Below, piece after piece: positions 1-64,000 of a stretch of DNA of 64,000 bases. This DNA comes from Mycolicibacterium insubricum (GTDB taxonomy: Bacteria; Actinomycetota; Actinomycetes; Mycobacteriales; Mycobacteriaceae). The notes beneath the pieces were generated by a model that saw only the letters and a program-made list of their open reading frames with translations, searched no databases and was not told where the DNA came from. Every line of letters starts with the position of its first letter. Position 1 is the stretch's first letter. The position numbers and the translations under genes were made by a program. The stretch is from assembly GCF_010731615.1 (NCBI RefSeq), contig NZ_AP022618.1:1-64000 (forward strand). Reading direction: 5' to 3'.

Positions 1-386
1 GCGCGGCGATCTGGCGGACGTAGTCGCATTCGCAAACCTCGATGACCGCGTCGATCAGCGTGTCGCAGCTCGATGGATCCCTTGTCCATCACCCGCTTGC
101 GGGTGAAGCCGGAGTTGACGAGTTTACGGCGCAGCAGGTGCGCCGGGTCGTCCATGTCGATCATGTAGGGCATGCCGGGCTGGTCGGGGCGGATGCCCTG
201 CGGCCGAGAACACCTCGGGTTGCGTTCGGCGTCGAGCACGGCCTGGTAGGTGGTGGCGGCGGCCAGCCCGTTGCGGTCCCGGAAGACCGGCTGGTTGGCC
301 CGCATCCACTTGTAGGCTTCGCGGGCGCCGCCGTCGGCGTAGAACGTGCCGTCGGTCAGGTCGATGTCGAGCGTGGTCGCGGTCAT
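1..386 (-). pseudogene. cyp142: Cytochrome P450 CYP142 family, N-terminal part, frameshifted and cut by window edge
   Basis: Steroid C26/27-monooxygenase that oxidises the cholesterol side chain, functionally overlapping CYP125 (Rv3518c family). From the ATG at 386 the product reads as a CYP142 N-terminus (AYKWMRANQPVFRDRNGL), then drops out of frame where AERNPEVFSAAG is expected. The segments PYMIDMDDPAHLLRRKL and NSGFTRKRVMDKG are recovered in shifted frames. At least three indels fall in the 386 visible bases, at short G/C runs. The heme-ligand cysteine lies outside the window. It probably forms an operon with the decarboxylase-like gene 15 bases upstream. The identity is fairly sure from the conserved N-terminal segments; whether the gene is truly broken is doubtful, because neighbours show the same one-base losses. 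Confidence 0.75.
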
Positions 387-401
387 GTGATTGATCTCCC
401 C

Positions 402-1139
402 CTACTGCGGAATCTCTTGTGCGTCGCCGAAACTCATCTCGACGTTATCGGCGGTCTGGCTGAGGAAGGCGCGTTTGGGCAGGCCGAGTGCGCGCAGTTC
501 GTCGGCGTACGGGTGATCGCCGAGTCGCAACCACACCGCCCGGGCGCATCCGCACCCGGTGGCCCGCGAATCGCCGAGGGTCTCCCGGGTCACCCCGTCG
601 GTATGCGAATAGGTGCGGTAGACGGTCGGCTTGCCGGCAACCGCATTCGGCACCGGGACGCCGGGCCGGAACTCCAGATCGGCGATCAGTAAGCCGTCGT
701 GGCTGACGTTGAAGGCCATCTCGTCGGCGCCGCGGACGGCGAACGCGGCACGGACCTTGGGGTAACCCCAGATGGTGCGCCCGGCCTCCAGGGTGAAGTC
801 CTGGTCGACGGGCAGGTGGTGGATGAACGCCCCGGCCTCGGCCAGCCTCCGCGGCCCGCTCAGGGTCTGCCCCGGCGGGTTGACCATGACGTTGGTGCCG
901 TACTCGAAGTACTGGCCCAGATCCGAGTCGGTGTAGTGCATCAGCATCAGCACGACGACGGCCTTGCCGGGACGCAGCCGGAACACCCGCAGCCCGCTGT
1001 AGTCGATCATCGCCTGCGCCGCGCCGGCGTCGACGGCGAACATCGCCGTGCGCTGGCGGGCCCGGCGCACCCGCACCGGCATGGTCAGTTCGGTGCCGGC
1101 GATGACGTGGCGGGATACGGGCGCTGTGTCGGCCATCAC
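402..1139 (-). CDS. Acetoacetate decarboxylase-like protein (Rv3519 family)
   Basis: A 245-residue protein of the acetoacetate decarboxylase fold, homologous as I recall to Rv3519 of the cholesterol regulon; its reaction is not established. Recognisable segments are the central YFEYGTNVMV, the TIWGYPKVRAAF stretch typical of the beta-cone core, and the C-terminal HPYADELRALGLPKRA. Residues about 185-206 look unlike the family, and reading +1 there restores RVRMRPGG, so two compensating indels near 505-590 are likely. Two ATGs compete (1139 and 1136); both sit just 8-11 bases from a perfect KstR operator, suggesting a very short or absent leader. It precedes cyp142 in an apparent two-gene KstR-controlled operon. 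Confidence 0.7.
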   Translation of the reverse strand: MMADTAPVSRHVIAGTELTMPVRVRRARQRTAMFAVDAGAAQAMIDYSGLRVFRLRPGKAVVVLMLMHYTDSDLGQYFEYGTNVMVNPPGQTLSGPRRLAEAGAFIHHLPVDQDFTLEAGRTIWGYPKVRAAFAVRGADEMAFNVSHDGLLIADLEFRPGVPVPNAVAGKPTVYRTYSHTDGVTRETLGDSRATGCGCARAVWLRLGDHPYADELRALGLPKRAFLSQTADNVEMSFGDAQEIPQ

Positions 1140-1146
1140 GCCAATC

Positions 1147-1160
1147 TAGAACGTGTTCTA
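1147..1160. promoter_or_regulatory. KstR operator
   Basis: TAGAACGTGTTCTA is a 14-bp near-palindrome fitting the KstR pattern TnnAACnnGTTnnA. It lies 7 bases upstream of the decarboxylase-like gene, so bound KstR would cover the promoter or start site of that gene and cyp142. Confidence 0.9.
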
Positions 1161-1179
1161 ATCCCGGCGCAAGGACGGG

Positions 1180-2206
1180 TTACATCAGCGCGGCGAGGTC
1201 GTTGATCTGCTCGACGGTCTTGGCGCCGACCACCATCATGGTCACGCCGGACGCCTGCCACGCCGCGATCTGCTCACGCACGTAGTCGATGTTGCCGACG
1301 ATCGCGGCGTCGTCGACCAGTTCGTCGGGGATGACGGTGGCGGCTTCGTCCTTGCGGCCGGAGCGGAACAGCCGGGTGACGTCGTCGACCACCTCGGCGT
1401 AACCCATCCGGCGGTACACGTCGGCGTGGAAATTTGTCCTCGGCACCCATGCCACCCATGTAGAGCGCCAAGAAGGGTTTGATGGCGGCCAGCACCGCGG
1501 GCCGGTCGTCGGTGACCACCACCTGCGCGGTCGCGCAGATCTCGAAGTCGGCGCGGCTGCGCCGGGCGCCCGGGCGGGCGAAGCCCTCGTCGAGCCATTC
1601 GTTGTACATCGGTGCCAGCCGCGGGGAGTAGAAGATCGGCAGCCAGCCGTCGGCGATCTCGGCGGTCATCGCGATGTTCTTCGGCCCCTCCGCACCCAGC
1701 ATGACCGGGATGTCGGCGCGGAGTGGGTGGGTGATCGACTTGTGGTTTGCCCAGGCCGGTGGCGCCCTCGCCGGTCAGCGGCAGCGGATAGTGCGGGCCG
1801 TCGCTGGTCACCGCGGCCTGCCGCGCCCACACCTGGCGCAGAATGGAAATGTATTCGCGGGTCCGGGCCAGCGGTTGGCCGAATTTCGCGCCGTACCAGC
1901 CCTCCACCACCTGCGGCCCGGACACGCCCAGGCCCAGGATGTGCCGAAGCACCGCTGAGGTGATCCAGGGTCAGGGCGGCCATTGCGCAGGCGGTCGGGG
2001 TGCGCGCGGACAGCTGCACCACCGAGGTGCCCAGCCGCAGCCGGGTGGTCTCCCGACCCCACCAGGCCAGCGGGGTGTAGGCGTCCGAACCCCACGCCTC
2101 GGCGGTGAAGACGGCATCGAAACCGGCGGCCTCGGCCGCGGCCACCAGTTCACCGTGATTGGTCGGCGGCTGCGCGCCAATAACCCAGCTGCAGTCCAAG
2201 CTTCAT
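1180..2206 (-). pseudogene. LLM-class F420-dependent oxidoreductase (Rv3520c family), frameshifted
   Basis: A luciferase-like (TIM barrel) flavin/F420-dependent oxidoreductase of about 340 residues, KstR-regulated in mycobacteria; substrate unknown. The ATG at 2206 gives MKLGLQLGYW, the family N-terminus, but the frame breaks at once. The rest is spread over three frames: FDAVFTAEAWGSDAYTPLAW, then [17 protein letters not shown], then [17 protein letters not shown], then a C-terminal part ending QINDLAALM at a TAA. Breaks fall near 2178, 1955, 1720 and 1440. Two look like lost bases in runs: TGGGGC read as TGGC, and AAAA read as AAA. A TTG start at 2199 would avoid only the first break and gives a poor N-terminus. 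Protein-level conservation between breaks argues for an intact gene in the organism. Confidence 0.75.
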
Positions 2207-2240
2207 TCCTGCGCCCTTCTCCGGTCCTTGCGACACTTGT

Positions 2241-2254
2241 TAGAACCTGTTCTA
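2241..2254. promoter_or_regulatory. KstR operator
   Basis: TAGAACCTGTTCTA matches TnnAACnnGTTnnA exactly. It sits in the divergent region between the F420 oxidoreductase (start 2206) and the DUF35 gene (start 2264), so one site can govern both directions. Confidence 0.9.
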
Positions 2255-2263
2255 CTCGATGCC

Positions 2264-3256
2264 GTGAATGCCAGTGCTGCCAACCCTGCGCAGATCGACG
2301 GCCATCAGCCGCCGCTGACCGCGCCGCTGAAACTGTCCTTCGACTACACCCGTTCGGTCGGTCCGGTGCTCGGTGCGTTCTTCACCGCGCTGCGCTCACG
2401 ACGCATCGTGGGCACCCGCGGTTCCGACGGCCGAGTGTTCGTCCCGCCTGCCGAGTATGACCCGGTGACCTACCAGCCGTTGACCGAGGTGGTCGAGGTG
2501 TCCCCGGTCGGCACCGTGGTGTCCTGGTCCTGGCAGTCCGAGCCGCTGGACGGCCAACCGCTGGACCGGCCGTTCGCCTGGGCGCTGATCCGTCTCGACG
2601 GAGCCGACACCGCGATGCTGCACGCCGTCGACGTCGCGGAGGGTGCACTGCGGACCGGCGACCGGGTGCACGCGCACTGGGTGGACGCGCCGGTCGGCGC
2701 CATCACCGACATCGCCTACTTCACCCGGCGAGGACGCCGAGTACCGCCGAGGCCGACGACCGCGACCCGGTGCGGATGCTGGTGGTGCCCTCGCACATCG
2801 AGATCGAGCACAGCGCCTCGCATCCGGAAGGGGTGTTCCTGCGTGCCTTGCAGCAGGGCAAGCTGCTCGGCGGCCGCACCAAGGTCGGCCGGGACGGCAA
2901 ACCCGGGCCGGTGTACTTCCCGCCCAGGCCGACCCGGCCACCGGAATGGAACTCGACGAGTTTGTCGAGCTGCCCGACCGCGGCACCGTCACCACGTTCG
3001 CGATCATCAACATCCCGTTCCCCGGGCAGCGGATCAAGCCGCCGTATGTGGCGGCCTATGTGCTGCTCGACGGCGCCGATATTCCGTTCCTGCACCTGGT
3101 GACCGAGATCGACGCGGCCGAGGTCCGGATGGGCATGCGGGTGCAGGCGGTGTGGAAACCCGCGAGGAGTGGGGCCTGGGCATCGACAACATCTCGCATT
3201 TCAAGCCCAGCGGCGAACCGGACGCCGACTACGACACATACAAGCACCACCTGTAA
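2264..3256 (+). pseudogene. DUF35 OB-fold acyl-CoA-associated protein (Rv3521 family), frameshifted
   Basis: A DUF35/ChsH2-C-like OB-fold protein of about 330 residues, the kind that partners thiolase-like aldolases; the next genes are ltp4 and ltp3. It appears to hold two OB-fold copies, each with an aromatic/Pro strand followed by VVEVSPVGTVVSW or ELPDRGTVTTFAIINI. The zinc-ribbon cysteines usual in DUF35 proteins are absent (VGTRGSDGRVFVPP at that place). Three frame changes occur near 2735, 2930 and 3160; the last two are each repaired by adding one C to a CCC run. The GTG at 2264 is the only in-frame start after the KstR box, nine bases away. The stop is TAA at 3254-3256, ten bases before ltp4. 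Name is by position and fold; confidence in DUF35 is good. Confidence 0.7.
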
Positions 3257-3266
3257 GGGATCGAGA

Positions 3267-4323
3267 ATGACAACCAGTGCCCGCGACGTGGCCGTCGTCG
3301 GTTTCGCCCACGCTCCGCACGAACGCCGCACCGACGGCACCACCAACGGTGTCGAGATGCTCATGCCGTGTTTCGCCAGCCTGTTCGCCGAGTTGGGCCT
3401 GCAGCAGACCGATATCGGTTTCTGGTGTTCGGGTTCCTCGGATTACCTTGCCGGACGGGCATTCTCGTTCATCTCGGCGATCGACTCGATCGGCGCGGTG
3501 CCGCCGATCAACGAGTCGCACGTGGAGATGGACGCCGCCTGGGCGCTGTATGAGGCTTACATCAAGATCCTGACCGGTGAGGTCGACACGGCGCTGGTAT
3601 ACGGCTTCGGCAAGGGCAGCGCCGAAACCTGCGCCGGGTGCTGGCCCTGCAGACCGACCCGTATACCGTTGCGCCGCTGTGGCCGGACTCGATCTCGATG
3701 GCCGCGCTGCAGGCCGGGCTGGATTCGGGTTCTTGGACCGCCGAGCAGATGGCCCAGGTGGCACTGGATTCGTTCGCGGCCTGCCCGCGGGTCGATCGGG
3801 TCGAGCCGGCCGCGACGGTCGCCGAACTGCTGGACCGCCCGCTCTACGCCGATCCGCTGCGTCGGCACGACATCGCGCCGATCACCGACGGCGCCTCGGC
3901 GATCGTGCTGGCCTCGGCCTCCGCGCCCGCGAATTGCGGGAGAACCCGGCCTGGATCACCGGTTTCGAGCACCGCATCGAGACACCCGTCCTGGGCGCGC
4001 GGGATCTGACCACCTCGCCGTCCACGACGGCCTCGGCGCGGGCGGCCACCGGTGGGGACACCGGCTTCGACGTGGCCGAGCTGCACGCGCCGTTCAGCCA
4101 TCAGCAGCTGATCCTGGCCGAGGCCATCGGCCTGGGCGCCGGCACCCGGATCAATCCGTCCGGCGGTGCGCTGGCCGCCAACCCGATGTTCTCCGCGGGC
4201 CTGGAGCGCATCGGTTTCGCCGCCCGGCACATCTTCGACGGCACCATGCGCGTCCTGGCCCATGCCACCAGCGGCCCTGCGCTGCAACAGAATCTGATTG
4301 CCGTCCTGGAAGGTGCCAACTGA
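3267..4323 (+). pseudogene. ltp4: Thiolase-like lipid-transfer protein / aldolase Ltp4 (Rv3522), frameshifted
   Basis: SCP-x/thiolase-superfamily protein of about 350 residues. Ltp3/Ltp4 are proposed to cleave C24-branched sterol side chains by a retro-aldol reaction with a DUF35 partner, and one is encoded just upstream. The N-terminus MTTSARDVAVVGFAHAPHER and the C-terminal RINPSGGALAANPMF block are typical. Two breaks are seen: near 3625, where GCCGGAAAC is expected and one G is missing, and near 3935, where one C of CCC is missing. Restoring them gives one open protein. The stop TGA overlaps the ltp3 ATG (TGATG), so the two are translationally coupled. Probably intact in the organism. Confidence 0.8.
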
Positions 4324-5511
4324 TGGCCAACAAAGCTGCGGTCCTCGGTACCGGGCAGACCCGCTACGTCGCCAAGCGCACCGACGTATCGATGAACGGC
4401 CTGGTGCGTGAGGCCATCGATCGTGCGTTGGCCGATTCCGGCGCCACCATGGCCGATATCGACGCCGTGGTGGTCGGCAAGGCGCCGGACTTCTTCGAGG
4501 GCGTGATGATGCCCGAGCTGTTCATGTCCGACGCGACCGGTTCGACCGGCAAGCCGCTGATCCGGTGCACACCGCCGGTTCGGTGGGCGGCTCGACCGCG
4601 ATCGTCGCGGCCAGCCTGGTCAAGTCCGGCAAGTACCGCCGAGTGCTGACCATGGCCTGGGAGAAGCAGTCGGAGTCCAATGCCATGTGGGCGCTGAGCA
4701 TTCCGGTGCCGTTCACCAAGCCGGTGGGCGCCGGTGTGGCGGCTACTTCGCGCCGCACGTGCGCGCCTACATCCGTCGCTCCGGTGCGCCGAACCACATC
4801 GGCGCGATGGTGGCCGTCAAAGACCGGCTCAACGGGGCCCGCAACCCGCTGGCGCATCTGCACCAGCCGGACATCACCGTGGAGAAGGTGATGGCCTCGC
4901 CGATGCTGTGGGACCCGATCCGCTACGACGAGACCTGCCCGTCTTCCGACGGTGCGGCGGCCATGGTGATCGGCGACGAGGCCGCCGCGGACGCCCGGGT
5001 GGCCGACGGTCACCCGGTGGCCTGGATCAACGCAACCGCGCTGCGCACCGAGCCGCTGGCCTACGCCGGACGCGATCAGGTGAACCCGCAGGCCAGCCGG
5101 GACGCGGCGGCGGCGCTGTGGCGCGCGGCCGGGATCGACAGCCCGATCGACGAGATCGACGTGGCCGAGGTGTACGTGCCGTTCTCCTGGTACGAGCCGA
5201 TGTGGCTGGAGAGCCTGGGGTTCGCCGCGGAGGGTGACGGCTGGAAGCTGACCGAGGCGGGCGAGACGGCGATCGGCGGGCGGATTCCGTTCAACCCGTC
5301 CGGCGGGGTGCTGTCATCGAACCCGATCGGCGCCTCGGGCATGATCCGGTTCGCCGAGTCGGCGATCCAGGTGATGGGCAAGGCCGGCGATCACCAGGTG
5401 CCCGGAGCCCGCAAGGCGCTCGGTCACGCCTACGGCGGCGGTGCCCAATACTTCTCCATGTGGGTGGTGTCGGCGGACAAACCCGCGGGGGACCTGGGAA
5501 CGGGACCTTAG
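4323..5511 (+). pseudogene. ltp3: Thiolase-like lipid-transfer protein / aldolase Ltp3 (Rv3523), frameshifted
   Basis: Second SCP-x/thiolase-like protein, about 396 residues, likely forming with Ltp4 and the DUF35 protein a side-chain aldolase for branched sterols such as sitosterol. It begins MANKAAVLGTGQTRYVAKR and ends with the family block HAYGGGAQYFSMWVV. RIPFNPSGGVLSSNPIGASG is the C-terminal thiolase-fold loop. Frame breaks near 4568 (CGGGTG expected, CGGTG seen) and 4740 (GTGGGCGGC expected, GTGGCGGC seen) are each one lost G. The start overlaps the ltp4 stop by one base. No nucleophilic thiolase cysteine is evident at the usual place, as expected for this aldolase branch. Confidence 0.8.
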
Positions 5512-5564
5512 TCACCCGTTTAACCAGGTGAAGCCTGCGTTATTGCGTCCCGACGGGTACAAAC

Positions 5565-5578
5565 TGTAACGTGTTCTA
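5565..5578. promoter_or_regulatory. KstR operator of kshA
   Basis: TGTAACGTGTTCTA fits TnnAACnnGTTnnA. It lies 27 bases before the kshA ATG, downstream of the convergence-free end of ltp3, and so marks a separate KstR promoter for kshA and its small partner. Confidence 0.88.
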
Positions 5579-5605
5579 GTTAGAGGGCAAGGACTGGGAG
5601 GCGTC

Positions 5606-6748
5606 ATGGCTACGGAGACCGCTGCGGGTATTCGCGATATCGACACCGGTGATCTGCCGGACCGCTACGCACGCGGCTGGCACTGCCTGGGCCCGGTGGC
5701 GTCCTTCCGGGACGGGCAGCCGCACAGCGTGCACGCGTTCGGCACCAAGCTGGTGGTGTTCGCCGACTCGAACGGCGACCTGCAGGTGCTCGACGGCTAC
5801 TGCCGGCACATGGGCGGCGACCTGTCCCAGGGCACCATCAAGGGCGACGAGGTGGCCTGCCCGTTCCACGACTGGCGCTGGGGCGGCGACGGCAAGTGCA
5901 AGCTCGTCCCCTACGCCAAGCGCACCCCGCGGCTGGCCCGCACCCGCAGCTGGCACACCGACGTGCGCGGCGGGCTGCTGTTCGTCTGGCACGACCACGA
6001 GGGGAACCCGCCGCAGCCGGAGGTCCGCATCCCCGAGATGCCGGAGTACGACAGCGGCGAGTGGACCGACTGGAAGTGGAACTCGATGCTGATCGAGGGC
6101 TCCAACTGCCGCGAAATCATCGACAACGTCACCGACATGGCGCATTTCTTCTACATCCACTTCGGGCTGCCTACGTACTTCAAGAACGTCTTCGAGGGCC
6201 ACATCGCCAGCCAGTACCTGCACAACGTCGGCCGCCCCGACGTCAACGACATGGGCACTGCCTACGGTGAGGCCAGCCTGGATTCTGAGGCGTCCTACTT
6301 CGGCCCATCGTTCATGATCAACTGGCTGCACAACACCTACGGCACCTTCAAGGCCGAGTCGATCCTGATCAACTGCCACTATCCGGTGGATCAGAACAAC
6401 TTCATGCTGCAGTGGGGCGTCATCGTGGAGAAGCCCAAGGGGCTCGACGACGCCACCACCGACAAACTGGCCACCGCGTTCACCGAGGGCGTCAGCAAGG
6501 GCTTCCTGCAGGACGTCGAGATCTGGAAGCACAAGACCCGCATCGACAATCCGCTGCTGGTCGAGGAGGACGGTGCGGTCTACCAGATGCGGCGCTGGTA
6601 CCAGCAGTTCTACGTCGACGTCGCGGACGTGACGCCGGAGATGACCGACCGGTTCGAGCTCGAGGTCGACACCACCGCGGCGGTGGCCAAGTGGAACATC
6701 GAGGTCGAGGAAAACCTGGCGCAGCGCGCGGCCGAGCAGGCACAGTGA
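5606..6748 (+). CDS. kshA: 3-ketosteroid 9-alpha-hydroxylase, oxygenase subunit KshA
   Basis: Rieske non-heme iron oxygenase that hydroxylates C9 of 3-ketosteroids; combined with KstD activity this opens ring B. It needs the reductase KshB, not in this window. At 380 residues it is full length. The Rieske [2Fe-2S] ligands are C66, H68, C85 and H88 (CRHMGG and CPFHDW). The mononuclear iron site is NVTDMAHFFYIH, with D177, H180 and H185. The start has a good ribosome site (GGGAGG, six bases upstream). The stop overlaps the next gene by four bases (GTGA). A KstR operator lies directly upstream. Rieske-cluster spacing matches M. tuberculosis KshA within one residue, so the call is firm, and this gene is free of the frameshifts seen around it. 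Confidence 0.97.
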   Translation: MATETAAGIRDIDTGDLPDRYARGWHCLGPVASFRDGQPHSVHAFGTKLVVFADSNGDLQVLDGYCRHMGGDLSQGTIKGDEVACPFHDWRWGGDGKCKLVPYAKRTPRLARTRSWHTDVRGGLLFVWHDHEGNPPQPEVRIPEMPEYDSGEWTDWKWNSMLIEGSNCREIIDNVTDMAHFFYIHFGLPTYFKNVFEGHIASQYLHNVGRPDVNDMGTAYGEASLDSEASYFGPSFMINWLHNTYGTFKAESILINCHYPVDQNNFMLQWGVIVEKPKGLDDATTDKLATAFTEGVSKGFLQDVEIWKHKTRIDNPLLVEEDGAVYQMRRWYQQFYVDVADVTPEMTDRFELEVDTTAAVAKWNIEVEENLAQRAAEQAQ

Positions 6749-7197
6749 CCCCCGACGTCGACCGGATCGCCCGGTCGATGGTGGCGCTGCACGGCGGTCA
6801 TGACGATCACGATCACCCGCTTCCCGGCGACGCCGTGCACGACGCCCGATCATGGAGCAAGGCACCGGATTTCGCCGGCGACCCGGATCGGGCCGCGGCC
6901 GTGCACGCGGCCACCGCGGCCGACCGGCAACGCTATCTGACCGCGGGCCTGACCCCGGTGGACTGCCGGTTCTGCCACGCGACGGTGGCGGTGCGCAAAC
7001 TCGGTCCGGAATATACGGCCGTGCAGTGGAATTCGGGCTCGACGTCGCAGTGCGCGCATTTCGCGGCCATTCGCGAACAGGGCGGCAATCCCAGCCGGGA
7101 GCGGTCCTGCCCGCGGCTGTCCGACAGCATCAAACACGCCGTCGCCGAGGGATGCCTGGAAGCGTTCTCCAGTGCGCCATCCCCCGGCGACGGGTGA
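6745..7197 (+). CDS. Conserved hypothetical of the kshA operon (Rv3527 family)
   Basis: A 150-residue protein of unknown function that follows kshA with a GTGA overlap, so it is almost certainly cotranscribed and translationally coupled. It has a His/Asp-rich stretch near residues 18-24 (HGGHDDHDH), a CRFC pair near residue 74, and further cysteines (QCAHF, RSCPRL), which could bind a metal such as zinc or iron; that is inference. Length matches Rv3527 as I recall it. The GTG at 6745 is chosen because it sits in the overlap and the codons upstream belong to kshA. Confidence 0.75.
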   Translation: MTPDVDRIARSMVALHGGHDDHDHPLPGDAVHDARSWSKAPDFAGDPDRAAAVHAATAADRQRYLTAGLTPVDCRFCHATVAVRKLGPEYTAVQWNSGSTSQCAHFAAIREQGGNPSRERSCPRLSDSIKHAVAEGCLEAFSSAPSPGDG

Positions 7198-7220
7198 TTG
7201 TTCTTTTGTGACAGGCGGTT

Positions 7221-7748
7221 TTACGCCAGGGCGTCGGCGACGGCCAGCGCCTGGCCGACACCACCGATGATCGACGCCACCCGGATCGCCTCGAAGATGG
7301 CGGTCTTGGACAGCCCACCCTCGCGGACGACCGCCTCGTGGGAGGCGACGCAGTGCTCACAGCCGTTGATCGACGACACCGCCATCGACCACAGCTCGAA
7401 ATCGACCTTGTCCACGCCGGGGTTGCCGATGATGTTCATCCGCAGGCCCACCCGCTGGTCATCGTAACGACCGTCCAGGTAGCCCCGGGCGCGGTAGAAC
7501 ACGTTGTTCATCCCCATGATGGCGGCCGCGCCGAGAGCGGCGTTGTAGGCCTCCTCGGAGAGGATGTCCAGGGCGTCCTCGGTGATCTCCTTGATCAGCC
7601 GCGGGTTGCGCGTGGCGGCCGCAGTGGCCACCAGCGCTCCCCACAGCTGCTGCTCGTTCAGCTCGGTCGAGCGGACGATCGAGCCGAGGTTGAGCTTGAG
7701 ATCCTTGGCGTACTCGGGAAGTGCTTCCTTGAGTGCGTCGACGCTCAA
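7221..7748 (-). CDS. ahpD: Alkyl hydroperoxide reductase AhpD
   Basis: Alkylhydroperoxidase with a thioredoxin-like CxxC centre that reduces AhpC. At 175 residues it is full length. The active site is EHC-VASHE within [11 protein letters not shown], giving cysteines near 130 and 133, the downstream His, and an upstream Glu, the AhpD proton relay. It lies three bases after ahpC on the same strand, the usual ahpC-ahpD order. The pair interrupts the steroid genes between the kshA partner and the sulfotransferase, a place where I do not recall ahpCD in M. tuberculosis. The frame is clean, unlike ahpC. Confidence 0.95.
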
Positions 7749-7751
7749 GGT

Positions 7752-8276
7752 TTACACCGCCTCGTTGAGCAGCTCGCCGACGTTCAGCGTCGGGTCGCCC
7801 TTCTTCCAGTTGCAGGCACACAGCTCGTCGGACTGCAGCGCGTCGAGCACACGGAGCACCTCGTCGACGTTGCGGCCGACCGACGCACCGACACGAACTG
7901 GATGACGTTGTTGGGGTCGATGATGAAGGTCGCGCGGTCGGCAACACCGTCGGCGTTGAGCACACCCGTCCGCGACGAGCTTGAGGTCGCTGGCCATCGG
8001 GAACCAGCGTCTTGAACGGCGAACTCGTTGTCGATGGAGACACCGGTTGGTGTCGCGGTCCTCGAAGTCGACCGAAGGCGGCGATCTCGGTCGGGCAGAG
8101 AAGGTGAAGTCCTTCGGCCAGAAGAACACCACGCGCCACTTGCCGGGGTTGTCGTCGCTGGTCACGGTGGTGAAGTAGTCATCGGGCGACTGGGCGTTGA
8201 CGGCGGACAGGTCGCCACCGACCACCGCGGTCATGTTGTAGGCCGGGAACTCGTCGCCGATCGTCAGCAAAGGCAT
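7752..8276 (-). pseudogene. ahpC: Alkyl hydroperoxide reductase AhpC, disrupted reading frame
   Basis: Typical 2-Cys peroxiredoxin. The start MPLLTIGDEFPAYNMT and the end CACNWKKGDPTLNVGELL (resolving cysteines) are unmistakable. The middle is in pieces: after FFWPKDFTF the expected VCPTE peroxidatic-cysteine block survives only one base out of frame (CPTEIAAFG at the same spot). DFEDRDT, GVLNADGVADR and DPNNVIQF are each in different frames. The gene is about 60 bases shorter than a 195-codon ahpC. Missing sequence lies around KLND and between EFA and the SDLKL block, so this is more than homopolymer loss. Either the assembly is bad here or the gene is genuinely decayed; the intact ahpD and the conserved ends favour assembly error. 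Confidence 0.85.
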
Positions 8277-8372
8277 GTCACACTCTCTCATTGGATTGAA
8301 TCAAGTTTACGACTCCATTGTGCCCACAAAGCCCTGGCCGCGAAAGGGCCTTTCGGCCCTCTGTAAGTAAGC

Positions 8373-9527
8373 TCACAATTGGGCGAAGCGCTCCCGCACC
8401 TGCTCCACCGTCAAACCGTAGTCGGCCAGTGAATACTCATGTTTCGGTGCCCGCGGGCCGCGCCGGCTCTCGTCATGCATGTCGACCATCGCCGTTCGCG
8501 CGTCCTCGGTGAGCTCCAGCCCGAAATGCCCGTAGATACCGGCCACCGTCGCGATCGGATCCGCGACGAACTCCCGGTAGTCGACATCGCAGAACTGCGC
8601 CGGATCGTGCCGGGCGCGCTCGGCGTTGAACAGCTCAAGGCCCCGCGACCAGGTGTCGAGGGCATCGGCGCCGATCTGCGCTCCGACGAAGCTGTTGGAC
8701 CAGCCCGCGGTGGTGTGCGCCGACAGGGAACACATCGAGGCCATGATCGTCTCGGCGGGCCGGTGGCACTGGACGACGAGCGCGTCGGGGTAGGTGGCCA
8801 TCAGCGCGTCGAGGGCGAACAGGTGGCTGGGATTCTTCAGCACCCAGCGCTTGCCGACGTCGTTGAGCCCGATCAGCTGCAGGTTACGGCGGTAACGGGC
8901 ATAGGATTTCGTCCAGTCCCGGTCGGCCAGCCAGTGCGCATAGCTGGGCAGGTGCGCCAGCGTCTCATAGGACACCGAGTGGAACGACTGGCGCAGCAGC
9001 TGCCAGCACTCCTCCACCTCGGCCGCGGACATGAAATGCAGGCCCAGGTATTCCGGATCGTCGTTGTGCGCCTTGGCGAATTGCTCCTCGAGAGACGCGA
9101 AAACCGGGTCTTCCGACCAAGTTTCCCGCGGCGGGCGCGGCTGCGGGAACTCAGCCAGCCACAGCTGAAGCCCCTGATGGGCGGGGTCCGCGGTCAACAG
9201 CCGGTGCAGCGCCGTGGTGCCGGTGCGCGGCAGCCCGGTGACGAAGATCGGCCGCTCGATCGGCACCTGCGCGTACGACGGGTTGGCCTTCCAGGAGGCC
9301 TCCGACATCAGCCGGGCCACCAGCGCATTGCGCAGGAAGAACCGGCTCATCTTGGAGCCGAGCTCGGTCAGGTCGGCGTCGCGGCGGTAGGACTCCAGCA
9401 GGACCGCCAGCGCCTCGCGGTAGTCGTCGTCATCGGACCCGAAATCATCCAGGCCGACAGCCTTGGACGCCGAGGCGTGCAGATCCTCGACGGTCCCGAC
9501 ATCGGTACGGGGGGAGCTCAGGCTCAT
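8373..9527 (-). CDS. PAPS-dependent sulfotransferase family protein (Rv3529c)
   Basis: A 384-residue protein of the Sulfotransfer_3 type, cytoplasmic. The 5'-phosphosulfate-binding loop is FVTGLPRTGTTALHRLL, and the 3'-phosphate-binding region is KNPSHLFALDALMATYP followed by VVQCHRP. The acceptor is unknown; position in the steroid locus suggests a sterol or sterol-derived lipid, which is inference. ATG 9527 (MSLSSPRTD) is preferred over the upstream ATG at 9566 because it gives the usual length and because the intervening 39 bases are part of a tandem repeat with GGAGG placed before 9527. Confidence 0.85.
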   Translation of the reverse strand: MSLSSPRTDVGTVEDLHASASKAVGLDDFGSDDDDYREALAVLLESYRRDADLTELGSKMSRFFLRNALVARLMSEASWKANPSYAQVPIERPIFVTGLPRTGTTALHRLLTADPAHQGLQLWLAEFPQPRPPRETWSEDPVFASLEEQFAKAHNDDPEYLGLHFMSAAEVEECWQLLRQSFHSVSYETLAHLPSYAHWLADRDWTKSYARYRRNLQLIGLNDVGKRWVLKNPSHLFALDALMATYPDALVVQCHRPAETIMASMCSLSAHTTAGWSNSFVGAQIGADALDTWSRGLELFNAERARHDPAQFCDVDYREFVADPIATVAGIYGHFGLELTEDARTAMVDMHDESRRGPRAPKHEYSLADYGLTVEQVRERFAQL

Positions 9528-9638
9528 TCGCTCACTCCTCCTCGCTGCTCGTTCCTCGCAGCGCATCGTCGATTCGCTGGGCTCATTCGCTCACTCCTCC
9601 TCGCTGCTCGTTCCTCGCAGCGCATCGTCGATTCGCTG
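9522..9638. repeat. Tandem 58/59-bp direct repeat between two minus-strand genes
   Basis: Two essentially identical copies, 9522-9580 and 9581-9638, fill the gap between the SDR and the sulfotransferase. Read on the minus strand, each ends in a GAGGAGGAGTGAGCGAATG box, so each carries a ribosome-binding-site-like sequence; only the second is followed by the gene. A related GAGCGAGG-type sequence lies near 32880, between echA20 and ipdA. Confidence 0.9.
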
Positions 9639-10420
9639 TCATGCCTTGTACTCCCCGCAGTTCACGTCGAGGGTTTGCCCGGTGATCCCGCTGGACAGAT
9701 CGCTGGCGAAGAACAGGATGGCCGAGGCCACCTCGTCCTCGGTGGGCAGCCGCTTGAGGTCGGAGGAGGCGGCCGTGGCGTCGTAGATCGCCTCGACCGT
9801 GGTGCCGTACTTGCCGTCCTGGTGGGCAAAGTAGCCCTGCAGCGTCTCGCCCCAGATATAGCCCGGCACAACCGAGTTCACCCGGATCCCCTGCTCGCCG
9901 AGCTCGGAGGCCAGCGACTGGGACATGGCCAGCAACGCCGATTTGGCCATCTTGTAGGCGCCGTACTTGGGCTGCGAATGCCGGATCACCATCGAGTTCA
10001 CGTTGACCACCGAGCCTTTCGTGCCGGCCAGCGCTTCGGTGAAGCCCTGGGTCAGCCGCAGCGCACCCAGCACGGTCAGCTCGATGGCGTCGCGGATGTG
10101 GTCGAAGCTGGTGACGGCCAACGGTTTCATCGAAGGCACCCGGAAGGCGTTGTTGATCAGGACGTCGACCCGGCCGTAGGCGGCCAGCGACTGCGCCACC
10201 AAGTTGTCCACCTGATCGGCGTCGGTGATGTCGGTGCCGACGCAGACCGCCCGGCGCCCCAGCTCGGCCACCTCGGCGGCGACGGCTTCCAGCCGCTGCA
10301 CGGTGCGCGCGGCCAGCACCACATCGGCCCTGCCGCGGCGGCCCGACGTGCCAGCGTCGACCCCAGTGCGGGGCCGACCCCGCTGATCACGACGACCTTG
10401 TCGTCCAACAGTCCGCTCAT
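9639..10420 (-). pseudogene. Short-chain dehydrogenase/reductase (Rv3530c family), one frameshift
   Basis: NAD(P)-dependent SDR of about 260 residues. It starts MSGLLDDKVVVISGVGPALG, where SGVGPALG is the cofactor-binding turn. After the frame change it continues VVLAARTVQRLEAV, with NNAF, the YGAYKMAK catalytic Tyr/Lys pair and VNSVVPGYIWG. The single break is near 10328, where GCAGGGGCC is expected and one G is missing. Restoring it gives a complete protein. It is followed on the minus strand by the sulfotransferase and preceded by the Rv3531c-type gene four bases upstream, in a KstR-controlled operon. The substrate is unknown. Confidence 0.82.
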
Positions 10421-10424
10421 CGGT

Positions 10425-11552
10425 TTACCCCAGCATCCTTTCGGCGATCTGACGCTGCCGCAACGCGATTCGCGCACGCCAGCCCTCCGGTGAAATCCGG
10501 TTCGATTGGTGGTACGGCAGCACCCGGTCCAGCTGGTCGACGTCGACCACCTCGACGGTCGGTCCGTCGTCGGCGGTGAGCTCCCGCGACAGCCGCTGCC
10601 AGCGGAACTGCAGATAGCCACGGCGATGGCCCAGCGTCTCGCACCAGTTGGTCAGGCCCGGGTCGGTGTCGGAGACGACGATGCGGACCTTGCCGTCCGG
10701 ATCGGCCTGCGCCTGGGTGCCGTTGAGCGAGGTCTGGTGGTTGATGTAGTCCAGCGAGATGTACCAGAGGCTGCCGAGCTGAAAACCCAGATAAGGCGCG
10801 TCGGTGACGGGCAGGGTGATGACCATGGCCTGATCCGGCCGCAGGTCGTAGTGCCCGACCGAGGAGTACTGGGTGGCCAGTCCGCCCGGGGTGAGCCGCG
10901 GTGCCACCATGGTGTTGACCGGCAGGTTGAGATAGAACCACTGCGGGAACATCAGCCAGGTTTTGACCCGCTGTACCAGCTGTTTTCCGGCCACCGCGTA
11001 GCGCTTCTCGATCATTGCGCGGTCCAGCGGCGCCGGGGCGGTGCCCGCGGTGTCGGTGCGCTCGACGGTGATGTACCCGCGCCGCGCCGACCAGTCGTTG
11101 TAGACCTCGCGGATCAGCAACTGCGACGGCGTTTCCGGGGTGATCCGCCACTCGAAGCTGCCGTCCTCGGCGATATCGAGCTCCCGGTCATCGAACGCGG
11201 CCTGGCTGGCCGGCACCTGCGCATCGGTGTACTCGCCGCCCAGCAGCTGGAAGCTCAGATCGGTGGTCTCCCCGCGTCTGCCCCGCACGACGTACTCGTG
11301 CCCGGCGGCCACCCGGGTGCCGAAGTACAGGGTGTCCGGGTTGTCCAAGCCCATCTTGGTGAACGGCCCGGTGCCCGACTGCAGGAAGGGGTAGTCGCGG
11401 TCATAGTCGAAGGCCAGGTGAATGCAGCCGGAGATGCAGCCGGCCAGATACTGCAGGCCCTCCAGCAGGTCGGCCTCGGTTTCGATGTGCGGCGCTTCGG
11501 CGACCAGGGATTCGGCCTCGGCGATGGCGTCGATCAGGGGTTGGGAAAACAT
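10425..11552 (-). CDS. Conserved hypothetical protein of the KstR regulon (Rv3531c family)
   Basis: A 375-residue protein, the length I recall for Rv3531c. No enzyme motif is evident. It has an N-terminal helical part (ESLVAEAPHIETEADLLEG) and a long beta-rich C-terminal part with Trp/Tyr-rich stretches (WLMFPQWFYLNLP, GSLWYISLDYINHQTS). It resembles DUF1214-like proteins in layout, a weak impression. ATG 11552 is chosen since upstream codons run into the operator region and family length fits. It leads the minus-strand operon with the SDR and sulfotransferase; a KstR box lies 57 bases upstream. Confidence 0.75.
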   Translation of the reverse strand: MFSQPLIDAIAEAESLVAEAPHIETEADLLEGLQYLAGCISGCIHLAFDYDRDYPFLQSGTGPFTKMGLDNPDTLYFGTRVAAGHEYVVRGRRGETTDLSFQLLGGEYTDAQVPASQAAFDDRELDIAEDGSFEWRITPETPSQLLIREVYNDWSARRGYITVERTDTAGTAPAPLDRAMIEKRYAVAGKQLVQRVKTWLMFPQWFYLNLPVNTMVAPRLTPGGLATQYSSVGHYDLRPDQAMVITLPVTDAPYLGFQLGSLWYISLDYINHQTSLNGTQAQADPDGKVRIVVSDTDPGLTNWCETLGHRRGYLQFRWQRLSRELTADDGPTVEVVDVDQLDRVLPYHQSNRISPEGWRARIALRQRQIAERMLG

Positions 11553-11577
11553 CGGACTCCCATGTTGTTCCAATATC

Positions 11578-11592
11578 CTACCGATGCGGTAG
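11578..11592. promoter_or_regulatory. Inverted repeat, possible operator of the divergent IclR gene
   Basis: CTACCGATGCGGTAG is a perfect 6-bp inverted repeat with a 3-base spacer. It lies in the intergenic region between the Rv3531c-type gene and the IclR-type gene, 17 bases from the KstR box. A local regulator site is plausible but unproven. Confidence 0.4.
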
Positions 11593-11608
11593 ATTCTTGT
11601 ACTGACAG

Positions 11609-11622
11609 TAGAACCTGTTCCA
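11609..11622. promoter_or_regulatory. KstR operator
   Basis: TAGAACCTGTTCCA satisfies TnnAACnnGTTnnA, with one outer position differing from the perfect palindrome. It lies between divergent genes and most likely drives the minus-strand Rv3531c-type operon, and possibly the IclR gene. Confidence 0.85.
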
Positions 11623-11649
11623 GTCGTCGTCAATCGCGGAGGTCCCTCG

Positions 11650-12568
11650 ATGTCGGTTGCCCAGGAGGCCGGCGGCACGCGCCGCAGCTCGCCGCCCACC
11701 GAGCGGGTCGTCGCCGTGCTGGAATTCCTCGCCGCCCACCCGAACGACCGGTTCGGTCTGTCGGAGCTGGCACGCCGGTAAGGCATCACCAAGCCCACCT
11801 GCCTCGGCATCCTGATCACACTCACCGAGGCGGGCTACCTGGTCCGCGACGACGGCGACAACGGCCGGGACAAGACCTACCGGCTGGGGCCGGCGCTGAT
11901 CGCGCTGGGGCATCGGGCCCAGGAGGCGATGCGGGTCAGTCCCGCCGCCCGTGCCGAACTGCGCTGCCTTGCCGCCGAATTCGGCACCGGCGCGGCGGTG
12001 TCCGCGGTGATCGACGACCGGATCACTGTGCTGGATCTGGTCGGGCCGCCCGGCGTCGACGTCGGCGTGTCCGTCGGCCAGTCCTACCCGTTCGCGCCGC
12101 CGGTCGGGCTGATGTTCGTGCTGTGGGACCCGGCCGCACTGCGGGCCTGGCTGGCCAAGGCACCCACCGTGCCGTTGCGCACCGACTCGGCCCGGCTGGA
12201 TCTCGTCGTCGACTCCTGCCGGTCGGTACTACCTGGTGGAACGGCTGACCCCGGCGGGCCGGCGACTCTATTCCCTGATGGCCGGGGTGTCCGGCACGCT
12301 GCCCGACGAGTTGGTGGCCCTGCTGGGTGAACTGGTCGCCGATATCGGCGAGCGGGTCTACCTGCCCGGCGAGGCGCCGGCTACCCGTCACGACGTCAGC
12401 GTCATCTCCGCCCCGGTCTACGACCACCACCAGCGCCAGGTGATGGTGGTGTCACTGCACATCGGGCATGCGCTGACCGACGCCGAGATCACCGCGCGGG
12501 CCCGGGCGCTGGTGGCCACCGCGGATCGAGTGACAGCGCAGCTGGCGGGCAACAAGCCGAGCCCGTGA
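11650..12568 (+). pseudogene. IclR-family transcriptional regulator, internal stop and frameshift
   Basis: An IclR-type regulator: N-terminal winged HTH (ERVVAVLEFLAAHP, GLSELARR, KPTCLGILITL) and a C-terminal effector domain (LGPALIALGHRAQE, ISAPVYDHHQRQVMV). Codon 44, in the HTH, is TAA at 11779-11781 where a Tyr codon TAC would fit. Near 12225 the frame shifts, and the protein continues as YYLVERLTPAGRRLY to the TGA at 12566-12568. The stop is a substitution rather than a lost base, so genuine inactivation is more plausible here than in the neighbours. If functional it may control steroid or adjoining genes; it starts 27 bases after the KstR box. Confidence 0.8.
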
Positions 12569-12575
12569 ACGGCGA

Positions 12576-12605
12576 ACGCCGGCCCCCGGGAACGGGGACC
12601 GGCGT
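12576..12605. terminator. Bidirectional hairpin between IclR gene and haemophore gene
   Basis: A 13-bp stem with one mismatch and a GGAA loop, rich in G/C, lies between two convergent genes, seven bases after the IclR stop. No U-tract follows, which is common for mycobacterial terminators. Confidence 0.6.
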
Positions 12606-12618
12606 CGACGGTGCCGGA

Positions 12619-13215
12619 TCAGAGCGACGCGAGCGCAGCCAGGGCGTCGGTCGGCGAGACCTGCAGACCGCAGCGGTCCTTGAACGCGTTCAGCGGCGCC
12701 TGGATGCCGCGGATCGCATTGGCCTCGGTCGGGTGCTCGTTGAAGTAGCTGTCCATCTGGCCCACGGCGACGAACGCCGGCTGACGGGTGATCTCGATCA
12801 GCGCGGAGTTGGTGTCGGGGTGCTTGGTCAGGTAGTCGGCCAGCGCGGTGTTCACCGAGGCCGAGGTCTTGGCCAGCGCGGCCGCGTTGCAGTCGCCGTC
12901 GGCGGCGGCCGCCGGGGTCTCGTTGGCGGAGCTCGCCGGGGACTGGTTGGCCGAGCTCGCCGGGGTCTCATTGGCCGAGGTGGCCGGGGCCTCGTTGGCC
13001 GAGCTGGCGGGAGACTGGTTGGCCGAGCTGGCCGGGGACTGGTTGGCCGAGCTGGCCGGCGCCTCGTTGGTGGACGGCGTCGGGTTGGACGGCGAGTTGG
13101 GATCGGCGAAGGCCGACGGGCCCATAACGGCGGATCCGGTGGCGACGCCGATGGCGGCGACGGCGGCGAACACGCCCATGCGGGCACGGGTCACGGTAGG
13201 ACGGGTCACATTCAC
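12619..13215 (-). CDS. Secreted haemophore-like heme-binding protein with octapeptide repeats
   Basis: A 198-residue exported protein. Residues 1-37 form a signal peptide (GVFAAVAAIGVATGSAVMG then SAFA-DP). Residues about 48-101 are a low-complexity linker of near-identical eight-residue units such as ASSANQSP and ASSANETP. The C-terminal 95 residues form a small helical domain with one cysteine at each end (DGDCNAAALA and FKDRCGL), and HPDTNSALIEI and YFNEHPTEAN between. This matches the mycobacterial haemophore (Rv0203-like) domain as I know it. Heme binding is inferred from the family. It stands alone between the IclR gene and hsaF, where M. tuberculosis has PPE genes as I recall. No iron box was seen upstream. 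Confidence 0.75.
   Translation of the reverse strand: MNVTRPTVTRARMGVFAAVAAIGVATGSAVMGPSAFADPNSPSNPTPSTNEAPASSANQSPASSANQSPASSANEAPATSANETPASSANQSPASSANETPAAAADGDCNAAALAKTSASVNTALADYLTKHPDTNSALIEITRQPAFVAVGQMDSYFNEHPTEANAIRGIQAPLNAFKDRCGLQVSPTDALAALASL
12929..13072 (-). repeat. 24-bp tandem repeats encoding ASSAN-type octapeptides
   Basis: Six consecutive 24-bp units (12929, 12953, 12977, 13001, 13025, 13049) with a partial unit from 12911. Each is in frame, so copy-number change would lengthen or shorten the linker of the haemophore-like protein without breaking it. Confidence 0.9.
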
Positions 13216-13341
13216 TCCTGATTTCTTCGGCGGTTCCCAGCGGGAAACTCACAGCCGTTTTGCGGCGTTCTCACCAGGTCTCTCGTTGCGCCGGCGCCCG
13301 GTGTTACATCCGGCGCCCGGATCAGGCCGCCGCGACCGGCC

Positions 13342-13368
13342 GTCACCCACCTACCTGGTGGGGGTGAC
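13342..13368. terminator. Weak hairpin overlapping the hsaF stop
   Basis: GTCACCCACC pairs with GGTGGGGGTGAC across a short loop that includes the hsaF stop codon, with a bulge. It could end the hsaE-hsaG-hsaF transcript; support is only the inverted repeat. Confidence 0.35.
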
Positions 13369-14412
13369 GACCTTGCCCTCGGCCATCTCCCGCTTGATCT
13401 CCAGGGCGATGTCGATCAGCTGGTCCTCCTGGCCGCCGATCAGCTTGCGTTGCCCGGCCCGGTGCAGCAGCAGGTGCGGTGGCACCCCGTAGCGCTCACC
13501 CTGGCGGATGGCGTGCTTGAGGAAGCTGGAGTACACCCCGGAATACCCCATGATCAGGGCATTGCGGTCCAGCAGGCACTCGGTCGGCATGGCCGGGGCG
13601 ACCACCTCCTCCGCGGCGTCGGCGATGTCGAAGAAGTCGATCCCGGTCTTGACACCGATCTTGTCGAACACCCCGATCAGCGCCTCCACCGGCGCATTGC
13701 CCGCACCAGCCCCGAAGCGGCGGCACGACCCGTCGATCTGGCGGGCCCCGGCGCGCACCGCCTCCACCGAGTTGGCCACCCCCAGACCGAGGTTCTCGTG
13801 CCCGTGGAACCCGACCTGGGCGTCCTCGCCCAGCTCGGCGACCAGCGCCGCCACCCGGTCCGACACCCCGTCGAGCACCAGCGCGCCGGCAGAGTCGACG
13901 ACATAGACGCACTGGCAGCCGGCATCGGCCATGATCCGGGCCTGAGCGGCCAACTTCTCCGGGCTGATGGTGTGGCTCATCATCAGGAACCCGACGGTCT
14001 CCAGCCCCAGCTCGCGCGCCAGCCCGAAGTGCTGGATCGACACGTCGGCCTCGGTGCAGTGGGTGGCGATCCGGCAGATCGAGCCACCGTTGTTCTGCGC
14101 CTCCTTGATGTCCTCCTTGGTGCCGACACCCGGCAGCATCAGGAAGGCGATCTTGGCGTCCTTGGCGGTCTCGGCCGCCAGCTTGATCAGCTCCTGCTCC
14201 GGGGTCTTGGAGAACCCGTAGTTGAAGCTGGATCCGCCCAGGCCGTCACCGTGGGTGACCTCGATGACCGGCACCCCCGCGGCATCCAGCGCCCCGACGA
14301 TGGAGCGCACCTCGTCGGCGGTGAACTGATGGCGCTTGTGGTGCGATCCGTCACGCAACGAGGTGTCGGTGATCCGCACGTCCCACAAATCGCTCATGAA
14401 AATCTCGCTCAT
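13351..14412 (-). CDS. hsaF: 4-hydroxy-2-oxovalerate aldolase HsaF
   Basis: Class II pyruvate aldolase that cleaves the 4-hydroxy-2-oxo acid made by HsaE to pyruvate and an aldehyde, which passes to HsaG through a protein channel. It has 353 residues with the family features: [16 protein letters not shown] (catalytic Arg/His and metal-binding Asp), the [11 protein letters not shown] metal-binding histidines, and [13 protein letters not shown]. The ATG at 14412 overlaps the hsaG stop (ATGA), so translation is coupled; a second ATG at 14397 would match the M. tuberculosis N-terminus. It is the last gene of the KstR-controlled hsaE-hsaG-hsaF operon. Confidence 0.96.
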
Positions 14413-15341
14413 CGGACAACCCCCGTGCTCTGCTCGGCCATCTGCTTGGCCATTTCCTCGCCGACCTTGGTGGCCGCCGCCGTCATGATGTCCAGGTTCC
14501 CGGCGTAGGGCGGCAGATAGTCACCCGCGCCCTCCACCTCGACGAACGTGGTGACCATATGGTTGCCGCCGTTGACCACCGAGGGCTCGTCGAACTGCGG
14601 TTCGTTGAGCAGCCGGTAGCCCGGCACGTAGGTCTGCACCTGGGCCACCACGTCCTTGATCGACGCGGTGATCGCATCCTGGTCGGCGTCCTCGGGGATC
14701 GCGCAGAAAATGGTGTCGCGCATGATCATCGGCGGATCGGCCGGATTCAGGATGATGATCGCTTTACCGCGCGCCGCACCACCGATGGTCTCCACACCCG
14801 CAGCCGTGGTCTTGGTGAACTCGTCGATGTTGGCGCGGGTGCCCGGCCCGGCCGACGCCGAGGACACCGACGCCACGATCTCGGCGTAGGGCACCGTCCC
14901 ACCGCCGGCGGTCACCGCACGGTTGACCGCGTACACGATCGGGATGGTCGCCTGCCCACCGCAGGTGATCATGTTGACGTTCGGCGCATCCAGGTGCGCA
15001 TGCAGATTCGCCGGCGGGATCACCGCCGGGCCGACCGCGGCCGGGGTCAGATCGATGGCCCGGATGCCGGCCTCCGCATAACGCGGCGCTGCGGCCCGGT
15101 GCACGTACGCGCTGGTCGCCTCGAACAGGATGTCGGGCTTCTCATCGAGTTCCAGCAGCCAGTCCGCTCCCAGGTGGCTGGTCTCCAGCCCCAGTTTGCG
15201 GGCCCGCGCCAGGCCCTCACTGTCCGGGTCGATACCGACCATCCAGCGCGGCTCCAGCCACTCCGACCGCAACAGCTTGTACAGCAGGTCGGTGCTGATA
15301 TTGCCCGACCCGACGATGGCGACCGACGCCTTTTTTGCCAT
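14409..15341 (-). CDS. hsaG: Acylating acetaldehyde/propionaldehyde dehydrogenase HsaG
   Basis: Converts the aldehyde released by HsaF, mostly propionaldehyde in the steroid pathway, to its CoA thioester with NAD+. It has 310 residues, full length. The N-terminal Rossmann motif is [11 protein letters not shown]. The catalytic cysteine is C127 in MITCGGQAT, the position known for the family. [16 protein letters not shown] and [15 protein letters not shown] are conserved blocks. It lies between hsaE (15-base gap) and hsaF (ATGA overlap), consistent with complex formation with HsaF. Confidence 0.96.
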
Positions 15342-15356
15342 GTCCCTACCCGCTCC

Positions 15357-16142
15357 CTACTCGAACGACAGCCGAACCGACCCCAGGCCGGTGAAATCAG
15401 CGACAAACTCATCCCCCGGACGCGCATCGATGGCTCGCATGCACGCCCCCGGCAACACCACGTCCCCGGCACGCAGCCGCACCCCGAAGCTGTCGACCTT
15501 GCGCGCCAACCAGGCCACCGCGGTCACCGGGTTGCCCAGCACCGCGTCGCTGCGACCCTCGGCGATGACCTCACCGTTGCAGCGCAACACCGCGTCGATG
15601 GCGGTGATATCGATGTCCTTGGGCGACACCCGCCCGGTGCCCAGCACCCAGCCCGCGGAGCTGGCGTTGTCGGCGATGGTGTCGCACAACTTGATCTGCC
15701 AGTTCTTGATCCGGGTATCGATCAGCTCGATGGACGGGGCGAACGCCGCGGTGGCGGCCAGCACGTCGTCCTCGGTGCAGTTGGCGCCGGGCAGGTCGTC
15801 GGCGAGGATGAAGCCGACCTCCACCTCCACCCGCGGATACAGGTAGTTGGCGACGGGCACCGGGATGTTCTCGAACACCGCCATGTCGTCGAGCAGGTGC
15901 CCGTAGTCCGGTTCGTCGACGCCCATCATCTGCTGCATCGCGGCACTGGACAGGCCCACCTTGTGGCCGATCACCCGGGCGCCCTCGGCGACCCGCTGAC
16001 GGATGTTGATCAGCTGGATCTCATAGGCGTCGACCACGTCGATGCCCGGGTGCCCGGCGGTCAGGGGGTCGATCGCGACCCGGCTCCGCTCGGCCTCGGC
16101 AAGGTCGGCGGCGAGCTCCGCACGGGTCTGGGCAGCCAGCAT
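15357..16142 (-). CDS. hsaE: 2-hydroxypenta/hexa-2,4-dienoate hydratase HsaE
   Basis: Metal-dependent hydratase of the fumarylacetoacetase-like fold that hydrates 2-hydroxyhexa-2,4-dienoate from ring A cleavage, giving the HsaF substrate. It has 261 residues, the length of Rv3536c. Family signs are GHKVGLSSAAMQQ, PRVEVEVGFILADDL (metal-binding Glu residues) and the C-terminal LRAGDVVLPGACM. It is the first gene of hsaE-hsaG-hsaF and starts 58 bases from the KstR operator shared with divergent kstD. Confidence 0.95.
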   Translation of the reverse strand: MLAAQTRAELAADLAEAERSRVAIDPLTAGHPGIDVVDAYEIQLINIRQRVAEGARVIGHKVGLSSAAMQQMMGVDEPDYGHLLDDMAVFENIPVPVANYLYPRVEVEVGFILADDLPGANCTEDDVLAATAAFAPSIELIDTRIKNWQIKLCDTIADNASSAGWVLGTGRVSPKDIDITAIDAVLRCNGEVIAEGRSDAVLGNPVTAVAWLARKVDSFGVRLRAGDVVLPGACMRAIDARPGDEFVADFTGLGSVRLSFE

Positions 16143-16199
16143 TTTGCTAATTCCCTCGTATTGGTCGACCGGGACAGTTGTCCCTGCACCGCGTCATTC

Positions 16200-16213
16200 T
16201 ATAACGTGTTCTA
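16200..16213. promoter_or_regulatory. KstR operator between hsaE and kstD
   Basis: TATAACGTGTTCTA fits TnnAACnnGTTnnA. It ends one base before the kstD ATG, so kstD mRNA is either leaderless or starts upstream and carries the box in its leader. Confidence 0.9.
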
Positions 16214-16214
16214 C

Positions 16215-17894
16215 ATGAGTCAGGAGTTCGATGTCGTAGTGGTCGGCAGTGGTGGTGCCGGCATGGTCGCCGCCCTCACCGCCGCCCATCACGGTCTTTC
16301 CACAGTAGTTGTTGAGAAGGCCCCGCACTACGGCGGTTCCACCGCCCGCTCCGGTGGCGGAGTATGGATCCCGAACAACGAAGTGCTGCGCCGCGACGGA
16401 GTCTCCGACACGCCTGAGGCGGCCCGCACCTACCTGCACGGGATCGTCGGCGACGTGGTGCCGGCCGAGAAGATCGACACCTACCTGCAGCGCGGCCCGG
16501 AGATGCTGTCATTCGTGTGCAAGAACTCCCCGCTCAAGCTGTGCTGGGTGCCCAACTACTCCGACTACTACCCGGAGGCCCCGGGTGGGCGGCCCGGCGG
16601 CCGCTCGGTGGAGCCGAAGCCGTTCGACGCCCGCCGCCTCGGTGAGGACATGGACGGCCTGGAGCCCCCCTACGGCAAGGTGCCGCTGAACGTGGTGGTC
16701 ATGCAGCAGGACTACGTCCGGCTCAACCAGCTCAAGCGGCATCCGCGCGGGGTGCTGCGCAGCCTGAAGGTCGCCGCGCGCACCATGTGGGCCCAGGCCC
16801 GGCACAAGAACCTGGTGGGCATGGGCCGTGCACTGATCGCGCCGCTGCGGGTGGCGTTGCGCCAGGCCGGGGTCCCGGTGCTGCTCAACACCGAGCTGAC
16901 CGACCTGTACGTCGAGGATTCCGTGGTGCGCGGCATCTACGTCCGCGACACCAACGCGCCCGAGGATGCCGAACCGCGGTTGATCCAGGCCCGGCGCGGA
17001 GTCATCCTGTGCAGCGGCGGTTTCGAACACAACGAGGCGATGCGGCACAAGTACCAGCGCGCCCCGATCACCACCGACTGGACCGTCGGCGCCGTCGCCA
17101 ACACCGGCGACGGCATCGTGGCCGCCGAAAAGCTCGGCGCTGCACTCGAACTCATGGAAGACGCCTGGTGGGGCCCGACGGTCCCGCTGGCGGGAGCGCC
17201 GTGGTTCGCACTGTCGGAACGCAATTCGCCCGGGTCGATCATCGTCAATGCGTCGGCCAAACGGTTCATGAACGAGTCGATGCCCTACGTCGAGGCCGTC
17301 CACCACATGTACGGCGGCAAGTACGGCCAGGGCGACGGACCGGGTGAGAACATCCCGGCGTGGCTGATCTTCGACCAGCAGTACCGCGATCGCTACATCT
17401 TCGCCGGACTGCAGCCCGGGCAGCGGATCCCGAAGAAGTGGACGGAGTCCGGGGTGATCGTCACCGCCGGCACCCTCGACGAACTCGCCACCGCGACCGG
17501 CCTGCCGGCCGGTGCGCTGCACGCCACCGTCGAGCGGTTCAACGGGTTCGCCGAGACCGGTGTCGACGAGGACTTCCACCGCGGCGAAAGCGCGTACGAC
17601 CGCTACTACGGCGACCCGACGGTCAAGCCCAACCCGAATCTCGGCAAGATCGGGCATCCGCCGTACTACGCCGCCAAGATGGTGCCGGGCGATCTGGGCA
17701 CCAAGGGCGGGGTGCGCACCGACGTGTACGGCCGCGCGCTGCGCGACGACGACACGGTGATCGACGGTCTGTACGCCGCCGGTAATGTCAGCTCACCGGT
17801 GATGGGCCACACCTATCCCGGACCGGGCGGCACCATCGGGCCCGCCATGACCTTCGGATACCTGGCGGCCCTGCATGTCGCTGGAAAGGCCTGA
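16215..17894 (+). CDS. kstD: 3-ketosteroid delta-1-dehydrogenase KstD
   Basis: FAD enzyme that introduces the C1-C2 double bond in ring A of 3-ketosteroids; with KshA it triggers ring B opening. It has 559 residues. The FAD-binding start is FDVVVVGSGGAGMVAAL, with GGSTARSGGGVWIP next. The tyrosine cluster includes Y119 in NYSDYYPE, at the number of a known catalytic Tyr. MPYVEAVH and GHPPYYAAK carry the other expected tyrosines. The C-terminal FAD loop is YPGPGGTIGPAMTFG. The ATG lies two bases after the KstR box; no Shine-Dalgarno is possible downstream of the box, which favours a leaderless start. chsH3 follows after five bases. Confidence 0.97.
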   Translation: MSQEFDVVVVGSGGAGMVAALTAAHHGLSTVVVEKAPHYGGSTARSGGGVWIPNNEVLRRDGVSDTPEAARTYLHGIVGDVVPAEKIDTYLQRGPEMLSFVCKNSPLKLCWVPNYSDYYPEAPGGRPGGRSVEPKPFDARRLGEDMDGLEPPYGKVPLNVVVMQQDYVRLNQLKRHPRGVLRSLKVAARTMWAQARHKNLVGMGRALIAPLRVALRQAGVPVLLNTELTDLYVEDSVVRGIYVRDTNAPEDAEPRLIQARRGVILCSGGFEHNEAMRHKYQRAPITTDWTVGAVANTGDGIVAAEKLGAALELMEDAWWGPTVPLAGAPWFALSERNSPGSIIVNASAKRFMNESMPYVEAVHHMYGGKYGQGDGPGENIPAWLIFDQQYRDRYIFAGLQPGQRIPKKWTESGVIVTAGTLDELATATGLPAGALHATVERFNGFAETGVDEDFHRGESAYDRYYGDPTVKPNPNLGKIGHPPYYAAKMVPGDLGTKGGVRTDVYGRALRDDDTVIDGLYAAGNVSSPVMGHTYPGPGGTIGPAMTFGYLAALHVAGKA

Positions 17895-17899
17895 ACCCC

Positions 17900-18760
17900 A
17901 TGCCCATCGATCTCGACGTCGCCATCGGCGCCCAGCTGGAGCCGGTTGAATTCTCCTGGACCAGCAGTGATGTCCAGCTGTATCACCTGGGTCTGGGTGC
18001 CGGCTCAGATCCGCTGGACCCGCGCGAACTGCGTTACCTCATCGACGACACCCCGCAGGTGCTGCCGACGTTCGGCAACGTCGCGCAGACGTTCCACCAG
18101 ACCACCCCGCCGGAGGTGAAGTTCCCCGGCATCGACATCGAGCTGTCCCGGGTGCTGCACGCCAGCGAGGGCATCAGCGCACCCGGACCGATCCCGCCGA
18201 CGGGCACCGGTATCGCGGTCACCACGTTCACCGAGATCTGGGACAAGGGCAAGGCCGCGGTCATCTGGTCGGAGACCGCGGTGACCGATCCGTCCGGCAC
18301 CCTGCTGTGGACGCAGCGCCGTTCGATCTTCGCCCGCGGCGAGGGCGGCTTCGGTGGCGATCGGGGCCCGTCGACCAGCGCCGAAACCCCCGACCGCGCA
18401 CCGGATCTGGAGATCGACATCCCGACCCTGCCGCAGCAGGCGCTGCTGTACCGGTTGTGCGGTGACCGCAACCCGCTGCATTCAGATCCCGCTTTCGCCT
18501 CCGCGGCCGGCTTCCCCCGACCGATCCTGCACGGTCTGTGCACCTACGGGATGACGGCCAAGGCGCTGACCGACGCGCTGGTCGACGGCGACGCCGCGGC
18601 CGTCGGTTCCTACAGTGCGCGGATGGCCGGTGTGGTCTTTCCCGGCGAGACCTTGCACCTGTCCGCCTGGAAGACCGACGCCGGATACCTGGGCACGCTC
18701 ACCGTGCCGTCGCGGGACAACGCGGTGGCGCTGTCCGGGGTGGAGTTCAGTCCGCGCTAG
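17900..18760 (+). CDS. chsH3: MaoC-type enoyl-CoA hydratase ChsH3 (Rv3538)
   Basis: R-specific enoyl-CoA hydratase of the double-hotdog MaoC family, acting in beta-oxidation of the cholesterol side chain; older name hsd4B. It has 286 residues. The hydratase-2 motif is GDRNPLHSDPAFA, with D189 and H194 as catalytic pair, followed by GFPRPILHGL. The N-terminal half is the degenerate hotdog. It is in an operon with kstD (five-base gap) and is followed by a strong hairpin terminator. Confidence 0.92.
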   Translation: MPIDLDVAIGAQLEPVEFSWTSSDVQLYHLGLGAGSDPLDPRELRYLIDDTPQVLPTFGNVAQTFHQTTPPEVKFPGIDIELSRVLHASEGISAPGPIPPTGTGIAVTTFTEIWDKGKAAVIWSETAVTDPSGTLLWTQRRSIFARGEGGFGGDRGPSTSAETPDRAPDLEIDIPTLPQQALLYRLCGDRNPLHSDPAFASAAGFPRPILHGLCTYGMTAKALTDALVDGDAAAVGSYSARMAGVVFPGETLHLSAWKTDAGYLGTLTVPSRDNAVALSGVEFSPR

Positions 18761-18789
18761 CACCCGGGGCCCACCGAACGACGTTCACG

Positions 18790-18819
18790 CCCCCCGTTCC
18801 GCAACCGCGGAACGGGGGG
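18790..18819 (+). terminator. Strong hairpin after kstD-chsH3
   Basis: Perfect 13-bp inverted repeat (CCCCCCGTTCCGC and its complement) with loop AACC, 29 bases after the chsH3 stop. It separates the KstR unit from the Zur-box unit. Confidence 0.85.
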
Positions 18820-18844
18820 TCTGTCGTATGCGCGGACGCTTAAT

Positions 18845-18859
18845 TGAAAATGATTTTCA
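18845..18859. promoter_or_regulatory. Zur (FurB) box
   Basis: TGAAAATGATTTTCA is palindromic apart from the central base and equals the core of the mycobacterial Zur consensus as I recall it. It lies 87 bases upstream of the PPE start, in the only A/T-rich stretch nearby. Zinc-responsive repression of the PPE gene follows. Confidence 0.8.
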
Positions 18860-18946
18860 TGTTAGATAAGGTCGGCGGCGCACAGGAAAGCCAATCAGCC
18901 GGAGAAGCGAGGACCGCGTCGTGCACCGACCATCGAGGGCCGGACG

Positions 18947-20437
18947 GTGATCGCCCCGGTGTGGATGGCCTCGCCCCCGGAGGTGCACTCGGCGGCGCTG
19001 AGCAGCGGACCGGGCCCCGGCCCGCTGCTGTCGGTCGCGGCCACCTGGTCATCGTTGGGCCTGGAGTACGCCGCCGTCGCAGAGGAGTTGCGCGCGGTGC
19101 TGGCAAGCACCCATACGACGGCCTGGCACGGCCCCAGTGCCGAGAGGTACGTCTTTGCCCACGAGCCCTACCTGGCCTGGCTGACGACGGCGGCCACCCA
19201 CAGCGCGGAGCATGCCGCCCGGCACGAGACAGTGGCCTCGGCCTACACCGGCGCCCTGGCCGCCATGCCCACGCTGGCCGAACTGGCCGCCAACCACGCC
19301 GCCCACGGTGTCCTGGTGGCGACCAATTTCCTTGGCATCAACACGATCCCGATCGCGCTGAACGAGGCCGACTACGTGCGTATGTGGATCCAGGCGGCGA
19401 CCGCGATGGCCACCTACGATGCCGTCTCCCAAGCTTCGCTGGCGTCTGCCCCGCAGAGCAGCGCCGCGCCGCCGATCCTGCACCACGACGAGCACGACCA
19501 CGACGGTGACCACGACCACGACGGTGACCATGGCGATCATGACCACGACCATGACCACGGCGGAATCCACGACGGCGATCTGGATCCGACCGACCCGCAG
19601 TGGTGGCTCGACTTCGGTGGCGAACTGGGCGAATTCGCCGAGATCATCCTGACCGACCTGCTGACCAACCCGGCCGCGCTGCTGACCGACCTGCCGATCA
19701 TCATGGCCGACCTGACATTTCACGCCAGCCAGCTGGCCGCCACGCTGAGCCAGTTCGCGCCGGCCCTGATCCAGCCGGCCCTCGGCCTGGCCATCACCAA
19801 CCTGGGGTGGGCAATCGGCCTGGCCGGCTTGGCCGGCGTCCAGCCCGGCCTACCGACTCTCGCCACCGATGCGCTGCCTCCCGACCCGGTGGCCGCAACG
19901 AGCACGGGAAGCACGCCCACCAGCGCCACCGGCGGCGCCGCGACGACGCCCACCGGTCCCCCGCCCGCGTCGGCCTCCGCAACCTCTGCCGCACCCACCT
20001 CGGCCGCCCCGGCGGCTCCGGCCGCCGGGGCCGGTCCCGGGTTCGTCCCGCCCTATGTGATCGGGCCGCTTTCCGCCTTCGGCCGGGCCCGGGTCGCCAC
20101 CGCGGCCCGCGCGGTCCGCACGGCACCGAAATCCGATGACGCCGCCGAGGAATCCGTCGCGGCAGCCCGGGACCGGGATCGGGCACGGGCCCGACGGCGC
20201 CGGGGCGCTCGCACCCCCGGCAACGAATTCACCGATCTGACAGCGGGTATCGGCGTTCTGCCGGAAACCTCGGCCCAGGAATCCGACAGCGGTGCCGGCC
20301 GCCTGGGGTTCTCCGGGGTGCAGACCGACCCGGTCGGTGTGCCGGCGAGCGGTCTGACCACCCTGGCCGCCGACGACCTGGGCCGCGGACCGACCGTTCC
20401 GCTGCTACCTGAGGGCTGGCGCGACGAGACCGGCTAG
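18947..20437 (+). CDS. PPE-family protein with histidine/aspartate-rich insert, probably zinc-regulated
   Basis: A 496-residue PPE protein, likely exported by a type VII (ESX) system to the cell surface. The PPE domain is residues 1-170: APVWMASPPEVHSA at the start, the WHGPSAERY version of the WxG helix turn, and YLAWL. Residues about 182-213 form a run of His, Asp and Gly (HDEHDHDGDHDHDGDHGD and on) with around fourteen histidines, a likely Zn site. Then come a hydrophobic helical part and an Ala/Pro/Thr-rich tail. It lacks the hydrolase domain of Rv3539/PPE63, which sits here in M. tuberculosis, so it is a different PPE. No PE partner is adjacent. The GTG start has GAGGG upstream. The stop overlaps convergent ltp2 by four bases. 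Confidence 0.88.
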   Translation: MIAPVWMASPPEVHSAALSSGPGPGPLLSVAATWSSLGLEYAAVAEELRAVLASTHTTAWHGPSAERYVFAHEPYLAWLTTAATHSAEHAARHETVASAYTGALAAMPTLAELAANHAAHGVLVATNFLGINTIPIALNEADYVRMWIQAATAMATYDAVSQASLASAPQSSAAPPILHHDEHDHDGDHDHDGDHGDHDHDHDHGGIHDGDLDPTDPQWWLDFGGELGEFAEIILTDLLTNPAALLTDLPIIMADLTFHASQLAATLSQFAPALIQPALGLAITNLGWAIGLAGLAGVQPGLPTLATDALPPDPVAATSTGSTPTSATGGAATTPTGPPPASASATSAAPTSAAPAAPAAGAGPGFVPPYVIGPLSAFGRARVATAARAVRTAPKSDDAAEESVAAARDRDRARARRRRGARTPGNEFTDLTAGIGVLPETSAQESDSGAGRLGFSGVQTDPVGVPASGLTTLAADDLGRGPTVPLLPEGWRDETG

Positions 20438-21594
20438 CCCAGGATCAGGCCCGAGGTGGGCACGCCGGTGCCGGCGGTCACCAGCACGTGCTCGACGCCC
20501 GAGACCTGGTTGACCGAGGTACCGCGCAGCTGGCGCACGGCCTCGGCGATGCCGTTCATGCCGTGCAGGTAGCCCTCGCCGAGCTGGCCGCCATGGGTGT
20601 TGATCGGCAGCCGTCCACCCAGTTCGATGGCGCCATTGGCGATGAAGTCCTTGGCCTCCCCGGCGCCGCAGAAGCCGAGCTCCTCCAGCTGCAGCAGCGT
20701 GTAGGGGGTGAAGTGGTCATAGAGGATCGCGGTCTGGATGTCGGCCGGGGACAGTCCGGACTGCGCCCACAGCTGGCGGCCGACCACGCCCATCTCGGGC
20801 AGGCCGAGTTCGTCGCGGTAGTAGGAGTACATGGTGAACTGGTCCGCACCGGCGCCCTGGGCGGCGGCCTCGATGACCGCGGGCCGATGCCGCAGATCGC
20901 GGGCCCGCTCGGCGGTGGTGACCACGATGGCCACCCCACCGTCGGTCTCCTGGCAGCAGTCCAGCAGGCGCAGCGGGTCGGCGATCATCCGCGAGTTCTG
21001 GTGGTCGGAGATGGTGATCGGCTTGCCGTAGAAATGCGCCTTGGGGTTGGTGGCGGCGTGTTTACGGTCGGCGACCGACACCGCACCGAAATCGGCGCTG
21101 GTGGCGCCGTATTCGTGCATGTAGCGCCGGGCGATCATGGCGACCGAGGCGGCCGGGGTGCTCAGCCCGTGCGGGTAGGACCAGCTGTATTCCACGCCGC
21201 GGGAGTCGGCGTTGACGGTCAGGCCGGTCATCACCTGACCAAACCGGAATTCCGAACGCTCGTTGAACGCCCGGTAGGCGACGACGACCTCGGCGACGCC
21301 GGAGGCCACCGCCAGCGCGGCCTGCTGCACCGTCGCCGCCGCCGCACCGCCGCCGTAACCGATCTGGGAGAAGAAGCTCAGCTCACCGATGCCGGTGGAC
21401 CGGGCCACCGCGGTCTCCAGGTTGGAGTCCATGGTGAAGGTGACCAGGCCGTCGACGTCGGCGGGGCTCAGGCCGGCGTCGTCGAGCGCGTCGGTCACCG
21501 CCTCGGCGGCCAGCCGCAGTTCACTGCGCCCGGAGTTCTTGGAGAAGTCGGTGGCGCCGATACCGGCGATGGCCGCCCTACCGGAGAGTGTCAT
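20434..21594 (-). CDS. ltp2: Steroid side-chain aldolase Ltp2
   Basis: Thiolase-fold retro-aldolase that removes the last propionyl unit of the cholesterol side chain (17-hydroxy-22-CoA intermediate), giving androstenedione-type product and propionyl-CoA; it acts with the DUF35 part of ChsH2. It has 386 residues, identical in length to Rv3540c. The start is MTLSGRAAIAGIGATDFSK. The catalytic region includes YDHFTPYTLLQLEELGF and NTHGGQLGEGYLHG, whose tyrosines are the ones implicated in the aldolase. No thiolase nucleophile Cys is present. Its ATG overlaps the chsH1 stop. Confidence 0.95.
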   Translation of the reverse strand: MTLSGRAAIAGIGATDFSKNSGRSELRLAAEAVTDALDDAGLSPADVDGLVTFTMDSNLETAVARSTGIGELSFFSQIGYGGGAAAATVQQAALAVASGVAEVVVAYRAFNERSEFRFGQVMTGLTVNADSRGVEYSWSYPHGLSTPAASVAMIARRYMHEYGATSADFGAVSVADRKHAATNPKAHFYGKPITISDHQNSRMIADPLRLLDCCQETDGGVAIVVTTAERARDLRHRPAVIEAAAQGAGADQFTMYSYYRDELGLPEMGVVGRQLWAQSGLSPADIQTAILYDHFTPYTLLQLEELGFCGAGEAKDFIANGAIELGGRLPINTHGGQLGEGYLHGMNGIAEAVRQLRGTSVNQVSGVEHVLVTAGTGVPTSGLILG

Positions 21595-21998
21595 GCGGGG
21601 CTCCCCAACGTGAGAGTGGCGGTGGCGACGACGTGGTCACCGAGGCTGTTGGCACCGGTGACCTTGACCGTCACCAGGTCCGCGTCGACCTCGGTGACCT
21701 CGCCGCGGAAGGTCACCGTGTCGTAGGCGTACCACGGCACGCCCAGGCGCAGCTTGATGGACTTGATGCGCGCGGTCGGGCCCGCCCAGTCCGTCAGGTA
21801 GCGCTGCACCAGCCCGGTGTCGGTCAGGATGTTGACGAAGATGTCCTTGGAGCCCTTGGCCTGGGCCTTGTCCCGGTCGTGGTGGACGTCCTGGTAGTCG
21901 CGGGTAGCGATCGCGGTGGACACGATGAACGTCGGGTCGCCGTAGAAGGCGAGCTCGGGCAGCGCGGTGCCCACGGTCACGTCGGTCAGTGGGCTCAT
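21591..21998 (-). CDS. chsH1: Steroid enoyl-CoA hydratase subunit ChsH1
   Basis: Single-hotdog MaoC-like subunit of 135 residues that pairs with the N-terminal domain of ChsH2 to hydrate the 22-carbon enoyl-CoA of the shortened cholesterol side chain. Features are TRDYQDVHHDRDKAQAKG, holding the catalytic Asp/His region, and FVNILTDTGLVQRYLTDW. The start at 21998 lies four bases into the chsH2 stop, and the stop overlaps ltp2; the whole run is translationally coupled. Confidence 0.93.
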   Translation of the reverse strand: MSPLTDVTVGTALPELAFYGDPTFIVSTAIATRDYQDVHHDRDKAQAKGSKDIFVNILTDTGLVQRYLTDWAGPTARIKSIKLRLGVPWYAYDTVTFRGEVTEVDADLVTVKVTGANSLGDHVVATATLTLGSPA

Positions 21999-22984
21999 CG
22001 CTGGTCTTCCTCCCACGCGTACAGGGTCCAGCCCGGGCTGACGTCGCTGTCGGGAAAGTCGAGATAGGTTGCCCGGACCGGCATGCCGATGTGCACGGCG
22101 TCCGGATCGACGCCGCGCAGTTCGCCGAGCATCCGCACGCCCTCCTCCAGTTCGACCAGCGCGACGACGAACGGGCAGGTGCGCCCGGGGACCTTCGGGG
22201 CGTGGTGCACGACGTAGCTGTATACGCTGCCGCGGCCCGAGGACACGACGTAGTCGTCCGGGCCGTAGGACTCTTCGCGGTCCTTCCACAGCGCCGGGAT
22301 CGGCGGGTGCACCAGGGTGCCGTCCGGCCGGCGCAGGATGCGCAGTTCGTGGACGTTGACGCCGTCCCAGAAGAATTTGGTGTCCCGCGAGGAGGCGGGG
22401 CGCATCAGTTTGTCGGGGTCCAGGTCGTCGGGAACGGCGGCGGCCGCGGTGTCCGAGGCGCCGTCCCGCGGCAGGAATTTCATGATGCGCCACATCATTT
22501 CGGCGACATCCTCGCCGGTGTCGACGGTGCTCCAGACGATCTTCTGGGTGACGAAGTAGGCCTCGCCGAGCGCGGTCTGCTTGGGCCCGACGACGTCGGT
22601 GATCTCCGCGGAGATGCTGACCCGCTCCCCCGGCATCAGATAGCGGTGGTAGGTCTGCTCGCAGTTGGTGGCGACGACGCCGACGAATCCGGCGTCGTCG
22701 AACAGGTTCATGATCAGGCCCAGCGGGTCGTCGTCGGGACGGACGCCGCCCAGGCCCATCATGGTCCACACCTGGATCATCGCCGGCGGCGCGACGACGC
22801 CCGGGTGCCCGGCCGCGCGTGCGGCGTCGGCGTCGAGGTAGATCGGGTTGGTGTCACCGATGGCGTCGAGCCAGTGATGCATCATCGGTTCGTTGACGGG
22901 TTCCCGCCCGGCCCGCGGGGTGCTGCGCCCCGCGGCGACGATCGCGTCGATGCCCGCCTGCAGCTGCTCTGGTGTCATTGTCAT
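21995..22984 (-). CDS. chsH2: ChsH2: MaoC hydratase subunit fused to DUF35 OB-fold
   Basis: Two-domain protein of 329 residues. Residues about 1-180 are a MaoC-like hotdog (MMHHWLDAIGDTNPIYLDAD) that makes the hydratase with ChsH1. The C-terminal part is a DUF35 domain (KFFWDGVNVHEL, then an OB-fold ending TLYAWEEDQR) that binds and activates Ltp2. Cysteines of a zinc ribbon are missing. The ATG at 22984 overlaps the chsE2 stop (ATGA) and is preferred to the one at 22978. It couples hydration to aldol cleavage of the side chain. Confidence 0.94.
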   Translation of the reverse strand: MTMTPEQLQAGIDAIVAAGRSTPRAGREPVNEPMMHHWLDAIGDTNPIYLDADAARAAGHPGVVAPPAMIQVWTMMGLGGVRPDDDPLGLIMNLFDDAGFVGVVATNCEQTYHRYLMPGERVSISAEITDVVGPKQTALGEAYFVTQKIVWSTVDTGEDVAEMMWRIMKFLPRDGASDTAAAAVPDDLDPDKLMRPASSRDTKFFWDGVNVHELRILRRPDGTLVHPPIPALWKDREESYGPDDYVVSSGRGSVYSYVVHHAPKVPGRTCPFVVALVELEEGVRMLGELRGVDPDAVHIGMPVRATYLDFPDSDVSPGWTLYAWEEDQR

Positions 22985-24153
22985 CGCGGCACCCGCGGGA
23001 CCTTGAGGCCCGAGGCGGCGATCATCTCGCGCATCACCTCGTTGACGCCACCACCGAAGGTGATCACCAGATTCCGTTTGGTCATCTTGTCGAGCCACTC
23101 CATGATCGCGGCGGTATGCGGATCGGCCGGGTTGCCGTAGGCGAGGATCTCCTCGGACAGGCGCCCCACCTCTTGAATGCGCTCGGTGGAAAAGACTTTC
23201 GTCGCCGCGGCGTCCGCCACGGCGATGGTCTCCCCGGACGCCGCGACCTGCCAGTTCAGCAGTTCGTTGATCCGCCAGATCGACCGGATCTGGCCCAGCA
23301 GCCGGCGAACGGCGTCGTGGGCGATCGGCGCGGCGCCGTCCGAGCCCGGGGTACGCGCCCAGGTGTTCACCTGGTCGTAGATGCCGGCGACGCGCCCGGC
23401 CGGCCCTAGACCGACCCGCTCGTGGTTGAGCTGGGTGGTGATCAGCTTCCAGCCGCCGTTCTCCTCGCCGACCAGCATGTCGGCGGGCACCCGCACGTCG
23501 TTGTAGTAGGACGCGTTGGTGTGGTGCGCCCCGTCGGACAGGATGATCGGCGTCCAGGAGTATCCCGGATCCTTGGTGTCGACGATCAGGATCGAGATGC
23601 CCTTGTGCTTGGCCGCCGTCGGGTCGGTGCGGCAGGCCAGCCAGATGTAGTCGGCGTCGTGCGCGCCGGTGGTCCACATCTTCTGCCCGTTGACCACATA
23701 GTGGTCGCCGGACTCTCCCCTACGGCGGACGGCGGTGGTGCGCAGCGACGCCAGGTCGGTCCCGGCCTCCGGCTCGGAGTAGCCGATCGCGAAATGTACG
23801 TCGCCGGAGAGGATTCCGGGCAGGAACTTGCGCTTCTGCTCCTCGGTGCCCAGGGCCTGCAGGGTGGGACCGACGGTCTGCAGGGTCACCATGGGCAACG
23901 GGATGTCGGCGCGGTTGGCCTCGTTGATGAAGATCTGCTGCTCCACCGGACCGAACCCGAGGCCGCCGTATTCCTTGGGCCAGCCGACGCCGAGCTTGCC
24001 GTCGCTACCCATCCGCTTGATCACCGTGCGGTAGGCCTCGTTGTGCCGGTCGGACTCCATCGCCTTGGCTTCTTCGGGGCTGATCAGAGTCGAAAAGTAT
24101 TCGCGCAGTTCAGCTTGCAGTGCCCGCTGCTCGGGGGTGAGGTCGATATACAT
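22981..24153 (-). CDS. chsE2: Acyl-CoA dehydrogenase ChsE2 (FadE29)
   Basis: Subunit of the alpha2beta2 acyl-CoA dehydrogenase that desaturates the 3-carbon cholesterol side-chain CoA ester. It has 390 residues with the full ACAD plan: N-terminal helices, AIGYSEPEAGTDLASL and QKMWTTGAHDADYIW in the middle beta domain, and a C-terminal helical bundle. NLVITFGGGVNEVMREMIA is the C-terminal FAD/Glu region. Its ATG directly follows the chsE1 stop with no gap. The two genes encode the obligate pair. Confidence 0.94.
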   Translation of the reverse strand: MYIDLTPEQRALQAELREYFSTLISPEEAKAMESDRHNEAYRTVIKRMGSDGKLGVGWPKEYGGLGFGPVEQQIFINEANRADIPLPMVTLQTVGPTLQALGTEEQKRKFLPGILSGDVHFAIGYSEPEAGTDLASLRTTAVRRRGESGDHYVVNGQKMWTTGAHDADYIWLACRTDPTAAKHKGISILIVDTKDPGYSWTPIILSDGAHHTNASYYNDVRVPADMLVGEENGGWKLITTQLNHERVGLGPAGRVAGIYDQVNTWARTPGSDGAAPIAHDAVRRLLGQIRSIWRINELLNWQVAASGETIAVADAAATKVFSTERIQEVGRLSEEILAYGNPADPHTAAIMEWLDKMTKRNLVITFGGGVNEVMREMIAASGLKVPRVPR

Positions 24154-25161
24154 TTACGCTCCCACCCGATCCAGGCGGTCGAGCTGCTGCGCGGGTCCGC
24201 CGAGTAACCGGGTCAGGTCCTTGATCGATGAGTAGTAGCGGTCCATCGGGTAGGTGATGTCCATGCCCATGCCGCCGTGCAGGTGGTGACACAACCGCAT
24301 CGCCGGGGGCGCCTGCGAGGCCAGCCAGTAGCCGAGGATCGCCAGATCCTCGGCGGCGTCCAGACCTTCGGACAGCCGCCAGGCGACCGAGGTGGCCAGC
24401 AGGTCGATGGTGCGCGAGGCGATGTACACTTCGGACAGCTGCGCGGCGACGGTCTGGAAGGTCGACAGCGGTCGGCCGAACTGCTCGCGGGTAGCGACGT
24501 AGTCGGCGGTCAGCCGCAGCGCCCCGGCCACCAGTCCGGCGCCGAACGCGCCGATGGCGGCCAGCGCGAGTTCGTTGACCCGGGCAGGCGTCGCGCCCGC
24601 CAGTACGCCGTCGACCGGGGCGTCGGTGAAGGTCACCACGTACTCGTCGGAGCCGTTGGAGGTCGGCGTCTTGACCAGCGCGACGCCGGCGGCCGTCGGG
24701 GCCACCACCGCCACGCCCGCGTCGGCGCTCACCAGCAGCCAGTCCGCGCCATCGGCATACGGCACACCGATTTTGGTGCCGGTCAGGCGCCCGTCGGCCA
24801 GCATCACCGACGGGGTGGCGGGCAGTGCGGTGCCGGGCTCGTGCAGCGCCGCGGACAGTCGTGTGCCGTCGGCGACCCCGGCCAGATACCGGTCCTGCTG
24901 GTCGGGGGCGGCCAGCTCGAGTAGCGGAATGAGCCCGAGCCCGAGGGTGGCCAGCGCCGGTCCGACGTGACCGGTCCGGCCGACCTCGGTCAGCGCGGCG
25001 GCCATCTCGGCCAGCCCCAGCCCGTCGCCACCGAGGCGCTCGGGCACACCCAGCGCGGTGACGCCACCGTCGACCAGGCCCTGCCAGGAGTTGTCCTTAC
25101 CCGCTACGGCGGTCACCACGTCGACCACGGCCTGCTGTTCAGGCCCCGGCGTGAAATCCAC
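24154..25161 (-). CDS. chsE1: Acyl-CoA dehydrogenase ChsE1 (FadE28)
   Basis: Shorter partner (335 residues) of ChsE2. The N-terminal domain and middle domain are reduced; TREQFGRPLSTFQTVAAQL and HLHGGMGMDITYPMDRY are the C-terminal ACAD signatures. It provides part of the FAD site in the heteromeric enzyme. It follows cyp125 by four bases and abuts chsE2, in the KstR-controlled cyp125-chsE1-chsE2-chsH2-chsH1-ltp2 operon. Confidence 0.94.
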   Translation of the reverse strand: MDFTPGPEQQAVVDVVTAVAGKDNSWQGLVDGGVTALGVPERLGGDGLGLAEMAAALTEVGRTGHVGPALATLGLGLIPLLELAAPDQQDRYLAGVADGTRLSAALHEPGTALPATPSVMLADGRLTGTKIGVPYADGADWLLVSADAGVAVVAPTAAGVALVKTPTSNGSDEYVVTFTDAPVDGVLAGATPARVNELALAAIGAFGAGLVAGALRLTADYVATREQFGRPLSTFQTVAAQLSEVYIASRTIDLLATSVAWRLSEGLDAAEDLAILGYWLASQAPPAMRLCHHLHGGMGMDITYPMDRYYSSIKDLTRLLGGPAQQLDRLDRVGA

Positions 25162-25165
25162 TGCG

Positions 25166-26407
25166 CTACGCCTCTTTTCCGGTGTAGTCGACCTGCCAGT
25201 GCTTGATCCCGTTGAGCCAGCCCGACATCAGCCGCTCCGGCTCCCCGATCGGGGTCAGGTCCGGCATATGGTCGGCCACCGCGTTGAAGATCAGGCTGAT
25301 GGTCATCCGGGCCAGGTTGGCGCCGATGCAGTAGTGCGCTCCGGTGCCCCCGAACCCGACGTGCGGGTTGGGGTCGCGCAGGATGTTGAAGGTGTAGGGG
25401 TCCTCGAACACCGACTCGTCGAAGTTGGCGGAGCGGTAGGACATCACCACCCGCTCGCCTTCCTTGATCTTCACCCCGGCCAGCTCGGTGTCGCAGTTGG
25501 CGGTGCGCTGGAACGCCGAGACGGGGGTGGCCCAGCGGACGATCTCGTCGACCGCGGTCTCTGGGCGCTCCCGCTTGAACAGCTCCCACTGGTCGGGGTT
25601 CTGCGCGAAGGCGATCATGCCGTGCGTGGTGGAGTTGCGGCTGGTCTCGTTGCCGGCGACGGCGAGCATGATGACGAAGAAACCGAACTCGTCGTCGGAG
25701 AGGTGTTCGCCGTCGATATCGGCCTCGATCAGCTGGGTGACGATGTCGTCGGTGGGGTTCTTGCGGCGCTCCTCGGCCATCTTCATGGCGTAGGTGATCA
25801 CCTCGAACGACGACATGGCCGGGTCGATGTCGGCGAACTCGGGGTCTTCACCGGCGGTCATCTCGTTGGACCAGCGGAACAGCTTGTCCCGGTCCTCCTG
25901 GGGAACGCCGATCAGCTCGGCGATGGCCTGCAGCGGCAGCTCGCACGCCACCTGCTCGACGAAGTCGCCGACCTGGAGGCTGGCGGCGGTCTTGACGATG
26001 TTCTGTGCGCGGGCGTTGAGCTCGTCGCGGAGCCGGCCGATGGCCCGCGGGGTGAAGCCGCGCGAGATGATCTTGCGCAGCCGGGTGTGGTGCGGTGCGT
26101 CCATGTTGAGCAGGACGGCCTTCTGCACGTCGACGGCCTCGCGGGTCATCGTCTGCGGCCAGGTCGGGATGGCACCGTTCATCGCCGAGGAGAACACGTC
26201 GCTGCGGCGCGACACCTCCTTGACGTCGGCGTGCCGGGTCAGCAGCCAGTAGCCCTTGTCGCCGAAGCCGCCGGAACCACCCGGGATGTCGACCCAGTGG
26301 ATCGGTTCGGACCGGCGCAGTTCGGCGAGCTGCTCCACCGGCAGGCCGGCCAGGTTCAGTTCGGCGTCGAGCGGATCGAAGGTACTCGGGAAACTCAGGT
26401 TCGCCAT
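25166..26407 (-). CDS. cyp125: Steroid C26/27-monooxygenase CYP125
   Basis: P450 that oxidises the terminal methyl of cholesterol or cholestenone to the 26-acid, starting side-chain degradation. It has 413 residues from the ATG at 26407. The I-helix oxygen-activation motif is AVAGNETSRNSTTHG. The heme loop is FGGTGAHYCIGANLARM with ligand C360. An upstream in-frame ATG at 26506 would add 33 residues unlike the family start. It heads the minus-strand side-chain operon and is divergent from fadA5 with a shared KstR box. Confidence 0.96.
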   Translation of the reverse strand: MANLSFPSTFDPLDAELNLAGLPVEQLAELRRSEPIHWVDIPGGSGGFGDKGYWLLTRHADVKEVSRRSDVFSSAMNGAIPTWPQTMTREAVDVQKAVLLNMDAPHHTRLRKIISRGFTPRAIGRLRDELNARAQNIVKTAASLQVGDFVEQVACELPLQAIAELIGVPQEDRDKLFRWSNEMTAGEDPEFADIDPAMSSFEVITYAMKMAEERRKNPTDDIVTQLIEADIDGEHLSDDEFGFFVIMLAVAGNETSRNSTTHGMIAFAQNPDQWELFKRERPETAVDEIVRWATPVSAFQRTANCDTELAGVKIKEGERVVMSYRSANFDESVFEDPYTFNILRDPNPHVGFGGTGAHYCIGANLARMTISLIFNAVADHMPDLTPIGEPERLMSGWLNGIKHWQVDYTGKEA

Positions 26408-26564
26408 TGGTCTCACTCCTAGTTTCTGCGGGGCGTCTGCGTGCCGAATCGGCAACGCTCCGGTGGGACCGGATAGACGATACGGTCTAGTGCCAATTAG
26501 AACCATTGAAACATGCCCTGACCGCAGATCAAAGGCATGAACGCATCGTCGCTTGTCAGAGTAA

Positions 26565-26578
26565 TGGAACGTGTTCTA
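26565..26578. promoter_or_regulatory. KstR operator between cyp125 and fadA5
   Basis: TGGAACGTGTTCTA satisfies TnnAACnnGTTnnA, ten bases before the fadA5 ATG. A degenerate copy with TTG in place of GTT starts at 26498, closer to cyp125; it is not counted as a site. Confidence 0.88.
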
Positions 26579-26579
26579 G

Positions 26580-27739
<1,160 letters not shown>

Positions 27740-27740
<1 letters not shown>

Positions 27741-28120
27741 TGCCGCTGACCGACGCCGAGCGGATCGCCGCGGCGCAGGCCTATATCAGCGCCCTGGCGT
27801 CCCACCGCGGCGACGACGTGCCGTTCGCGCCGAACTGCGTGCGCTTCGAGCTGGGGATCAAGACCGGGCGGTCCGGGGATCACTTGCGTCGGTCGCTGAA
27901 CAACGGCCCACAGTTCAAGCTGATCCGGGAGGTCAGCACACCGGAGTTCACCGTCGACGGCGACCGGATCCGGGCGGTGTTCGAGCTGTCCACCAAGCCG
28001 TCGCTATTCGGACGACGGGTCGGGGCCAAGGTCGACGAGACGTTCCTGATCCCGGCCGACGCCGCGGCCGCGCGGATCCATCACATCGACGCCAGCATCC
28101 GACCCACTCTCACCAGCTAG
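27740..28120 (+). CDS. Small conserved protein, NTF2-like/DUF8021-like, downstream of fadA5
   Basis: A 126-residue protein coupled to fadA5 by a one-base start/stop overlap. Layout is an N-terminal helix pair (ADAERIAAAQAYISALASH read as TDAERIAAAQAY), then PFAPNCVRFELGIKTGRSG and beta strands ending in an amphipathic tail, as in NTF2-like cone proteins. No catalytic motif can be named. Coupling suggests a role in the side-chain pathway or in handling its acyl-CoA. No counterpart between fadA5 and ddn is recalled in M. tuberculosis. Confidence 0.65.
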
Positions 28121-28129
28121 AGTGCCGTC

Positions 28130-28609
28130 ATGGCCAATCCACCGAAACCGCTGAGCCCCAAGCAGGTCGAGCGACTCAACGCACCGTCTACCGGCACGGC
28201 GATCAAGTGGATGTCGCGGATCCAGACCTGGATCTTCAAGAAGAGCGGGGGCCGGTTCGGCGACAAGTTCCTGCGTGGCGCCGCGGTCGGCATCCTGACG
28301 ACGATGGGCCGCAAGTCCGGTGAGCCGCGGGACAGTCCGCTGCTGTATCTGCAGGAGGGCCGGCGCATTGTGCTGGTCGCCTCCCAGGGCGGCCGGGCCA
28401 CCGACCCGATGTGGTACCTGAACCTGAAGGCCAATCCCGAGGTCACCTTCCAGACCAAGGGGGAGACGCTGTCGCTGGTGGCCCGGGACGCCACCGACGC
28501 CGAGCGTGACGAGTACTGGCCCAAGCTCGACGCCATGTACCCGGATTTCGTGAACTACCGGTCCTACACCGACCGCAAGATCCCGATCATCATCTGCGAC
28601 CCCGCGTAG
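28130..28609 (+). CDS. ddn: Deazaflavin (F420)-dependent nitroreductase Ddn
   Basis: F420H2-dependent quinone/nitro-reductase of the split-barrel FDOR-A family; Rv3547 activates pretomanid. It has 159 residues. The family pattern is ILTTMGRKSGEPRDSPLLYL, IVLVASQGGRATDPMWYLN and the C-terminal YPDFVNYRSYTDRKIP, holding the tyrosines of the substrate pocket. The N-terminal amphipathic helix (KWMSRIQTWIFKKSGG) may attach it to the membrane. It follows the small gene by nine bases and so belongs to the fadA5 transcript. Confidence 0.92.
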   Translation: MANPPKPLSPKQVERLNAPSTGTAIKWMSRIQTWIFKKSGGRFGDKFLRGAAVGILTTMGRKSGEPRDSPLLYLQEGRRIVLVASQGGRATDPMWYLNLKANPEVTFQTKGETLSLVARDATDAERDEYWPKLDAMYPDFVNYRSYTDRKIPIIICDPA

Positions 28610-28786
28610 CGGGTATTCACCGCAATCGAGCACCGAGGCCGTTCGGATCCGGCCCGCGGATGACGGTGCCGAGCATTCCGCTACCCATAGTAGCTAAATA
28701 GACGCACCTCGTTGTACAGTGACGCCACACACGTTCGGGAGGGGACGTGTTGTCGGCCACACCCGGGGGACCGAGGGACTCGATTC

Positions 28787-30244
28787 ATGCACCACACCAA
28801 TACGCAAAGGCTGCGCCACGGCCTGATCGCCGCCGCGACCGCGCTCACCGCGTTCTGCCTACTGATGCTCACCGCGATTCCGTCGTGGGCGATGACCGTG
28901 ACGTTCATCCGGCACGGGGAATCGTTCGCCAACGCCGGAAACAGCATCGACACCTCGATCCCCGGACCCAGCCTGACTGCCCAGGGCCAATCAGAGGCTG
29001 CGGCCGTGGGAACTGAGGCCTGGGTCGCCAAGTACGGCACCATCGACGCGATCTTCGCGTCCACCATGGTTCGCACCCAGGAGACCGCAGCCCCGCTGTC
29101 CAAGTATTTGGGCACCGACCCCGGCCATCCGATGCCGATCACAGTCCTAGGCGGTACCGACTACATCAACGAGCACCCCGGAACCCGGATCGGCGTTCAG
29201 GAGATCACCTCCGGCATCTTCACCGGGCTGCCCGAGAAGGACGGCCTGGGCCGCATCGGCTACATCGTGGCGCCGCTCATGTGGACCATGGGCCTGCAGT
29301 TCGTGTCCGTCCCCGGCGGGGAGAACGGGCTGGCGTTCAACGAGCGGATGACCAACGCGCTGAACGTGATCGAGCAAACCACTCCGGAAGGCACCGACGG
29401 CAAGCAGAACGCCGCGGTGTTCTCCCACGGCGCCACCATCATGATGTGGACGATGATGAACGTCGACAATCCCGATCTGCTGCTGCTCATGCAGCATCCG
29501 CTGGGCAACACCGACGTCGTGGTGGTCACCGGCAGCAACGAGGAGGGCTGGCACCTGGAATCCTGGGCCGGTCAACCCGTCGGCGACGCGAACTACCCGA
29601 CCCAGATGCTGGTCAACCTGCGCAGCCTGATCGTGGCCCCGCAGCAGGCCGTCTACAACATGCGTAAGCCGGTGCTGAACCTCGACCCGGGCACCATTGC
29701 CAGCACCGCGGGCGACGGCATCGTCAACGTGGGCAAGGCCGGCGTGACGTTCGTGAAGGATTCGGTCAACGACACCATCAACGCGATCCGCGGGCTGGTG
29801 CCGAGCACCCTGTCGTCCGCGACCACCACGGTGTCGAAGACGACACCCAATGCACTGCGGGCCAATTCGCCCACCATCGCCGCCTTCGCGGGCACCGTGC
29901 CGGCGACGGAGTCGACCCCGATCACCGACCAGCCTGACGCGGCGGTCAACCCGGGCTCGCAGCTGAAGTCGATGCTCAACGACGCCACCGGCCAGGGACG
30001 CGCGACGCTGAGCACGGTGCGCGCCAACGCCGCCGAGCGGGCCGTTGCCCGGGCCCAGCAGCGGCAGGTGGTCCAGCAGAACGTCCGGGATCTCGGCACC
30101 ACGGTGACCTCGGCCGTCGAGCGTGCCGGCCAGAACCTGGGCGAGGCCGTCGGCATCAAGCCCAAGGCCAAGACCGCTGCTACGCAGGCCGACCCCAAGC
30201 CCGCCAAGCAGCGAATCAAGCGCGCCGACCGCGACGCCGCCTGA
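28787..30244 (+). CDS. Secreted histidine phosphatase (phosphoglycerate-mutase superfamily) with long C-terminal tail
   Basis: A 485-residue exported protein. Residues 1-35 are a signal peptide (LIAAATALTAFCLLMLTA then PSWA). The catalytic core begins at once with TVTFIRHGESFANAG (RHG, phospho-His). IFASTMVRTQETA and AAVFSHGATIMMW carry the other pocket residues, Arg and second His. After about residue 260 the tail is Ala/Thr-rich and helical (ERAVARAQQRQVVQQ) with a basic end. Substrate unknown. A similar Mtb gene at this place is not recalled. It has its own 177-base upstream region and a strong terminator after it, so it is a single-gene unit. Confidence 0.85.
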   Translation: MHHTNTQRLRHGLIAAATALTAFCLLMLTAIPSWAMTVTFIRHGESFANAGNSIDTSIPGPSLTAQGQSEAAAVGTEAWVAKYGTIDAIFASTMVRTQETAAPLSKYLGTDPGHPMPITVLGGTDYINEHPGTRIGVQEITSGIFTGLPEKDGLGRIGYIVAPLMWTMGLQFVSVPGGENGLAFNERMTNALNVIEQTTPEGTDGKQNAAVFSHGATIMMWTMMNVDNPDLLLLMQHPLGNTDVVVVTGSNEEGWHLESWAGQPVGDANYPTQMLVNLRSLIVAPQQAVYNMRKPVLNLDPGTIASTAGDGIVNVGKAGVTFVKDSVNDTINAIRGLVPSTLSSATTTVSKTTPNALRANSPTIAAFAGTVPATESTPITDQPDAAVNPGSQLKSMLNDATGQGRATLSTVRANAAERAVARAQQRQVVQQNVRDLGTTVTSAVERAGQNLGEAVGIKPKAKTAATQADPKPAKQRIKRADRDAA

Positions 30245-30258
30245 ACCCCTCAGAAAAC

Positions 30259-30302
30259 CCGGTGCCGGTGTGCCAGCCCAACGGCTGGCACACCGGCACC
30301 GG
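30259..30302. terminator. Strong bidirectional hairpin
   Basis: A perfect 20-bp inverted repeat (CCGGTGCCGGTGTGCCAGCC with its complement), loop CAAC, lies between the convergent phosphatase gene and Rv3548c-type SDR gene. It can end both transcripts. Confidence 0.9.
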
Positions 30303-30325
30303 CAAATCGGCGGTGAAACCTGTTG

Positions 30326-31240
30326 TTAGGCGCCGTAGACCGGCACCGGGGTGCGGGCCTGTGCCAGCAGGTCGGTGACGACGGGCCCCAGTTCGGCCGG
30401 GTCCCAGCGGTCGCCCTTGTCGATCTGCGGTCCGTGCGCCCAGCCCTCGGCGACGCGGATCTTGCCGCCCTCGACCTCGAACACCTGGCCGGTGACGTCG
30501 CGGGATTCGGTGCTGCCCAGCCAGACCACCAGGGGGGAAACATTCTCCGGCGCCATGGCGTCGAACGCCTGGTCCTGGGTGGCCATCATGTCGGCGAACA
30601 CGGTCTCGGTCATCCGGGTCCGCGCCGACGGGGCGATGGCGTTGACGGTCACGCCGTACCGGCCCATCTCGGCGGCACCGATCAGGGTGAGCGCCGCGAT
30701 GCCGGCCTTGGCGGCACTGTAGTTGGCCTGACCGATGCTGCCCTGCAACCCGGCACCGGAGCTGGTGTTGATGATCCGCGCATCAAGACTTTCCGCGGAC
30801 TGGCCGCCCTTGACCTTGGCCCGCCAGTACGCGGCGGCGTGCCGCATGGTCGCGAAGTGCCCCTTGAGGTGCACCGCGATCACCGCGTCGAACTCCTCCT
30901 CGGAGGTGTTGGCGAACATTCGGTCGCGCACGATGCCGGCGTTGTTGACCAGCACGTCCAGCGTGCCGAATTCGGTTACCGCGGTGTCGATCAGGGCCTG
31001 GGCCTGGTCCCAATCCGAGACGTCGGACCCGTTGGCGACGGCCTCGCCCCCGGCCGCGACGATCTCGTCGACCACCGCCTGGGCCGCGCTGCCGCCACCG
31101 GCGGGCGAGCCGTCCAGTCCGACGCCGATGTCGTTGACCACGACCCGGGCCCCCTCGGCGGCGAAGGCCAGCGCATGCGCGCGGCCGATCCCGCCGCCGG
31201 CTCCGGTGACGATGACTACCCGGCCGTCAAGCAATCCCAT
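30326..31240 (-). CDS. Short-chain dehydrogenase/reductase (Rv3548c family)
   Basis: NAD-dependent SDR of 304 residues, the exact length recalled for Rv3548c. It resembles the dehydrogenase part of multifunctional beta-oxidation proteins. The cofactor motif is VTGAGGGIGRAHALAFA, with NNAG, the serine in INTSSGAGL and YSAAKAGI as the catalytic Tyr/Lys. The C-terminal extension (VEGGKIRVAEGWAHGP) is typical. ATG 31240 is chosen by alignment with the family and the AGCAGCAATG context; upstream in-frame codons belong to the neighbouring gene region. Its neighbour and the KstR2 site suggest a role in ring C/D catabolism. Confidence 0.88.
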   Translation of the reverse strand: MGLLDGRVVIVTGAGGGIGRAHALAFAAEGARVVVNDIGVGLDGSPAGGGSAAQAVVDEIVAAGGEAVANGSDVSDWDQAQALIDTAVTEFGTLDVLVNNAGIVRDRMFANTSEEEFDAVIAVHLKGHFATMRHAAAYWRAKVKGGQSAESLDARIINTSSGAGLQGSIGQANYSAAKAGIAALTLIGAAEMGRYGVTVNAIAPSARTRMTETVFADMMATQDQAFDAMAPENVSPLVVWLGSTESRDVTGQVFEVEGGKIRVAEGWAHGPQIDKGDRWDPAELGPVVTDLLAQARTPVPVYGA

Positions 31241-31280
31241 TGCTGCTCCTTGTCGAAGTGTGTCGCTGTTGTGTGCGTGG

Positions 31281-32066
31281 TTATTTGTTGGCGCTGGAGG
31301 CTTCCAGATAGGACGGCGGTTCGCCGCCGCCGTGCACCTCGAGGCTGGCGCCGCTGACATAGGCGGCCAGGTCCGAGGCCAGATACGCTGCCGCCCAGCC
31401 GACGTCGGCGGGCTTGGCCAGCCGGCCCAGCGGCACGGTGGCACCCACCTTGGCGACCGATTCCGCGTCGCCGTAGAACAGCTCGGACTGTTCGGTCTCG
31501 ACCATGCCGACCACGACGGTGTTGACCCGTACCCGCGGCGCCCACTCCACCGCCAGCGTCGCGGTCAAATTCTCCAGGCCGGCCTTGGCCGCCCCGTAGG
31601 CCGCGGTTCCCGGCGTGGGCCGACGGCCACTGACGCTGCAGATGTTGATGATCGATCCGCCGCGGTCCTGGGTCTGCATGTGCCGGTTGGCGTGCTGGGC
31701 GACCTGCAGCGGGCCGATCAGGTTGAGCTCGATGATCTTGCGGCTGAAGTTGGCCGACGCCTCGGCCGCCGCCACGTAGGGCGAGCCGCCGGCGTTGTTG
31801 ACCACCACGTCGATGCGGCCGTGGCGCGCCACCACGGCATCGAGCATGTCGCGCACGGCGTCGTCGTCGCGGACGTCGCAGGCGAAAAATTCGTAGGGGG
31901 AACCGTCGACGGGGCGGCGGGCGCAGGTCAGCACGGTGGCCCCCTGGGCGGCGAACACCGCGCTGATCCCCGCGCCGACTCCACGAACACCGCCGGTCAC
32001 CAAGACCACGCGGCCGGTCAGGCCAAGATTGATCGCCGGGTCGATGTTGCCAGCGTGTTCCGTCAC
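31281..32066 (-). CDS. Short-chain dehydrogenase/reductase (Rv3549c family)
   Basis: A 261-residue SDR. Signature elements are VLVTGGVRGVGAGISAVFA, VVNNAGGSPY, the ICSVSGRRPTPG serine and YGAAKAGLENL. It starts 15 bases from the KstR2 operator and precedes the Rv3548c-type SDR by 40 bases on the same strand. The exact step is not assigned; co-regulation with echA20 and ipdAB points to the HIP branch of steroid catabolism. Confidence 0.88.
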   Translation of the reverse strand: MTEHAGNIDPAINLGLTGRVVLVTGGVRGVGAGISAVFAAQGATVLTCARRPVDGSPYEFFACDVRDDDAVRDMLDAVVARHGRIDVVVNNAGGSPYVAAAEASANFSRKIIELNLIGPLQVAQHANRHMQTQDRGGSIINICSVSGRRPTPGTAAYGAAKAGLENLTATLAVEWAPRVRVNTVVVGMVETEQSELFYGDAESVAKVGATVPLGRLAKPADVGWAAAYLASDLAAYVSGASLEVHGGGEPPSYLEASSANK

Positions 32067-32081
32067 TGTGTTAGCGTACCA

Positions 32082-32095
32082 AGCAAGTGCTTGCT
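32082..32095. promoter_or_regulatory. KstR2 operator
   Basis: AGCAAGTGCTTGCT fits the KstR2 pattern AnCAAGnnCTTGnT. It lies between the divergent Rv3549c-type SDR and echA20, and so marks the point where the HIP (ring C/D) regulon begins. Confidence 0.92.
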
Positions 32096-32119
32096 TAGCC
32101 GACAGGCCCAGGAGACCCC

Positions 32120-32875
32120 ATGACGATCACGTCCGCAACCACCGAACCGGGCATCGTCTCGGTCACCGTCGACTACCCGCCGGTCAACGCCATCCCCTCG
32201 GCGGGCTGGTTCGAACTGGCCGACACCATCACCGCCGCCGGGCGCGACCCGAACACCCACGCGGTGATCCTGCGCGCCGAGGGGCGCGGCTTCAACGCCG
32301 GCGTGGACATCAAGGAAATGCAGAACACCGAGGGCTTCGGCGCGCTGATCGACGCCAACCGCGGCTGCTACGAGGCGTTCCGCGCGGTCTACGAATGCGC
32401 CGTCCCGGTGATTGCCGCCGTCAACGGATTCTGCGTCGGCGGCGGTATCGGCCTGATCGGCAACGCCGACGTCATCGTCGCCTCCGACGACGCCACCTTC
32501 GGCCTGCCCGAGGTGGAACGCGGGGCCCTCGGCGCGGCCACCCACCTGTCCCGGCTGGTGCCCCAGCACATGATGCGCCGGTTGTTCTTCACCGCCGCCA
32601 CCGTCGACGCCGCCACCCTGGCGCATTTCGGATCGGTGCACGAGGTGGTGCCGCGCGCCGACCTCGACGAGGCCGCCCTGCGGGTGGCCCGCGACATCGC
32701 CGCCAAGGACACCCGGGTGATCCGCGCGGCCAAGGAGGCGCTGAACTTCATCGACGTGCAGCGGGTCAACGCCAGCTACCGGATGGAACAGGGCTTCACC
32801 TTCGAGCTCAACCTCGCCGGCGTCTCCGACGAACACCGCGACGCCTTCGCCGGGACGGACAAGGGCAAGAAATGA
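32120..32875 (+). CDS. echA20: Ring-opening hydrolase of the crotonase family, EchA20
   Basis: Crotonase-fold enzyme that, from work on M. tuberculosis, hydrolyses the last but one steroid ring (HIEC-CoA) before IpdAB. It has 251 residues. Features are AEGRGFNAGVDIKEM (first oxyanion-hole strand) and VNGFCVGGGIGLIGNAD (second), with FGLPEVERGALG as active-site region. It begins the KstR2-controlled echA20-ipdA-ipdB-ipdC operon, 24 bases after the operator, with GGAGACCC before ATG. Confidence 0.94.
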   Translation: MTITSATTEPGIVSVTVDYPPVNAIPSAGWFELADTITAAGRDPNTHAVILRAEGRGFNAGVDIKEMQNTEGFGALIDANRGCYEAFRAVYECAVPVIAAVNGFCVGGGIGLIGNADVIVASDDATFGLPEVERGALGAATHLSRLVPQHMMRRLFFTAATVDAATLAHFGSVHEVVPRADLDEAALRVARDIAAKDTRVIRAAKEALNFIDVQRVNASYRMEQGFTFELNLAGVSDEHRDAFAGTDKGKK

Positions 32876-32918
32876 CGACGCAGAGCGAGGTACGAGCGAT
32901 GAGGAGCACTGGCGCCAG

Positions 32919-33797
32919 ATGACGAACAAGACAACCACTCTCGATGCGGCCGTCGCCGAGATCGAAAGCGGGATGACGATCGGCATCGGTGGCTGGGGGT
33001 CGCGGCGCAAGCCGATGGCGTTCATCCGCGCGCTGCTGCGCACCGACGTCACCGACCTGACCGTCGTCACCTACGGCGGTCCCGATCTGGGCCTGCTGTG
33101 CTCGGCGGGCAAAGTTCGCCGGGTCTACTACGGCTTCGTTTCGCTGGACTCGCCGCCGTTCTACGACCCGTGGTTCGCCCACGCCCGCACCACCGGGGCC
33201 ATCGAGGCCCGCGAGATGGACGAGGGCATGCTGCGCTGCGGACTGCAGGCCGCCGCGCAGCGCCTGCCGTTCCTGCCGATCCGCGCCGGACTCGGTAGCG
33301 ACGTCCGGGCCTTCTGGGGCGACGAACTCAAGACCGTCACCAGCCCCTACCCCACCGGCGAGGCCTTCGAGGAACTCATCGCCATGCCGGCGCTGAACCT
33401 CGACGCGGCGTTCGTGCACCTGAACCTGGGCGACGAGACGGGCAATGCGGCCTACACGGGCATCGACCCGTATTTCGACGACCTGTTCCTGATGGCCGCG
33501 CGGCGCCGGTTCCTCTCCGTCGAACGCATCGTGCCGACCGCCGAACTGGTGGAATCCACCGTGCCGCAGCAACTCCTGGTAAACCGGATGATGGTCGACG
33601 CCGTCGTCGAAGCTCCCAACGGCGCGCACTTCACCACCAACGAGCCCGACTACCGCCGCGACGAGAAGTTCCAGCGGCACTACGCCGAGGCCGCAGGTTC
33701 TCCGGAGACCTGGACCGAATTCGTCAAGACCTACCTGTCCGGCAGCGAAGACGACTACCAGGCCGCAGTCCGCAAGTTCAAGGAGGCACAGGCATGA
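32919..33797 (+). CDS. ipdA: COCHEA-CoA hydrolase alpha subunit IpdA
   Basis: Alpha subunit of IpdAB, a class I CoA-transferase-fold enzyme that works as a hydrolase and opens the last steroid ring. It has 292 residues. The N-terminal GIGGWGSRRKPMAFIRALLR is the family CoA-transferase glycine loop. EMDEGMLRCGLQAAAQRLPF includes the Glu region used in ring opening. It overlaps ipdB by four bases (ATGA), as expected for a heteromer. The 43 bases between echA20 and ipdA contain a GAGCGAGG-type repeat-like sequence. Confidence 0.94.
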   Translation: MTNKTTTLDAAVAEIESGMTIGIGGWGSRRKPMAFIRALLRTDVTDLTVVTYGGPDLGLLCSAGKVRRVYYGFVSLDSPPFYDPWFAHARTTGAIEAREMDEGMLRCGLQAAAQRLPFLPIRAGLGSDVRAFWGDELKTVTSPYPTGEAFEELIAMPALNLDAAFVHLNLGDETGNAAYTGIDPYFDDLFLMAARRRFLSVERIVPTAELVESTVPQQLLVNRMMVDAVVEAPNGAHFTTNEPDYRRDEKFQRHYAEAAGSPETWTEFVKTYLSGSEDDYQAAVRKFKEAQA

Positions 33798-34558
33798 CCG
33801 CCCCAACCCGCGCCGATGTGTGCGCCATCGCCTGCGCCGACCTGTTCCGCGACGCCGGCGAGATCATGGTCTCTCCGATGACGACCGTGGTGTCGATCGG
33901 CGCCCGGGTGGCGCGGCTGAGCTTCTCCCCGGACATCGTGCTGACCGACGGCGAGGCCCGGCTGATCGCCGACACCCCGGCGATCGGCGCCCCGGCCGCC
34001 ATCGAGGGCTGGATGCCGTTCGGCCGCGTCTTCGAAACGCTGGCTTGGGGCCGGCGGCACGTGGTGATGGGCGCCAACCAGATCGACCGCCACGGCAACC
34101 AGAACCTGTCCGCATTCGGGCCGCTGCAGCATCCCAGTCGGCAGATGTTCGGCGTGCGCGGCGCACCCGGCAACACCATCAACCACATCACCAGCTACTT
34201 CGTCGGCAACCACACCACCCGGGTGTTCGCCGACGCCGTCGATATCGTCTCCGGAATCGGTTGGGACAAAATCCAATTCGACGACGACGGTAATCCCGTC
34301 AATCCGGCCTACCGGTTCGTCAACGTGTACCGGGTGGTGTCCAACCTGGGCGTCTTCGACTTCGGCGGTCCCGGGCACAGCATGCGCGCGGTATCCCTGC
34401 ACCCCGGCGTCACCGCCGAGCAGGTCGCCGAGAACACCGCCTTCGAGGTGGCCGGACTGGACGCGGCCGCGGTGACCCGGGAGCCGACCGCCGCCGAACT
34501 CGAGCTGCTGCAGCAGATCGACCCGTTGGGATTGCGGGCCAAAGAGGTCCGGGCGTGA
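33794..34558 (+). CDS. ipdB: COCHEA-CoA hydrolase beta subunit IpdB
   Basis: Beta subunit of IpdAB, 254 residues. It has the CoA-transferase beta fold: SIGARVARLSFSPDIVLTDG, GANQIDRHGNQNLS and GAPGNTINHITSYF. The catalytic Glu of true CoA-transferases is not present at the usual position, in line with the hydrolase role. Start and stop overlap ipdA and ipdC by four bases each. Confidence 0.94.
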   Translation: MTAPTRADVCAIACADLFRDAGEIMVSPMTTVVSIGARVARLSFSPDIVLTDGEARLIADTPAIGAPAAIEGWMPFGRVFETLAWGRRHVVMGANQIDRHGNQNLSAFGPLQHPSRQMFGVRGAPGNTINHITSYFVGNHTTRVFADAVDIVSGIGWDKIQFDDDGNPVNPAYRFVNVYRVVSNLGVFDFGGPGHSMRAVSLHPGVTAEQVAENTAFEVAGLDAAAVTREPTAAELELLQQIDPLGLRAKEVRA

Positions 34559-35628
34559 GCACGCTGAAGACCGCGCTGACCGAGCTCGTCGGGATCACCC
34601 ATCCCGTCGTGCAGACCGGGATGGGCTGGGTGGCCGGGGCGCGGCTGGTGGCGGCGACGTCCAACGCCGGTGGTCTGGGCATCCTCGCGTCGGCGACCAT
34701 GACGCTCGACGAGCTCGCCACCGCCGTCACCAAGGTCAAGGCTGCCACCGACAAGCCGTTCGGCATCAACATTCGGGCCGACGCGGGCGACGCGAACGAC
34801 CGCGTCGATCTGCTGATCCGCGAGGGAGTCAAGGTCGCGTCGTTCGCCCTGGCCCCCAAGCCCGACCTGATCGCCAGGCTGAAAGAGGCGGGCGTGGTGG
34901 TGATCCCGTCGGTCGGCGCCGCCAAGCACGCCAAGAAGGTGGCCGGCTGGGGCGCGGATGCGGTGATCGTCCAGGGCGGTGAGGGCGGTGGGCATACCGG
35001 CCCGATCGCGACCACGCTGCTGCTGCCGTCGGTGCTCGACGCCGTCGCCGGCACCGGGATGCCGGTGATCGCCGCGGGCGGGTTCTTCGACGGCCGCGGT
35101 CTGGCCGCGGCGCTGTCCTACGGTGCCGCCGGCGTCGCGATGGGCACCCGGTTCCTGTTGACCGCGGACTCGACCGTGCCCGACGAGGTCAAGCAGCGCT
35201 ACCTGGCGGCCGCCCTCGACGGCACCGTGGTGTCCACCCGGGTCGACGGCATGCCGCACCGGGTATTGCGCACCGGGCTGGTGGAAAAGCTGGAAAGCGG
35301 TTCGCGGTTGCGCGGTTTCGCCGCCGCGGTGGGCAACGCGCAGAAGTTCAAGAAGCTGTCCGGCATGACCTGGGCGTCGATGGCCAAAGACGGCCTGGCC
35401 ATGCGGCACGGCAAGGAGCTGACCTGGTCGCAGGTGGTGATGGCGGCCAACACCCCGATGCTGCTCAAGGCCGGTCTGGTCGACGGCAACACCGAGGCCG
35501 GCGTGCTGGCATCCGGTCAGGTGGCCGGCATCCTCGACGACCTGCCGTCGTGCGCCGAGCTCGTCCCGGCGATCGTCGCCGAGGCCGTCGAGCACCTGCG
35601 CACCGCGGCCGGGTTCATCACCGACTGA
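34555..35628 (+). CDS. ipdC: FMN-dependent steroid-catabolism oxidoreductase IpdC
   Basis: Nitronate-monooxygenase-like FMN barrel of 357 residues, needed in M. tuberculosis upstream of EchA20 for processing the HIC-CoA intermediate. Motifs are TGMGWVAGARLVAATSNAGG, GADAVIVQGGEGGGHTG (phosphate loop) and VIAAGGFFDGRGLAAALSYG, with GVAMGTRFLLT completing the FMN site. It starts inside the ipdB stop (GTGA overlap) and is the last gene of the operon. Confidence 0.93.
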   Translation: MSTLKTALTELVGITHPVVQTGMGWVAGARLVAATSNAGGLGILASATMTLDELATAVTKVKAATDKPFGINIRADAGDANDRVDLLIREGVKVASFALAPKPDLIARLKEAGVVVIPSVGAAKHAKKVAGWGADAVIVQGGEGGGHTGPIATTLLLPSVLDAVAGTGMPVIAAGGFFDGRGLAAALSYGAAGVAMGTRFLLTADSTVPDEVKQRYLAAALDGTVVSTRVDGMPHRVLRTGLVEKLESGSRLRGFAAAVGNAQKFKKLSGMTWASMAKDGLAMRHGKELTWSQVVMAANTPMLLKAGLVDGNTEAGVLASGQVAGILDDLPSCAELVPAIVAEAVEHLRTAAGFITD

Positions 35629-35640
35629 CCAAAGGTCAGT
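35624..35640. terminator. Short hairpin containing both convergent stop codons
   Basis: ACTGACC-AAA-GGTCAGT holds the ipdC TGA on one strand and the M15 peptidase TGA on the other. The 7-bp stem is short, so a terminator role is tentative. A copy with the same CTGACC/GGTCAG arms ends the next convergent pair at 37599. Confidence 0.4.
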
Positions 35641-36358
35641 GCCCCGGCAACTCGAAGTGCTGGTAGTCCTTCGGACTGCGCCAGTCTCCACCCCAGGTCC
35701 AACCTCGGTCGGTGAAGGCGCGCACCGCGGGGTCCCCGGCGTGCAGCATGCCCGGGTCCTTGCGGGTCCGGTCCAGGTAGGGCTCGGCGTTGCTCGGCTC
35801 ATAGGAGCCACCGAGATTCACCATCGGATTGATCAGCGGGTTGATGTCGACGGCTCGGCCGTAGGCGTGCTGGGACCAGCTGCGGGACCCGGGGATTCCG
35901 CGGCAGTTGAACGCCGAGGTGTTGTCGGCCTCCATGGACAGTTCGTCGTCGGCACCCGGATAGTGTTGTGCGGGCTCCATCTTGGTGATCGGGAAGGCCA
36001 TCTCGCGCAGCCTGCCGAAGATCTGCTGGACCTGATCGACGATGTCCCGGTGCACGATCAGGTAACCGCGCTGCGACTGCCCCTTGGGGTCGATGTAGTC
36101 GATCTCGACACGGCGCAGCTGATCGGGGCCGACCGGGCACCCGGGGCGCCAGCTGTCGCCGAGTTCGGCGGCGGTCACCGTAGACACCCGTGGCGGCGGC
36201 GTCGAGGTGACCACCGTCTCGGCCGCGGCCGGTGCCGAGGACGCGGCGGAGTCGCCGGGCTCGGAGTTCCCCGAGCACTGGGTCAGACACGCCACCGTCG
36301 CCAGCGCCGCCAGCGCCCGCCCGATCCGGGCACCGGCCCCCGCCGCATGTGTGTTCAC
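35636..36358 (-). CDS. Lipoprotein D-alanyl-D-alanine carboxypeptidase-like protein, M15 family
   Basis: A 240-residue exported lipoprotein. GTG 36358 gives a basic N-region, hydrophobic core ALAALATVA and lipobox LTQC. After a Ser/Ala/Thr linker the M15 peptidase domain shows SQHAYGRAVDINPLINP (zinc-binding His and Asp) and a final DYQHFELPG (third zinc ligand), the pattern of VanY-like D,D- or L,D-carboxypeptidases on peptidoglycan. An ATG at 36649 in the same frame lies inside the alcohol dehydrogenase gene and is rejected. Where M. tuberculosis has fdxB and Rv3555c as I recall, this species has this gene and the dehydrogenase. Confidence 0.85.
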   Translation of the reverse strand: MNTHAAGAGARIGRALAALATVACLTQCSGNSEPGDSAASSAPAAAETVVTSTPPPRVSTVTAAELGDSWRPGCPVGPDQLRRVEIDYIDPKGQSQRGYLIVHRDIVDQVQQIFGRLREMAFPITKMEPAQHYPGADDELSMEADNTSAFNCRGIPGSRSWSQHAYGRAVDINPLINPMVNLGGSYEPSNAEPYLDRTRKDPGMLHAGDPAVRAFTDRGWTWGGDWRSPKDYQHFELPGH

Positions 36359-36489
36359 CGAAAGAATGTAACGCGCCGTGGATTTCCCACCGATCTCGGC
36401 GAAACCCGGCGTCGGGTCGCGGGGCGTTCCTAGACTCACCACAAAACGACGACTCGCCAGCAACCGAGCCGGTGGACGGGAGCCAATCT

Positions 36490-37602
36490 GTGAAGACCAA
36501 TGCCGCCATCCTGTGGGAGTTCGGGGGCGACTGGTCGGTCGAGGAGATCGACCTCGACCCGCCGCAGGAGGGAGAGGTGCTGGTCTCCTGGGAGGCGACC
36601 GGGCTGTGCCACTCCGACGAGCACATCCGCACCGGCGACCTCCCGACACCGCTGCCCATCATCGGCGGGCATGAGGGCGCCGGCACCGTGCTCGAGGTCG
36701 GTCCCGGGGTCCGGGATCTTGCCCCCGGCGACCGGGTGGTCGCCTCGTTCCTGCCGGCCTGCGGCCGCTGCCGGTTCTGCTCGACCGGTCACCAGAACCT
36801 TTGTGATCTGGGCGCTTTCATCATGGGCGGCACCCAACTCGACCATACCTACCGGCGTCGGGCACGCGGCCAGAACATCGGTGCGATGGCGCTGGTCGGG
36901 ACGTTCTCGGAATACGGCACGGTACCCGAAGCGTCGATCGTTAAGATCGACGACGACCTTCCGCTCTCCCGGGCCTGCCTGCTGGGCTGCGGGGTCACCA
37001 CCGGGTGGGGCTCGGCGGTCAACACCGCCGACGTGGCCCCCGGGGACACCGTGGTGGTGATCGGCCTGGGCGGGATCGGCAGCGGCGCCGTGCAGGGTGC
37101 GCGGTTGGCCGGGGCCGAGAAGATCGTCGTCGTCGAACCGGTGGCGACCAAGCGCGAGCTGGCATTCCTGTTCGGCGCCACCCATTTCGTGGCCTCGATG
37201 CCCGAGGCGACGGCACTGGTCGCCGACCTGACCAGGGGCGTGATGGCCGACTCGGCGATCCTGACCGTCGGACTGCTGGAGGGTTCGATGGTCGAGGAGG
37301 CCGCCAATATCGTCCGCAAGGGCGGCGCCGTCGTGATGACCGCGCTCGGCCGGCTCGACGACGCCGCCCTGACGCTGAACATGGCGATGTTCACGCTGTT
37401 CCAGAAGCGGCTGCTCGGCAGTCTGTACGGCGAGGCCAATCCGCGCGCCGACATCCCCCGCCTGCTGAGCCTCTATCGGGACGGCAAGCTGCTGCTCGAC
37501 GAGACCGTCACGCACGAGTACACGCTGGCCGAGGTCAACCAGGGCTACGCGGACATGCGCGCCGGCCGCAACATTCGCGGCGTGGTGCTACTGGAGCACT
37601 GA
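36490..37602 (+). CDS. Zinc-type alcohol dehydrogenase, NDMA-dependent (Rxyl_3153/TIGR03989-like)
   Basis: Medium-chain zinc alcohol dehydrogenase of 370 residues. Catalytic zinc ligands are C40 (TGLCHSDEH) and H61 (GGHEGAG). The structural zinc site is C91, C94, C97 and C105. The coenzyme turn is VVVIGLGGIGSGAVQ. Sequence signs such as CSTGHQNLCDLGA and ARGQNIGAMALVGTFSEY match the NDMA-dependent class, in which the cofactor stays bound and is reoxidised by another carrier, proposed to be mycofactocin; that link is family knowledge, not visible here. GTG 36490 opens the family start VKTNAAILWEFGG. The native substrate is unknown. Confidence 0.88.
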   Translation: MKTNAAILWEFGGDWSVEEIDLDPPQEGEVLVSWEATGLCHSDEHIRTGDLPTPLPIIGGHEGAGTVLEVGPGVRDLAPGDRVVASFLPACGRCRFCSTGHQNLCDLGAFIMGGTQLDHTYRRRARGQNIGAMALVGTFSEYGTVPEASIVKIDDDLPLSRACLLGCGVTTGWGSAVNTADVAPGDTVVVIGLGGIGSGAVQGARLAGAEKIVVVEPVATKRELAFLFGATHFVASMPEATALVADLTRGVMADSAILTVGLLEGSMVEEAANIVRKGGAVVMTALGRLDDAALTLNMAMFTLFQKRLLGSLYGEANPRADIPRLLSLYRDGKLLLDETVTHEYTLAEVNQGYADMRAGRNIRGVVLLEH

Positions 37603-37611
37603 CCGGGTCAG
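37599..37611. terminator. Short hairpin spanning convergent stops of adh and fadA6
   Basis: CTGACC-G-GGTCAG contains the TGA stops of the two convergent genes. It uses the same six-base arms as the hairpin at 35624-35640. The tiny loop makes an efficient terminator doubtful. Confidence 0.35.
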
Positions 37612-38771
37612 AGGCGTTCGATGATGGTGACGTTGGCGGTGCCGCCACCCTCGCACATGGTCTGCAGGCCGTAGCGGCCGCCGGTGCGCTCCAGGGTGTT
37701 GAGCATGGTGGCGAACAGCTTGGCACCGGTGGCACCGAGCGGATGGCCCAGCGCGATGGCGCCGCCGGAGGGGTTGACCTTGGCCGGGTCGGCGCCGGTC
37801 TCGGCCAGCCAGGCCATCACCACCGGGGCGAACGCCTCGTTGATCTCGACGGTGTCGATGTCCTCGATCGACAGCCCCGTCTTGTCCAGGGCGTAGCGGG
37901 TGGCCGGGATCGGTCCGGTCAGCATCAGCACCGGGTCGGCGCCGCGGGCGCTGATGTGGTGGATGCGAGCCCGGGGCTTCAACCCGTGATCCTTGACGGC
38001 CTGCTCGCTGGCCAGCAGCACCGCCGAGGCGCCGTCGGAGATCTGACTGGCCATCGCGGCGGTCAGCCGGCCGCCGTCGACCAGGGTCTTGAGCCCGGCC
38101 ATCTTCTCCAGGCTGGATTCCCGCGGCCCCTCGTCGACCCGGAACGGGCCGTCCTCGGTCTCGATGGTGATGATCTCGTTGTCGAAGTTGCCGGCTTTGA
38201 TCGCGGCGAACGCACGGTTATGGCTCTGCAGCGCAAAGCGTTCCATGTCCTCACGGGACAGGTTCCACCGCTCGGCGATCATCTCCGAGCCGCGGAACTG
38301 CGAAATCTCCTGGTCACCATAGCGTTTGAGCCACTCGCGGGACTCGTTGGTGGGCGAGGTGAAGCCGAACTGCTCGCCGAGGACCATCGCCGAGCTGATC
38401 GGGATCTGGCTCATGTTCTGCATGCCGCCGGCGACGATCAGGTCGGCGGTACCGGACATAATGGCCTGGGCGCCAAAGGAAATCGCCTGCTGGCTGGAGC
38501 CGCACTGGCGGTCGACGGTGACACCGGGGACCGCCTCGGAGTAGCCGGCCGCGAGCCAGGACAGCCGGCCGATGTTGCCGGCCTGCCCGCCGATGGCGTC
38601 CACGCAACCGGCCACCACGTCGTCGACGGCGTCCGGGTCGACGCCGACGCGGTCGATCAGACCGCGCCAGGCGTAGGCGCCCAGGTCCACCGGGTGAATG
38701 CCGGACAGCGCACCGCCGCGCTTGCCGACGGCGGTCCGAACGGCATCGATCACATACGCTTGCCCCATCAC
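37608..38771 (-). CDS. fadA6: Thiolase FadA6
   Basis: Thiolase of the ring C/D branch, acting after IpdAB ring opening on the resulting 3-keto acyl-CoA. It has 387 residues. The nucleophile lies in VDRQCGSSQQA, the catalytic His in GHPLGATGAKL, and the second Cys in MCEGGGTANVTIIERL. It lies six bases after kstR2 on the same strand, so both are in one KstR2-autoregulated operon. Confidence 0.95.
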   Translation of the reverse strand: MMGQAYVIDAVRTAVGKRGGALSGIHPVDLGAYAWRGLIDRVGVDPDAVDDVVAGCVDAIGGQAGNIGRLSWLAAGYSEAVPGVTVDRQCGSSQQAISFGAQAIMSGTADLIVAGGMQNMSQIPISSAMVLGEQFGFTSPTNESREWLKRYGDQEISQFRGSEMIAERWNLSREDMERFALQSHNRAFAAIKAGNFDNEIITIETEDGPFRVDEGPRESSLEKMAGLKTLVDGGRLTAAMASQISDGASAVLLASEQAVKDHGLKPRARIHHISARGADPVLMLTGPIPATRYALDKTGLSIEDIDTVEINEAFAPVVMAWLAETGADPAKVNPSGGAIALGHPLGATGAKLFATMLNTLERTGGRYGLQTMCEGGGTANVTIIERL

Positions 38772-38777
38772 AACTCC

Positions 38778-39377
38778 CTATTTCTCGGCTCCACTCGGCG
38801 CGATACCGCCGAGGACGATCTGCAGGTAATGGCGGCCGACCTGCTCGGCGTTCAGCGGCCCGCCCGGGCGATACCAGCGCACCGAGACCCACGTCGTGTC
38901 CCGGATGAACCGGTAGACCAGGTCGACGTCGATATCGGTGCGGAACACCCCGGCGTCGACGCCCTCGCGAAGCACCTCGAGCCACATCTGCCGCTGCTCG
39001 CGGTTGCGCTCGTCGAGGAACTCGAAGCGCGGCTGGCTGGAGACCCGTTTGGCCTCGTCCTGGTAGATGACCACCTGGGCGTGCCGGTGTTCGATGGCCT
39101 CGAAGGAGACCATGAACAGCCCGCGGAACCGGGCCAGCGGATCAGGTTCGGTGTCGATCACCTCGCGGTAGCGGGCGAACAGCCAGTCCAGGAAGCTGCG
39201 CAGCACCTCCTCGACCATCTGCTCCTTGGAGGAAAAGTGGTGGTAGAGGCTGCCGGAGAGGATCCCGGCGGCGTCGGCGATGTCGCGAACCGTCGTCGCC
39301 TTCAGTCCGCGCTCGGCGAACATCTGCGCGGAGAGCTCCAAGAGCTCATCGCGCCGGCTGGGCGGTTCTCTGTCCAC
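38778..39377 (-). CDS. kstR2: TetR-family repressor KstR2
   Basis: TetR repressor of the HIP regulon, 199 residues; its effector is HIP-CoA. The N-terminal HTH is ELSAQMFAERGLKATTVRDI followed by AGILSGSLYHHFSSKEQMV. The C-terminal helical domain binds the ligand. A KstR2 operator lies 15 bases upstream of its ATG, consistent with autoregulation. It is the last steroid gene before the unrelated 24-kb block. Confidence 0.95.
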   Translation of the reverse strand: MDREPPSRRDELLELSAQMFAERGLKATTVRDIADAAGILSGSLYHHFSSKEQMVEEVLRSFLDWLFARYREVIDTEPDPLARFRGLFMVSFEAIEHRHAQVVIYQDEAKRVSSQPRFEFLDERNREQRQMWLEVLREGVDAGVFRTDIDVDLVYRFIRDTTWVSVRWYRPGGPLNAEQVGRHYLQIVLGGIAPSGAEK

Positions 39378-39392
39378 TCGGCCAGCGTATCA

Positions 39393-39406
39393 ACCAAGCG
39401 CTTGCT
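39393..39406. promoter_or_regulatory. KstR2 operator of kstR2-fadA6
   Basis: ACCAAGCGCTTGCT fits AnCAAGnnCTTGnT and lies 15 bases upstream of kstR2. The end of the GTPase gene at 39498 points towards it, so no second gene is driven from this site. Confidence 0.9.
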
Positions 39407-39497
39407 CGGTACAGCCGGACTACAGCGCGGGCTACAGCGCGCCGCACTTCCGGCGGACCACGGTGCCCCTCCCGCCGGGGAGCGCCGGCAGGCGTGG

Positions 39498-40676
39498 TTA
39501 GAGCGCTCCGAAGCTGGAGGTGACCCAACGCAGCGGGTCCGCGCAGCGGAACGGCGCGATGCCCTTGTGGTTGAGCCGGTTGCCGACGGGTGGCTGGCCC
39601 AACGCCGACACCACGAAGAAGCGGTGCGGCAGGTGGACGCCGCTGGCCGGGTTCTCCACCGCAGCCAGGATCGAACCGCCGTGCAGCCGCTGCAGCAGAC
39701 TGCGGACCTCTTCGTGCAGCAGGGCACCGTCGGCGTCGTCGTAGGTCTTCGACGAGGAACTGTCCCGCATGAACGCGGCGCCCGGGTTCGACATCACCCG
39801 GCTCCACGCCGAGCCCTGCACGTCGGCCAGCACCCGCAGCGCGTCGAACTTGGACAGGATCACCGCCAGCCGGGGCCGGCCGTCGCCGACCGCCAGCAGC
39901 AGGTTCGACAGCACCGACCGCGGGTCGCCGCCGCTGAACGACTGCGGCGGCAACAGGTCGTGCAGCTGTTCCCGGATCATGTCCACCCGCAGCGGGTCGA
40001 ACATGAAGAACAGGGCGTCGGCGTTGCGGAAGAAGTGGAAGTGCGGCGCGTGCAGGTCACCGGCTTCCAGGTCCTCACCGGCGACGTCGCGCAGCACCAC
40101 GAACCGGCGCAGCCCGTTCCAGGAGCCGATGCTGTAGACCAGCGGCTCGCGCTGGTACGACGCCTGGGTGTGCGACGCCGGGGTCGGCGGGATGAGGCCG
40201 CGCTGCTCGAACAGCGGCCGTTCGTAGATGGTGGCGTAGGCGTTGGCGGTGGCCGGAGTCGCCGGTTCCATCGACACCCCGAGTCGCTCGCAGAGCTGCT
40301 CCAACTGCTTGATCAGGACCGCGACGTAGAGGCTCTTACCGGTGGCGCGGGCACCGGCCATCGCGATGCAGATGGCCTGTCCGGAGCGCCAGCCGGTGGG
40401 CAGCACGAAGTGGCATACCGGGCAGATCTCGATCGCCGGACCGCCGAGCGCCTGGCTGGCCTCCATCGCCGACGACGGCAGCGGGCCGTGGTAGCCCGGC
40501 GGCCGCCGGACCTCGTGCATGGCGCCGATGTCGACCGGGGCGCCGTGATAGGCCGCGCCGACCCGGTCGGCGTAGCGGCGCTGCCCGGGCACATTCGGCG
40601 ACACCGTCCACAGGTAGGCGTTGTCGTCGATGATCGAAAAGCAACGTGGGCACTTGGTGACCAGGCCGGGGATCAT
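39498..40676 (-). CDS. Zinc-ribbon TRAFAC-type GTPase, Double-GTPase-2-like, last gene of the GTPase/tubulin operon
   Basis: A 392-residue cytosolic P-loop protein. Two CxxC pairs (C9/C12 CPRC and C85/C88 CPVC) form a probable N-terminal zinc ribbon. The Walker A is GARATGKS at 108-115. DVAGE at 197-201 looks like switch II, and SKFD at 275-278 like the NKxD base-recognition box, so GTP is the likely nucleotide. It resembles the Double-GTPase 2 family that, as I recall, occurs with GAP1 proteins in predicted conflict systems; one G domain is visible here, not two. Its ATG overlaps the vWA gene stop (ATGA). Function unknown; a nucleotide-driven switch for the operon is inferred. Confidence 0.72.
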   Translation of the reverse strand: MIPGLVTKCPRCFSIIDDNAYLWTVSPNVPGQRRYADRVGAAYHGAPVDIGAMHEVRRPPGYHGPLPSSAMEASQALGGPAIEICPVCHFVLPTGWRSGQAICIAMAGARATGKSLYVAVLIKQLEQLCERLGVSMEPATPATANAYATIYERPLFEQRGLIPPTPASHTQASYQREPLVYSIGSWNGLRRFVVLRDVAGEDLEAGDLHAPHFHFFRNADALFFMFDPLRVDMIREQLHDLLPPQSFSGGDPRSVLSNLLLAVGDGRPRLAVILSKFDALRVLADVQGSAWSRVMSNPGAAFMRDSSSSKTYDDADGALLHEEVRSLLQRLHGGSILAAVENPASGVHLPHRFFVVSALGQPPVGNRLNHKGIAPFRCADPLRWVTSSFGAL

Positions 40677-41593
40677 GTCAGTACTCGCAGTAGGGCGGCG
40701 GCGACCTTCTCCAGTTCGCCGGTGTTCTCGGTGAGGAAGCGGTCGATCGGCACGCCCTGCGGCGCCGGGACGAGCACCGGGCCGGCCGCCGCCAGCCGCG
40801 GGTCGTCGCCGATCCGCAACGCGGGAAACCGGCCGCCGGCGGCGAAGTCCCGGCCGTCGGTGATGGCCACGGTTCGGGGTCCGTCGGGGATCGCCGACCA
40901 GCGGGCACCCGCGGAGAAGCGCACCTGCGCGCGGCCGACGGCCTGTGCCAGCTCGGCCAGCGGCGCGGTGATGCCGACCGGTGCAGACCCGACCAGCACG
41001 GCGTCGACCTGGTTGATCCCGGCGACGTCGGCCACGCCGATGATCACGTCCACCGCGGCGGCGACGCTGCCGTCGGCAAAGGCCGGCAGCATCGACGCCG
41101 ACGCGTCGACGGCGATCCGCAACGAGCCGCCGCGGCTGCGCTGGCGGGTGCCGCTGCCGCGGCGGGCGGCGGTGCGGGCCATATTGGCCAGCGGACCCAG
41201 CGGGGTGTCGGCCACCGCGCGCGCTTCGACCTCGATGACCGATCCGGCCGGGCTCAGACCCGCCAGTTCCATTGCGCCGGCGCCGGAAACGTCGACCGGC
41301 TCGAAGGTGACCTGCACCGGGTCGAGGTCGGACGTCGACTCCGGACCGATGCCCAGGTGCACGACGGTGCCGTGCGGAAACGCCGGGATGCCGGCCGGCT
41401 CTACGCCGACGGTGATCGGTCCGGAGACCGTCGGCAGGACCACCAGCTGGGCGTTGACCCGTACGATGTGCTGGCCGGGTTCCGCGGCGATGTACAGCGC
41501 GGCCCCGCCAACCTGCCCGGCGATCGAAATTGCCAACGGTTCGTTGGGGATCTCCACCCGGGGCGTCCGCGCCCCCAACAGATAGATCGGCAT
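40673..41593 (-). CDS. Cytosolic von Willebrand factor A domain protein
   Basis: A 306-residue protein with no signal peptide or membrane segment. Residues 1-150 are beta-rich (PNEPLAISIAGQVGG, HIVRVNAQLVVLP), perhaps a beta-sandwich. A Gly/Arg-rich hinge follows. The vWA domain starts at SLRIAVDASASML, where D163, S165 and S167 make a MIDAS metal site. It overlaps the GAP1-like gene by one base (TGATG) and the GTPase gene by four, so the three proteins are made in step. vWA domains usually bridge proteins through a metal, so it is likely an adaptor. The precise role is unknown. Confidence 0.7.
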   Translation of the reverse strand: MPIYLLGARTPRVEIPNEPLAISIAGQVGGAALYIAAEPGQHIVRVNAQLVVLPTVSGPITVGVEPAGIPAFPHGTVVHLGIGPESTSDLDPVQVTFEPVDVSGAGAMELAGLSPAGSVIEVEARAVADTPLGPLANMARTAARRGSGTRQRSRGGSLRIAVDASASMLPAFADGSVAAAVDVIIGVADVAGINQVDAVLVGSAPVGITAPLAELAQAVGRAQVRFSAGARWSAIPDGPRTVAITDGRDFAAGGRFPALRIGDDPRLAAAGPVLVPAPQGVPIDRFLTENTGELEKVAAALLRVLT

Positions 41594-44076
41594 CACTGAC
41601 TCCACTGTGTCTGGGCGGGAACGGGATGGGCCGGAACGGGATTCGCCGATTCGGCCTGCCACCCGGACAACTGCTTCTTGAGCATGCGGCTGACCCGGCG
41701 ACCCTCCCCGTCGGGGCCGGCCAGCCGGGCCGCGGCCTCGGCCACCGCGCCCGGATCGACGCGGCCCGCCCACCGGGGCGCCACCGCGGCCAGTACCGGC
41801 CCGACCCCCGGCGACGGAAGCCCGGAGTCGGCGGACAGTGCGGCGGCGGCGAGCAGCGTCGCCGGGTCGATGACACCGTCGGCCAGCAGAGTGTCGACCT
41901 GCCCGATCGCCTCGGCGATCAGCGTGTCGTCGATGGGCGCGCCTGCCAGCAACCGCGGCGGCCGGGCACCGACGGTGGCGCCCAGGACCGACAGCACCAG
42001 CACCCGCCGGAGGAAGGCGCGGTTGACCGCGCCCGGGGCCAGATCGGCGACGTCGTCCCAGAACGGCACGTAGGCGGCGAAGTGGGAATCCAGGTAGTTC
42101 AGCGCCACCCAGTCGGCCGGGGACAGCGCCCACACCGCGGCGACGGCCACCGACTCGTCGCCCGGCACCGCGGCGATCACCCGGGTGGCCAGTTCGGTGG
42201 TGTCGGCGTCACCGGCGCCAGCGGCCAGCGCGCGGGCGGCGGCCCGGTCCGGGAACGGTCCGGTGGTGCCGCCGGCGGCCAGCAGTTCGGCGATGGTCCA
42301 GCCCTCGGTGCCGGCGATCGGGGTGAGCCGGTCCGGACCGGTGCCCAAGCGGCGCAGCCACCAGTAGGCGAGCTTGCGGTCGCCGGGATCGGCGGAGCCG
42401 CTCTGCACGGCGCGCACGGCGTGCAGCACGGTCGCGGTCCAGCCGGCGGCGCCCGGTTCGGCGGCCGCGGCGGCGGACACCGTCGGGCGTGGCTGGCCGT
42501 CGACCAGCCAGCTCACCAGCCGGGGGTGCAGGCCGCGCAGCGCGTTGTTGGCGGCCTCCGGGCTGCCGACCAGCCGGGCCGCCAGGGCGGCCCGCAGCTG
42601 CGGCGACACCGGGCCGGGCAGCCGGGCGATCAGGTCCGGGCCGACGTTCGGATTCGCCAGCGCCGGTGCGATATCGGAGCTCAGCAGCGGTTCGGCCAGC
42701 GCACCCAGGCCGGCCGCGGTAAGCAGGTCGGCTGCGCGCAGCAGCCGGATCGGTCCGGCGCCGCGCAGTGCGGTCAGCCGTGCCACCAGGTCGGTGCAGA
42801 CGGGTTCGCCCAGGGCCTCTACGCTCAGGCCGGTCTGTGGCAGCGGTAGCGTCCCGGGCCGGTCCAGCCAGGCCGGGTCGGAGCACGCGCGGGTCAGATA
42901 CACACCGGTCAGCGCGGTGGCCAGCACCCCCGTCGCCGCCGCGGCGGCACGTCCGGCCTGCTCGGTGGTGGTGCCGGCACGCCGGACGACCTCGCCCTCG
43001 ACCAGGGCGACAACCTCCGGTTGCACGGCCAGTCCCGGCGGCGCCCACTCGGCGACCACCGACCGGGCCTCCGGCACGGCGTCGGCGAATTCTTCGCGAG
43101 CCAGCACCGACAGTGCCATCGGCAGCGCCGGGTGCAGTCCGGTGTCGTCCAATCGCGATGCGGCGTCGTCGATCTGGTCGAACATCACCGTCGCGTCGGT
43201 CGGGTCGATCAGGGCGACCTGCGCCATCGCCGACCACTCGGTCACCGGCACCTGCTGGCCTCGGGAGGTGCGGTGCGGCTGACCGCCCAGTGCCCCGAGG
43301 GACACCGGCTCGGATTCACCGAGCACGAAGAATCCGCGTTCGGCGCAGGCGTCGAGGTCGGATTCGGGTACCGCGATCAGGAACTCGGTGTTGCCGGCGG
43401 TCAGCTCGTCGGGCCGGTCGAAGGTCGAGAAGCTCAGTGCAGCAGCCGTTCCCGTGGACATGAACCGACTCACCAAGCCGATCCACAGCGCGGCGTGCTC
43501 GAGCGAGGAAACGCCCAGCACCACCGAGGAGTTCGAGCGCATGGCGGCCAGCACGGCGTCGAGCAGCACGCACGCGGTGCCGAGCCGCCAGACCGTGGCG
43601 TCGCAGGCGAAGTCGACGACGGCCTGGGTGCTGACCAGTGCCGTCGTCTCCGGAATCCGGTCGCCGAGTTCGGCTTCCCGGACGGCGGTCGGGCCGTAGG
43701 GGGTCAGCCAGCCCGGCGATCCCCAGCGTTCGATCGGGCGCACCGCCGAAGGCACCGGCATCCGATCCAGCAGAACGTGGGCGAAGACGTTCCCGGGGCG
43801 TCCGGTGCTGTCCGGACCGGCGGGCACGGTGTGCCAATACGCGGCACCGGCGTCGATCGGCCGGTAGCCCAGTCGCCGCGGCAGCGCCGCGATCTGCTCG
43901 GGTGTCGGGTACTGAGGAAGCGGCTCAACGGGATTGAGCGTGGTGTGCACCCCGGTCACCAGCACGTGCTGTTCGGCGGGAGTGATCGACCCGGTGGTCT
44001 GCTTCACCTGCCAGCCGCCGGCCGAGCCGGGGGTGTCGAACGAGGTGTAGGTCAGTTGGGCGAAGCGGTCGGTCAT
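41593..44076 (-). CDS. GAP1-like GTPase-associated protein
   Basis: An 827-residue cytosolic protein. The first 110 residues (FAQLTYTSFDTPGSAGGWQV, then QTTGSITPAEQHVL) match the GTPase-associated protein 1 N-terminal type 2 pattern as I remember it. The centre (RLGTACVLLDAVLAAMRSN, VLGVSSLEHAALWIGLVSRF) would be the middle domain, and the rest is alpha-helical and Ala/Leu-rich, like a repeat scaffold. It has no P-loop. Its ATG overlaps the stop of the previous gene. It likely senses or regulates the GTPase encoded two genes downstream; this is inferred from gene pairing. Confidence 0.65.
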   Translation of the reverse strand: MTDRFAQLTYTSFDTPGSAGGWQVKQTTGSITPAEQHVLVTGVHTTLNPVEPLPQYPTPEQIAALPRRLGYRPIDAGAAYWHTVPAGPDSTGRPGNVFAHVLLDRMPVPSAVRPIERWGSPGWLTPYGPTAVREAELGDRIPETTALVSTQAVVDFACDATVWRLGTACVLLDAVLAAMRSNSSVVLGVSSLEHAALWIGLVSRFMSTGTAAALSFSTFDRPDELTAGNTEFLIAVPESDLDACAERGFFVLGESEPVSLGALGGQPHRTSRGQQVPVTEWSAMAQVALIDPTDATVMFDQIDDAASRLDDTGLHPALPMALSVLAREEFADAVPEARSVVAEWAPPGLAVQPEVVALVEGEVVRRAGTTTEQAGRAAAAATGVLATALTGVYLTRACSDPAWLDRPGTLPLPQTGLSVEALGEPVCTDLVARLTALRGAGPIRLLRAADLLTAAGLGALAEPLLSSDIAPALANPNVGPDLIARLPGPVSPQLRAALAARLVGSPEAANNALRGLHPRLVSWLVDGQPRPTVSAAAAAEPGAAGWTATVLHAVRAVQSGSADPGDRKLAYWWLRRLGTGPDRLTPIAGTEGWTIAELLAAGGTTGPFPDRAAARALAAGAGDADTTELATRVIAAVPGDESVAVAAVWALSPADWVALNYLDSHFAAYVPFWDDVADLAPGAVNRAFLRRVLVLSVLGATVGARPPRLLAGAPIDDTLIAEAIGQVDTLLADGVIDPATLLAAAALSADSGLPSPGVGPVLAAVAPRWAGRVDPGAVAEAAARLAGPDGEGRRVSRMLKKQLSGWQAESANPVPAHPVPAQTQWSQ

Positions 44077-46280
44077 GACTGGGGCTGCCCGCCGCGCAGG
44101 CGCAATGCGTCGACGTGGGGGTCCAGCAGCGCGAACCGGCGCAATCGTTGCGGATCCAAGTCGGCGAAAAGCCGAATCCACCCCGTCAGCCCGCGCACAT
44201 CGCCCCCCCATGTCTCATTGCTGCCGGCCTTTGCCAGCGTGCTCCACTGGAACGTCTTGACCGCACCGGATGCCGGGCGTCCCTCGTCGTCGAGGCGCAC
44301 CATGTCGACCGGCGTTCCGTCGGTGGAACTCAACGGAATTCGATCGGGGTTGTGCACCATGACGAACGGGGGTGATCCGAACATGTCGTTCTCGGACCGG
44401 ATGCGGACCGCGGCCAGCGCCGGCATGCCGGTGGCGGTGTCGGGAATGGTGCGCAGTTCGTACCACAACCGGGCCAGCCCGCCGTATTCGATGGAGGCCG
44501 GAGCGCCCTGCACCGGGCGCCCGGCGCTGTAGGCCACCGGGAGAAGGTGCAGCGAGCAGCCGGCCGGCGGCAGGTCGTTGATGAACTGCATTCCGCCACT
44601 GCGCTCGTAGTCGGCCAGCGAGATCTCGAAGCTGCGACCGGTCAGCCCGCGCGCCGGGTCGTGTCCCTTGGGGGCGATGAAGATCCGGACCGCGGCCGCG
44701 CCCTGCGGCCAGTCGAAGGTGAGCACCTGCTTGTTGCAGTACTCCACCAGCGACACGTCGGTGATCAGCCCGGTGCGCACCGACGACTCGGAGCGGCCCA
44801 GCCGCGCCCGCCCGTCGAGCACGGTCACCGGGGTGAAGTAGGCGCGATGCCACTCGTGCGGCCAGGGCACCCCGGCCATGGTGGACTTCACCGAGCCGTC
44901 CGGTTCGCGGCGCTCGGCCACCGGGTGGGTCAGCATTGCCGAGCGCGGCAGGCCGACGTGTTCGAGCGCGCTCTCCTCCAACTCGGAGTCACGCGCTCCG
45001 GCGGCCGGCGGTTCGGCGGTTCGGTACAACAACACGCGCCCGAACTCCGGTGCGGTCCATTCCAGGTCGAAGACCACGTCCTTGCGCTCGGCGTGCATGG
45101 TGACGCTCAGGTCGTCGACCGGGACCACCACCGCCGACACTCGGATGTCGGCGTCGACGTAGTCCGACAGCCGCACCTGGCCGTCGACCTCGACTTCGCA
45201 GCGCAGCTGGTAGACGTAGCGTCGGCCGCGTTCGATCTCCTGGTCGATGAAGCCGGTCAGATTCGGTGTGCCGGCCTGGATGCGGAAGGCGGCACCGGCC
45301 CGGGAGGCCAGTTCGGCGGGCATCCGGTAGATGTGCACGGCGACCACGCCCGGAGGCGCCTGCCACTGGCCGATCACTCGGCCGGAGTCCTCGCGGACCT
45401 CGACCTGGCTCAGGCCCCCGACGACGACACCCGCGGCGTGCAGCACCGGCTGGGCGGCCATCGCCGCGGCCGCGTCCTCGCCGACATAGGCCCACACCTG
45501 CAGGTGCCGGATGGCCGAGGTCAGCGCGCGGGCGTCGCGGGCGGCGGCCTCGCGAGTGGCCGCGATCTGGAATCCGTGATCCGGTGAGTAGCCGCGGGAT
45601 TCCTCGCTGGACACCACCCGGTAGATGACGTGGGATTCGCCGGACGGGTGCTCCGCCCAGCTCAGGTCCAGGCCGCCGCCGGGGGCACGGCGCAGCCGGA
45701 TGTCGGGGACCCGATCGGGCATCGGTGCGAACTGGAAGGGCGCAAACCCGGACTGCGGCACCGGTTCCGGCCGGGGAGCCGCGGTGGGCGCAGGCTCGGC
45801 GGGCCGCGGGGCCTCGGTGGGCGCCGGGGCCCCGGACATGGCGCTGGTTTCCGGCTCATCGACACCGGACTGCACCGGCGGCAGGGTCACCGGCGGCGCG
45901 ATGCGCGGCGTGGAGCCGGTGCCCGGCGCCGGGAGACGGATCATCGCGGTGGCCTCGGAGGGGTCCGGGGCCGGCGGGGCGACGGGCGCCTCCGGTGCCC
46001 GGTGGGCGCCGGGCTTGCGCTCCGCCGCGGCGGTGGGGCCTGCCGGCTCGGCGCCGGACAGCACCCGGGCCATATCCTCGGCGTGCTCGGCGACCGCGCC
46101 GGGCAGCATTTCCCGGAGCTGGTCGACGTCGGTGCGCCCGGAGCGCAGCACCAGCCGGATGTGAGCCTCCTTGAACGCGGCCGGCGAGACGGTGCCCGCC
46201 GCGATCAGTTCCTCGCGCCAGCGCAGCAGCGCCGCCAACCGCGGATCGTCGGTCTCGTTGTTCGGCTGTGAATCGCCCAT
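44073..46280 (-). CDS. Fibronectin-III-like multi-beta-sandwich protein
   Basis: A 735-residue protein without signal peptide or membrane segment. Residues 1-60 are helical (LAALLRWREELIAAGTVSPA). Residues about 80-190 are a Pro/Ala linker. From about 195 on come repeats of beta-sandwich type, with a Trp in strand C such as LDLSWAEHPSGESHVIYRV, IGQWQAPPGVVAVHIYRM, FDLEWTAPEFGRVLLYRT and LTFDWPQGAAAVRIFI. These four are spaced about 100 residues apart and look like fibronectin type III units. It sits between the membrane protein (2-base gap) and GAP1 gene (overlap). A protein-protein scaffold is the likely role. Confidence 0.62.
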   Translation of the reverse strand: MGDSQPNNETDDPRLAALLRWREELIAAGTVSPAAFKEAHIRLVLRSGRTDVDQLREMLPGAVAEHAEDMARVLSGAEPAGPTAAAERKPGAHRAPEAPVAPPAPDPSEATAMIRLPAPGTGSTPRIAPPVTLPPVQSGVDEPETSAMSGAPAPTEAPRPAEPAPTAAPRPEPVPQSGFAPFQFAPMPDRVPDIRLRRAPGGGLDLSWAEHPSGESHVIYRVVSSEESRGYSPDHGFQIAATREAAARDARALTSAIRHLQVWAYVGEDAAAAMAAQPVLHAAGVVVGGLSQVEVREDSGRVIGQWQAPPGVVAVHIYRMPAELASRAGAAFRIQAGTPNLTGFIDQEIERGRRYVYQLRCEVEVDGQVRLSDYVDADIRVSAVVVPVDDLSVTMHAERKDVVFDLEWTAPEFGRVLLYRTAEPPAAGARDSELEESALEHVGLPRSAMLTHPVAERREPDGSVKSTMAGVPWPHEWHRAYFTPVTVLDGRARLGRSESSVRTGLITDVSLVEYCNKQVLTFDWPQGAAAVRIFIAPKGHDPARGLTGRSFEISLADYERSGGMQFINDLPPAGCSLHLLPVAYSAGRPVQGAPASIEYGGLARLWYELRTIPDTATGMPALAAVRIRSENDMFGSPPFVMVHNPDRIPLSSTDGTPVDMVRLDDEGRPASGAVKTFQWSTLAKAGSNETWGGDVRGLTGWIRLFADLDPQRLRRFALLDPHVDALRLRGGQPQS

Positions 46281-46282
46281 TG

Positions 46283-48943
46283 CTAGAACACCATCGATTC
46301 GGACGGCGGGGTGTCCTCGCCGTCGGTTCCCAGGGCCCGGATCGCCGTCGTCGGCTCGAACTCGTGCGATTCGACGGCCTGGGCGAACATCGCGAACTCG
46401 TAGCTGGGCAGCCCCTCACCCACCTGTACGACGACCGCGCGGTACTCCAGCCCGCTGCGCGCCACATCCCCCTCGTCGACGGCGACGGCGCCGCGGCCGG
46501 CGGTGGCCGCGGCCGGGGTGAACAGCGCCGCGTCGAACGGAACCGGCACGCTCGCGCGGCGTTTGTCCAGCAGTCCCGCGCTGAACTCCGCCGGGGAGAC
46601 CTGGCGACCGGTGGTGGGCACGAACACCCCCGCGGTCAGCGCCTCGGCGATGCCGCTGGCCGGGTCGTCGAACATCGCCTGGACCCGACCCCACAGCGCG
46701 GTCGCGCCCTCGGACTGCACCTGGTGGGTGGCCACCGCGTGCGACCAGCCGTCGAGGCCGGAACCGCTGCCGACCCCGCCCATCCGGAACAGGGCGGCCG
46801 GGTCCTCGCGGACCTGGCGGGCCGCGGTGGCCAGCATCTGCTCCCACGGGCCGGTCAGCCAGCCGACGCCGTAGAGCCGACGCTGCAGGTTATGCGCGGT
46901 CGCCTCGGCCTCGGTCTCCACCGGTGCGGCCACCCCGACCTGGGTGGAGCGGGGCAGCCCGTCGAGGATGTGCGGGCGGCGCGGCCGCGGCGGCGCGACC
47001 GGCCCGAACGGCATCCGCAGCACCTCGCCGAGCACCCGGTTCCAGGCCAGCAGCTGGCCGTAGGCCGCCGACAGCCGGCTCAGGTCCTGCACGGCGCTGC
47101 GCAGGTTGAACTGCATGGCCTCCAGTTCGCCGAGCCGGGATTTTCGCAAGCTCAGCTCGGCGAACAGGTGTCGCTGCCCGACGATGAACAAGATCAGCGC
47201 GGCGATGAAGTAGATGACGACGATGGAGCCACCGACCCAGGCGACGAACTCCCCCGTCCACCAGGTGTGACCCCAGTGGAAGATGAGACCGCAGAACAGC
47301 ACGATCAGCGCGACCAGCACGGTCCAGCCGGCAGTGCTGATGATCAGCGAGATGATCCGCTGACGTTCCCGCAGCTGCGCGTCGACGTCCGGGCGGGCCG
47401 CGGCGACGCGGATCTGCTCGACCAGGGTGGACACCTCGGCGCGAGCACGGCCCATGAAGTCGGCCATGATCGAGCCGACCTGGGCGGCGTAGCTGCGCCC
47501 GACGGTGCCGTCCCACTGATGCAGGGCCTCGAAGGTGTGCCGTGCCTCGACCCCGGCGGCGGGGTCGGAGAAGTTCGACTCCAGCCGGCCGCGCAGTTCG
47601 GCCGTGCCCAGCACGTCGCCGCCGGCGAGGGCGGGGATACCGACGACGGCGGCCAGCGAGGCCGGGATGTCGGTGAAGGCGTCGGCGGCCGAGGGCACCA
47701 CGTCGGCGGCCCGGGGCAGCACGCCGATACCGGCGCCGACGGCGATCGGTTCCATCGCCGCGCTGCGCCGGCCGCCGTCGGCCAGCGTCAAGGCGCCGTT
47801 GACGTAGTCGTTCCACAGCCCGGACAGGTCGGTCTGCACGAGCTGACCGGCACCCGGCTGGGCGCCGAGTTCGGAGCTCATCGCGTCGGCGCCGCGGCCA
47901 AGTTCCTGCCAGCTGGCGACCTGTGCGTTGGCGACCACCGAGTAGGCCGAGTCGGTGCCACCGAAGACCGCGTGCTGGACGGTGCTGGCCAGCACCGACT
48001 GCACCGAGCCGAGCATGCCGGACAGCCAGGCGGCCGGCGCATTGCGCAGTGCGGCACCCAAAAACGACATGAACGCCTTGAGCGCCTCGGCCGAGGAGAT
48101 GGCCTGCACGTCGGTGGCGCCGACCTGCATTCGGCTGCCGCGCAACACCTCCCGGTGCTTGGTCATCAGCGCCCGGGCGGCGGTCTGCGCGGCCAGGCCA
48201 GTGTCCTGCACGTAGACGACGTTGCCCGCCGAGCTGCGCGGCAACGGCAGCCGACCGCCTGCGTCGAACAGCTGTATGCGCAGCTGGTCCTCCACGCCGA
48301 GGGCGTCCAGCTGGCGGTAGTAGGCCCGCACCGCGCGCACGGTGTGCCCAGGCAGGATCGGCAGTTCGTCGAACACCGATCGGCCGATGCCGCTGTACAG
48401 GCCGGCGGCGGCGGCCACCACCGGGGACACCAGGGTGGCCACGTCCAGCGGGTCGGCCAGCCGTTCGACCACTACCGAGCCCAGCGTCGGGCCCGCCGAA
48501 TCCTCCGGCGCGATCAGCAGGTTGTGCCAGCCCTCCAGCACCATCGCCGGGTCGTAGCCGCGGGGTTCGGGGATGCCGCGGGTGTAGAGGATGCGCAGCA
48601 GGGTGATCGGGGTGCCGACGACGGCGGCGCGCACCGCCTGCTCCAGCGCCTGTTCGGCGGCCCGCGGCGCCCGCCAGTCGGCCGGTGCGTCGGCGGGCAC
48701 CAGCACCGCCACCCGCACCCGCTGATAGCGCTGCTCGGTCAGGATGCGTTGCAGCACATCGGCGTGCGACCGCCCGCCGTGGACGAAGGTGGCCGGGATC
48801 GAGGTCCTGCCGATGTCGGCGGGATCCACCCAGACGAACGGGTCGACCAGTTCGACCGCCGAGTAGTCGGCGAGGACCGAGATGATTTCCGAGGATTCAC
48901 CGCGCGGCACCAACAGCACGGTCATTGAATTCGGGTTGCTCAT
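46283..48943 (-). CDS. Two-TM membrane protein of the GTPase/tubulin operon
   Basis: An 886-residue protein. The N-terminal part opens with a Rossmann-like strand pattern (MTVLLVPRGESSEIISVL). Two transmembrane helices lie near 533-557 (LIISTAGWTVLVALIVLF) and 568-592 (VGGSIVVIYFIAALILFIVG), with both large flanks probably cytosolic. Between about 290 and 530 is a long helical stretch, and after the second helix a coiled segment (LRKSRLGELEAMQFNLRSAV). No enzyme motif is seen. It starts two bases after the tubulin-like gene stop, and is a candidate membrane anchor for it. Confidence 0.6.
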   Translation of the reverse strand: MSNPNSMTVLLVPRGESSEIISVLADYSAVELVDPFVWVDPADIGRTSIPATFVHGGRSHADVLQRILTEQRYQRVRVAVLVPADAPADWRAPRAAEQALEQAVRAAVVGTPITLLRILYTRGIPEPRGYDPAMVLEGWHNLLIAPEDSAGPTLGSVVVERLADPLDVATLVSPVVAAAAGLYSGIGRSVFDELPILPGHTVRAVRAYYRQLDALGVEDQLRIQLFDAGGRLPLPRSSAGNVVYVQDTGLAAQTAARALMTKHREVLRGSRMQVGATDVQAISSAEALKAFMSFLGAALRNAPAAWLSGMLGSVQSVLASTVQHAVFGGTDSAYSVVANAQVASWQELGRGADAMSSELGAQPGAGQLVQTDLSGLWNDYVNGALTLADGGRRSAAMEPIAVGAGIGVLPRAADVVPSAADAFTDIPASLAAVVGIPALAGGDVLGTAELRGRLESNFSDPAAGVEARHTFEALHQWDGTVGRSYAAQVGSIMADFMGRARAEVSTLVEQIRVAAARPDVDAQLRERQRIISLIISTAGWTVLVALIVLFCGLIFHWGHTWWTGEFVAWVGGSIVVIYFIAALILFIVGQRHLFAELSLRKSRLGELEAMQFNLRSAVQDLSRLSAAYGQLLAWNRVLGEVLRMPFGPVAPPRPRRPHILDGLPRSTQVGVAAPVETEAEATAHNLQRRLYGVGWLTGPWEQMLATAARQVREDPAALFRMGGVGSGSGLDGWSHAVATHQVQSEGATALWGRVQAMFDDPASGIAEALTAGVFVPTTGRQVSPAEFSAGLLDKRRASVPVPFDAALFTPAAATAGRGAVAVDEGDVARSGLEYRAVVVQVGEGLPSYEFAMFAQAVESHEFEPTTAIRALGTDGEDTPPSESMVF

Positions 48944-48945
48944 CC

Positions 48946-51900
48946 TCAGAACGTCCCACCCTCAGGGATATGCAGGTCCTCGCCACCGCCGTCGGCGCCG
49001 CCGGATCCGGTAGCACCGGCGAGCGGGGTGGCCACCAGCGATTCGGCCTCGCGGATCTTGGCGCACAGGGTGTCGGTGGCCCAGTACACGTCCGGCGCCA
49101 GGTCCCGGAAGATCGGGGTTTTGCTGGCCTTGGCGCGGGTGGTGACGGTGGTGAAGACGCCGCCCTCGGCCGCCCCCGGGCTGCCGGCGGGCAGGTACTC
49201 GGCGGCCAGGTCGCGGACCGTCTCCAGCCACTTGACGGCCGCATCGGCCCGCTCGGACACCGTTGTGGCGGAGGCGATTTCCGGGATGCGCGAGGCCAGC
49301 TTCCCGGTGCTGCCGTTGCGCAGGAAGTCCGCCAGCCGGGACACGGCGGCCAGTTCCACGATGCCGCTGGCCGGGTCCTGGGAGTTGGAGTCATACAGCT
49401 CGCGCAGCACCCGGTACGGGCGCAGCGACCGCATTGCCGGCGGCTCCAGCGACTGGGCGATAGCCAACAGGATGCCCTCCAGCACCGCGGGCAGCCAGTC
49501 GTACTGGGCGGTGAACTCCGATGGCGGGGTCAGCAGCGGGTTGGGGAACGGCACCCACTGCTGGTGCTCGTCGTCGTAGACCCGGACCGGCTCGGTGTAG
49601 GGCGACGGCGGGATTTGGATCCGGCCGGTGACCTGCCCGAGGAACCAGCCGGCCGTCATGGTGCGTCGCTCGTCGTCGCCCATCGGCAGCGAGGCCTGCA
49701 GCGGGCGGGACCGGCGCAACCGCCAGAACGGCACCCGGGCCGGACCCGCGGTCGACGACCATTGCTGGGCAACGGGTTTGAGCACCGAGTCGAACGCCAA
49801 CGGCGAGTAGTTCGGGTACGAGCCGAAGATGTCGATGTGGGTGACGCTGTCCTCATCCGACATGGCGCGCCCGTAGTTGTCCCGGGTGGCCTGGTCGATG
49901 CGGGGGTTGGACTTCAGCGCATCGGCGAGCTCATTGGCCACCGCCTGCCCCAGGAACGGGATCTCGGAGAACTTGTACCGGTACTCCAACTGCTGACCGG
50001 GGTGCACCGCCTGCAGGCTCTGGTCGTTGACACTGGCCAGCGGCCGGGCCAGCGACAGCGCCTCGTTGAACTTCACCACCACGTCGTGACGACGGGAGCC
50101 GAGCTCGGATTCCGAGGCGCCCACGCCCTGGATGAAGTCGCGCAGCGACACCTTGCAGAACTCGTCGAACGCCTCACCCGGGCGGGCGATGTAGGTGCGC
50201 GCCCGGGCCAGCAGTTCGGCCGGCCGGGTGTGCACGTCGTATTGCGCCATCGCCGGAACCAGTGCGGCACCGGTCTCCGGGTCGGAGCCGAAGGCCCGGC
50301 TCACCCAGGTCGACGTCAGATCGACCAACCCGCCGGGCGCCGGCACACCACCGGTCGTCGGCCACAGCCCGGAGATCACCCGCGCGGTGCTCTCGGCGAC
50401 CGCGGCGTAGAACGGCGGCGAGCCCGGACCACTGACCAGCGCCTTGGGCAGGTCGAGTTCGTAACGCGCCTTGAACGCCGTCGAATTGATCAGCAGCACT
50501 TCGTTGTTGGCCTCGGCGAACCGGCCGGGCACCAGCTCGTCGGCGTCCGACGGCCAGGCTACGTACTGGTCGGTGGCCAGCCGGGCCAGACCGACGTCCG
50601 AGGGCTGCTCGGCGCGGGCGTTCTCCAGCAGCACCTGGGCCTCCGACAGCGCGGCGCTCAGCGGTGCCAGCACCTCGCCGCCGAACACCTTGAACACCTC
50701 GGCGATCTTCTGCGATGCGCTGGCGTACAGGGCGCGGCGGATGTTGCCCTGGAACCCGTCCAGCGCGGTGAACAACACCTGGTCGGCGTTGGCCATCACG
50801 CCGTGCAGCGACATCAGGGTGCCCTCGACGTTGGGCGCCAGCGCCACAATGTCTTTCGGCCCCATCGAGCCGAGATCACCCATGGCCGTTGCCAGTTGGT
50901 CGTCAATGAAGCGGCGCAGCAGGTCCACCATGCCGCGCGCATACGGCAGGGAGAAGTCCGCGACGGCCCGGGTGACGGCGGTGTTGACCCGCTCAGCGAA
51001 TTCCCTGTGCCAGGCGAACGCCAGCGCGTAACCGGCTTCGTTGACCGCCTGGGCCAGCGGGCCGCGACGGTTGGCGACGGCCTGGCGGAAGATCGGCACC
51101 CACTGCTCACCGGCCATCCCCGCCGGGTTCGGCAGATACGGCCGCAGCTGGCGCTCGATGATGGTGTTGCAGACCCCGGCGACCTGGCGCGGCGGCAGCG
51201 CGAGGTTCGTCATCCAGCCGCCGAGCACCCGGATCCGGCTGTTCTCGTCGCCGGTGGTGGGCGGCAGGCCGATGCCGTTGCAGATCGCGCCCCACTGGCT
51301 GTCCAGCAGCGAGTCGAGCTGCTCGGTGCCCGAGGCCGGGTTGCCCGGCTGCAGGTGACCGAACAGCAGCTTGTCGGCGGCGCTGCGGGCCAGCCGCTGC
51401 GCGGCGTATTCGGCGTAGCGATCCCGGCCCATGCTGAGGCTGGCGAAGCCGTAGGTGCCCCAGGGCAGCGGGTCCCACACCTTGTTGCCCCAGCCGAGCA
51501 GGTCGCGGTCACCGGCGGGCGAGGCGGTATTGCCGAGGTCGTAGGAGACGAATTGGTCGCTGGCGGTGCCGGACATCATCAGCCCGGCCAGGCCGCGGCC
51601 CAGCCCGCGGTACACCGCGTTCTGCGAGCCGTCGCCGAACAGCGTACGGTCGGCGCCGACGTAGCGCCCGACCGGGAACACGCGGGCGAACGGGATCGGC
51701 TCGCCGTCGCCGTGCTGCTGGCCGAGGGCCCGCAGGATGCGGACGTCGTGGTCGCGGGCGGCACCGGACTGGCTGGCGACGATCTCGCCGAGCATGGCCA
51801 GCGCGTTCGCGCGCACACCGATGCGGGCGCTTTCCGGCAGCGAGTCGAAGATGTCGGGCGTGACCATGAAGACACCCATCAGCTTGGGGTCCAGGCCCTG

Positions 51901-52500
51901 CACCAGGGTCAGCAGCCGGCAGATGTCCAGCGCCATGGATGCACCGGCGCCGCCGGCCATCGACGAGACGACGAGCACCAGCGGCGGCTCGTTCGGGTCG
52001 AACCGGCCCATGCCGGGGACCTTCAGCCGGGCCATCTCCGACATCGCCTCGACGCGGAACAGCTGGTCCCAGGCGGTCTGCAGGCGCTGGCGGACCTCGC
52101 CCGCCTTGCTGAGGGTGATCATCCGGCCGATGGCCCGGTACTGCCCGGCGCCCGCCGAAATGGGGTTGGTGACGCCCTCGGGTGAGCGAGGCGCCCAGGT
52201 CCCGATGGCGTCCAGGGCGCCCTCGGCCGCCAGCCGCTGCGACAGCGCGCTGTCCAGCGTGGCGTAGCTGGAGCCCTGCGGCCCGGTGCCGACGTAGGTA
52301 CCGCCCTGCGCCGGGACGTTGGCCAACCCGTCGGGACCGGATTCAGCGCCGCTGGGGACGTCGATGTGGACGAACTGCCAGCCCGTCGGCAGCGAGTGCA
52401 CGCCGGCGGCCAGCAGTTCCGAACGCAACTGGTCCATCATGTAGCTGAGAGTGGCGCCACCGGAACCACCGCATCCCACGACCAGAAAACGTCGCATCAA
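48946..52500 (-). CDS. Large tubulin/FtsZ-like GTPase (Tubulin_2-like)
   Basis: A 1184-residue protein with a tubulin-type nucleotide fold at the N-terminus. Residues 6-17 are LVVGCGGSGGAT, the first glycine loop. LVVSSMAGGAGASMALDICR around 176-195 is the tubulin signature loop in which GGGTGSG is relaxed to AGGAGAS. LGVFMVTPDIF-like strand GVFMVTPDIF follows. It is three times longer than FtsZ; the C-terminal 700 residues are helical and unassigned. It belongs to the family I recall as Pfam Tubulin_2. The start overlaps the upstream vWA gene by four bases. Polymerisation is inferred only from the fold. Confidence 0.72.
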   Translation of the reverse strand: MMRRFLVVGCGGSGGATLSYMMDQLRSELLAAGVHSLPTGWQFVHIDVPSGAESGPDGLANVPAQGGTYVGTGPQGSSYATLDSALSQRLAAEGALDAIGTWAPRSPEGVTNPISAGAGQYRAIGRMITLSKAGEVRQRLQTAWDQLFRVEAMSEMARLKVPGMGRFDPNEPPLVLVVSSMAGGAGASMALDICRLLTLVQGLDPKLMGVFMVTPDIFDSLPESARIGVRANALAMLGEIVASQSGAARDHDVRILRALGQQHGDGEPIPFARVFPVGRYVGADRTLFGDGSQNAVYRGLGRGLAGLMMSGTASDQFVSYDLGNTASPAGDRDLLGWGNKVWDPLPWGTYGFASLSMGRDRYAEYAAQRLARSAADKLLFGHLQPGNPASGTEQLDSLLDSQWGAICNGIGLPPTTGDENSRIRVLGGWMTNLALPPRQVAGVCNTIIERQLRPYLPNPAGMAGEQWVPIFRQAVANRRGPLAQAVNEAGYALAFAWHREFAERVNTAVTRAVADFSLPYARGMVDLLRRFIDDQLATAMGDLGSMGPKDIVALAPNVEGTLMSLHGVMANADQVLFTALDGFQGNIRRALYASASQKIAEVFKVFGGEVLAPLSAALSEAQVLLENARAEQPSDVGLARLATDQYVAWPSDADELVPGRFAEANNEVLLINSTAFKARYELDLPKALVSGPGSPPFYAAVAESTARVISGLWPTTGGVPAPGGLVDLTSTWVSRAFGSDPETGAALVPAMAQYDVHTRPAELLARARTYIARPGEAFDEFCKVSLRDFIQGVGASESELGSRRHDVVVKFNEALSLARPLASVNDQSLQAVHPGQQLEYRYKFSEIPFLGQAVANELADALKSNPRIDQATRDNYGRAMSDEDSVTHIDIFGSYPNYSPLAFDSVLKPVAQQWSSTAGPARVPFWRLRRSRPLQASLPMGDDERRTMTAGWFLGQVTGRIQIPPSPYTEPVRVYDDEHQQWVPFPNPLLTPPSEFTAQYDWLPAVLEGILLAIAQSLEPPAMRSLRPYRVLRELYDSNSQDPASGIVELAAVSRLADFLRNGSTGKLASRIPEIASATTVSERADAAVKWLETVRDLAAEYLPAGSPGAAEGGVFTTVTTRAKASKTPIFRDLAPDVYWATDTLCAKIREAESLVATPLAGATGSGGADGGGEDLHIPEGGTF

Positions 52501-55500
52501 GCTCCTCCTCGGTACGGGTCAAACGGGTTGATCGGACGCTGCCGGGTCGTTTCGGAGTCGTCAGCGGGTGCGGGTTGGTTCCCGAACCGGGGGTGCGGGG
52601 CCTCCATCGTCTCGCCCTGATGGTCGATGGCCGACGGCGGCACCGGCTGGTCGTAGATGCCGGGACCGGGCCGCGGGGGTTGCTGCATCGGGGGATGCTG
52701 CGGCGGCGGCTGATGCTGCATCGGGGGTTGCTGGGGAGGCCGCTGGTGCTGCATCGGGGGTTGCTGCGGCGCCTGCGGCGGCAGCGGTGCCGCGAACGGG
52801 TCGGTGAATCCGCCGCCCTGGCCGCCGAATCCGCCGCCGGGCGGGCTACCGAAGCCACCGCCGGAGGGAGCACCGAAGCCACCGCCGGGCGGGGGACCGA
52901 AGGACGGCGCAGGAGACGCACCGAAGGCATCTCCGGCGAACGGATCACCGCCGAAGGGGTCGCCGCCGGGGCCGGTCATCGGGTCGCCGCCGAACGGTGA
53001 CGGGTCGGACGCACCGGCGCCGACCGGCACCAGGTTCGCCGCGCCGGCCCGGGCCCGCAGGCCCGACAGCATGTCGGGCAGCTTGCGCTCGATCTCCTCG
53101 AACAGTTTTTCCCGGGCCGGGATGTCCGTCTGCCCGCCGACCATGATCAGCACCTCGGCCCGGTCCTGGGGGCCGCGCGGATCGTGCAGCAGCACCCACT
53201 TGCCGTGCACGGCCAGCGGTAGCACCGCCTGCACGCCCGACTCGTCGGTGGACGGCAGCTCCGAGCCAGCCGACAGCAGGCCCGGTGCGTCGACGCGCAC
53301 GTGCGCGGTGCCGAACGGGCTACGGCCCAGCACCACCTTGAGGGTGACGCCCTCGACGGTCAGCGTGCGAACGCCGCTGGCCAGCCCGGGCACCGGGGTG
53401 ACCAGGTCGGTTTCGGCCAGTTCGAAGGGCTCGCCATCGCGCAGCAGCACCCCGTGGTCGATCTCCACCGGGATGCGCTGGGCCAGCATGGGAGCGCCCG
53501 GGATCTTGCCGACGTACCACTTGGACAGGTACAGCAGGGCCAGCGGGATGCCCGGGCCCAGCAGCAGCGCGGCGATCAGAGCCAGCACGAAGTTCAGCGG
53601 GCTGATCGGCTTGATCATGTTGGCGTTGAACGCCACCACCATGGTCTCGGACTCGTTCGGCTTGTCCTTCGGGGCGATGTTCAGCGTCACCTTGCCGTTG
53701 AGGCTGGCGTTGTCGGCGTGGTCGGTCGACAGGTCGACCTGCAACTCCGCCTTCTGTCCCTCATCGATCTTCAGGCAGTTGGTCCCACCGTTGCTGGGTG
53801 AGGTCACCGCAATGGTGCCCAGAGCCTCCGGCGCCGCCGGCACATCGGGCTTGCTGCCGTCGGCGATCCACACGCAGCCCGGACCGGTGACCTCGAGTTT
53901 CGCGGTTGCCTTGGTGCCCTCGACATCGCCGAACTTGATGGTGTCACCCGGTACCGGCATACCCAGCTTGGGCTGCAGGGTGATCGGGATGTCCTTGTTC
54001 TGCGGGCTCAGCACGGTACCCTCGATCGGCTTGCCCGCGGCGTCGAGCACCGGTTTGCCCTCGGGGTCCAGCGGTGCCGCAGTCTTGATCGTCAGCGACA
54101 TCTTCACCGTCGCCGCACCCGGCTTGAGCGAGGTCAGGTCCACATCGACCGGGGTGGCGATGGCCGTCTTGGGCACGTCCTTGAGCACCTGCACCGGGGC
54201 CGAACCGTCGACGGCGACCGAGGCCGACAGGGTGGCGTCACCGGCGATGGAGCTCGGATCGATCGGCTTGTTCTTGCCGTCGACCAGGCCGAACACGACG
54301 CCCTTGGTGACCTGCCCGGCGCGCCACGGCTTCGCGTCGTCGATGGTCACCGCCGGGAAGATGTCGGTGGTGATGTGGATATTGGTCTTGGAGATGGCGT
54401 CGGCGTGCTGGCCGGTGGTATCGACGTAGACCAGCGCCCACTGCCCCACCCAGGCGGGATTGTCGGGTCCGGCGATGGTGATCTCCTGCGCCGAATCCGA
54501 CTTCCACTCATAGGTCACCGGGATGCCGTCGAGCGTGGTCTCGGACTTGCCGTCCTTCTTGGGCAGATCCACCTTGGCGCCGGTCGGCGAGTACAGCCAC
54601 GGCTCGATACCGGCGACGCCGCCGGAGCCGAGGATGGTGACCGTCTTGACCGAGCGGTCCAGCACGAAGTTGTGCCGGCCTTCCTCGCACGGCTGGCCGG
54701 GCTGGCACACCGGCTTGGTGTCCTCGATCTTCGGGTCCGGGTTCAGCGCGTCGAACGCGAACAGCATGTCGTCGATGTTGGAGACGCGGTAGAACCCACC
54801 GGGGACCGGATCGGTGATGCTGCCGCAGGATTTGCCGGCCACCCCCTTGCCGGTCGCGATCGCCGACAGCACGTCGAAGTCCTGGTCCGACTGCTGATCC
54901 CCCAGACCGACCGCCAGCATGACGATCTTCGAGGTGCGCAGCTGATCGGCCAGGCCGCCCTTCTTGCAGATCGCCTCGGTCGCGGCGGTGATGGCCTGGT
55001 TGACGCCGTCATCGCTGTTCAGGTCCACGCCGGGGGCGTAGCTGCGGGTACCCGGGCGCTTGGTGAAGTCGATCTTGCCGTCGGTGAACCAGGCGATGGC
55101 CTGGCACCGGTTGGCGTCGCCCTTGGCCCGGGTGGCCAGCTGGCTCCGCGCGCCGTCGAGCGCCTGGAAGTAGTCGGTGTCGGCGCCGGAGTTGTTGTTG
55201 GCCAGCTGCGCCAGCTGGTTCTTGACGTTCTCGACGGATCCGCCGTTGAGGCCGGTCCAGTCCTGGCGCATCTGGAAGTCCTCGGAGAACCCGGCGATGG
55301 CGACGTCGAGTTTGGCCGAGGTCCGGTCGGCGTAGCGGGCCAGCGTGTCCAGCAGGTACTGGCCGGCCTTGACCCGCGCCGCGGCGGGGTCGGTGTCTTT
55401 GAGGCTGCCGGACTCGTCGATCAGCAGCAGCAGGTCGCCGGCCTTCTGGCCGGCCAGGCAGGCGCCGTAGCGGTCGACGGCGCGGTTGTCGGCTTCGGCG

Positions 55501-55595
55501 CGGGCGATGCCGGCGAACAGGCCGGAGGAGGCCAGTCCGAACAGCAGCGCCAGGACCGCCGACAGCAGCAGGAATCGAGACAGAGCGGATCGCAT
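52497..55595 (-). CDS. Membrane-anchored extracellular vWA protein with (D/N)PF-rich cytosolic tail
   Basis: A 1032-residue protein. Residues 1-33 form a signal peptide (FLLLSAVLALLFGLASSG). The vWA domain at about 50-290 has MIDAS D60-S62-S64 (LLLIDESGSL) and lies outside the cell. Beta-rich domains follow to about 660. A single helix near 670-692 (VLALIAALLLGPGIPLALLY) leads to a cytosolic beta domain and a Gly/Pro/Gln-rich tail with SPFGGDP, GDPFGGDPFAGD and a final NPFDPYRGGA. The ATG at 55595 (MRSALSRF) is preferred over a GTG at 55619, which lies in the upstream gene. It could link an external signal to the cytosolic GTPase parts. Confidence 0.72.
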   Translation of the reverse strand: MRSALSRFLLLSAVLALLFGLASSGLFAGIARAEADNRAVDRYGACLAGQKAGDLLLLIDESGSLKDTDPAAARVKAGQYLLDTLARYADRTSAKLDVAIAGFSEDFQMRQDWTGLNGGSVENVKNQLAQLANNNSGADTDYFQALDGARSQLATRAKGDANRCQAIAWFTDGKIDFTKRPGTRSYAPGVDLNSDDGVNQAITAATEAICKKGGLADQLRTSKIVMLAVGLGDQQSDQDFDVLSAIATGKGVAGKSCGSITDPVPGGFYRVSNIDDMLFAFDALNPDPKIEDTKPVCQPGQPCEEGRHNFVLDRSVKTVTILGSGGVAGIEPWLYSPTGAKVDLPKKDGKSETTLDGIPVTYEWKSDSAQEITIAGPDNPAWVGQWALVYVDTTGQHADAISKTNIHITTDIFPAVTIDDAKPWRAGQVTKGVVFGLVDGKNKPIDPSSIAGDATLSASVAVDGSAPVQVLKDVPKTAIATPVDVDLTSLKPGAATVKMSLTIKTAAPLDPEGKPVLDAAGKPIEGTVLSPQNKDIPITLQPKLGMPVPGDTIKFGDVEGTKATAKLEVTGPGCVWIADGSKPDVPAAPEALGTIAVTSPSNGGTNCLKIDEGQKAELQVDLSTDHADNASLNGKVTLNIAPKDKPNESETMVVAFNANMIKPISPLNFVLALIAALLLGPGIPLALLYLSKWYVGKIPGAPMLAQRIPVEIDHGVLLRDGEPFELAETDLVTPVPGLASGVRTLTVEGVTLKVVLGRSPFGTAHVRVDAPGLLSAGSELPSTDESGVQAVLPLAVHGKWVLLHDPRGPQDRAEVLIMVGGQTDIPAREKLFEEIERKLPDMLSGLRARAGAANLVPVGAGASDPSPFGGDPMTGPGGDPFGGDPFAGDAFGASPAPSFGPPPGGGFGAPSGGGFGSPPGGGFGGQGGGFTDPFAAPLPPQAPQQPPMQHQRPPQQPPMQHQPPPQHPPMQQPPRPGPGIYDQPVPPSAIDHQGETMEAPHPRFGNQPAPADDSETTRQRPINPFDPYRGGA

Positions 55596-55600
55596 CGGGG

Positions 55601-56179
55601 CTATAACCTTCCCGCCCACAGGGCGATCTGCCAGGCACCCAACGCGATGCCCACCGCGCTCACCGCGAGCACCGCCCAGTACCCGTTGGACAGCCAGGCC
55701 GGCGCGGAATAGACCGAGTTCATCCGGCGCTTGGTATCGGCCGCGCTGAACCAGGCCAGCATGCCGATCGCGGCGGGCCCGGCCAGCAGCCAGCCCAGCA
55801 GCGCCAGCACCACCGAGTTGTCCAGCGGGATGGCGACCAGGCCCAGGATCACTCCGAGGATCGCCACCCCGAGTGCGCCGAACATCAGCTTGGTCGGCGG
55901 TCCGGCCACCGTGAGGTCGCCGATCATCGGCGTGCCCTCGGATCCCCCGAATGGCGAACCGCCTGGTGCGATGACGTCGCCACCCGCGCCGAACGGGTCG
56001 AATCCGCCGCCTCCGGGGCGGGTCGCCGTCGGCGGCGGGTTGAAACCACTGGACTGCGGGTTGAAGCCGCTGGATTGCGGCCCGGCCGGCGGCGCCATCG
56101 GCGCGCCGAAGCCACCCGAGGGCGGCGCGGCCGAGGACTGACCGAAATCGCTGAAGTCGAACGGATTTGACGGCGGCAT
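55601..56179 (-). CDS. Small membrane protein with N-terminal (D/N)PF repeats
   Basis: A 192-residue protein. The first 85 residues are disordered and Gly/Pro-rich, with NPFDFSDFG, a repeated SSGFNP pair, FDPFGAGG and SPFGGSEG. Three hydrophobic helices follow near 98-118, 122-145 and 168-188. No domain name can be given. It lies between the DUF4190-like gene (19-base gap) and the vWA gene (5 bases). The shared DPF/NPF segments suggest contact with a common partner. Confidence 0.68.
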   Translation of the reverse strand: MPPSNPFDFSDFGQSSAAPPSGGFGAPMAPPAGPQSSGFNPQSSGFNPPPTATRPGGGGFDPFGAGGDVIAPGGSPFGGSEGTPMIGDLTVAGPPTKLMFGALGVAILGVILGLVAIPLDNSVVLALLGWLLAGPAAIGMLAWFSAADTKRRMNSVYSAPAWLSNGYWAVLAVSAVGIALGAWQIALWAGRL

Positions 56180-56198
56180 AGTTTTTCCGGATACCTCG

Positions 56199-56924
56199 TC
56201 AGTACTTATTCAGGCAGACCGCGAACGAGCGGTCCGGGGGCTCGGCGGCATAGGTGGTGTTGCAGGCGGAACCCGACGAGGCGATGGACACGACGGTGTA
56301 CACCCCGCTCATGCTCTCGCAGTCCACCTGGAACAGGTCGAGCGCATAGGCGCCGGTATCGCGGGACTGGATCTCCACGCACATCCCGACGGTCGCCTGG
56401 CTCAGCTCGATCTTGTCCCGACGGCGCGCGGGCGCCTTCGTGGTGGCGGTGACGGTCTTGGTCGACGGCGCCACTGTGACCCCGGCCTTGCTGGTGGTCG
56501 CGGTGGTGGCGAGCGGCTGCGTCGGGCCGTCGTCGCTGGCGAAGAACAGCCAGCCGAAGATCGACGACAGGATCAGCAGGATGATCAGCGCGACGGTCAG
56601 CACGTAGCCGATCACCAGCCCGGCGATCGCCGACGGCCTGCCGCGCTCACCGGTTCGCTTGATCTGCGGCAACGCCAGATGACCCAGCACGATCCCGGCC
56701 GGCGGCAACAGCACCCCGAAGATCGGCGACAGGACCGCGTAGGTGTTCAGCTTGGGCTGCGCGGGAGGTACCCCCGGCGGAAATCCCGGCATACCGGGCA
56801 TCCCGGTCCCGAAACCGGGCGTGCCGGTACTCACCGGCACCCCGTAGCCCATCGACGGACCGGCGTCCATACCCCCGAAGGGGTCCCCCATCTGCGGCCC
56901 GAACGGGTCGCCACCGTAAGTCAC
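56199..56924 (-). CDS. DUF4190-like membrane protein with C-terminal extracellular cysteine domain
   Basis: A 241-residue protein. GGDPFGPQMGDPFGGMDAG and a Pro/Gly stretch form the N-terminal tail. Two TM helices at about 60-85 and 98-125 enclose LALPQIKRTGERGRPSAIAG, the cytosolic loop of DUF4190 proteins. A Thr/Ala linker leads to a domain with VGMCVEIQSR, VDCES, SACNTT and VCLNKY, four cysteines likely paired outside the cell, like septum-formation-type domains. It is a paralogue of the next gene upstream. Confidence 0.7.
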   Translation of the reverse strand: MTYGGDPFGPQMGDPFGGMDAGPSMGYGVPVSTGTPGFGTGMPGMPGFPPGVPPAQPKLNTYAVLSPIFGVLLPPAGIVLGHLALPQIKRTGERGRPSAIAGLVIGYVLTVALIILLILSSIFGWLFFASDDGPTQPLATTATTSKAGVTVAPSTKTVTATTKAPARRRDKIELSQATVGMCVEIQSRDTGAYALDLFQVDCESMSGVYTVVSIASSGSACNTTYAAEPPDRSFAVCLNKY

Positions 56925-56970
56925 TGATGCAGTCTAACGAACCGCCGGTAACAGGCGTCGCGGCAAAAGG

Positions 56971-57735
56971 TCAACCCGCATATTTGACGTAGCAGGCGAA
57001 GACGGTCTTTTCGTGGTTGTAGAGCATGCTGGTGCGGCACTGCGCTTCCGTCGGTACGACGTCGGTCACCTGGAAGACCCCGTCACGGACCTCACAGCTG
57101 GCCCGGTACGCCTTGATGAACTGGGCTGACTCGCCCTCTTCCGGGTTCGGCCGCAGATTCTGGATCTCCACGCAGTCACCGACCCGCAGCTCCTCCACTC
57201 GCACCGTCGGCCGGGTGGTGGGTTCGACCGTCACCACGCTGGTCGAGGTGCGCGGCGGGGCTGTCGTCGTGGTCCGGGTGGTGGTGGTCGTCGACTGGTG
57301 CGGCACCGTGGGCTCCGATTCGCCGTGGCCGCGCAGCAACAGCAGCCAGACCAGCAGGGCGATGATCGTCAGCAGGATGATCACGTAGGACAGCGTCAGG
57401 CCCAGCACCGCGCGCCTGCGCCCGGCCTGGTTTCGCTCCTTGATCTGGTTCAGGGCGAGGTGCCCGAGCAGCGCACCGACCGGCGCGAACACGAACGCGA
57501 ACACCACCGACAACGTGGCCAGGGTGTTGACCTCGCCCTGCGGCTCGGTCGGCGCGGGGAATCCCCCGGGACCCGGATAGCCGGTGGACATCGGGGCGTC
57601 GCCGAAAGGCGCACCGTAGCCGCCCGACGCGGGCTGGTAGCCGCCCGGCTGGGACGGTCCGCCGCCGAACGGGTCGCCCCCGAACGGATCACCACCGAAC
57701 GGATCGCCGCCGTAGGGGCCCCCACCGTAAGTCAC
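56971..57735 (-). CDS. DUF4190-like membrane protein, first gene of the minus-strand operon
   Basis: A 254-residue paralogue of the previous protein. The N-terminal tail has three DPFGG units in a row (GGDPFGGDPFGGDPFGGGP). Then come two TM helices enclosing LALNQIKERNQAGRRRAVLG, a Thr-rich linker, and a cysteine domain (VGDCVEIQNL, YRASCEV, AQCRTS, FACYVKY). The gene starts 70 bases from the divergent plus-strand gene, so this is where the 18-kb operon begins. Confidence 0.7.
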   Translation of the reverse strand: MTYGGGPYGGDPFGGDPFGGDPFGGGPSQPGGYQPASGGYGAPFGDAPMSTGYPGPGGFPAPTEPQGEVNTLATLSVVFAFVFAPVGALLGHLALNQIKERNQAGRRRAVLGLTLSYVIILLTIIALLVWLLLLRGHGESEPTVPHQSTTTTTRTTTTAPPRTSTSVVTVEPTTRPTVRVEELRVGDCVEIQNLRPNPEEGESAQFIKAYRASCEVRDGVFQVTDVVPTEAQCRTSMLYNHEKTVFACYVKYAG

Positions 57736-57805
57736 GCGGGCCAGTTTACGGGCGTGCCGAAAATTAGCGTCGGAAGGGACGCCGCGGCGGACTTAGGGTC
57801 GATCC
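57736..57805. promoter_or_regulatory. Divergent promoter region of the two arms
   Basis: Seventy bases separate the start codons at 57735 (minus) and 57806 (plus). Promoters of both arms must lie here or in the adjoining coding sequence. I see no operator-like palindrome. Confidence 0.4.
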
Positions 57806-58819
57806 ATGACCCGCGATGAGCTCGCCGCTGACTGGACCGGCGGGATCCCGTTCGCCCTCGAGACGCTCGTCGACGACAAGGACCCCGACCCCATCACGTT
57901 CGACTTCAGCGCCGAGTCGTTGACCCGTCTGCTGGCCGAGGTCCGGCTGGTCATGCGCGATGCCGCCGATGTGCTGGACACCGACGACCCCGAGCACCGG
58001 CGCGGTGTGCTGGCCTACCTCGGGGAGACCTTCGCGCTGGTGTGCGGGGGCAGCTGGGACTGGGACGACGAGCCCGGATTCGCCGAACGCGGGCTGCCCG
58101 CGGTCACCGACCCGGTGACCCTGGCCTCGATTGCGTCCACCTACTTCGGTTTCGACGACAACCCGGCGGGCACCCCCGCCGGTATTCCGGTGGTGCTGTC
58201 CGACGCGGCGCTCGGGCTGGCGCCCGTCTCCCCGGTGCACCTGCTGCTGGCCGGCGTCACCGACCGGGACACCGACCTGTGGCGGGATACCTATCAGGAG
58301 CTGGCCGGTTTCGTCGCCGGGTACTCCGCGGCGCATCCGGAGTGGGCGCCCAAGCAGACCGATACGCCCAATATGGGTGAGGGCCCGTCGATCCCCGGAC
58401 CTTCGCCGGTGCTCAATTCCTGGCTGATGAAGTGGCAGAACGAATTTCCATCCTGGGCTCAGCGACATCCGGGCGAATGGGATTTCTCCGCGGAATCCAT
58501 GGACCGCCTCGACGAGCTCATTCTCGGCCGAGTCTCCGACGCGGCGAGCTTCGCCGCCGCGGAGAACAGGGACCTCGTGGAGGGGGCGTGCTGGTACCTG
58601 GGTGAGGGGTTGATCCGGCGCGGCGCGGACAACGGCCTGCCTTCGCGTTGGGTGTATCGGGGCTGGCTGAAGGAGCGCGGCTCGCCCGACCTGGCGTGTT
58701 TCGAAGTGCAGAGCGACGACAACACGAGAAATGTGACGCCATTCTGGTCGTTGAGCTATTCGGTGAAGAAAAGAGTTCACTCGGCGCGCGAGGATTTTGA
58801 TTTCTGGCGCGGTAACTAA
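57806..58819 (+). CDS. Protein of unknown function with an internal domain duplication
   Basis: A 337-residue acidic protein with no signal peptide or TM helix. Two halves share a pattern: near residue 32, FDFSAESLTRL, then a run ending VMRDAAD and LAYLGETFAL; near 225, WDFSAESMDRL, then VSDAAS and CWYLGEGLI. The copies are about 55 residues each. Between them is a Pro-rich stretch with HLLLAGVTDRD. No known family is recognised. It precedes the exported nuclease-like gene by 39 bases, the usual place of a partner or immunity gene, which is inference. Confidence 0.62.
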   Translation: MTRDELAADWTGGIPFALETLVDDKDPDPITFDFSAESLTRLLAEVRLVMRDAADVLDTDDPEHRRGVLAYLGETFALVCGGSWDWDDEPGFAERGLPAVTDPVTLASIASTYFGFDDNPAGTPAGIPVVLSDAALGLAPVSPVHLLLAGVTDRDTDLWRDTYQELAGFVAGYSAAHPEWAPKQTDTPNMGEGPSIPGPSPVLNSWLMKWQNEFPSWAQRHPGEWDFSAESMDRLDELILGRVSDAASFAAAENRDLVEGACWYLGEGLIRRGADNGLPSRWVYRGWLKERGSPDLACFEVQSDDNTRNVTPFWSLSYSVKKRVHSAREDFDFWRGN

Positions 58820-58858
58820 CCCGTTCTGATATTCGCACTCGGACACTCGGAGGATTCC

Positions 58859-61375
58859 GTGCGTAGCTTGACGCTGCCCAAAATCGTCTCGGCCATCCTG
58901 GTACTGGCCCTGACGCTGATCGGATTGAGCCTGCCGCCAATTGCGGCGGCGGACTCACTGTCCACCTGCCCGCAGGGACTTGACCTGCCCGGATATGACT
59001 CCTACTCCGGCTACGATCCACAAAGCAGTACGTCGACGCCCACCGAGGGCCCCAACGAGGCGTACAACTACAAGCCCATCGACGACGATGCGCGGAACCT
59101 ACCCGCGAATTCCGATGAATTGGACGACGATGCGCTGAACAAGCTGGCCCAGAGACTCGGCAACACCAAACCGGAATCGGGGTCCAAGGACCACATGCTG
59201 CTGCGGTGGCGCGACTACAAGAACGGCGCGGATCCCAAATACGACTTCGAACGCTGGCGCACCGCCTACATCACGATCCTGGAGAACAACCGGATCGGTG
59301 CCGCCTTCGAGAAATTCATCTGGGACAAGCTCGCCTTGGGCGAAGGCACCAACGAGGGCAACTGGAAGCGCAATGCGAAGTTGCCGGGTTCGGTGCTGAA
59401 AAACAGCCCGCGCTATGACATCACCAACACCTACGCGGCCACCCGGAAGCCAAAAGTCGACGCCCGGATACCACCCGTCGGCGATCGGCAGATCATCGAG
59501 GCGAAGTCGGGCAACACACTCAGTGATCACGCGAAGAAGCAGTTCCTGAAGAACCTCGACCTGATGAATCAGGCCGACGCGCGGATGATCATGCTGTTCG
59601 GATCTACTCCGACGGCAGAGACGTTGGCCTGGATGAAGAAGGCCATCGACGAATGGAAGACCAACCCGGACAATGCGAACAAGACCGCACCGGAAATCTG
59701 CGTGCGGCATGTGAACTCGCTTCCGGTGGGTCAATCCGCCAACTCCTCGGGCAATTCCCCGTCACCGGCGGGTGTGCCGACCACCGACCAATCTCCGGAC
59801 AATCCCGCGGATGCGGCCGAGGACCAACGCATCGCCGACACCCTCAACGCCGAGCAGGACGCCAAGCTGGAGGAGACGGCGGCCGCCGAGGGCGAGGAGA
59901 CCACACCGGCCGAAACACCCGCGCCGACAACGGAGCCGGACCTGACGCCGGTGACCACTCAGGCTCCCAAGCCGACCTCCCAGCCGCGGTCCACCCCGAC
60001 CGGAGGCAGCCCGACCGGGGGCGTCCCGACAGGCTCACCGGCGGGGACACCCGCAGGCTCACCGGCGGGGACACCCGCAGGGACACCGGCTGGCGCGCCT
60101 GCCGCCGCTCCGTCCGGGGCTCCGGCAACGGCACCCGGTTACAACGCGCCCGTCGGTGCGCCCGCCACGATTCCGGTCGTCGGGACCGTGCCAGTGAACC
60201 TCGGCGGTATCGACTTCACCTCGCTGCAGCTGCGCTATGTCACCGCCAACGTGGACGGAAAGACGGGGACCCAGTACGCATTCCAGACCGGGACCCTGGC
60301 CAATGACGCGCCGTCGTACGGTGGCCGGCGCAACGCGACCATGGCGATGGACGCCCTGAACGTGTGGCTGGCGCTCACCCCGGACAAGTTCTGGGTGAAC
60401 CTTAAGCCCACCGAACCCGACCGCATCATCGACGCGGACTTCGGCCGCACCCAGGCCGGCCGCATCCTGCTGGAGGCCGACCTGGCGATGAAGGAAGTGT
60501 CCGGCGCTCTGCAGAAGTCCGACACCGAGTTGGGCCGGAACTTCATGAACGCCCTGGGCGGGGAAAACAAGTGCTTCCTCGGACGACGGCAATGGATTGA
60601 GCCGCTGCCGGCGAGCATCCACGTCGACGGCGATCAGCTGTACATCCTGGACGCCCCGCTGACCGTCAAGCTCGGCCACGACGACTCCGACATCAGCCCG
60701 GGGCAGAGCTGCCCGGGCCAGGACCCGGCGGTCACCACCCACAACGGTGAGCTCTACGACCAGATGATCATGCCCGCCGTCGTCAAGGCGGTGAACAACG
60801 ATCCGGAGTTCGCCGATCTGCGCCGGGTTTACGCCAGCCGAGTGGCCGCCGAGTGGTACCGCACCCGCAACAAGCCGAGTCAGTATTCGGCCCAGATCAA
60901 TTCGGGCAAGATCGACAGCTGGGTGATGGATTGGAAGCCGCGTGAGGTTTTCGACCGATACGTCACGTCGTTCAACAACGGCACGACCACCTTCACCTGG
61001 ACCACGCAGGAGGGCAACACCACCTGGACGCACACCCGGTCCTGGGGCGGGGTCGACTTCTCCAAGGTCGAGATGACCGACGTCGGTGCGGAGAAATTCA
61101 CCCAGGACTACCCGCAGATGGCGCACAACGCCGCGGCGTCACTGAGCACCATCGTGGAGAACAACAACCAGGTGTGGCTGGGCAGCGCCACGATCACCGG
61201 TGACCCGCAACAGCTCTGGCCGATGGTCCGCACTCCATGGACAGCGTTCCTGGTGCCGACGCCGGCGCCGGCGCGGGTGATCTTCTATCTGGCGGTCATC
61301 ACCCCGGTGGCCGTGTGGGGTGCGGTGGGGGTCGGGTTCGCCTGGCGCCGGCGCCGGGCCGGAAAGGCGGTCTGA
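58859..61375 (+). CDS. Exported, membrane-anchored protein with PD-(D/E)xK nuclease-like domain
   Basis: An 838-residue protein from GTG 58859, with GGAGG just upstream. Residues 1-31 are a signal peptide (LVLALTLIGLSLPPIAAA). Residues about 130-275 form a restriction-endonuclease-like unit: E151 in a helix (AAFEKFIWD), D201 (KVDARIPP) and E214-A-K216 in IIEAKSGNT, with order and spacing as in PD-(D/E)xK enzymes. Residues about 300-440 are a Pro/Thr/Gly linker. A conserved C-terminal domain (FWVNLKPTEPDRIID, ADFGRTQAGRILLEADLAMK, DGDQLYILDAPLTVKL) comes next, then one TM helix near 803-825 and a basic end. The nuclease site would be outside the cytosol. Function unknown; catalysis untested. 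Confidence 0.68.
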   Translation: MRSLTLPKIVSAILVLALTLIGLSLPPIAAADSLSTCPQGLDLPGYDSYSGYDPQSSTSTPTEGPNEAYNYKPIDDDARNLPANSDELDDDALNKLAQRLGNTKPESGSKDHMLLRWRDYKNGADPKYDFERWRTAYITILENNRIGAAFEKFIWDKLALGEGTNEGNWKRNAKLPGSVLKNSPRYDITNTYAATRKPKVDARIPPVGDRQIIEAKSGNTLSDHAKKQFLKNLDLMNQADARMIMLFGSTPTAETLAWMKKAIDEWKTNPDNANKTAPEICVRHVNSLPVGQSANSSGNSPSPAGVPTTDQSPDNPADAAEDQRIADTLNAEQDAKLEETAAAEGEETTPAETPAPTTEPDLTPVTTQAPKPTSQPRSTPTGGSPTGGVPTGSPAGTPAGSPAGTPAGTPAGAPAAAPSGAPATAPGYNAPVGAPATIPVVGTVPVNLGGIDFTSLQLRYVTANVDGKTGTQYAFQTGTLANDAPSYGGRRNATMAMDALNVWLALTPDKFWVNLKPTEPDRIIDADFGRTQAGRILLEADLAMKEVSGALQKSDTELGRNFMNALGGENKCFLGRRQWIEPLPASIHVDGDQLYILDAPLTVKLGHDDSDISPGQSCPGQDPAVTTHNGELYDQMIMPAVVKAVNNDPEFADLRRVYASRVAAEWYRTRNKPSQYSAQINSGKIDSWVMDWKPREVFDRYVTSFNNGTTTFTWTTQEGNTTWTHTRSWGGVDFSKVEMTDVGAEKFTQDYPQMAHNAAASLSTIVENNNQVWLGSATITGDPQQLWPMVRTPWTAFLVPTPAPARVIFYLAVITPVAVWGAVGVGFAWRRRRAGKAV
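60032..60079 (+). repeat. Two perfect 24-bp tandem copies in the linker of the nuclease-like gene
   Basis: GGCTCACCGGCGGGGACACC heads each 24-base unit (60032-60055 and 60056-60079). They encode GSPAGTPA twice, in the Pro/Thr linker, and a diverged continuation follows. Confidence 0.85.
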
Positions 61376-61376
61376 G

Positions 61377-62582
61377 ATGTCACGCCCGTGGGAGAACGTG
61401 AATCCGAGAGGGGAAGGACCGACACCGGGACCGCCCCCGACCAGCTGGGGCGGTTCGGGGAGGGTAGGCGCAGTTGGCGCGAGCGCAGCGAGTGCCGGCG
61501 GAGCCGGACCGACGCCGGGACCGCCCCCGACCAACTGGGGCGGTTCGGGGAGGGTAGGCCGTACTTCCCAGAGCTATAGCTCCGGCGCAACGAGTTTCGG
61601 CGGGAATCCATTCGGCGGTGACTCATCCGGCCGGGGGGCGTTCAGCGGTGGATCGTCTGGTGCCGATCCATTCGGTGGTGATCCGTTCGGTGGCGGTGGG
61701 GCTGGTAGCAACCCGTTCGGCGGCGGGTGGGACGCCCCGGCGCCGGCTCCGACGTCCGCACCGGCGCCAAGTCCTGCTGCGGCACCGGCGGCACCGCCCC
61801 CGCCTCGGCGAAGGCTGCGTCGGACATCCACCGACACCGCGGCACCTACGCCCGTCGCGCCTACATCAGTGGCCTCACCGACAACTCCGCAGTCGGGTGG
61901 CGGCACGTCGAAGTCACCCGTGCTTCCGGGAAAACTGTTCGCCGTCAGCCAACTGCTGGGGTTGGTCGCCGCGCTACTGGTGTCGACGGCGGCCGCCGCG
62001 CTGTTGGCGCTGCCCGAACTGCACTACTACTACCGGAGTTTCAGCGCTCTGACCACCTTGACGGTGGGTTTCGCCGCCGGAGCCGCGGTGTGGGCGGTGG
62101 TGCTGCTTGCGCTGACCTTCGGTATCGGCCGCCGGTTCCGGATCGCCTGGCTGCTGACGCTGGCAAACGGGGTCGGTCTGGCGGCCACAGCAAGTGCCGC
62201 GCTGGTGCTGCGGCCGGGGGCTGACGTCGACTGGTTCGCCGCGTTGAGCCGCGCGACCGCTGCGCTGATCGTGGTTGCCGCTGCGGCGATTCTGGTACTT
62301 GCGGTGTCGCCCCCGGCCCGAGCCTGGTTCGCCACTCCAGACGTTGTGAAGCCGGTCAGCAGCACCCCGCACGACGGAAAGCCGAAGACCGCGCGCCCGA
62401 AGCGGATCCGCCTCAAAGCGCTGGTACCGAACCGCCTGCGGTCCAAAGGCACCGTTGCCGCCCACACCGACGAGGTGACCGTCGTGGTGCGCACTATGGC
62501 TCCTCAGGCGGGGCAGTTGTCGACACCATTCCCGCCACATGCCCCAACCCCCGACCCGTTCGATTTCAACCCGTTCGGGTGA
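61377..62582 (+). CDS. Four-TM membrane protein with (D/N)PF-rich N-terminus and C-terminus
   Basis: A 401-residue protein starting one base after the nuclease-like gene stop. The first 190 residues are disordered: two PTPGPPPTSWGGSGRVG-type units, then GGNPFGGDS, GADPFGGDPFGGG and GSNPFGGGW. About four hydrophobic helices fill 195-310 (LGLVAALLVSTAAAALLAL, TLTVGFAAGAAVWAVVLLAL, and two more). A basic segment (TARPKRIRLKALVPNR) and a final PDPFDFNPFG end it. The same motif type is in proteins of the minus-strand arm, which ties the two arms together. Confidence 0.68.
   Translation: MSRPWENVNPRGEGPTPGPPPTSWGGSGRVGAVGASAASAGGAGPTPGPPPTNWGGSGRVGRTSQSYSSGATSFGGNPFGGDSSGRGAFSGGSSGADPFGGDPFGGGGAGSNPFGGGWDAPAPAPTSAPAPSPAAAPAAPPPPRRRLRRTSTDTAAPTPVAPTSVASPTTPQSGGGTSKSPVLPGKLFAVSQLLGLVAALLVSTAAAALLALPELHYYYRSFSALTTLTVGFAAGAAVWAVVLLALTFGIGRRFRIAWLLTLANGVGLAATASAALVLRPGADVDWFAALSRATAALIVVAAAAILVLAVSPPARAWFATPDVVKPVSSTPHDGKPKTARPKRIRLKALVPNRLRSKGTVAAHTDEVTVVVRTMAPQAGQLSTPFPPHAPTPDPFDFNPFG
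61416..61559 (+). repeat. Pair of 54-bp direct repeats
   Basis: 61416-61469 and 61506-61559 differ at two positions and encode the GPTPGPPPT(S/N)WGGSGRVG unit twice. The 36 bases between them (61470-61505) resemble the GCGCGAGCGCAGCGAGTG type of mycobacterial low-complexity DNA, and may be an insertion of such a unit. Confidence 0.85.
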
Positions 62583-62644
62583 CGGCAACTGGCGGTGGAT
62601 TCGCGTCGCGAAAAGTTGTCGGTGGCCGGTTCTACCATGGAAAC

Positions 62645-63628
62645 ATGAGTTCGAATGGGGCCTCGACCAGCGTTTATACGCCTCCCGGCAACCGCCGGGA
62701 CGAGCGGCTGCGGGTGCTCTTCGACGAACTGAGTGAGCTGTGCGGCCAGCGCAACGCGGTGAAACTGGAGCCACGCCCCGACACCGACCCGAAACCGGGC
62801 CCGCGCCCCGGGATCCACAAGACCGGTGGTGACGACTACGACAACTGGCGCATCACCCTGCCGCACATCGAATCCGCCAAATTCGCCGCCGCCCTGGCGT
62901 CGCATCGTGACGCCCTGTTCGCCCAATGGACCCGCGACCACGACGGCCGCCAACCCGACGACGACGAGCGCCGCGGCCAGGTCCCCGACAACGAGGCCCC
63001 GGTGCCGACGAATCTGGATGCGTTCCTGCGGCTGATCGAGCACGGCTGGGACACCGAAGCCACCGCCCGCCCGCACGGCCAGCACACCACCGTCGTCGTA
63101 CATCTGGACCTCGCCACCAAGATCGCCAACCTGCACCTGGGCCCCCTGCTGCCCGACGCAGATCGCCAGTACCTGACCTGCGATGCCACCTGCGAGGTGT
63201 GGTTTCACCGCGACGGCACCCTCATCGGCGCCGGACACCGCACCCGCACCATCAACCGCCGGCTGCGCCGCGCCCTGGAACACCGCGACCACACCTGCGT
63301 GGTACCCGGCTGCGCAGCCACCTGCGGCCTGCACGCACACCATCTGATCCACTGGGACAACGGCGGCCCCACCGAGCTGTGGAACCTGGTACTCGTGTGC
63401 CCCTACCATCACCGGCTGCACCATCGTGGTGTCATCACCATCACCGGCCCCGCCGACCGACTGAAAGTCACCGACGCCGAGGGAGAAGAACTGTTCGGCG
63501 GATCGCTGGCCCACCCACCCCAGAACCCGCCGCCGGCCGTCGCCCGCTACCCCGGACCCACCGGCGAACGCGCAAACTGGTGGTGGTACAACCCCTTCCA
63601 ACCCCAAGCACCACCGAACATCAACTAG
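62645..63628 (+). CDS. HNH endonuclease of the 13E12/DUF222 family, probably with internal deletion
   Basis: A 327-residue 13E12-type protein. The C-terminal HNH domain is CVVPGCAATCGLHAHHLIHW, then GGPTELWNLVLVCPYHHRLHH, with the four cysteines and the catalytic histidines. The DUF222 part starts normally (FDELSELCGQRNA), then jumps directly to VKLEPRPDTD, a segment that in family members I recall follows a DUF222 core of roughly 90 residues. The join is in frame near 62755. So the gene is open but probably lacks the DUF222 core. Such genes are frequent in mycobacterial genomes as mobile-like repeats. Confidence 0.8.
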   Translation: MSSNGASTSVYTPPGNRRDERLRVLFDELSELCGQRNAVKLEPRPDTDPKPGPRPGIHKTGGDDYDNWRITLPHIESAKFAAALASHRDALFAQWTRDHDGRQPDDDERRGQVPDNEAPVPTNLDAFLRLIEHGWDTEATARPHGQHTTVVVHLDLATKIANLHLGPLLPDADRQYLTCDATCEVWFHRDGTLIGAGHRTRTINRRLRRALEHRDHTCVVPGCAATCGLHAHHLIHWDNGGPTELWNLVLVCPYHHRLHHRGVITITGPADRLKVTDAEGEELFGGSLAHPPQNPPPAVARYPGPTGERANWWWYNPFQPQAPPNIN

Positions 63629-63766
63629 CCGGTTGGTGCTGCGTCCAGCCGAATCGTGTTGGGACCAGAACGATGGTGTCGAGGCCAGGTGGCAGGTATC
63701 GCGCCACCCCAGCAAATTGCCCGGACTGCCCCGCTACGTCCGCCCGTCAAAAGAGCCTCCAATGAC

Positions 63767-64000
63767 TCACGGGTGCTGGCTGGAGACCGAGATGACCTCT
63801 CCGGTCAGATAACTCGCGTAGTCGCTGGCCAGGAACGCAATGGTGGCCGCGACCTCCCACGGTTCGGCAGCCCGGCCGAATGCCTCACCGCCGGCCAGCC
63901 GGTCCAGCAGGTCGGCCGAACTCACCTTCTCCAGGAACTTGTGACGTGCGATGCTCGGAGAGACCGCGTTGATCCGCACTCCGTGCTCGACGGCCTCGAT
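63767..64000 (-). CDS. ipdF: Short-chain dehydrogenase IpdF (Rv3559c family), C-terminal part, cut by window edge
   Basis: The C-terminal 77 residues of an SDR: HGVRINAVSPSIARHKFL, the FGRAAEPWEVAATIAFLASD stretch and YLTGEVISVSSQHP at the end. It matches Rv3559c as I recall, a dehydrogenase of the HIP branch that acts near FadE30 and FadD3. The N-terminus with the cofactor turn lies beyond 64000. It shows that the steroid gene order resumes here after the 24-kb insert. Confidence 0.8.
   Translation of the reverse strand: MEAVEHGVRINAVSPSIARHKFLEKVSSADLLDRLAGGEAFGRAAEPWEVAATIAFLASDYASYLTGEVISVSSQHP

Follow-up and report, generated by a model that had tools for sequence, protein, structure and literature searches.

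A ten-gene operon of Mycolicibacterium insubricum that combines GTPases, vWA proteins and membrane proteins raises two questions: whether such a system has been described before, and what it does. The operon lies at 39498-57735 of the window, a stretch of 64,000 nucleotides (positions 1 to 64,000, forward strand, of NZ_AP022618.1, assembly GCF_010731615.1). We checked the open reading frames and their translations and found all ten minus-strand genes claimed in an earlier note on this DNA, none with an internal stop. Most junctions were said there to be 1- or 4-base overlaps; four of the nine are (40673-40676, 41593, 44073-44076 and 52497-52500), so that "most" was slightly overstated. The remaining junctions comprise two 2-base gaps, gaps of 19 and 46 bases, and a 19-base overlap of vwaX and s3 if vwaX starts from the GTG at 55619. 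The features are:

39498-40676, minus strand: DO-GTPase2-type GTPase with a zinc ribbon, 392 aa (PF19993, 25.1 bits, cut-off 27)
40673-41593, minus strand: cytosolic vWA protein vwaC, 306 aa, MIDAS motif DASAS (motif read from the sequence)
41593-44076, minus strand: GAP1 protein (GAP1-N2 and GAP1-M), 827 aa (76.5 and 29.1 bits)
44073-46280, minus strand: FNIII-like scaffold, 735 aa (weak fn3 and HRDC matches of family members)
46283-48943, minus strand: 2-TM protein tm2, 886 aa (TM scan and AlphaFold2)
48946-52500, minus strand: tubulin-like GTPase (Tubulin_2/FtsZl1), 1184 aa from TTG, M2 being the likelier start (Tubulin_2, 166 bits)
52497-55619, minus strand: predicted exported vWA protein vwaX, 1040 aa (VWA_2, 30.8 bits, and TM scan)
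55601-56179, minus strand: 3-TM protein s3, 192 aa, N-tail NPFDFSDFG (TM scan and profile)
56199-56924, minus strand: DUF4190 protein s2 (DUF4190, 55.8 bits)
56971-57735, minus strand: DUF4190 protein s1 (DUF4190, 46.8 bits)
39378-63769, no strand: segment missing from relatives (comparison with eight relatives)

The whole window gave no Rfam match and no tRNA. An 838-aa exported protein encoded at 58859-61375 was rejected as a part of the core because it had no match in L017-L105; among the matches listed, it had three relatives besides its own cluster.

Described relatives of the operon

The earlier note had taken the system as the best candidate for an undescribed one. This did not hold, since two descriptions are already in print. 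In its main text, Kaur et al. (2020, eLife, PMC7159879) reports actinobacterial GAP1-N2 neighbourhoods in which a single tubulin occurs together with an HRDC-FNIII protein and a membrane vWA-FNIII protein. The window shares with this theme the zinc-ribbon DO-GTPase, GAP1-N2, a single tubulin, a membrane vWA protein, an actinobacterial host and, tentatively, an FNIII-like protein. The tubulin of the theme carries a C-terminal helical fusion, whereas the model of the window protein has a complete fold with a large insert. By comparison of text only, the 2-TM protein, the cytosolic vWA protein, the 3-TM protein, the (N/D)PF tails and the linkage to TerD are absent from the actinobacterial-system section, and TerD is named once in the main text, outside that section. 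The 2-TM, s3 and TerD observations may already appear in the figures or supplements of that paper. GAP1-N1 systems, as presented in the same main text, differ in having variable toxin-like effectors, of which there is none inside the core here.

Makarova and Koonin (2010, Biol Direct, PMC2875224) had described vWA/FtsZl1/GTPase operons, which in its main text have tubulin-superfamily, vWA, GTPase and membrane protein genes in common with the window. There, a tubulin-like filament was proposed to shape or vesiculate the membrane under the control of the GTPase and vWA proteins; a reviewer of that paper suggested transport or signalling and named the Corynebacterium glutamicum vWA gene cgR_2627, which has a signal peptide. 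As worded in these main texts, the 2010 and 2020 descriptions are predictions, with different proposed functions. Relative to them, and within what those texts cover, the TerD linkage, the complete tubulin fold and the (N/D)PF tails are new. Our literature search found no experimental test of such operons; a match to an already characterised pathway, which the earlier note held would undo its claim, did not turn up either. The operon almost certainly belongs to the actinobacterial tubulin-type GAP1-N2 (FtsZl1) systems. This identity is firm; the role, we infer.

Conserved sites, predicted folds and tails

Profile searches recovered most of the families that had been expected: GAP1-N2, Tubulin_2, VWA_2 and DUF4190 were matched, while DO-GTPase2 fell slightly under its cut-off and vwaC matched no vWA family in Pfam, its sole match being TetR_C_41 at chance level. 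The 392-aa GTPase has the N-terminal zinc ribbon and Walker B glutamate of the DO-GTPases of GAP1-N2 systems. In ungapped alignment rows its zinc cysteines are kept in 68/68 (C9), 67/68 (C12), 65/66 (C85) and 66/67 (C88) sequences, and its nucleotide site in 67/67 (G113, K114), 67/67 (D197, E201) and 62/62 (K276, D278). The MIDAS of vwaC reads DxSxS at residues 163-167, with D163 kept in 63/71 sequences (N in the other 8), S167 in 71/71 and D246 in 70/71. The 827-aa protein has the N2-type N-terminal domain of GAP1-N2 systems, both of its GAP1 matches exceeding the cut-off of 24. Neither the FNIII-like protein nor s3 matched a Pfam family at E 0.05; among 30 scanned members of the FNIII-like family, fn3 was found in two (best E 0.019) and HRDC in one (E 0.045).

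Tubulin_2 has one match in the whole genome, and the tubulin is thus single, as in the described theme. The protein has a tubulin fold with the nucleotide-binding glycine loop of the FtsZ/tubulin superfamily. In the model the tubulin/CetZ fold is complete and holds a large insert of several hundred mostly helical residues, placed from secondary structure at about 385 to 830-900. Identity to known tubulin folds was 9-16% over the aligned parts among the matches listed. The predicted fold is common to CetZ, FtsZ, TubZ and eukaryotic tubulin, but the insertion sets the window protein apart from these. A complete fold, if the model is right, bears on the capacity of FtsZl1 proteins to form filaments, which was doubted in 2010. 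The gene directly after the tubulin gene encodes tm2, whose AlphaFold2 model (pLDDT 86.8) has an alpha/beta N-domain, a long helical stalk, a TM hairpin at about 533-588, a C-domain and a disordered tail ending in MVF. Foldseek returned nothing for this model at E <= 0.001.

The vwaX protein is the membrane-bound vWA protein of the tubulin theme, and its export is predicted from the N-terminal sequence and the TM scan. A hydrophobic signal/TM segment is followed by a vWA domain with a full MIDAS (VWA_2 cut-off, 27), further domains, a TM segment at 678-696 and an (N/D)PF tail. Its MIDAS is kept in 73/73 (D68), 71/73 (S70), 73/73 (S72), 73/73 (T148) and 73/73 (D180) sequences, and seven cysteines are kept in 73 of 73-74 aligned sequences. 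The predicted GTP-binding, zinc and MIDAS residues of the operon proteins are therefore near-invariant across relatives.

The (N/D)PF tails are common to vwaX, s3 (whose profile has matches in 71 loci) and accessory proteins of other kinds. The s2 protein has two DPF motifs in its N-tail and s1 has three DPFGG repeats. Both end in a Cys4 region, that of s2 being weakly LppU/SCO3897-like (17.9 bits, below the cut-off of 25), and s1 scored 26.4 against LppU, below the cut-off of 135. On which side of the membrane the N-tails of the DUF4190 proteins lie is ambiguous, as the positive-inside rule would allow them to be outside the cell. The tail motif was counted 205 times versus 11.4 in tail shuffles, and 106 times versus 7.8. 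It was present in 19/188 genes near operons versus 1/280 and 1/194 controls, near meaning, here and for TerD gene calls, at most 1.8 kb upstream of s3 or 2.5 kb downstream of the GTPase gene, with 17 flanks on the latter side; flanking genes in relatives were open reading frames picked by GC at third positions. At L149, a gene at 9878-10774 encodes an NPF tail, one TM segment and then GmrSD_C (E 8.7e-14), a predicted anchored HNH nuclease that would be a tailed accessory protein.

Spread, insertion site and Ter linkage

The gene neighbourhood recurs, as the earlier note had expected of a real system: 63 of the 80 named loci keep eight core genes on one strand and in one order, with hosts as far from mycobacteria as Arthrobacter and a Bifidobacteriaceae MAG. 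The other 17 loci lack part of the core; in 16 of them the sequence stops on the side of the missing genes, and at L094, 10 kb upstream are present, yet s3 and vwaX are not recognisable. Pairwise distances of the eight core genes correlate at 0.85-0.96 (61 sets). These alignments support inheritance of the operon as one unit, with more conservation than expected by chance. Family matches, TM scan, distance correlations and core order together bear out the earlier picture of a co-inherited unit that encodes two types of GTPase, a pair of vWA proteins and several membrane proteins.

The operon is patchily distributed: it was found in 20/198 genomes of the genus and in 5/396 genomes across the phylum, own genome included in both counts and three of the five being distant or partial. 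The TetR gene at 38778-39377 directly abuts the gene starting near 63770 in four of eight relatives, and the other four have other DNA at this site. Horizontal acquisition is our preferred explanation. Insertion of 39378-63769 by a transposon or integrase was rejected, as a scan of its edges found no direct repeats. The TetR site is not supported as a defence hotspot either, because the scanned genes in the inserts of the four relatives are not defence genes; they include a hydrolase, an alcohol dehydrogenase, three PPE genes and a kinase/regulator set. The single PADLOC match in these inserts was weak and to a histidine kinase. None of the seven operon proteins tested against PADLOC-DB 2.0.0 matched any model (E up to 0.01).

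In 26 of the 49 operon genomes examined, a TerD gene lay no more than 10 kb from the operon, versus 0.73 expected under uniform placement with rounded genome sizes and with kinship among genomes ignored; this proportion is not the share of all operons. The 49 genomes were chosen from the 80 loci and hold nearly all non-mycobacterial ones and only six of the main mycobacterial clade (left out, among others: L031, L045, L050, L066, L075 and L089). In 14 genomes TerD followed the GTPase gene on the same strand within about 1 kb, and the four genomes with a single TerD all have it there. Eighteen of the 49 had no TerD at all, and linkage was partly covered in the other five TerD genomes (L047, L057, L058, L060 and L088). 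Over all loci, upstream TerD was found in 14 of the 66 with at least 1.5 kb upstream; downstream flanks were examined mainly where a nearby TerD match was seen, plus L049 and L052, and L151 turned out to be another contig. A genome search found no TerD in the window's own genome, which thus lacks this mark of a Ter system, nor in Corynebacterium glutamicum, used as a control. Twelve further operon genomes and all six tested from the main mycobacterial clade likewise had no TerD.

Ter systems comprise TerD, TerC, TelA and TerF, and in some relatives components other than TerD adjoin the operon: TerC/DUF475 and TelA at L082, and TerC/DUF475 at L098. Relatives of vwaC are weakly TerF-like, with vWA-TerF-like matches in 11/33 (best E 9.5e-4), while vwaC of the window is itself unmatched and a PF10138 search of its genome gave no match. 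We know of no Ter operon with a tubulin or DO-GTPase such as the window's operon has, and to our knowledge the mode of action of the Ter stress system is unsettled. The TerD linkage ties the operon to a stress system and points to a definite phenotype for study. Since Ter genes act in tellurite and metal stress too, the linkage does not single out phage.

The insertion site, the linkage to TerD and the repeated occurrence of the tail motif are visible only through relatives, beyond a reading of the window by itself.

Possible roles of the operon

For the operon to have a stress or defence role, the chances are about even. The same balance applies to the full reading that we prefer, in which family identity and role combine in a membrane-attached, GTP-switched assembly for envelope stress or phage conflict. 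Counted for this reading are the apparently intact GTP-binding and MIDAS residues, the kept core, the patchy, insertion-like presence, the TerD linkage and the tail statistics. Counted against it are that no experiment and no PADLOC match was found, that the core holds no variable toxin-like effector and the scanned genes of other TetR-site inserts are not defence genes, that TerD is lacking in the window's genome and in 18/49 operon genomes, and that the DUF4190 tail topology is ambiguous.

The operon may instead encode a membrane-remodelling cytoskeleton without a defence role, along the lines of the proposal printed in the main text of Makarova and Koonin (2010, PMC2875224). The complete tubulin/CetZ fold of the model, the membrane-hairpin protein whose gene comes next after that of the tubulin and a fixed core without variable toxins fit this proposal, but patchy, insertion-like presence and TerD linkage suit a housekeeping function poorly, and we consider it rather doubtful. 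A stress system could, however, itself act through remodelling.

A system for chemical or metal stress, in which a Ter-like membrane complex senses metal ions or oxyanions through the vWA MIDAS with no phage role, is unlikely. TerD, TerC/DUF475 and TelA neighbours in relatives, the MIDAS kept in both vWA proteins and the TerF-like matches in the vwaC family speak for it. Against it, TerD is wholly lacking in the window's genome, in the 12 further operon genomes and in the six that were tested from the main mycobacterial clade, and the core must therefore work without TerD; moreover, MIDAS sites usually bind acidic peptides via a metal ion. A GTP-driven envelope apparatus for transport, DNA uptake or adhesion, which would follow the reviewer comment printed with the 2010 paper (PMC2875224) and would draw on several membrane proteins and on vwaX, which is predicted to be exported and anchored, is very improbable, as the conserved core has no recognisable channel, secretion ATPase or pilin.

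If the operon does serve envelope stress or phage conflict, vwaX would sense a ligand, wall fragment or intruder outside, and the signal would reach the (N/D)PF tail of vwaX in the cytosol as well as the small membrane proteins with similar tails. The tails would then dock on a complex formed in the cytosol by the second vWA protein, GAP1 and the FNIII-like protein, a step that we hold only tentatively and think improbable as it stands. This complex would be switched by the zinc-ribbon GTPase, and the tubulin-like protein, with the 2-TM protein as its base, would then assemble at the membrane and gather tailed cargo: cysteine-rich domains here, the predicted nuclease elsewhere. In relatives the assembly may work with TerD. 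The outcome would be a patch of envelope sealed, remodelled or armed.

More speculatively, and at still longer reach, the operon might be a plug-in scaffold: a GTP-switched membrane tubulin machine that recruits interchangeable (N/D)PF-tailed membrane proteins (vWA sensor, DUF4190 cysteine-rich, multi-TM, anchored HNH nuclease) and forms the cytoskeletal arm of the actinobacterial Ter stress response, with DUF4190 replacing TerD in the main mycobacterial clade. Binding assays could take the common (N/D)PF tail as a defined peptide. Two papers ten years apart proposed different functions for this kind of operon. Corynebacterium glutamicum, a laboratory strain and our control genome, carries the marker genes GAP1-N2 and Tubulin_2, so that one deletion in this species could separate the proposals.

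The operon and its conserved core

The operon consists of ten minus-strand genes, running from 57735 down to 39498 in the order s1, s2, s3, vwaX, tub (Tubulin_2/FtsZl1-type), tm2 (a two-TM protein), fn3 (FNIII-like scaffold), gap1, vwaC (cytosolic vWA), and dogt (DO-GTPase2-like zinc-ribbon GTPase). Internal stops are absent. GAP1-N2, GAP1-M, Tubulin_2, VWA_2, and DUF4190 match above the Pfam cut-off, and the DO-GTPase2 match falls slightly under it. The ten-gene operon proposed in the earlier note stands. The tight coupling it described was partly overstated: overlaps of 1 or 4 bases do exist, but only at 4 of 9 junctions, below the number implied. The host genome, which looks mycobacterial, is a single contig of 4.58 Mb that begins with the window, and the closest named relative of tub (82% identity) is from Mycobacterium sp. 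pUA109. The first operon genes and their plus-strand neighbors are as follows.

within 56199-57735, minus strand: s1 and s2, DUF4190
minus strand: s3, 3-TM protein
minus strand: vwaX, vWA protein, predicted exported
57806-58819, plus strand: 337-aa frame, flanked by the operon and the 838-aa protein gene, no Pfam match
58859-61375, plus strand: predicted exported protein, 838 aa, C-terminal TM anchor, no family match
62579-63628, plus strand: DUF222-HNH gene at the distal end of the insertion

The C-terminal Cys4 regions of s1 and s2 (56199-57735) are similar to the LppU/SCO3897 families, with scores under the cut-off.

Scanning genomes with an alignment of tubulins returned 102 matches. We took the best 80 of these 102 as loci and ran profiles built from the ten operon proteins over them. 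The core s3-vwaX-tub-tm2-fn3-gap1-vwaC-dogt was found in the same order and on a single strand in 63 of the 80 loci. Sixteen of the 17 loci without the full core stop on the side of the missing genes; locus L094 has 10 kb upstream, yet recognizable s3 and vwaX are absent. Orthologue distances correlated at 0.85-0.96 for every gene pair (61 length-filtered sets, window included), showing that the eight core genes travel together. Relatives of s1 and s2 occur almost only in mycobacteria (loci L072 and L088 gave one match apiece). Relatives keep the residues for GTP binding, the zinc ribbon, and MIDAS almost without exception. Seven vwaX cysteines are conserved in 73 of 73-74 rows, a pattern that would fit extracellular disulfides.

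The set had been put forward as an undescribed system. This claim falls: in the portions consulted, Kaur et al. (PMC7159879) and Makarova and Koonin (PMC2875224) already predict the class, both from sequence and gene context, the former as conflict systems and the latter as a membrane-remodelling system. The operon is a mycobacterial member of this predicted class. A literature search largely outside subscription papers returned no experimental study of the families, FtsZl1, the locus tags, or the Ter-tubulin combination. Absent from the same portions of both papers are the Ter-gene linkage, the complete predicted tubulin fold, and a common tail, which make the function of the operon testable.

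A common (N/D)PF tail

The motif [DN]PF averages 1.18 per protein in s3 (versus 0.04 in whole-protein shuffles) and 2.53 in vwaX (versus 0.20), with tm2 intermediate (0.34 versus 0.12); it does not exceed shuffle expectation in tub, fn3, gap1, vwaC, or dogt. Set against 500 shuffles of the tails alone, the broader motif [DNE]P[FW] was observed 205 times in vwaX tails (shuffle mean 11.4, maximum 24) and 106 times in s3 tails (mean 7.8, maximum 15), these being related repetitive tails and so non-independent. Two or more [DN]PF in one end were found in 19 of 188 operon-near genes. In the two control sets the counts were 1 of 280 (genes farther away in these loci) and 1 of 194 (genes of unrelated mycobacterial stretches). 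Of the 19, 15 are DUF4190 relatives from mycobacteria and 4 are of different kinds; one of these 4, in stretch L149, has an NPF tail and is encoded immediately after the GTPase gene. For the DUF4190 tails, positive-inside analysis gives an ambiguous topology.

L149 9878-10774, minus strand: NPF tail, single TM, predicted GmrSD_C/HNH region outside the membrane (Mycolicibacterium sp. 018/SC-01/001)

Mycobacterial tub and tm2 carry conserved aromatic C-terminal tails, IPxGGTF and PPxxxMVF or LVF.

Ter linkage and possible role

TerD first surfaced when genes upstream of the operon were clustered; of 66 loci that extend 1.5 kb or more ahead of s3, 14 have it upstream. We then searched 49 operon genomes, selected mostly from outside mycobacteria. 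TerD was present in 31; in 26 it lay no more than 10 kb from the operon, versus 0.73 expected under uniform placement. In 14 of these 26 it precedes s3, and the other 12 have it solely downstream of the GTPase gene. Fourteen genomes have a same-strand TerD about 1 kb or less past the GTPase gene. Where a genome has one TerD, that copy adjoins the operon (4 of 4: L063, L065, L069, L100). TerC/DUF475 and TelA adjoin the operon in L082, as does TerC/DUF475 in L098 (stretch L147). Ter-linked hosts include Gordonia, Rhodococcus, Williamsia, Nocardia, Arthrobacter, Salinibacterium, and Nostocoides, kin genomes being non-independent. The linkage should not be overrated: TerD is absent altogether from 18 of the 49 genomes, and none was found in the window's genome or in six operon genomes of the main mycobacterial clade; L092, a Mycolicibacterium outside that clade, has eight.

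The likeliest role is a stress or defence scaffold, to which we give about even chances; we prefer it because of the patchy, insertion-like presence and the Ter linkage. Membrane remodelling may be the means by which such a scaffold would act. None of the seven operon proteins run against PADLOC matched.

Distribution and insertion site

Of 198 genomes sampled within the genus, 20 encode this tubulin type; across the phylum the figure is 5 of 396, with 3 of the 5 being distant or partial. Both counts include the window's own genome. In a separate sample of 37 genomes from the genus, 6 have GAP1-N2, again counting the window's; among the GAP1-N2 stretches examined, the tubulin gene was found only in the window and in one of two loci of G021, another genome of the genus. 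Further GAP1-N2 loci of the genus (L018-L024) carry fn3, gap1, and GTPase genes without tubulin. In the tubulin tree, L092 falls with Gordonia, outside the window's clade of 31 mycobacterial sequences, a placement that points to horizontal transfer. That clade includes, by our lumping, L044, a 3.6 kb MAG contig labelled Solirubrobacterales whose tubulin is 71% identical to the window's; the contig seems to have been misbinned.

In 4 of 8 relatives, the TetR gene (38778-39377 in the window) directly adjoins the gene at ~63770, so 39378-63769 was inserted here or lost there. The remaining 4 have different DNA at the 39378/63770 site, such as three PPE genes in L138. The edges of 39378-63769 showed no repeats. 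The same segment holds the 838-aa protein gene, divergent from the operon; the protein has at least three relatives outside its own cluster, including one from Mycolicibacterium fallax, and its E-x-K-type stretch recalls restriction-endonuclease folds. The 337-aa frame reads like a genuine gene. In loci L026 and L027, relatives of this TetR and of the same thiolase lie next to the operon.
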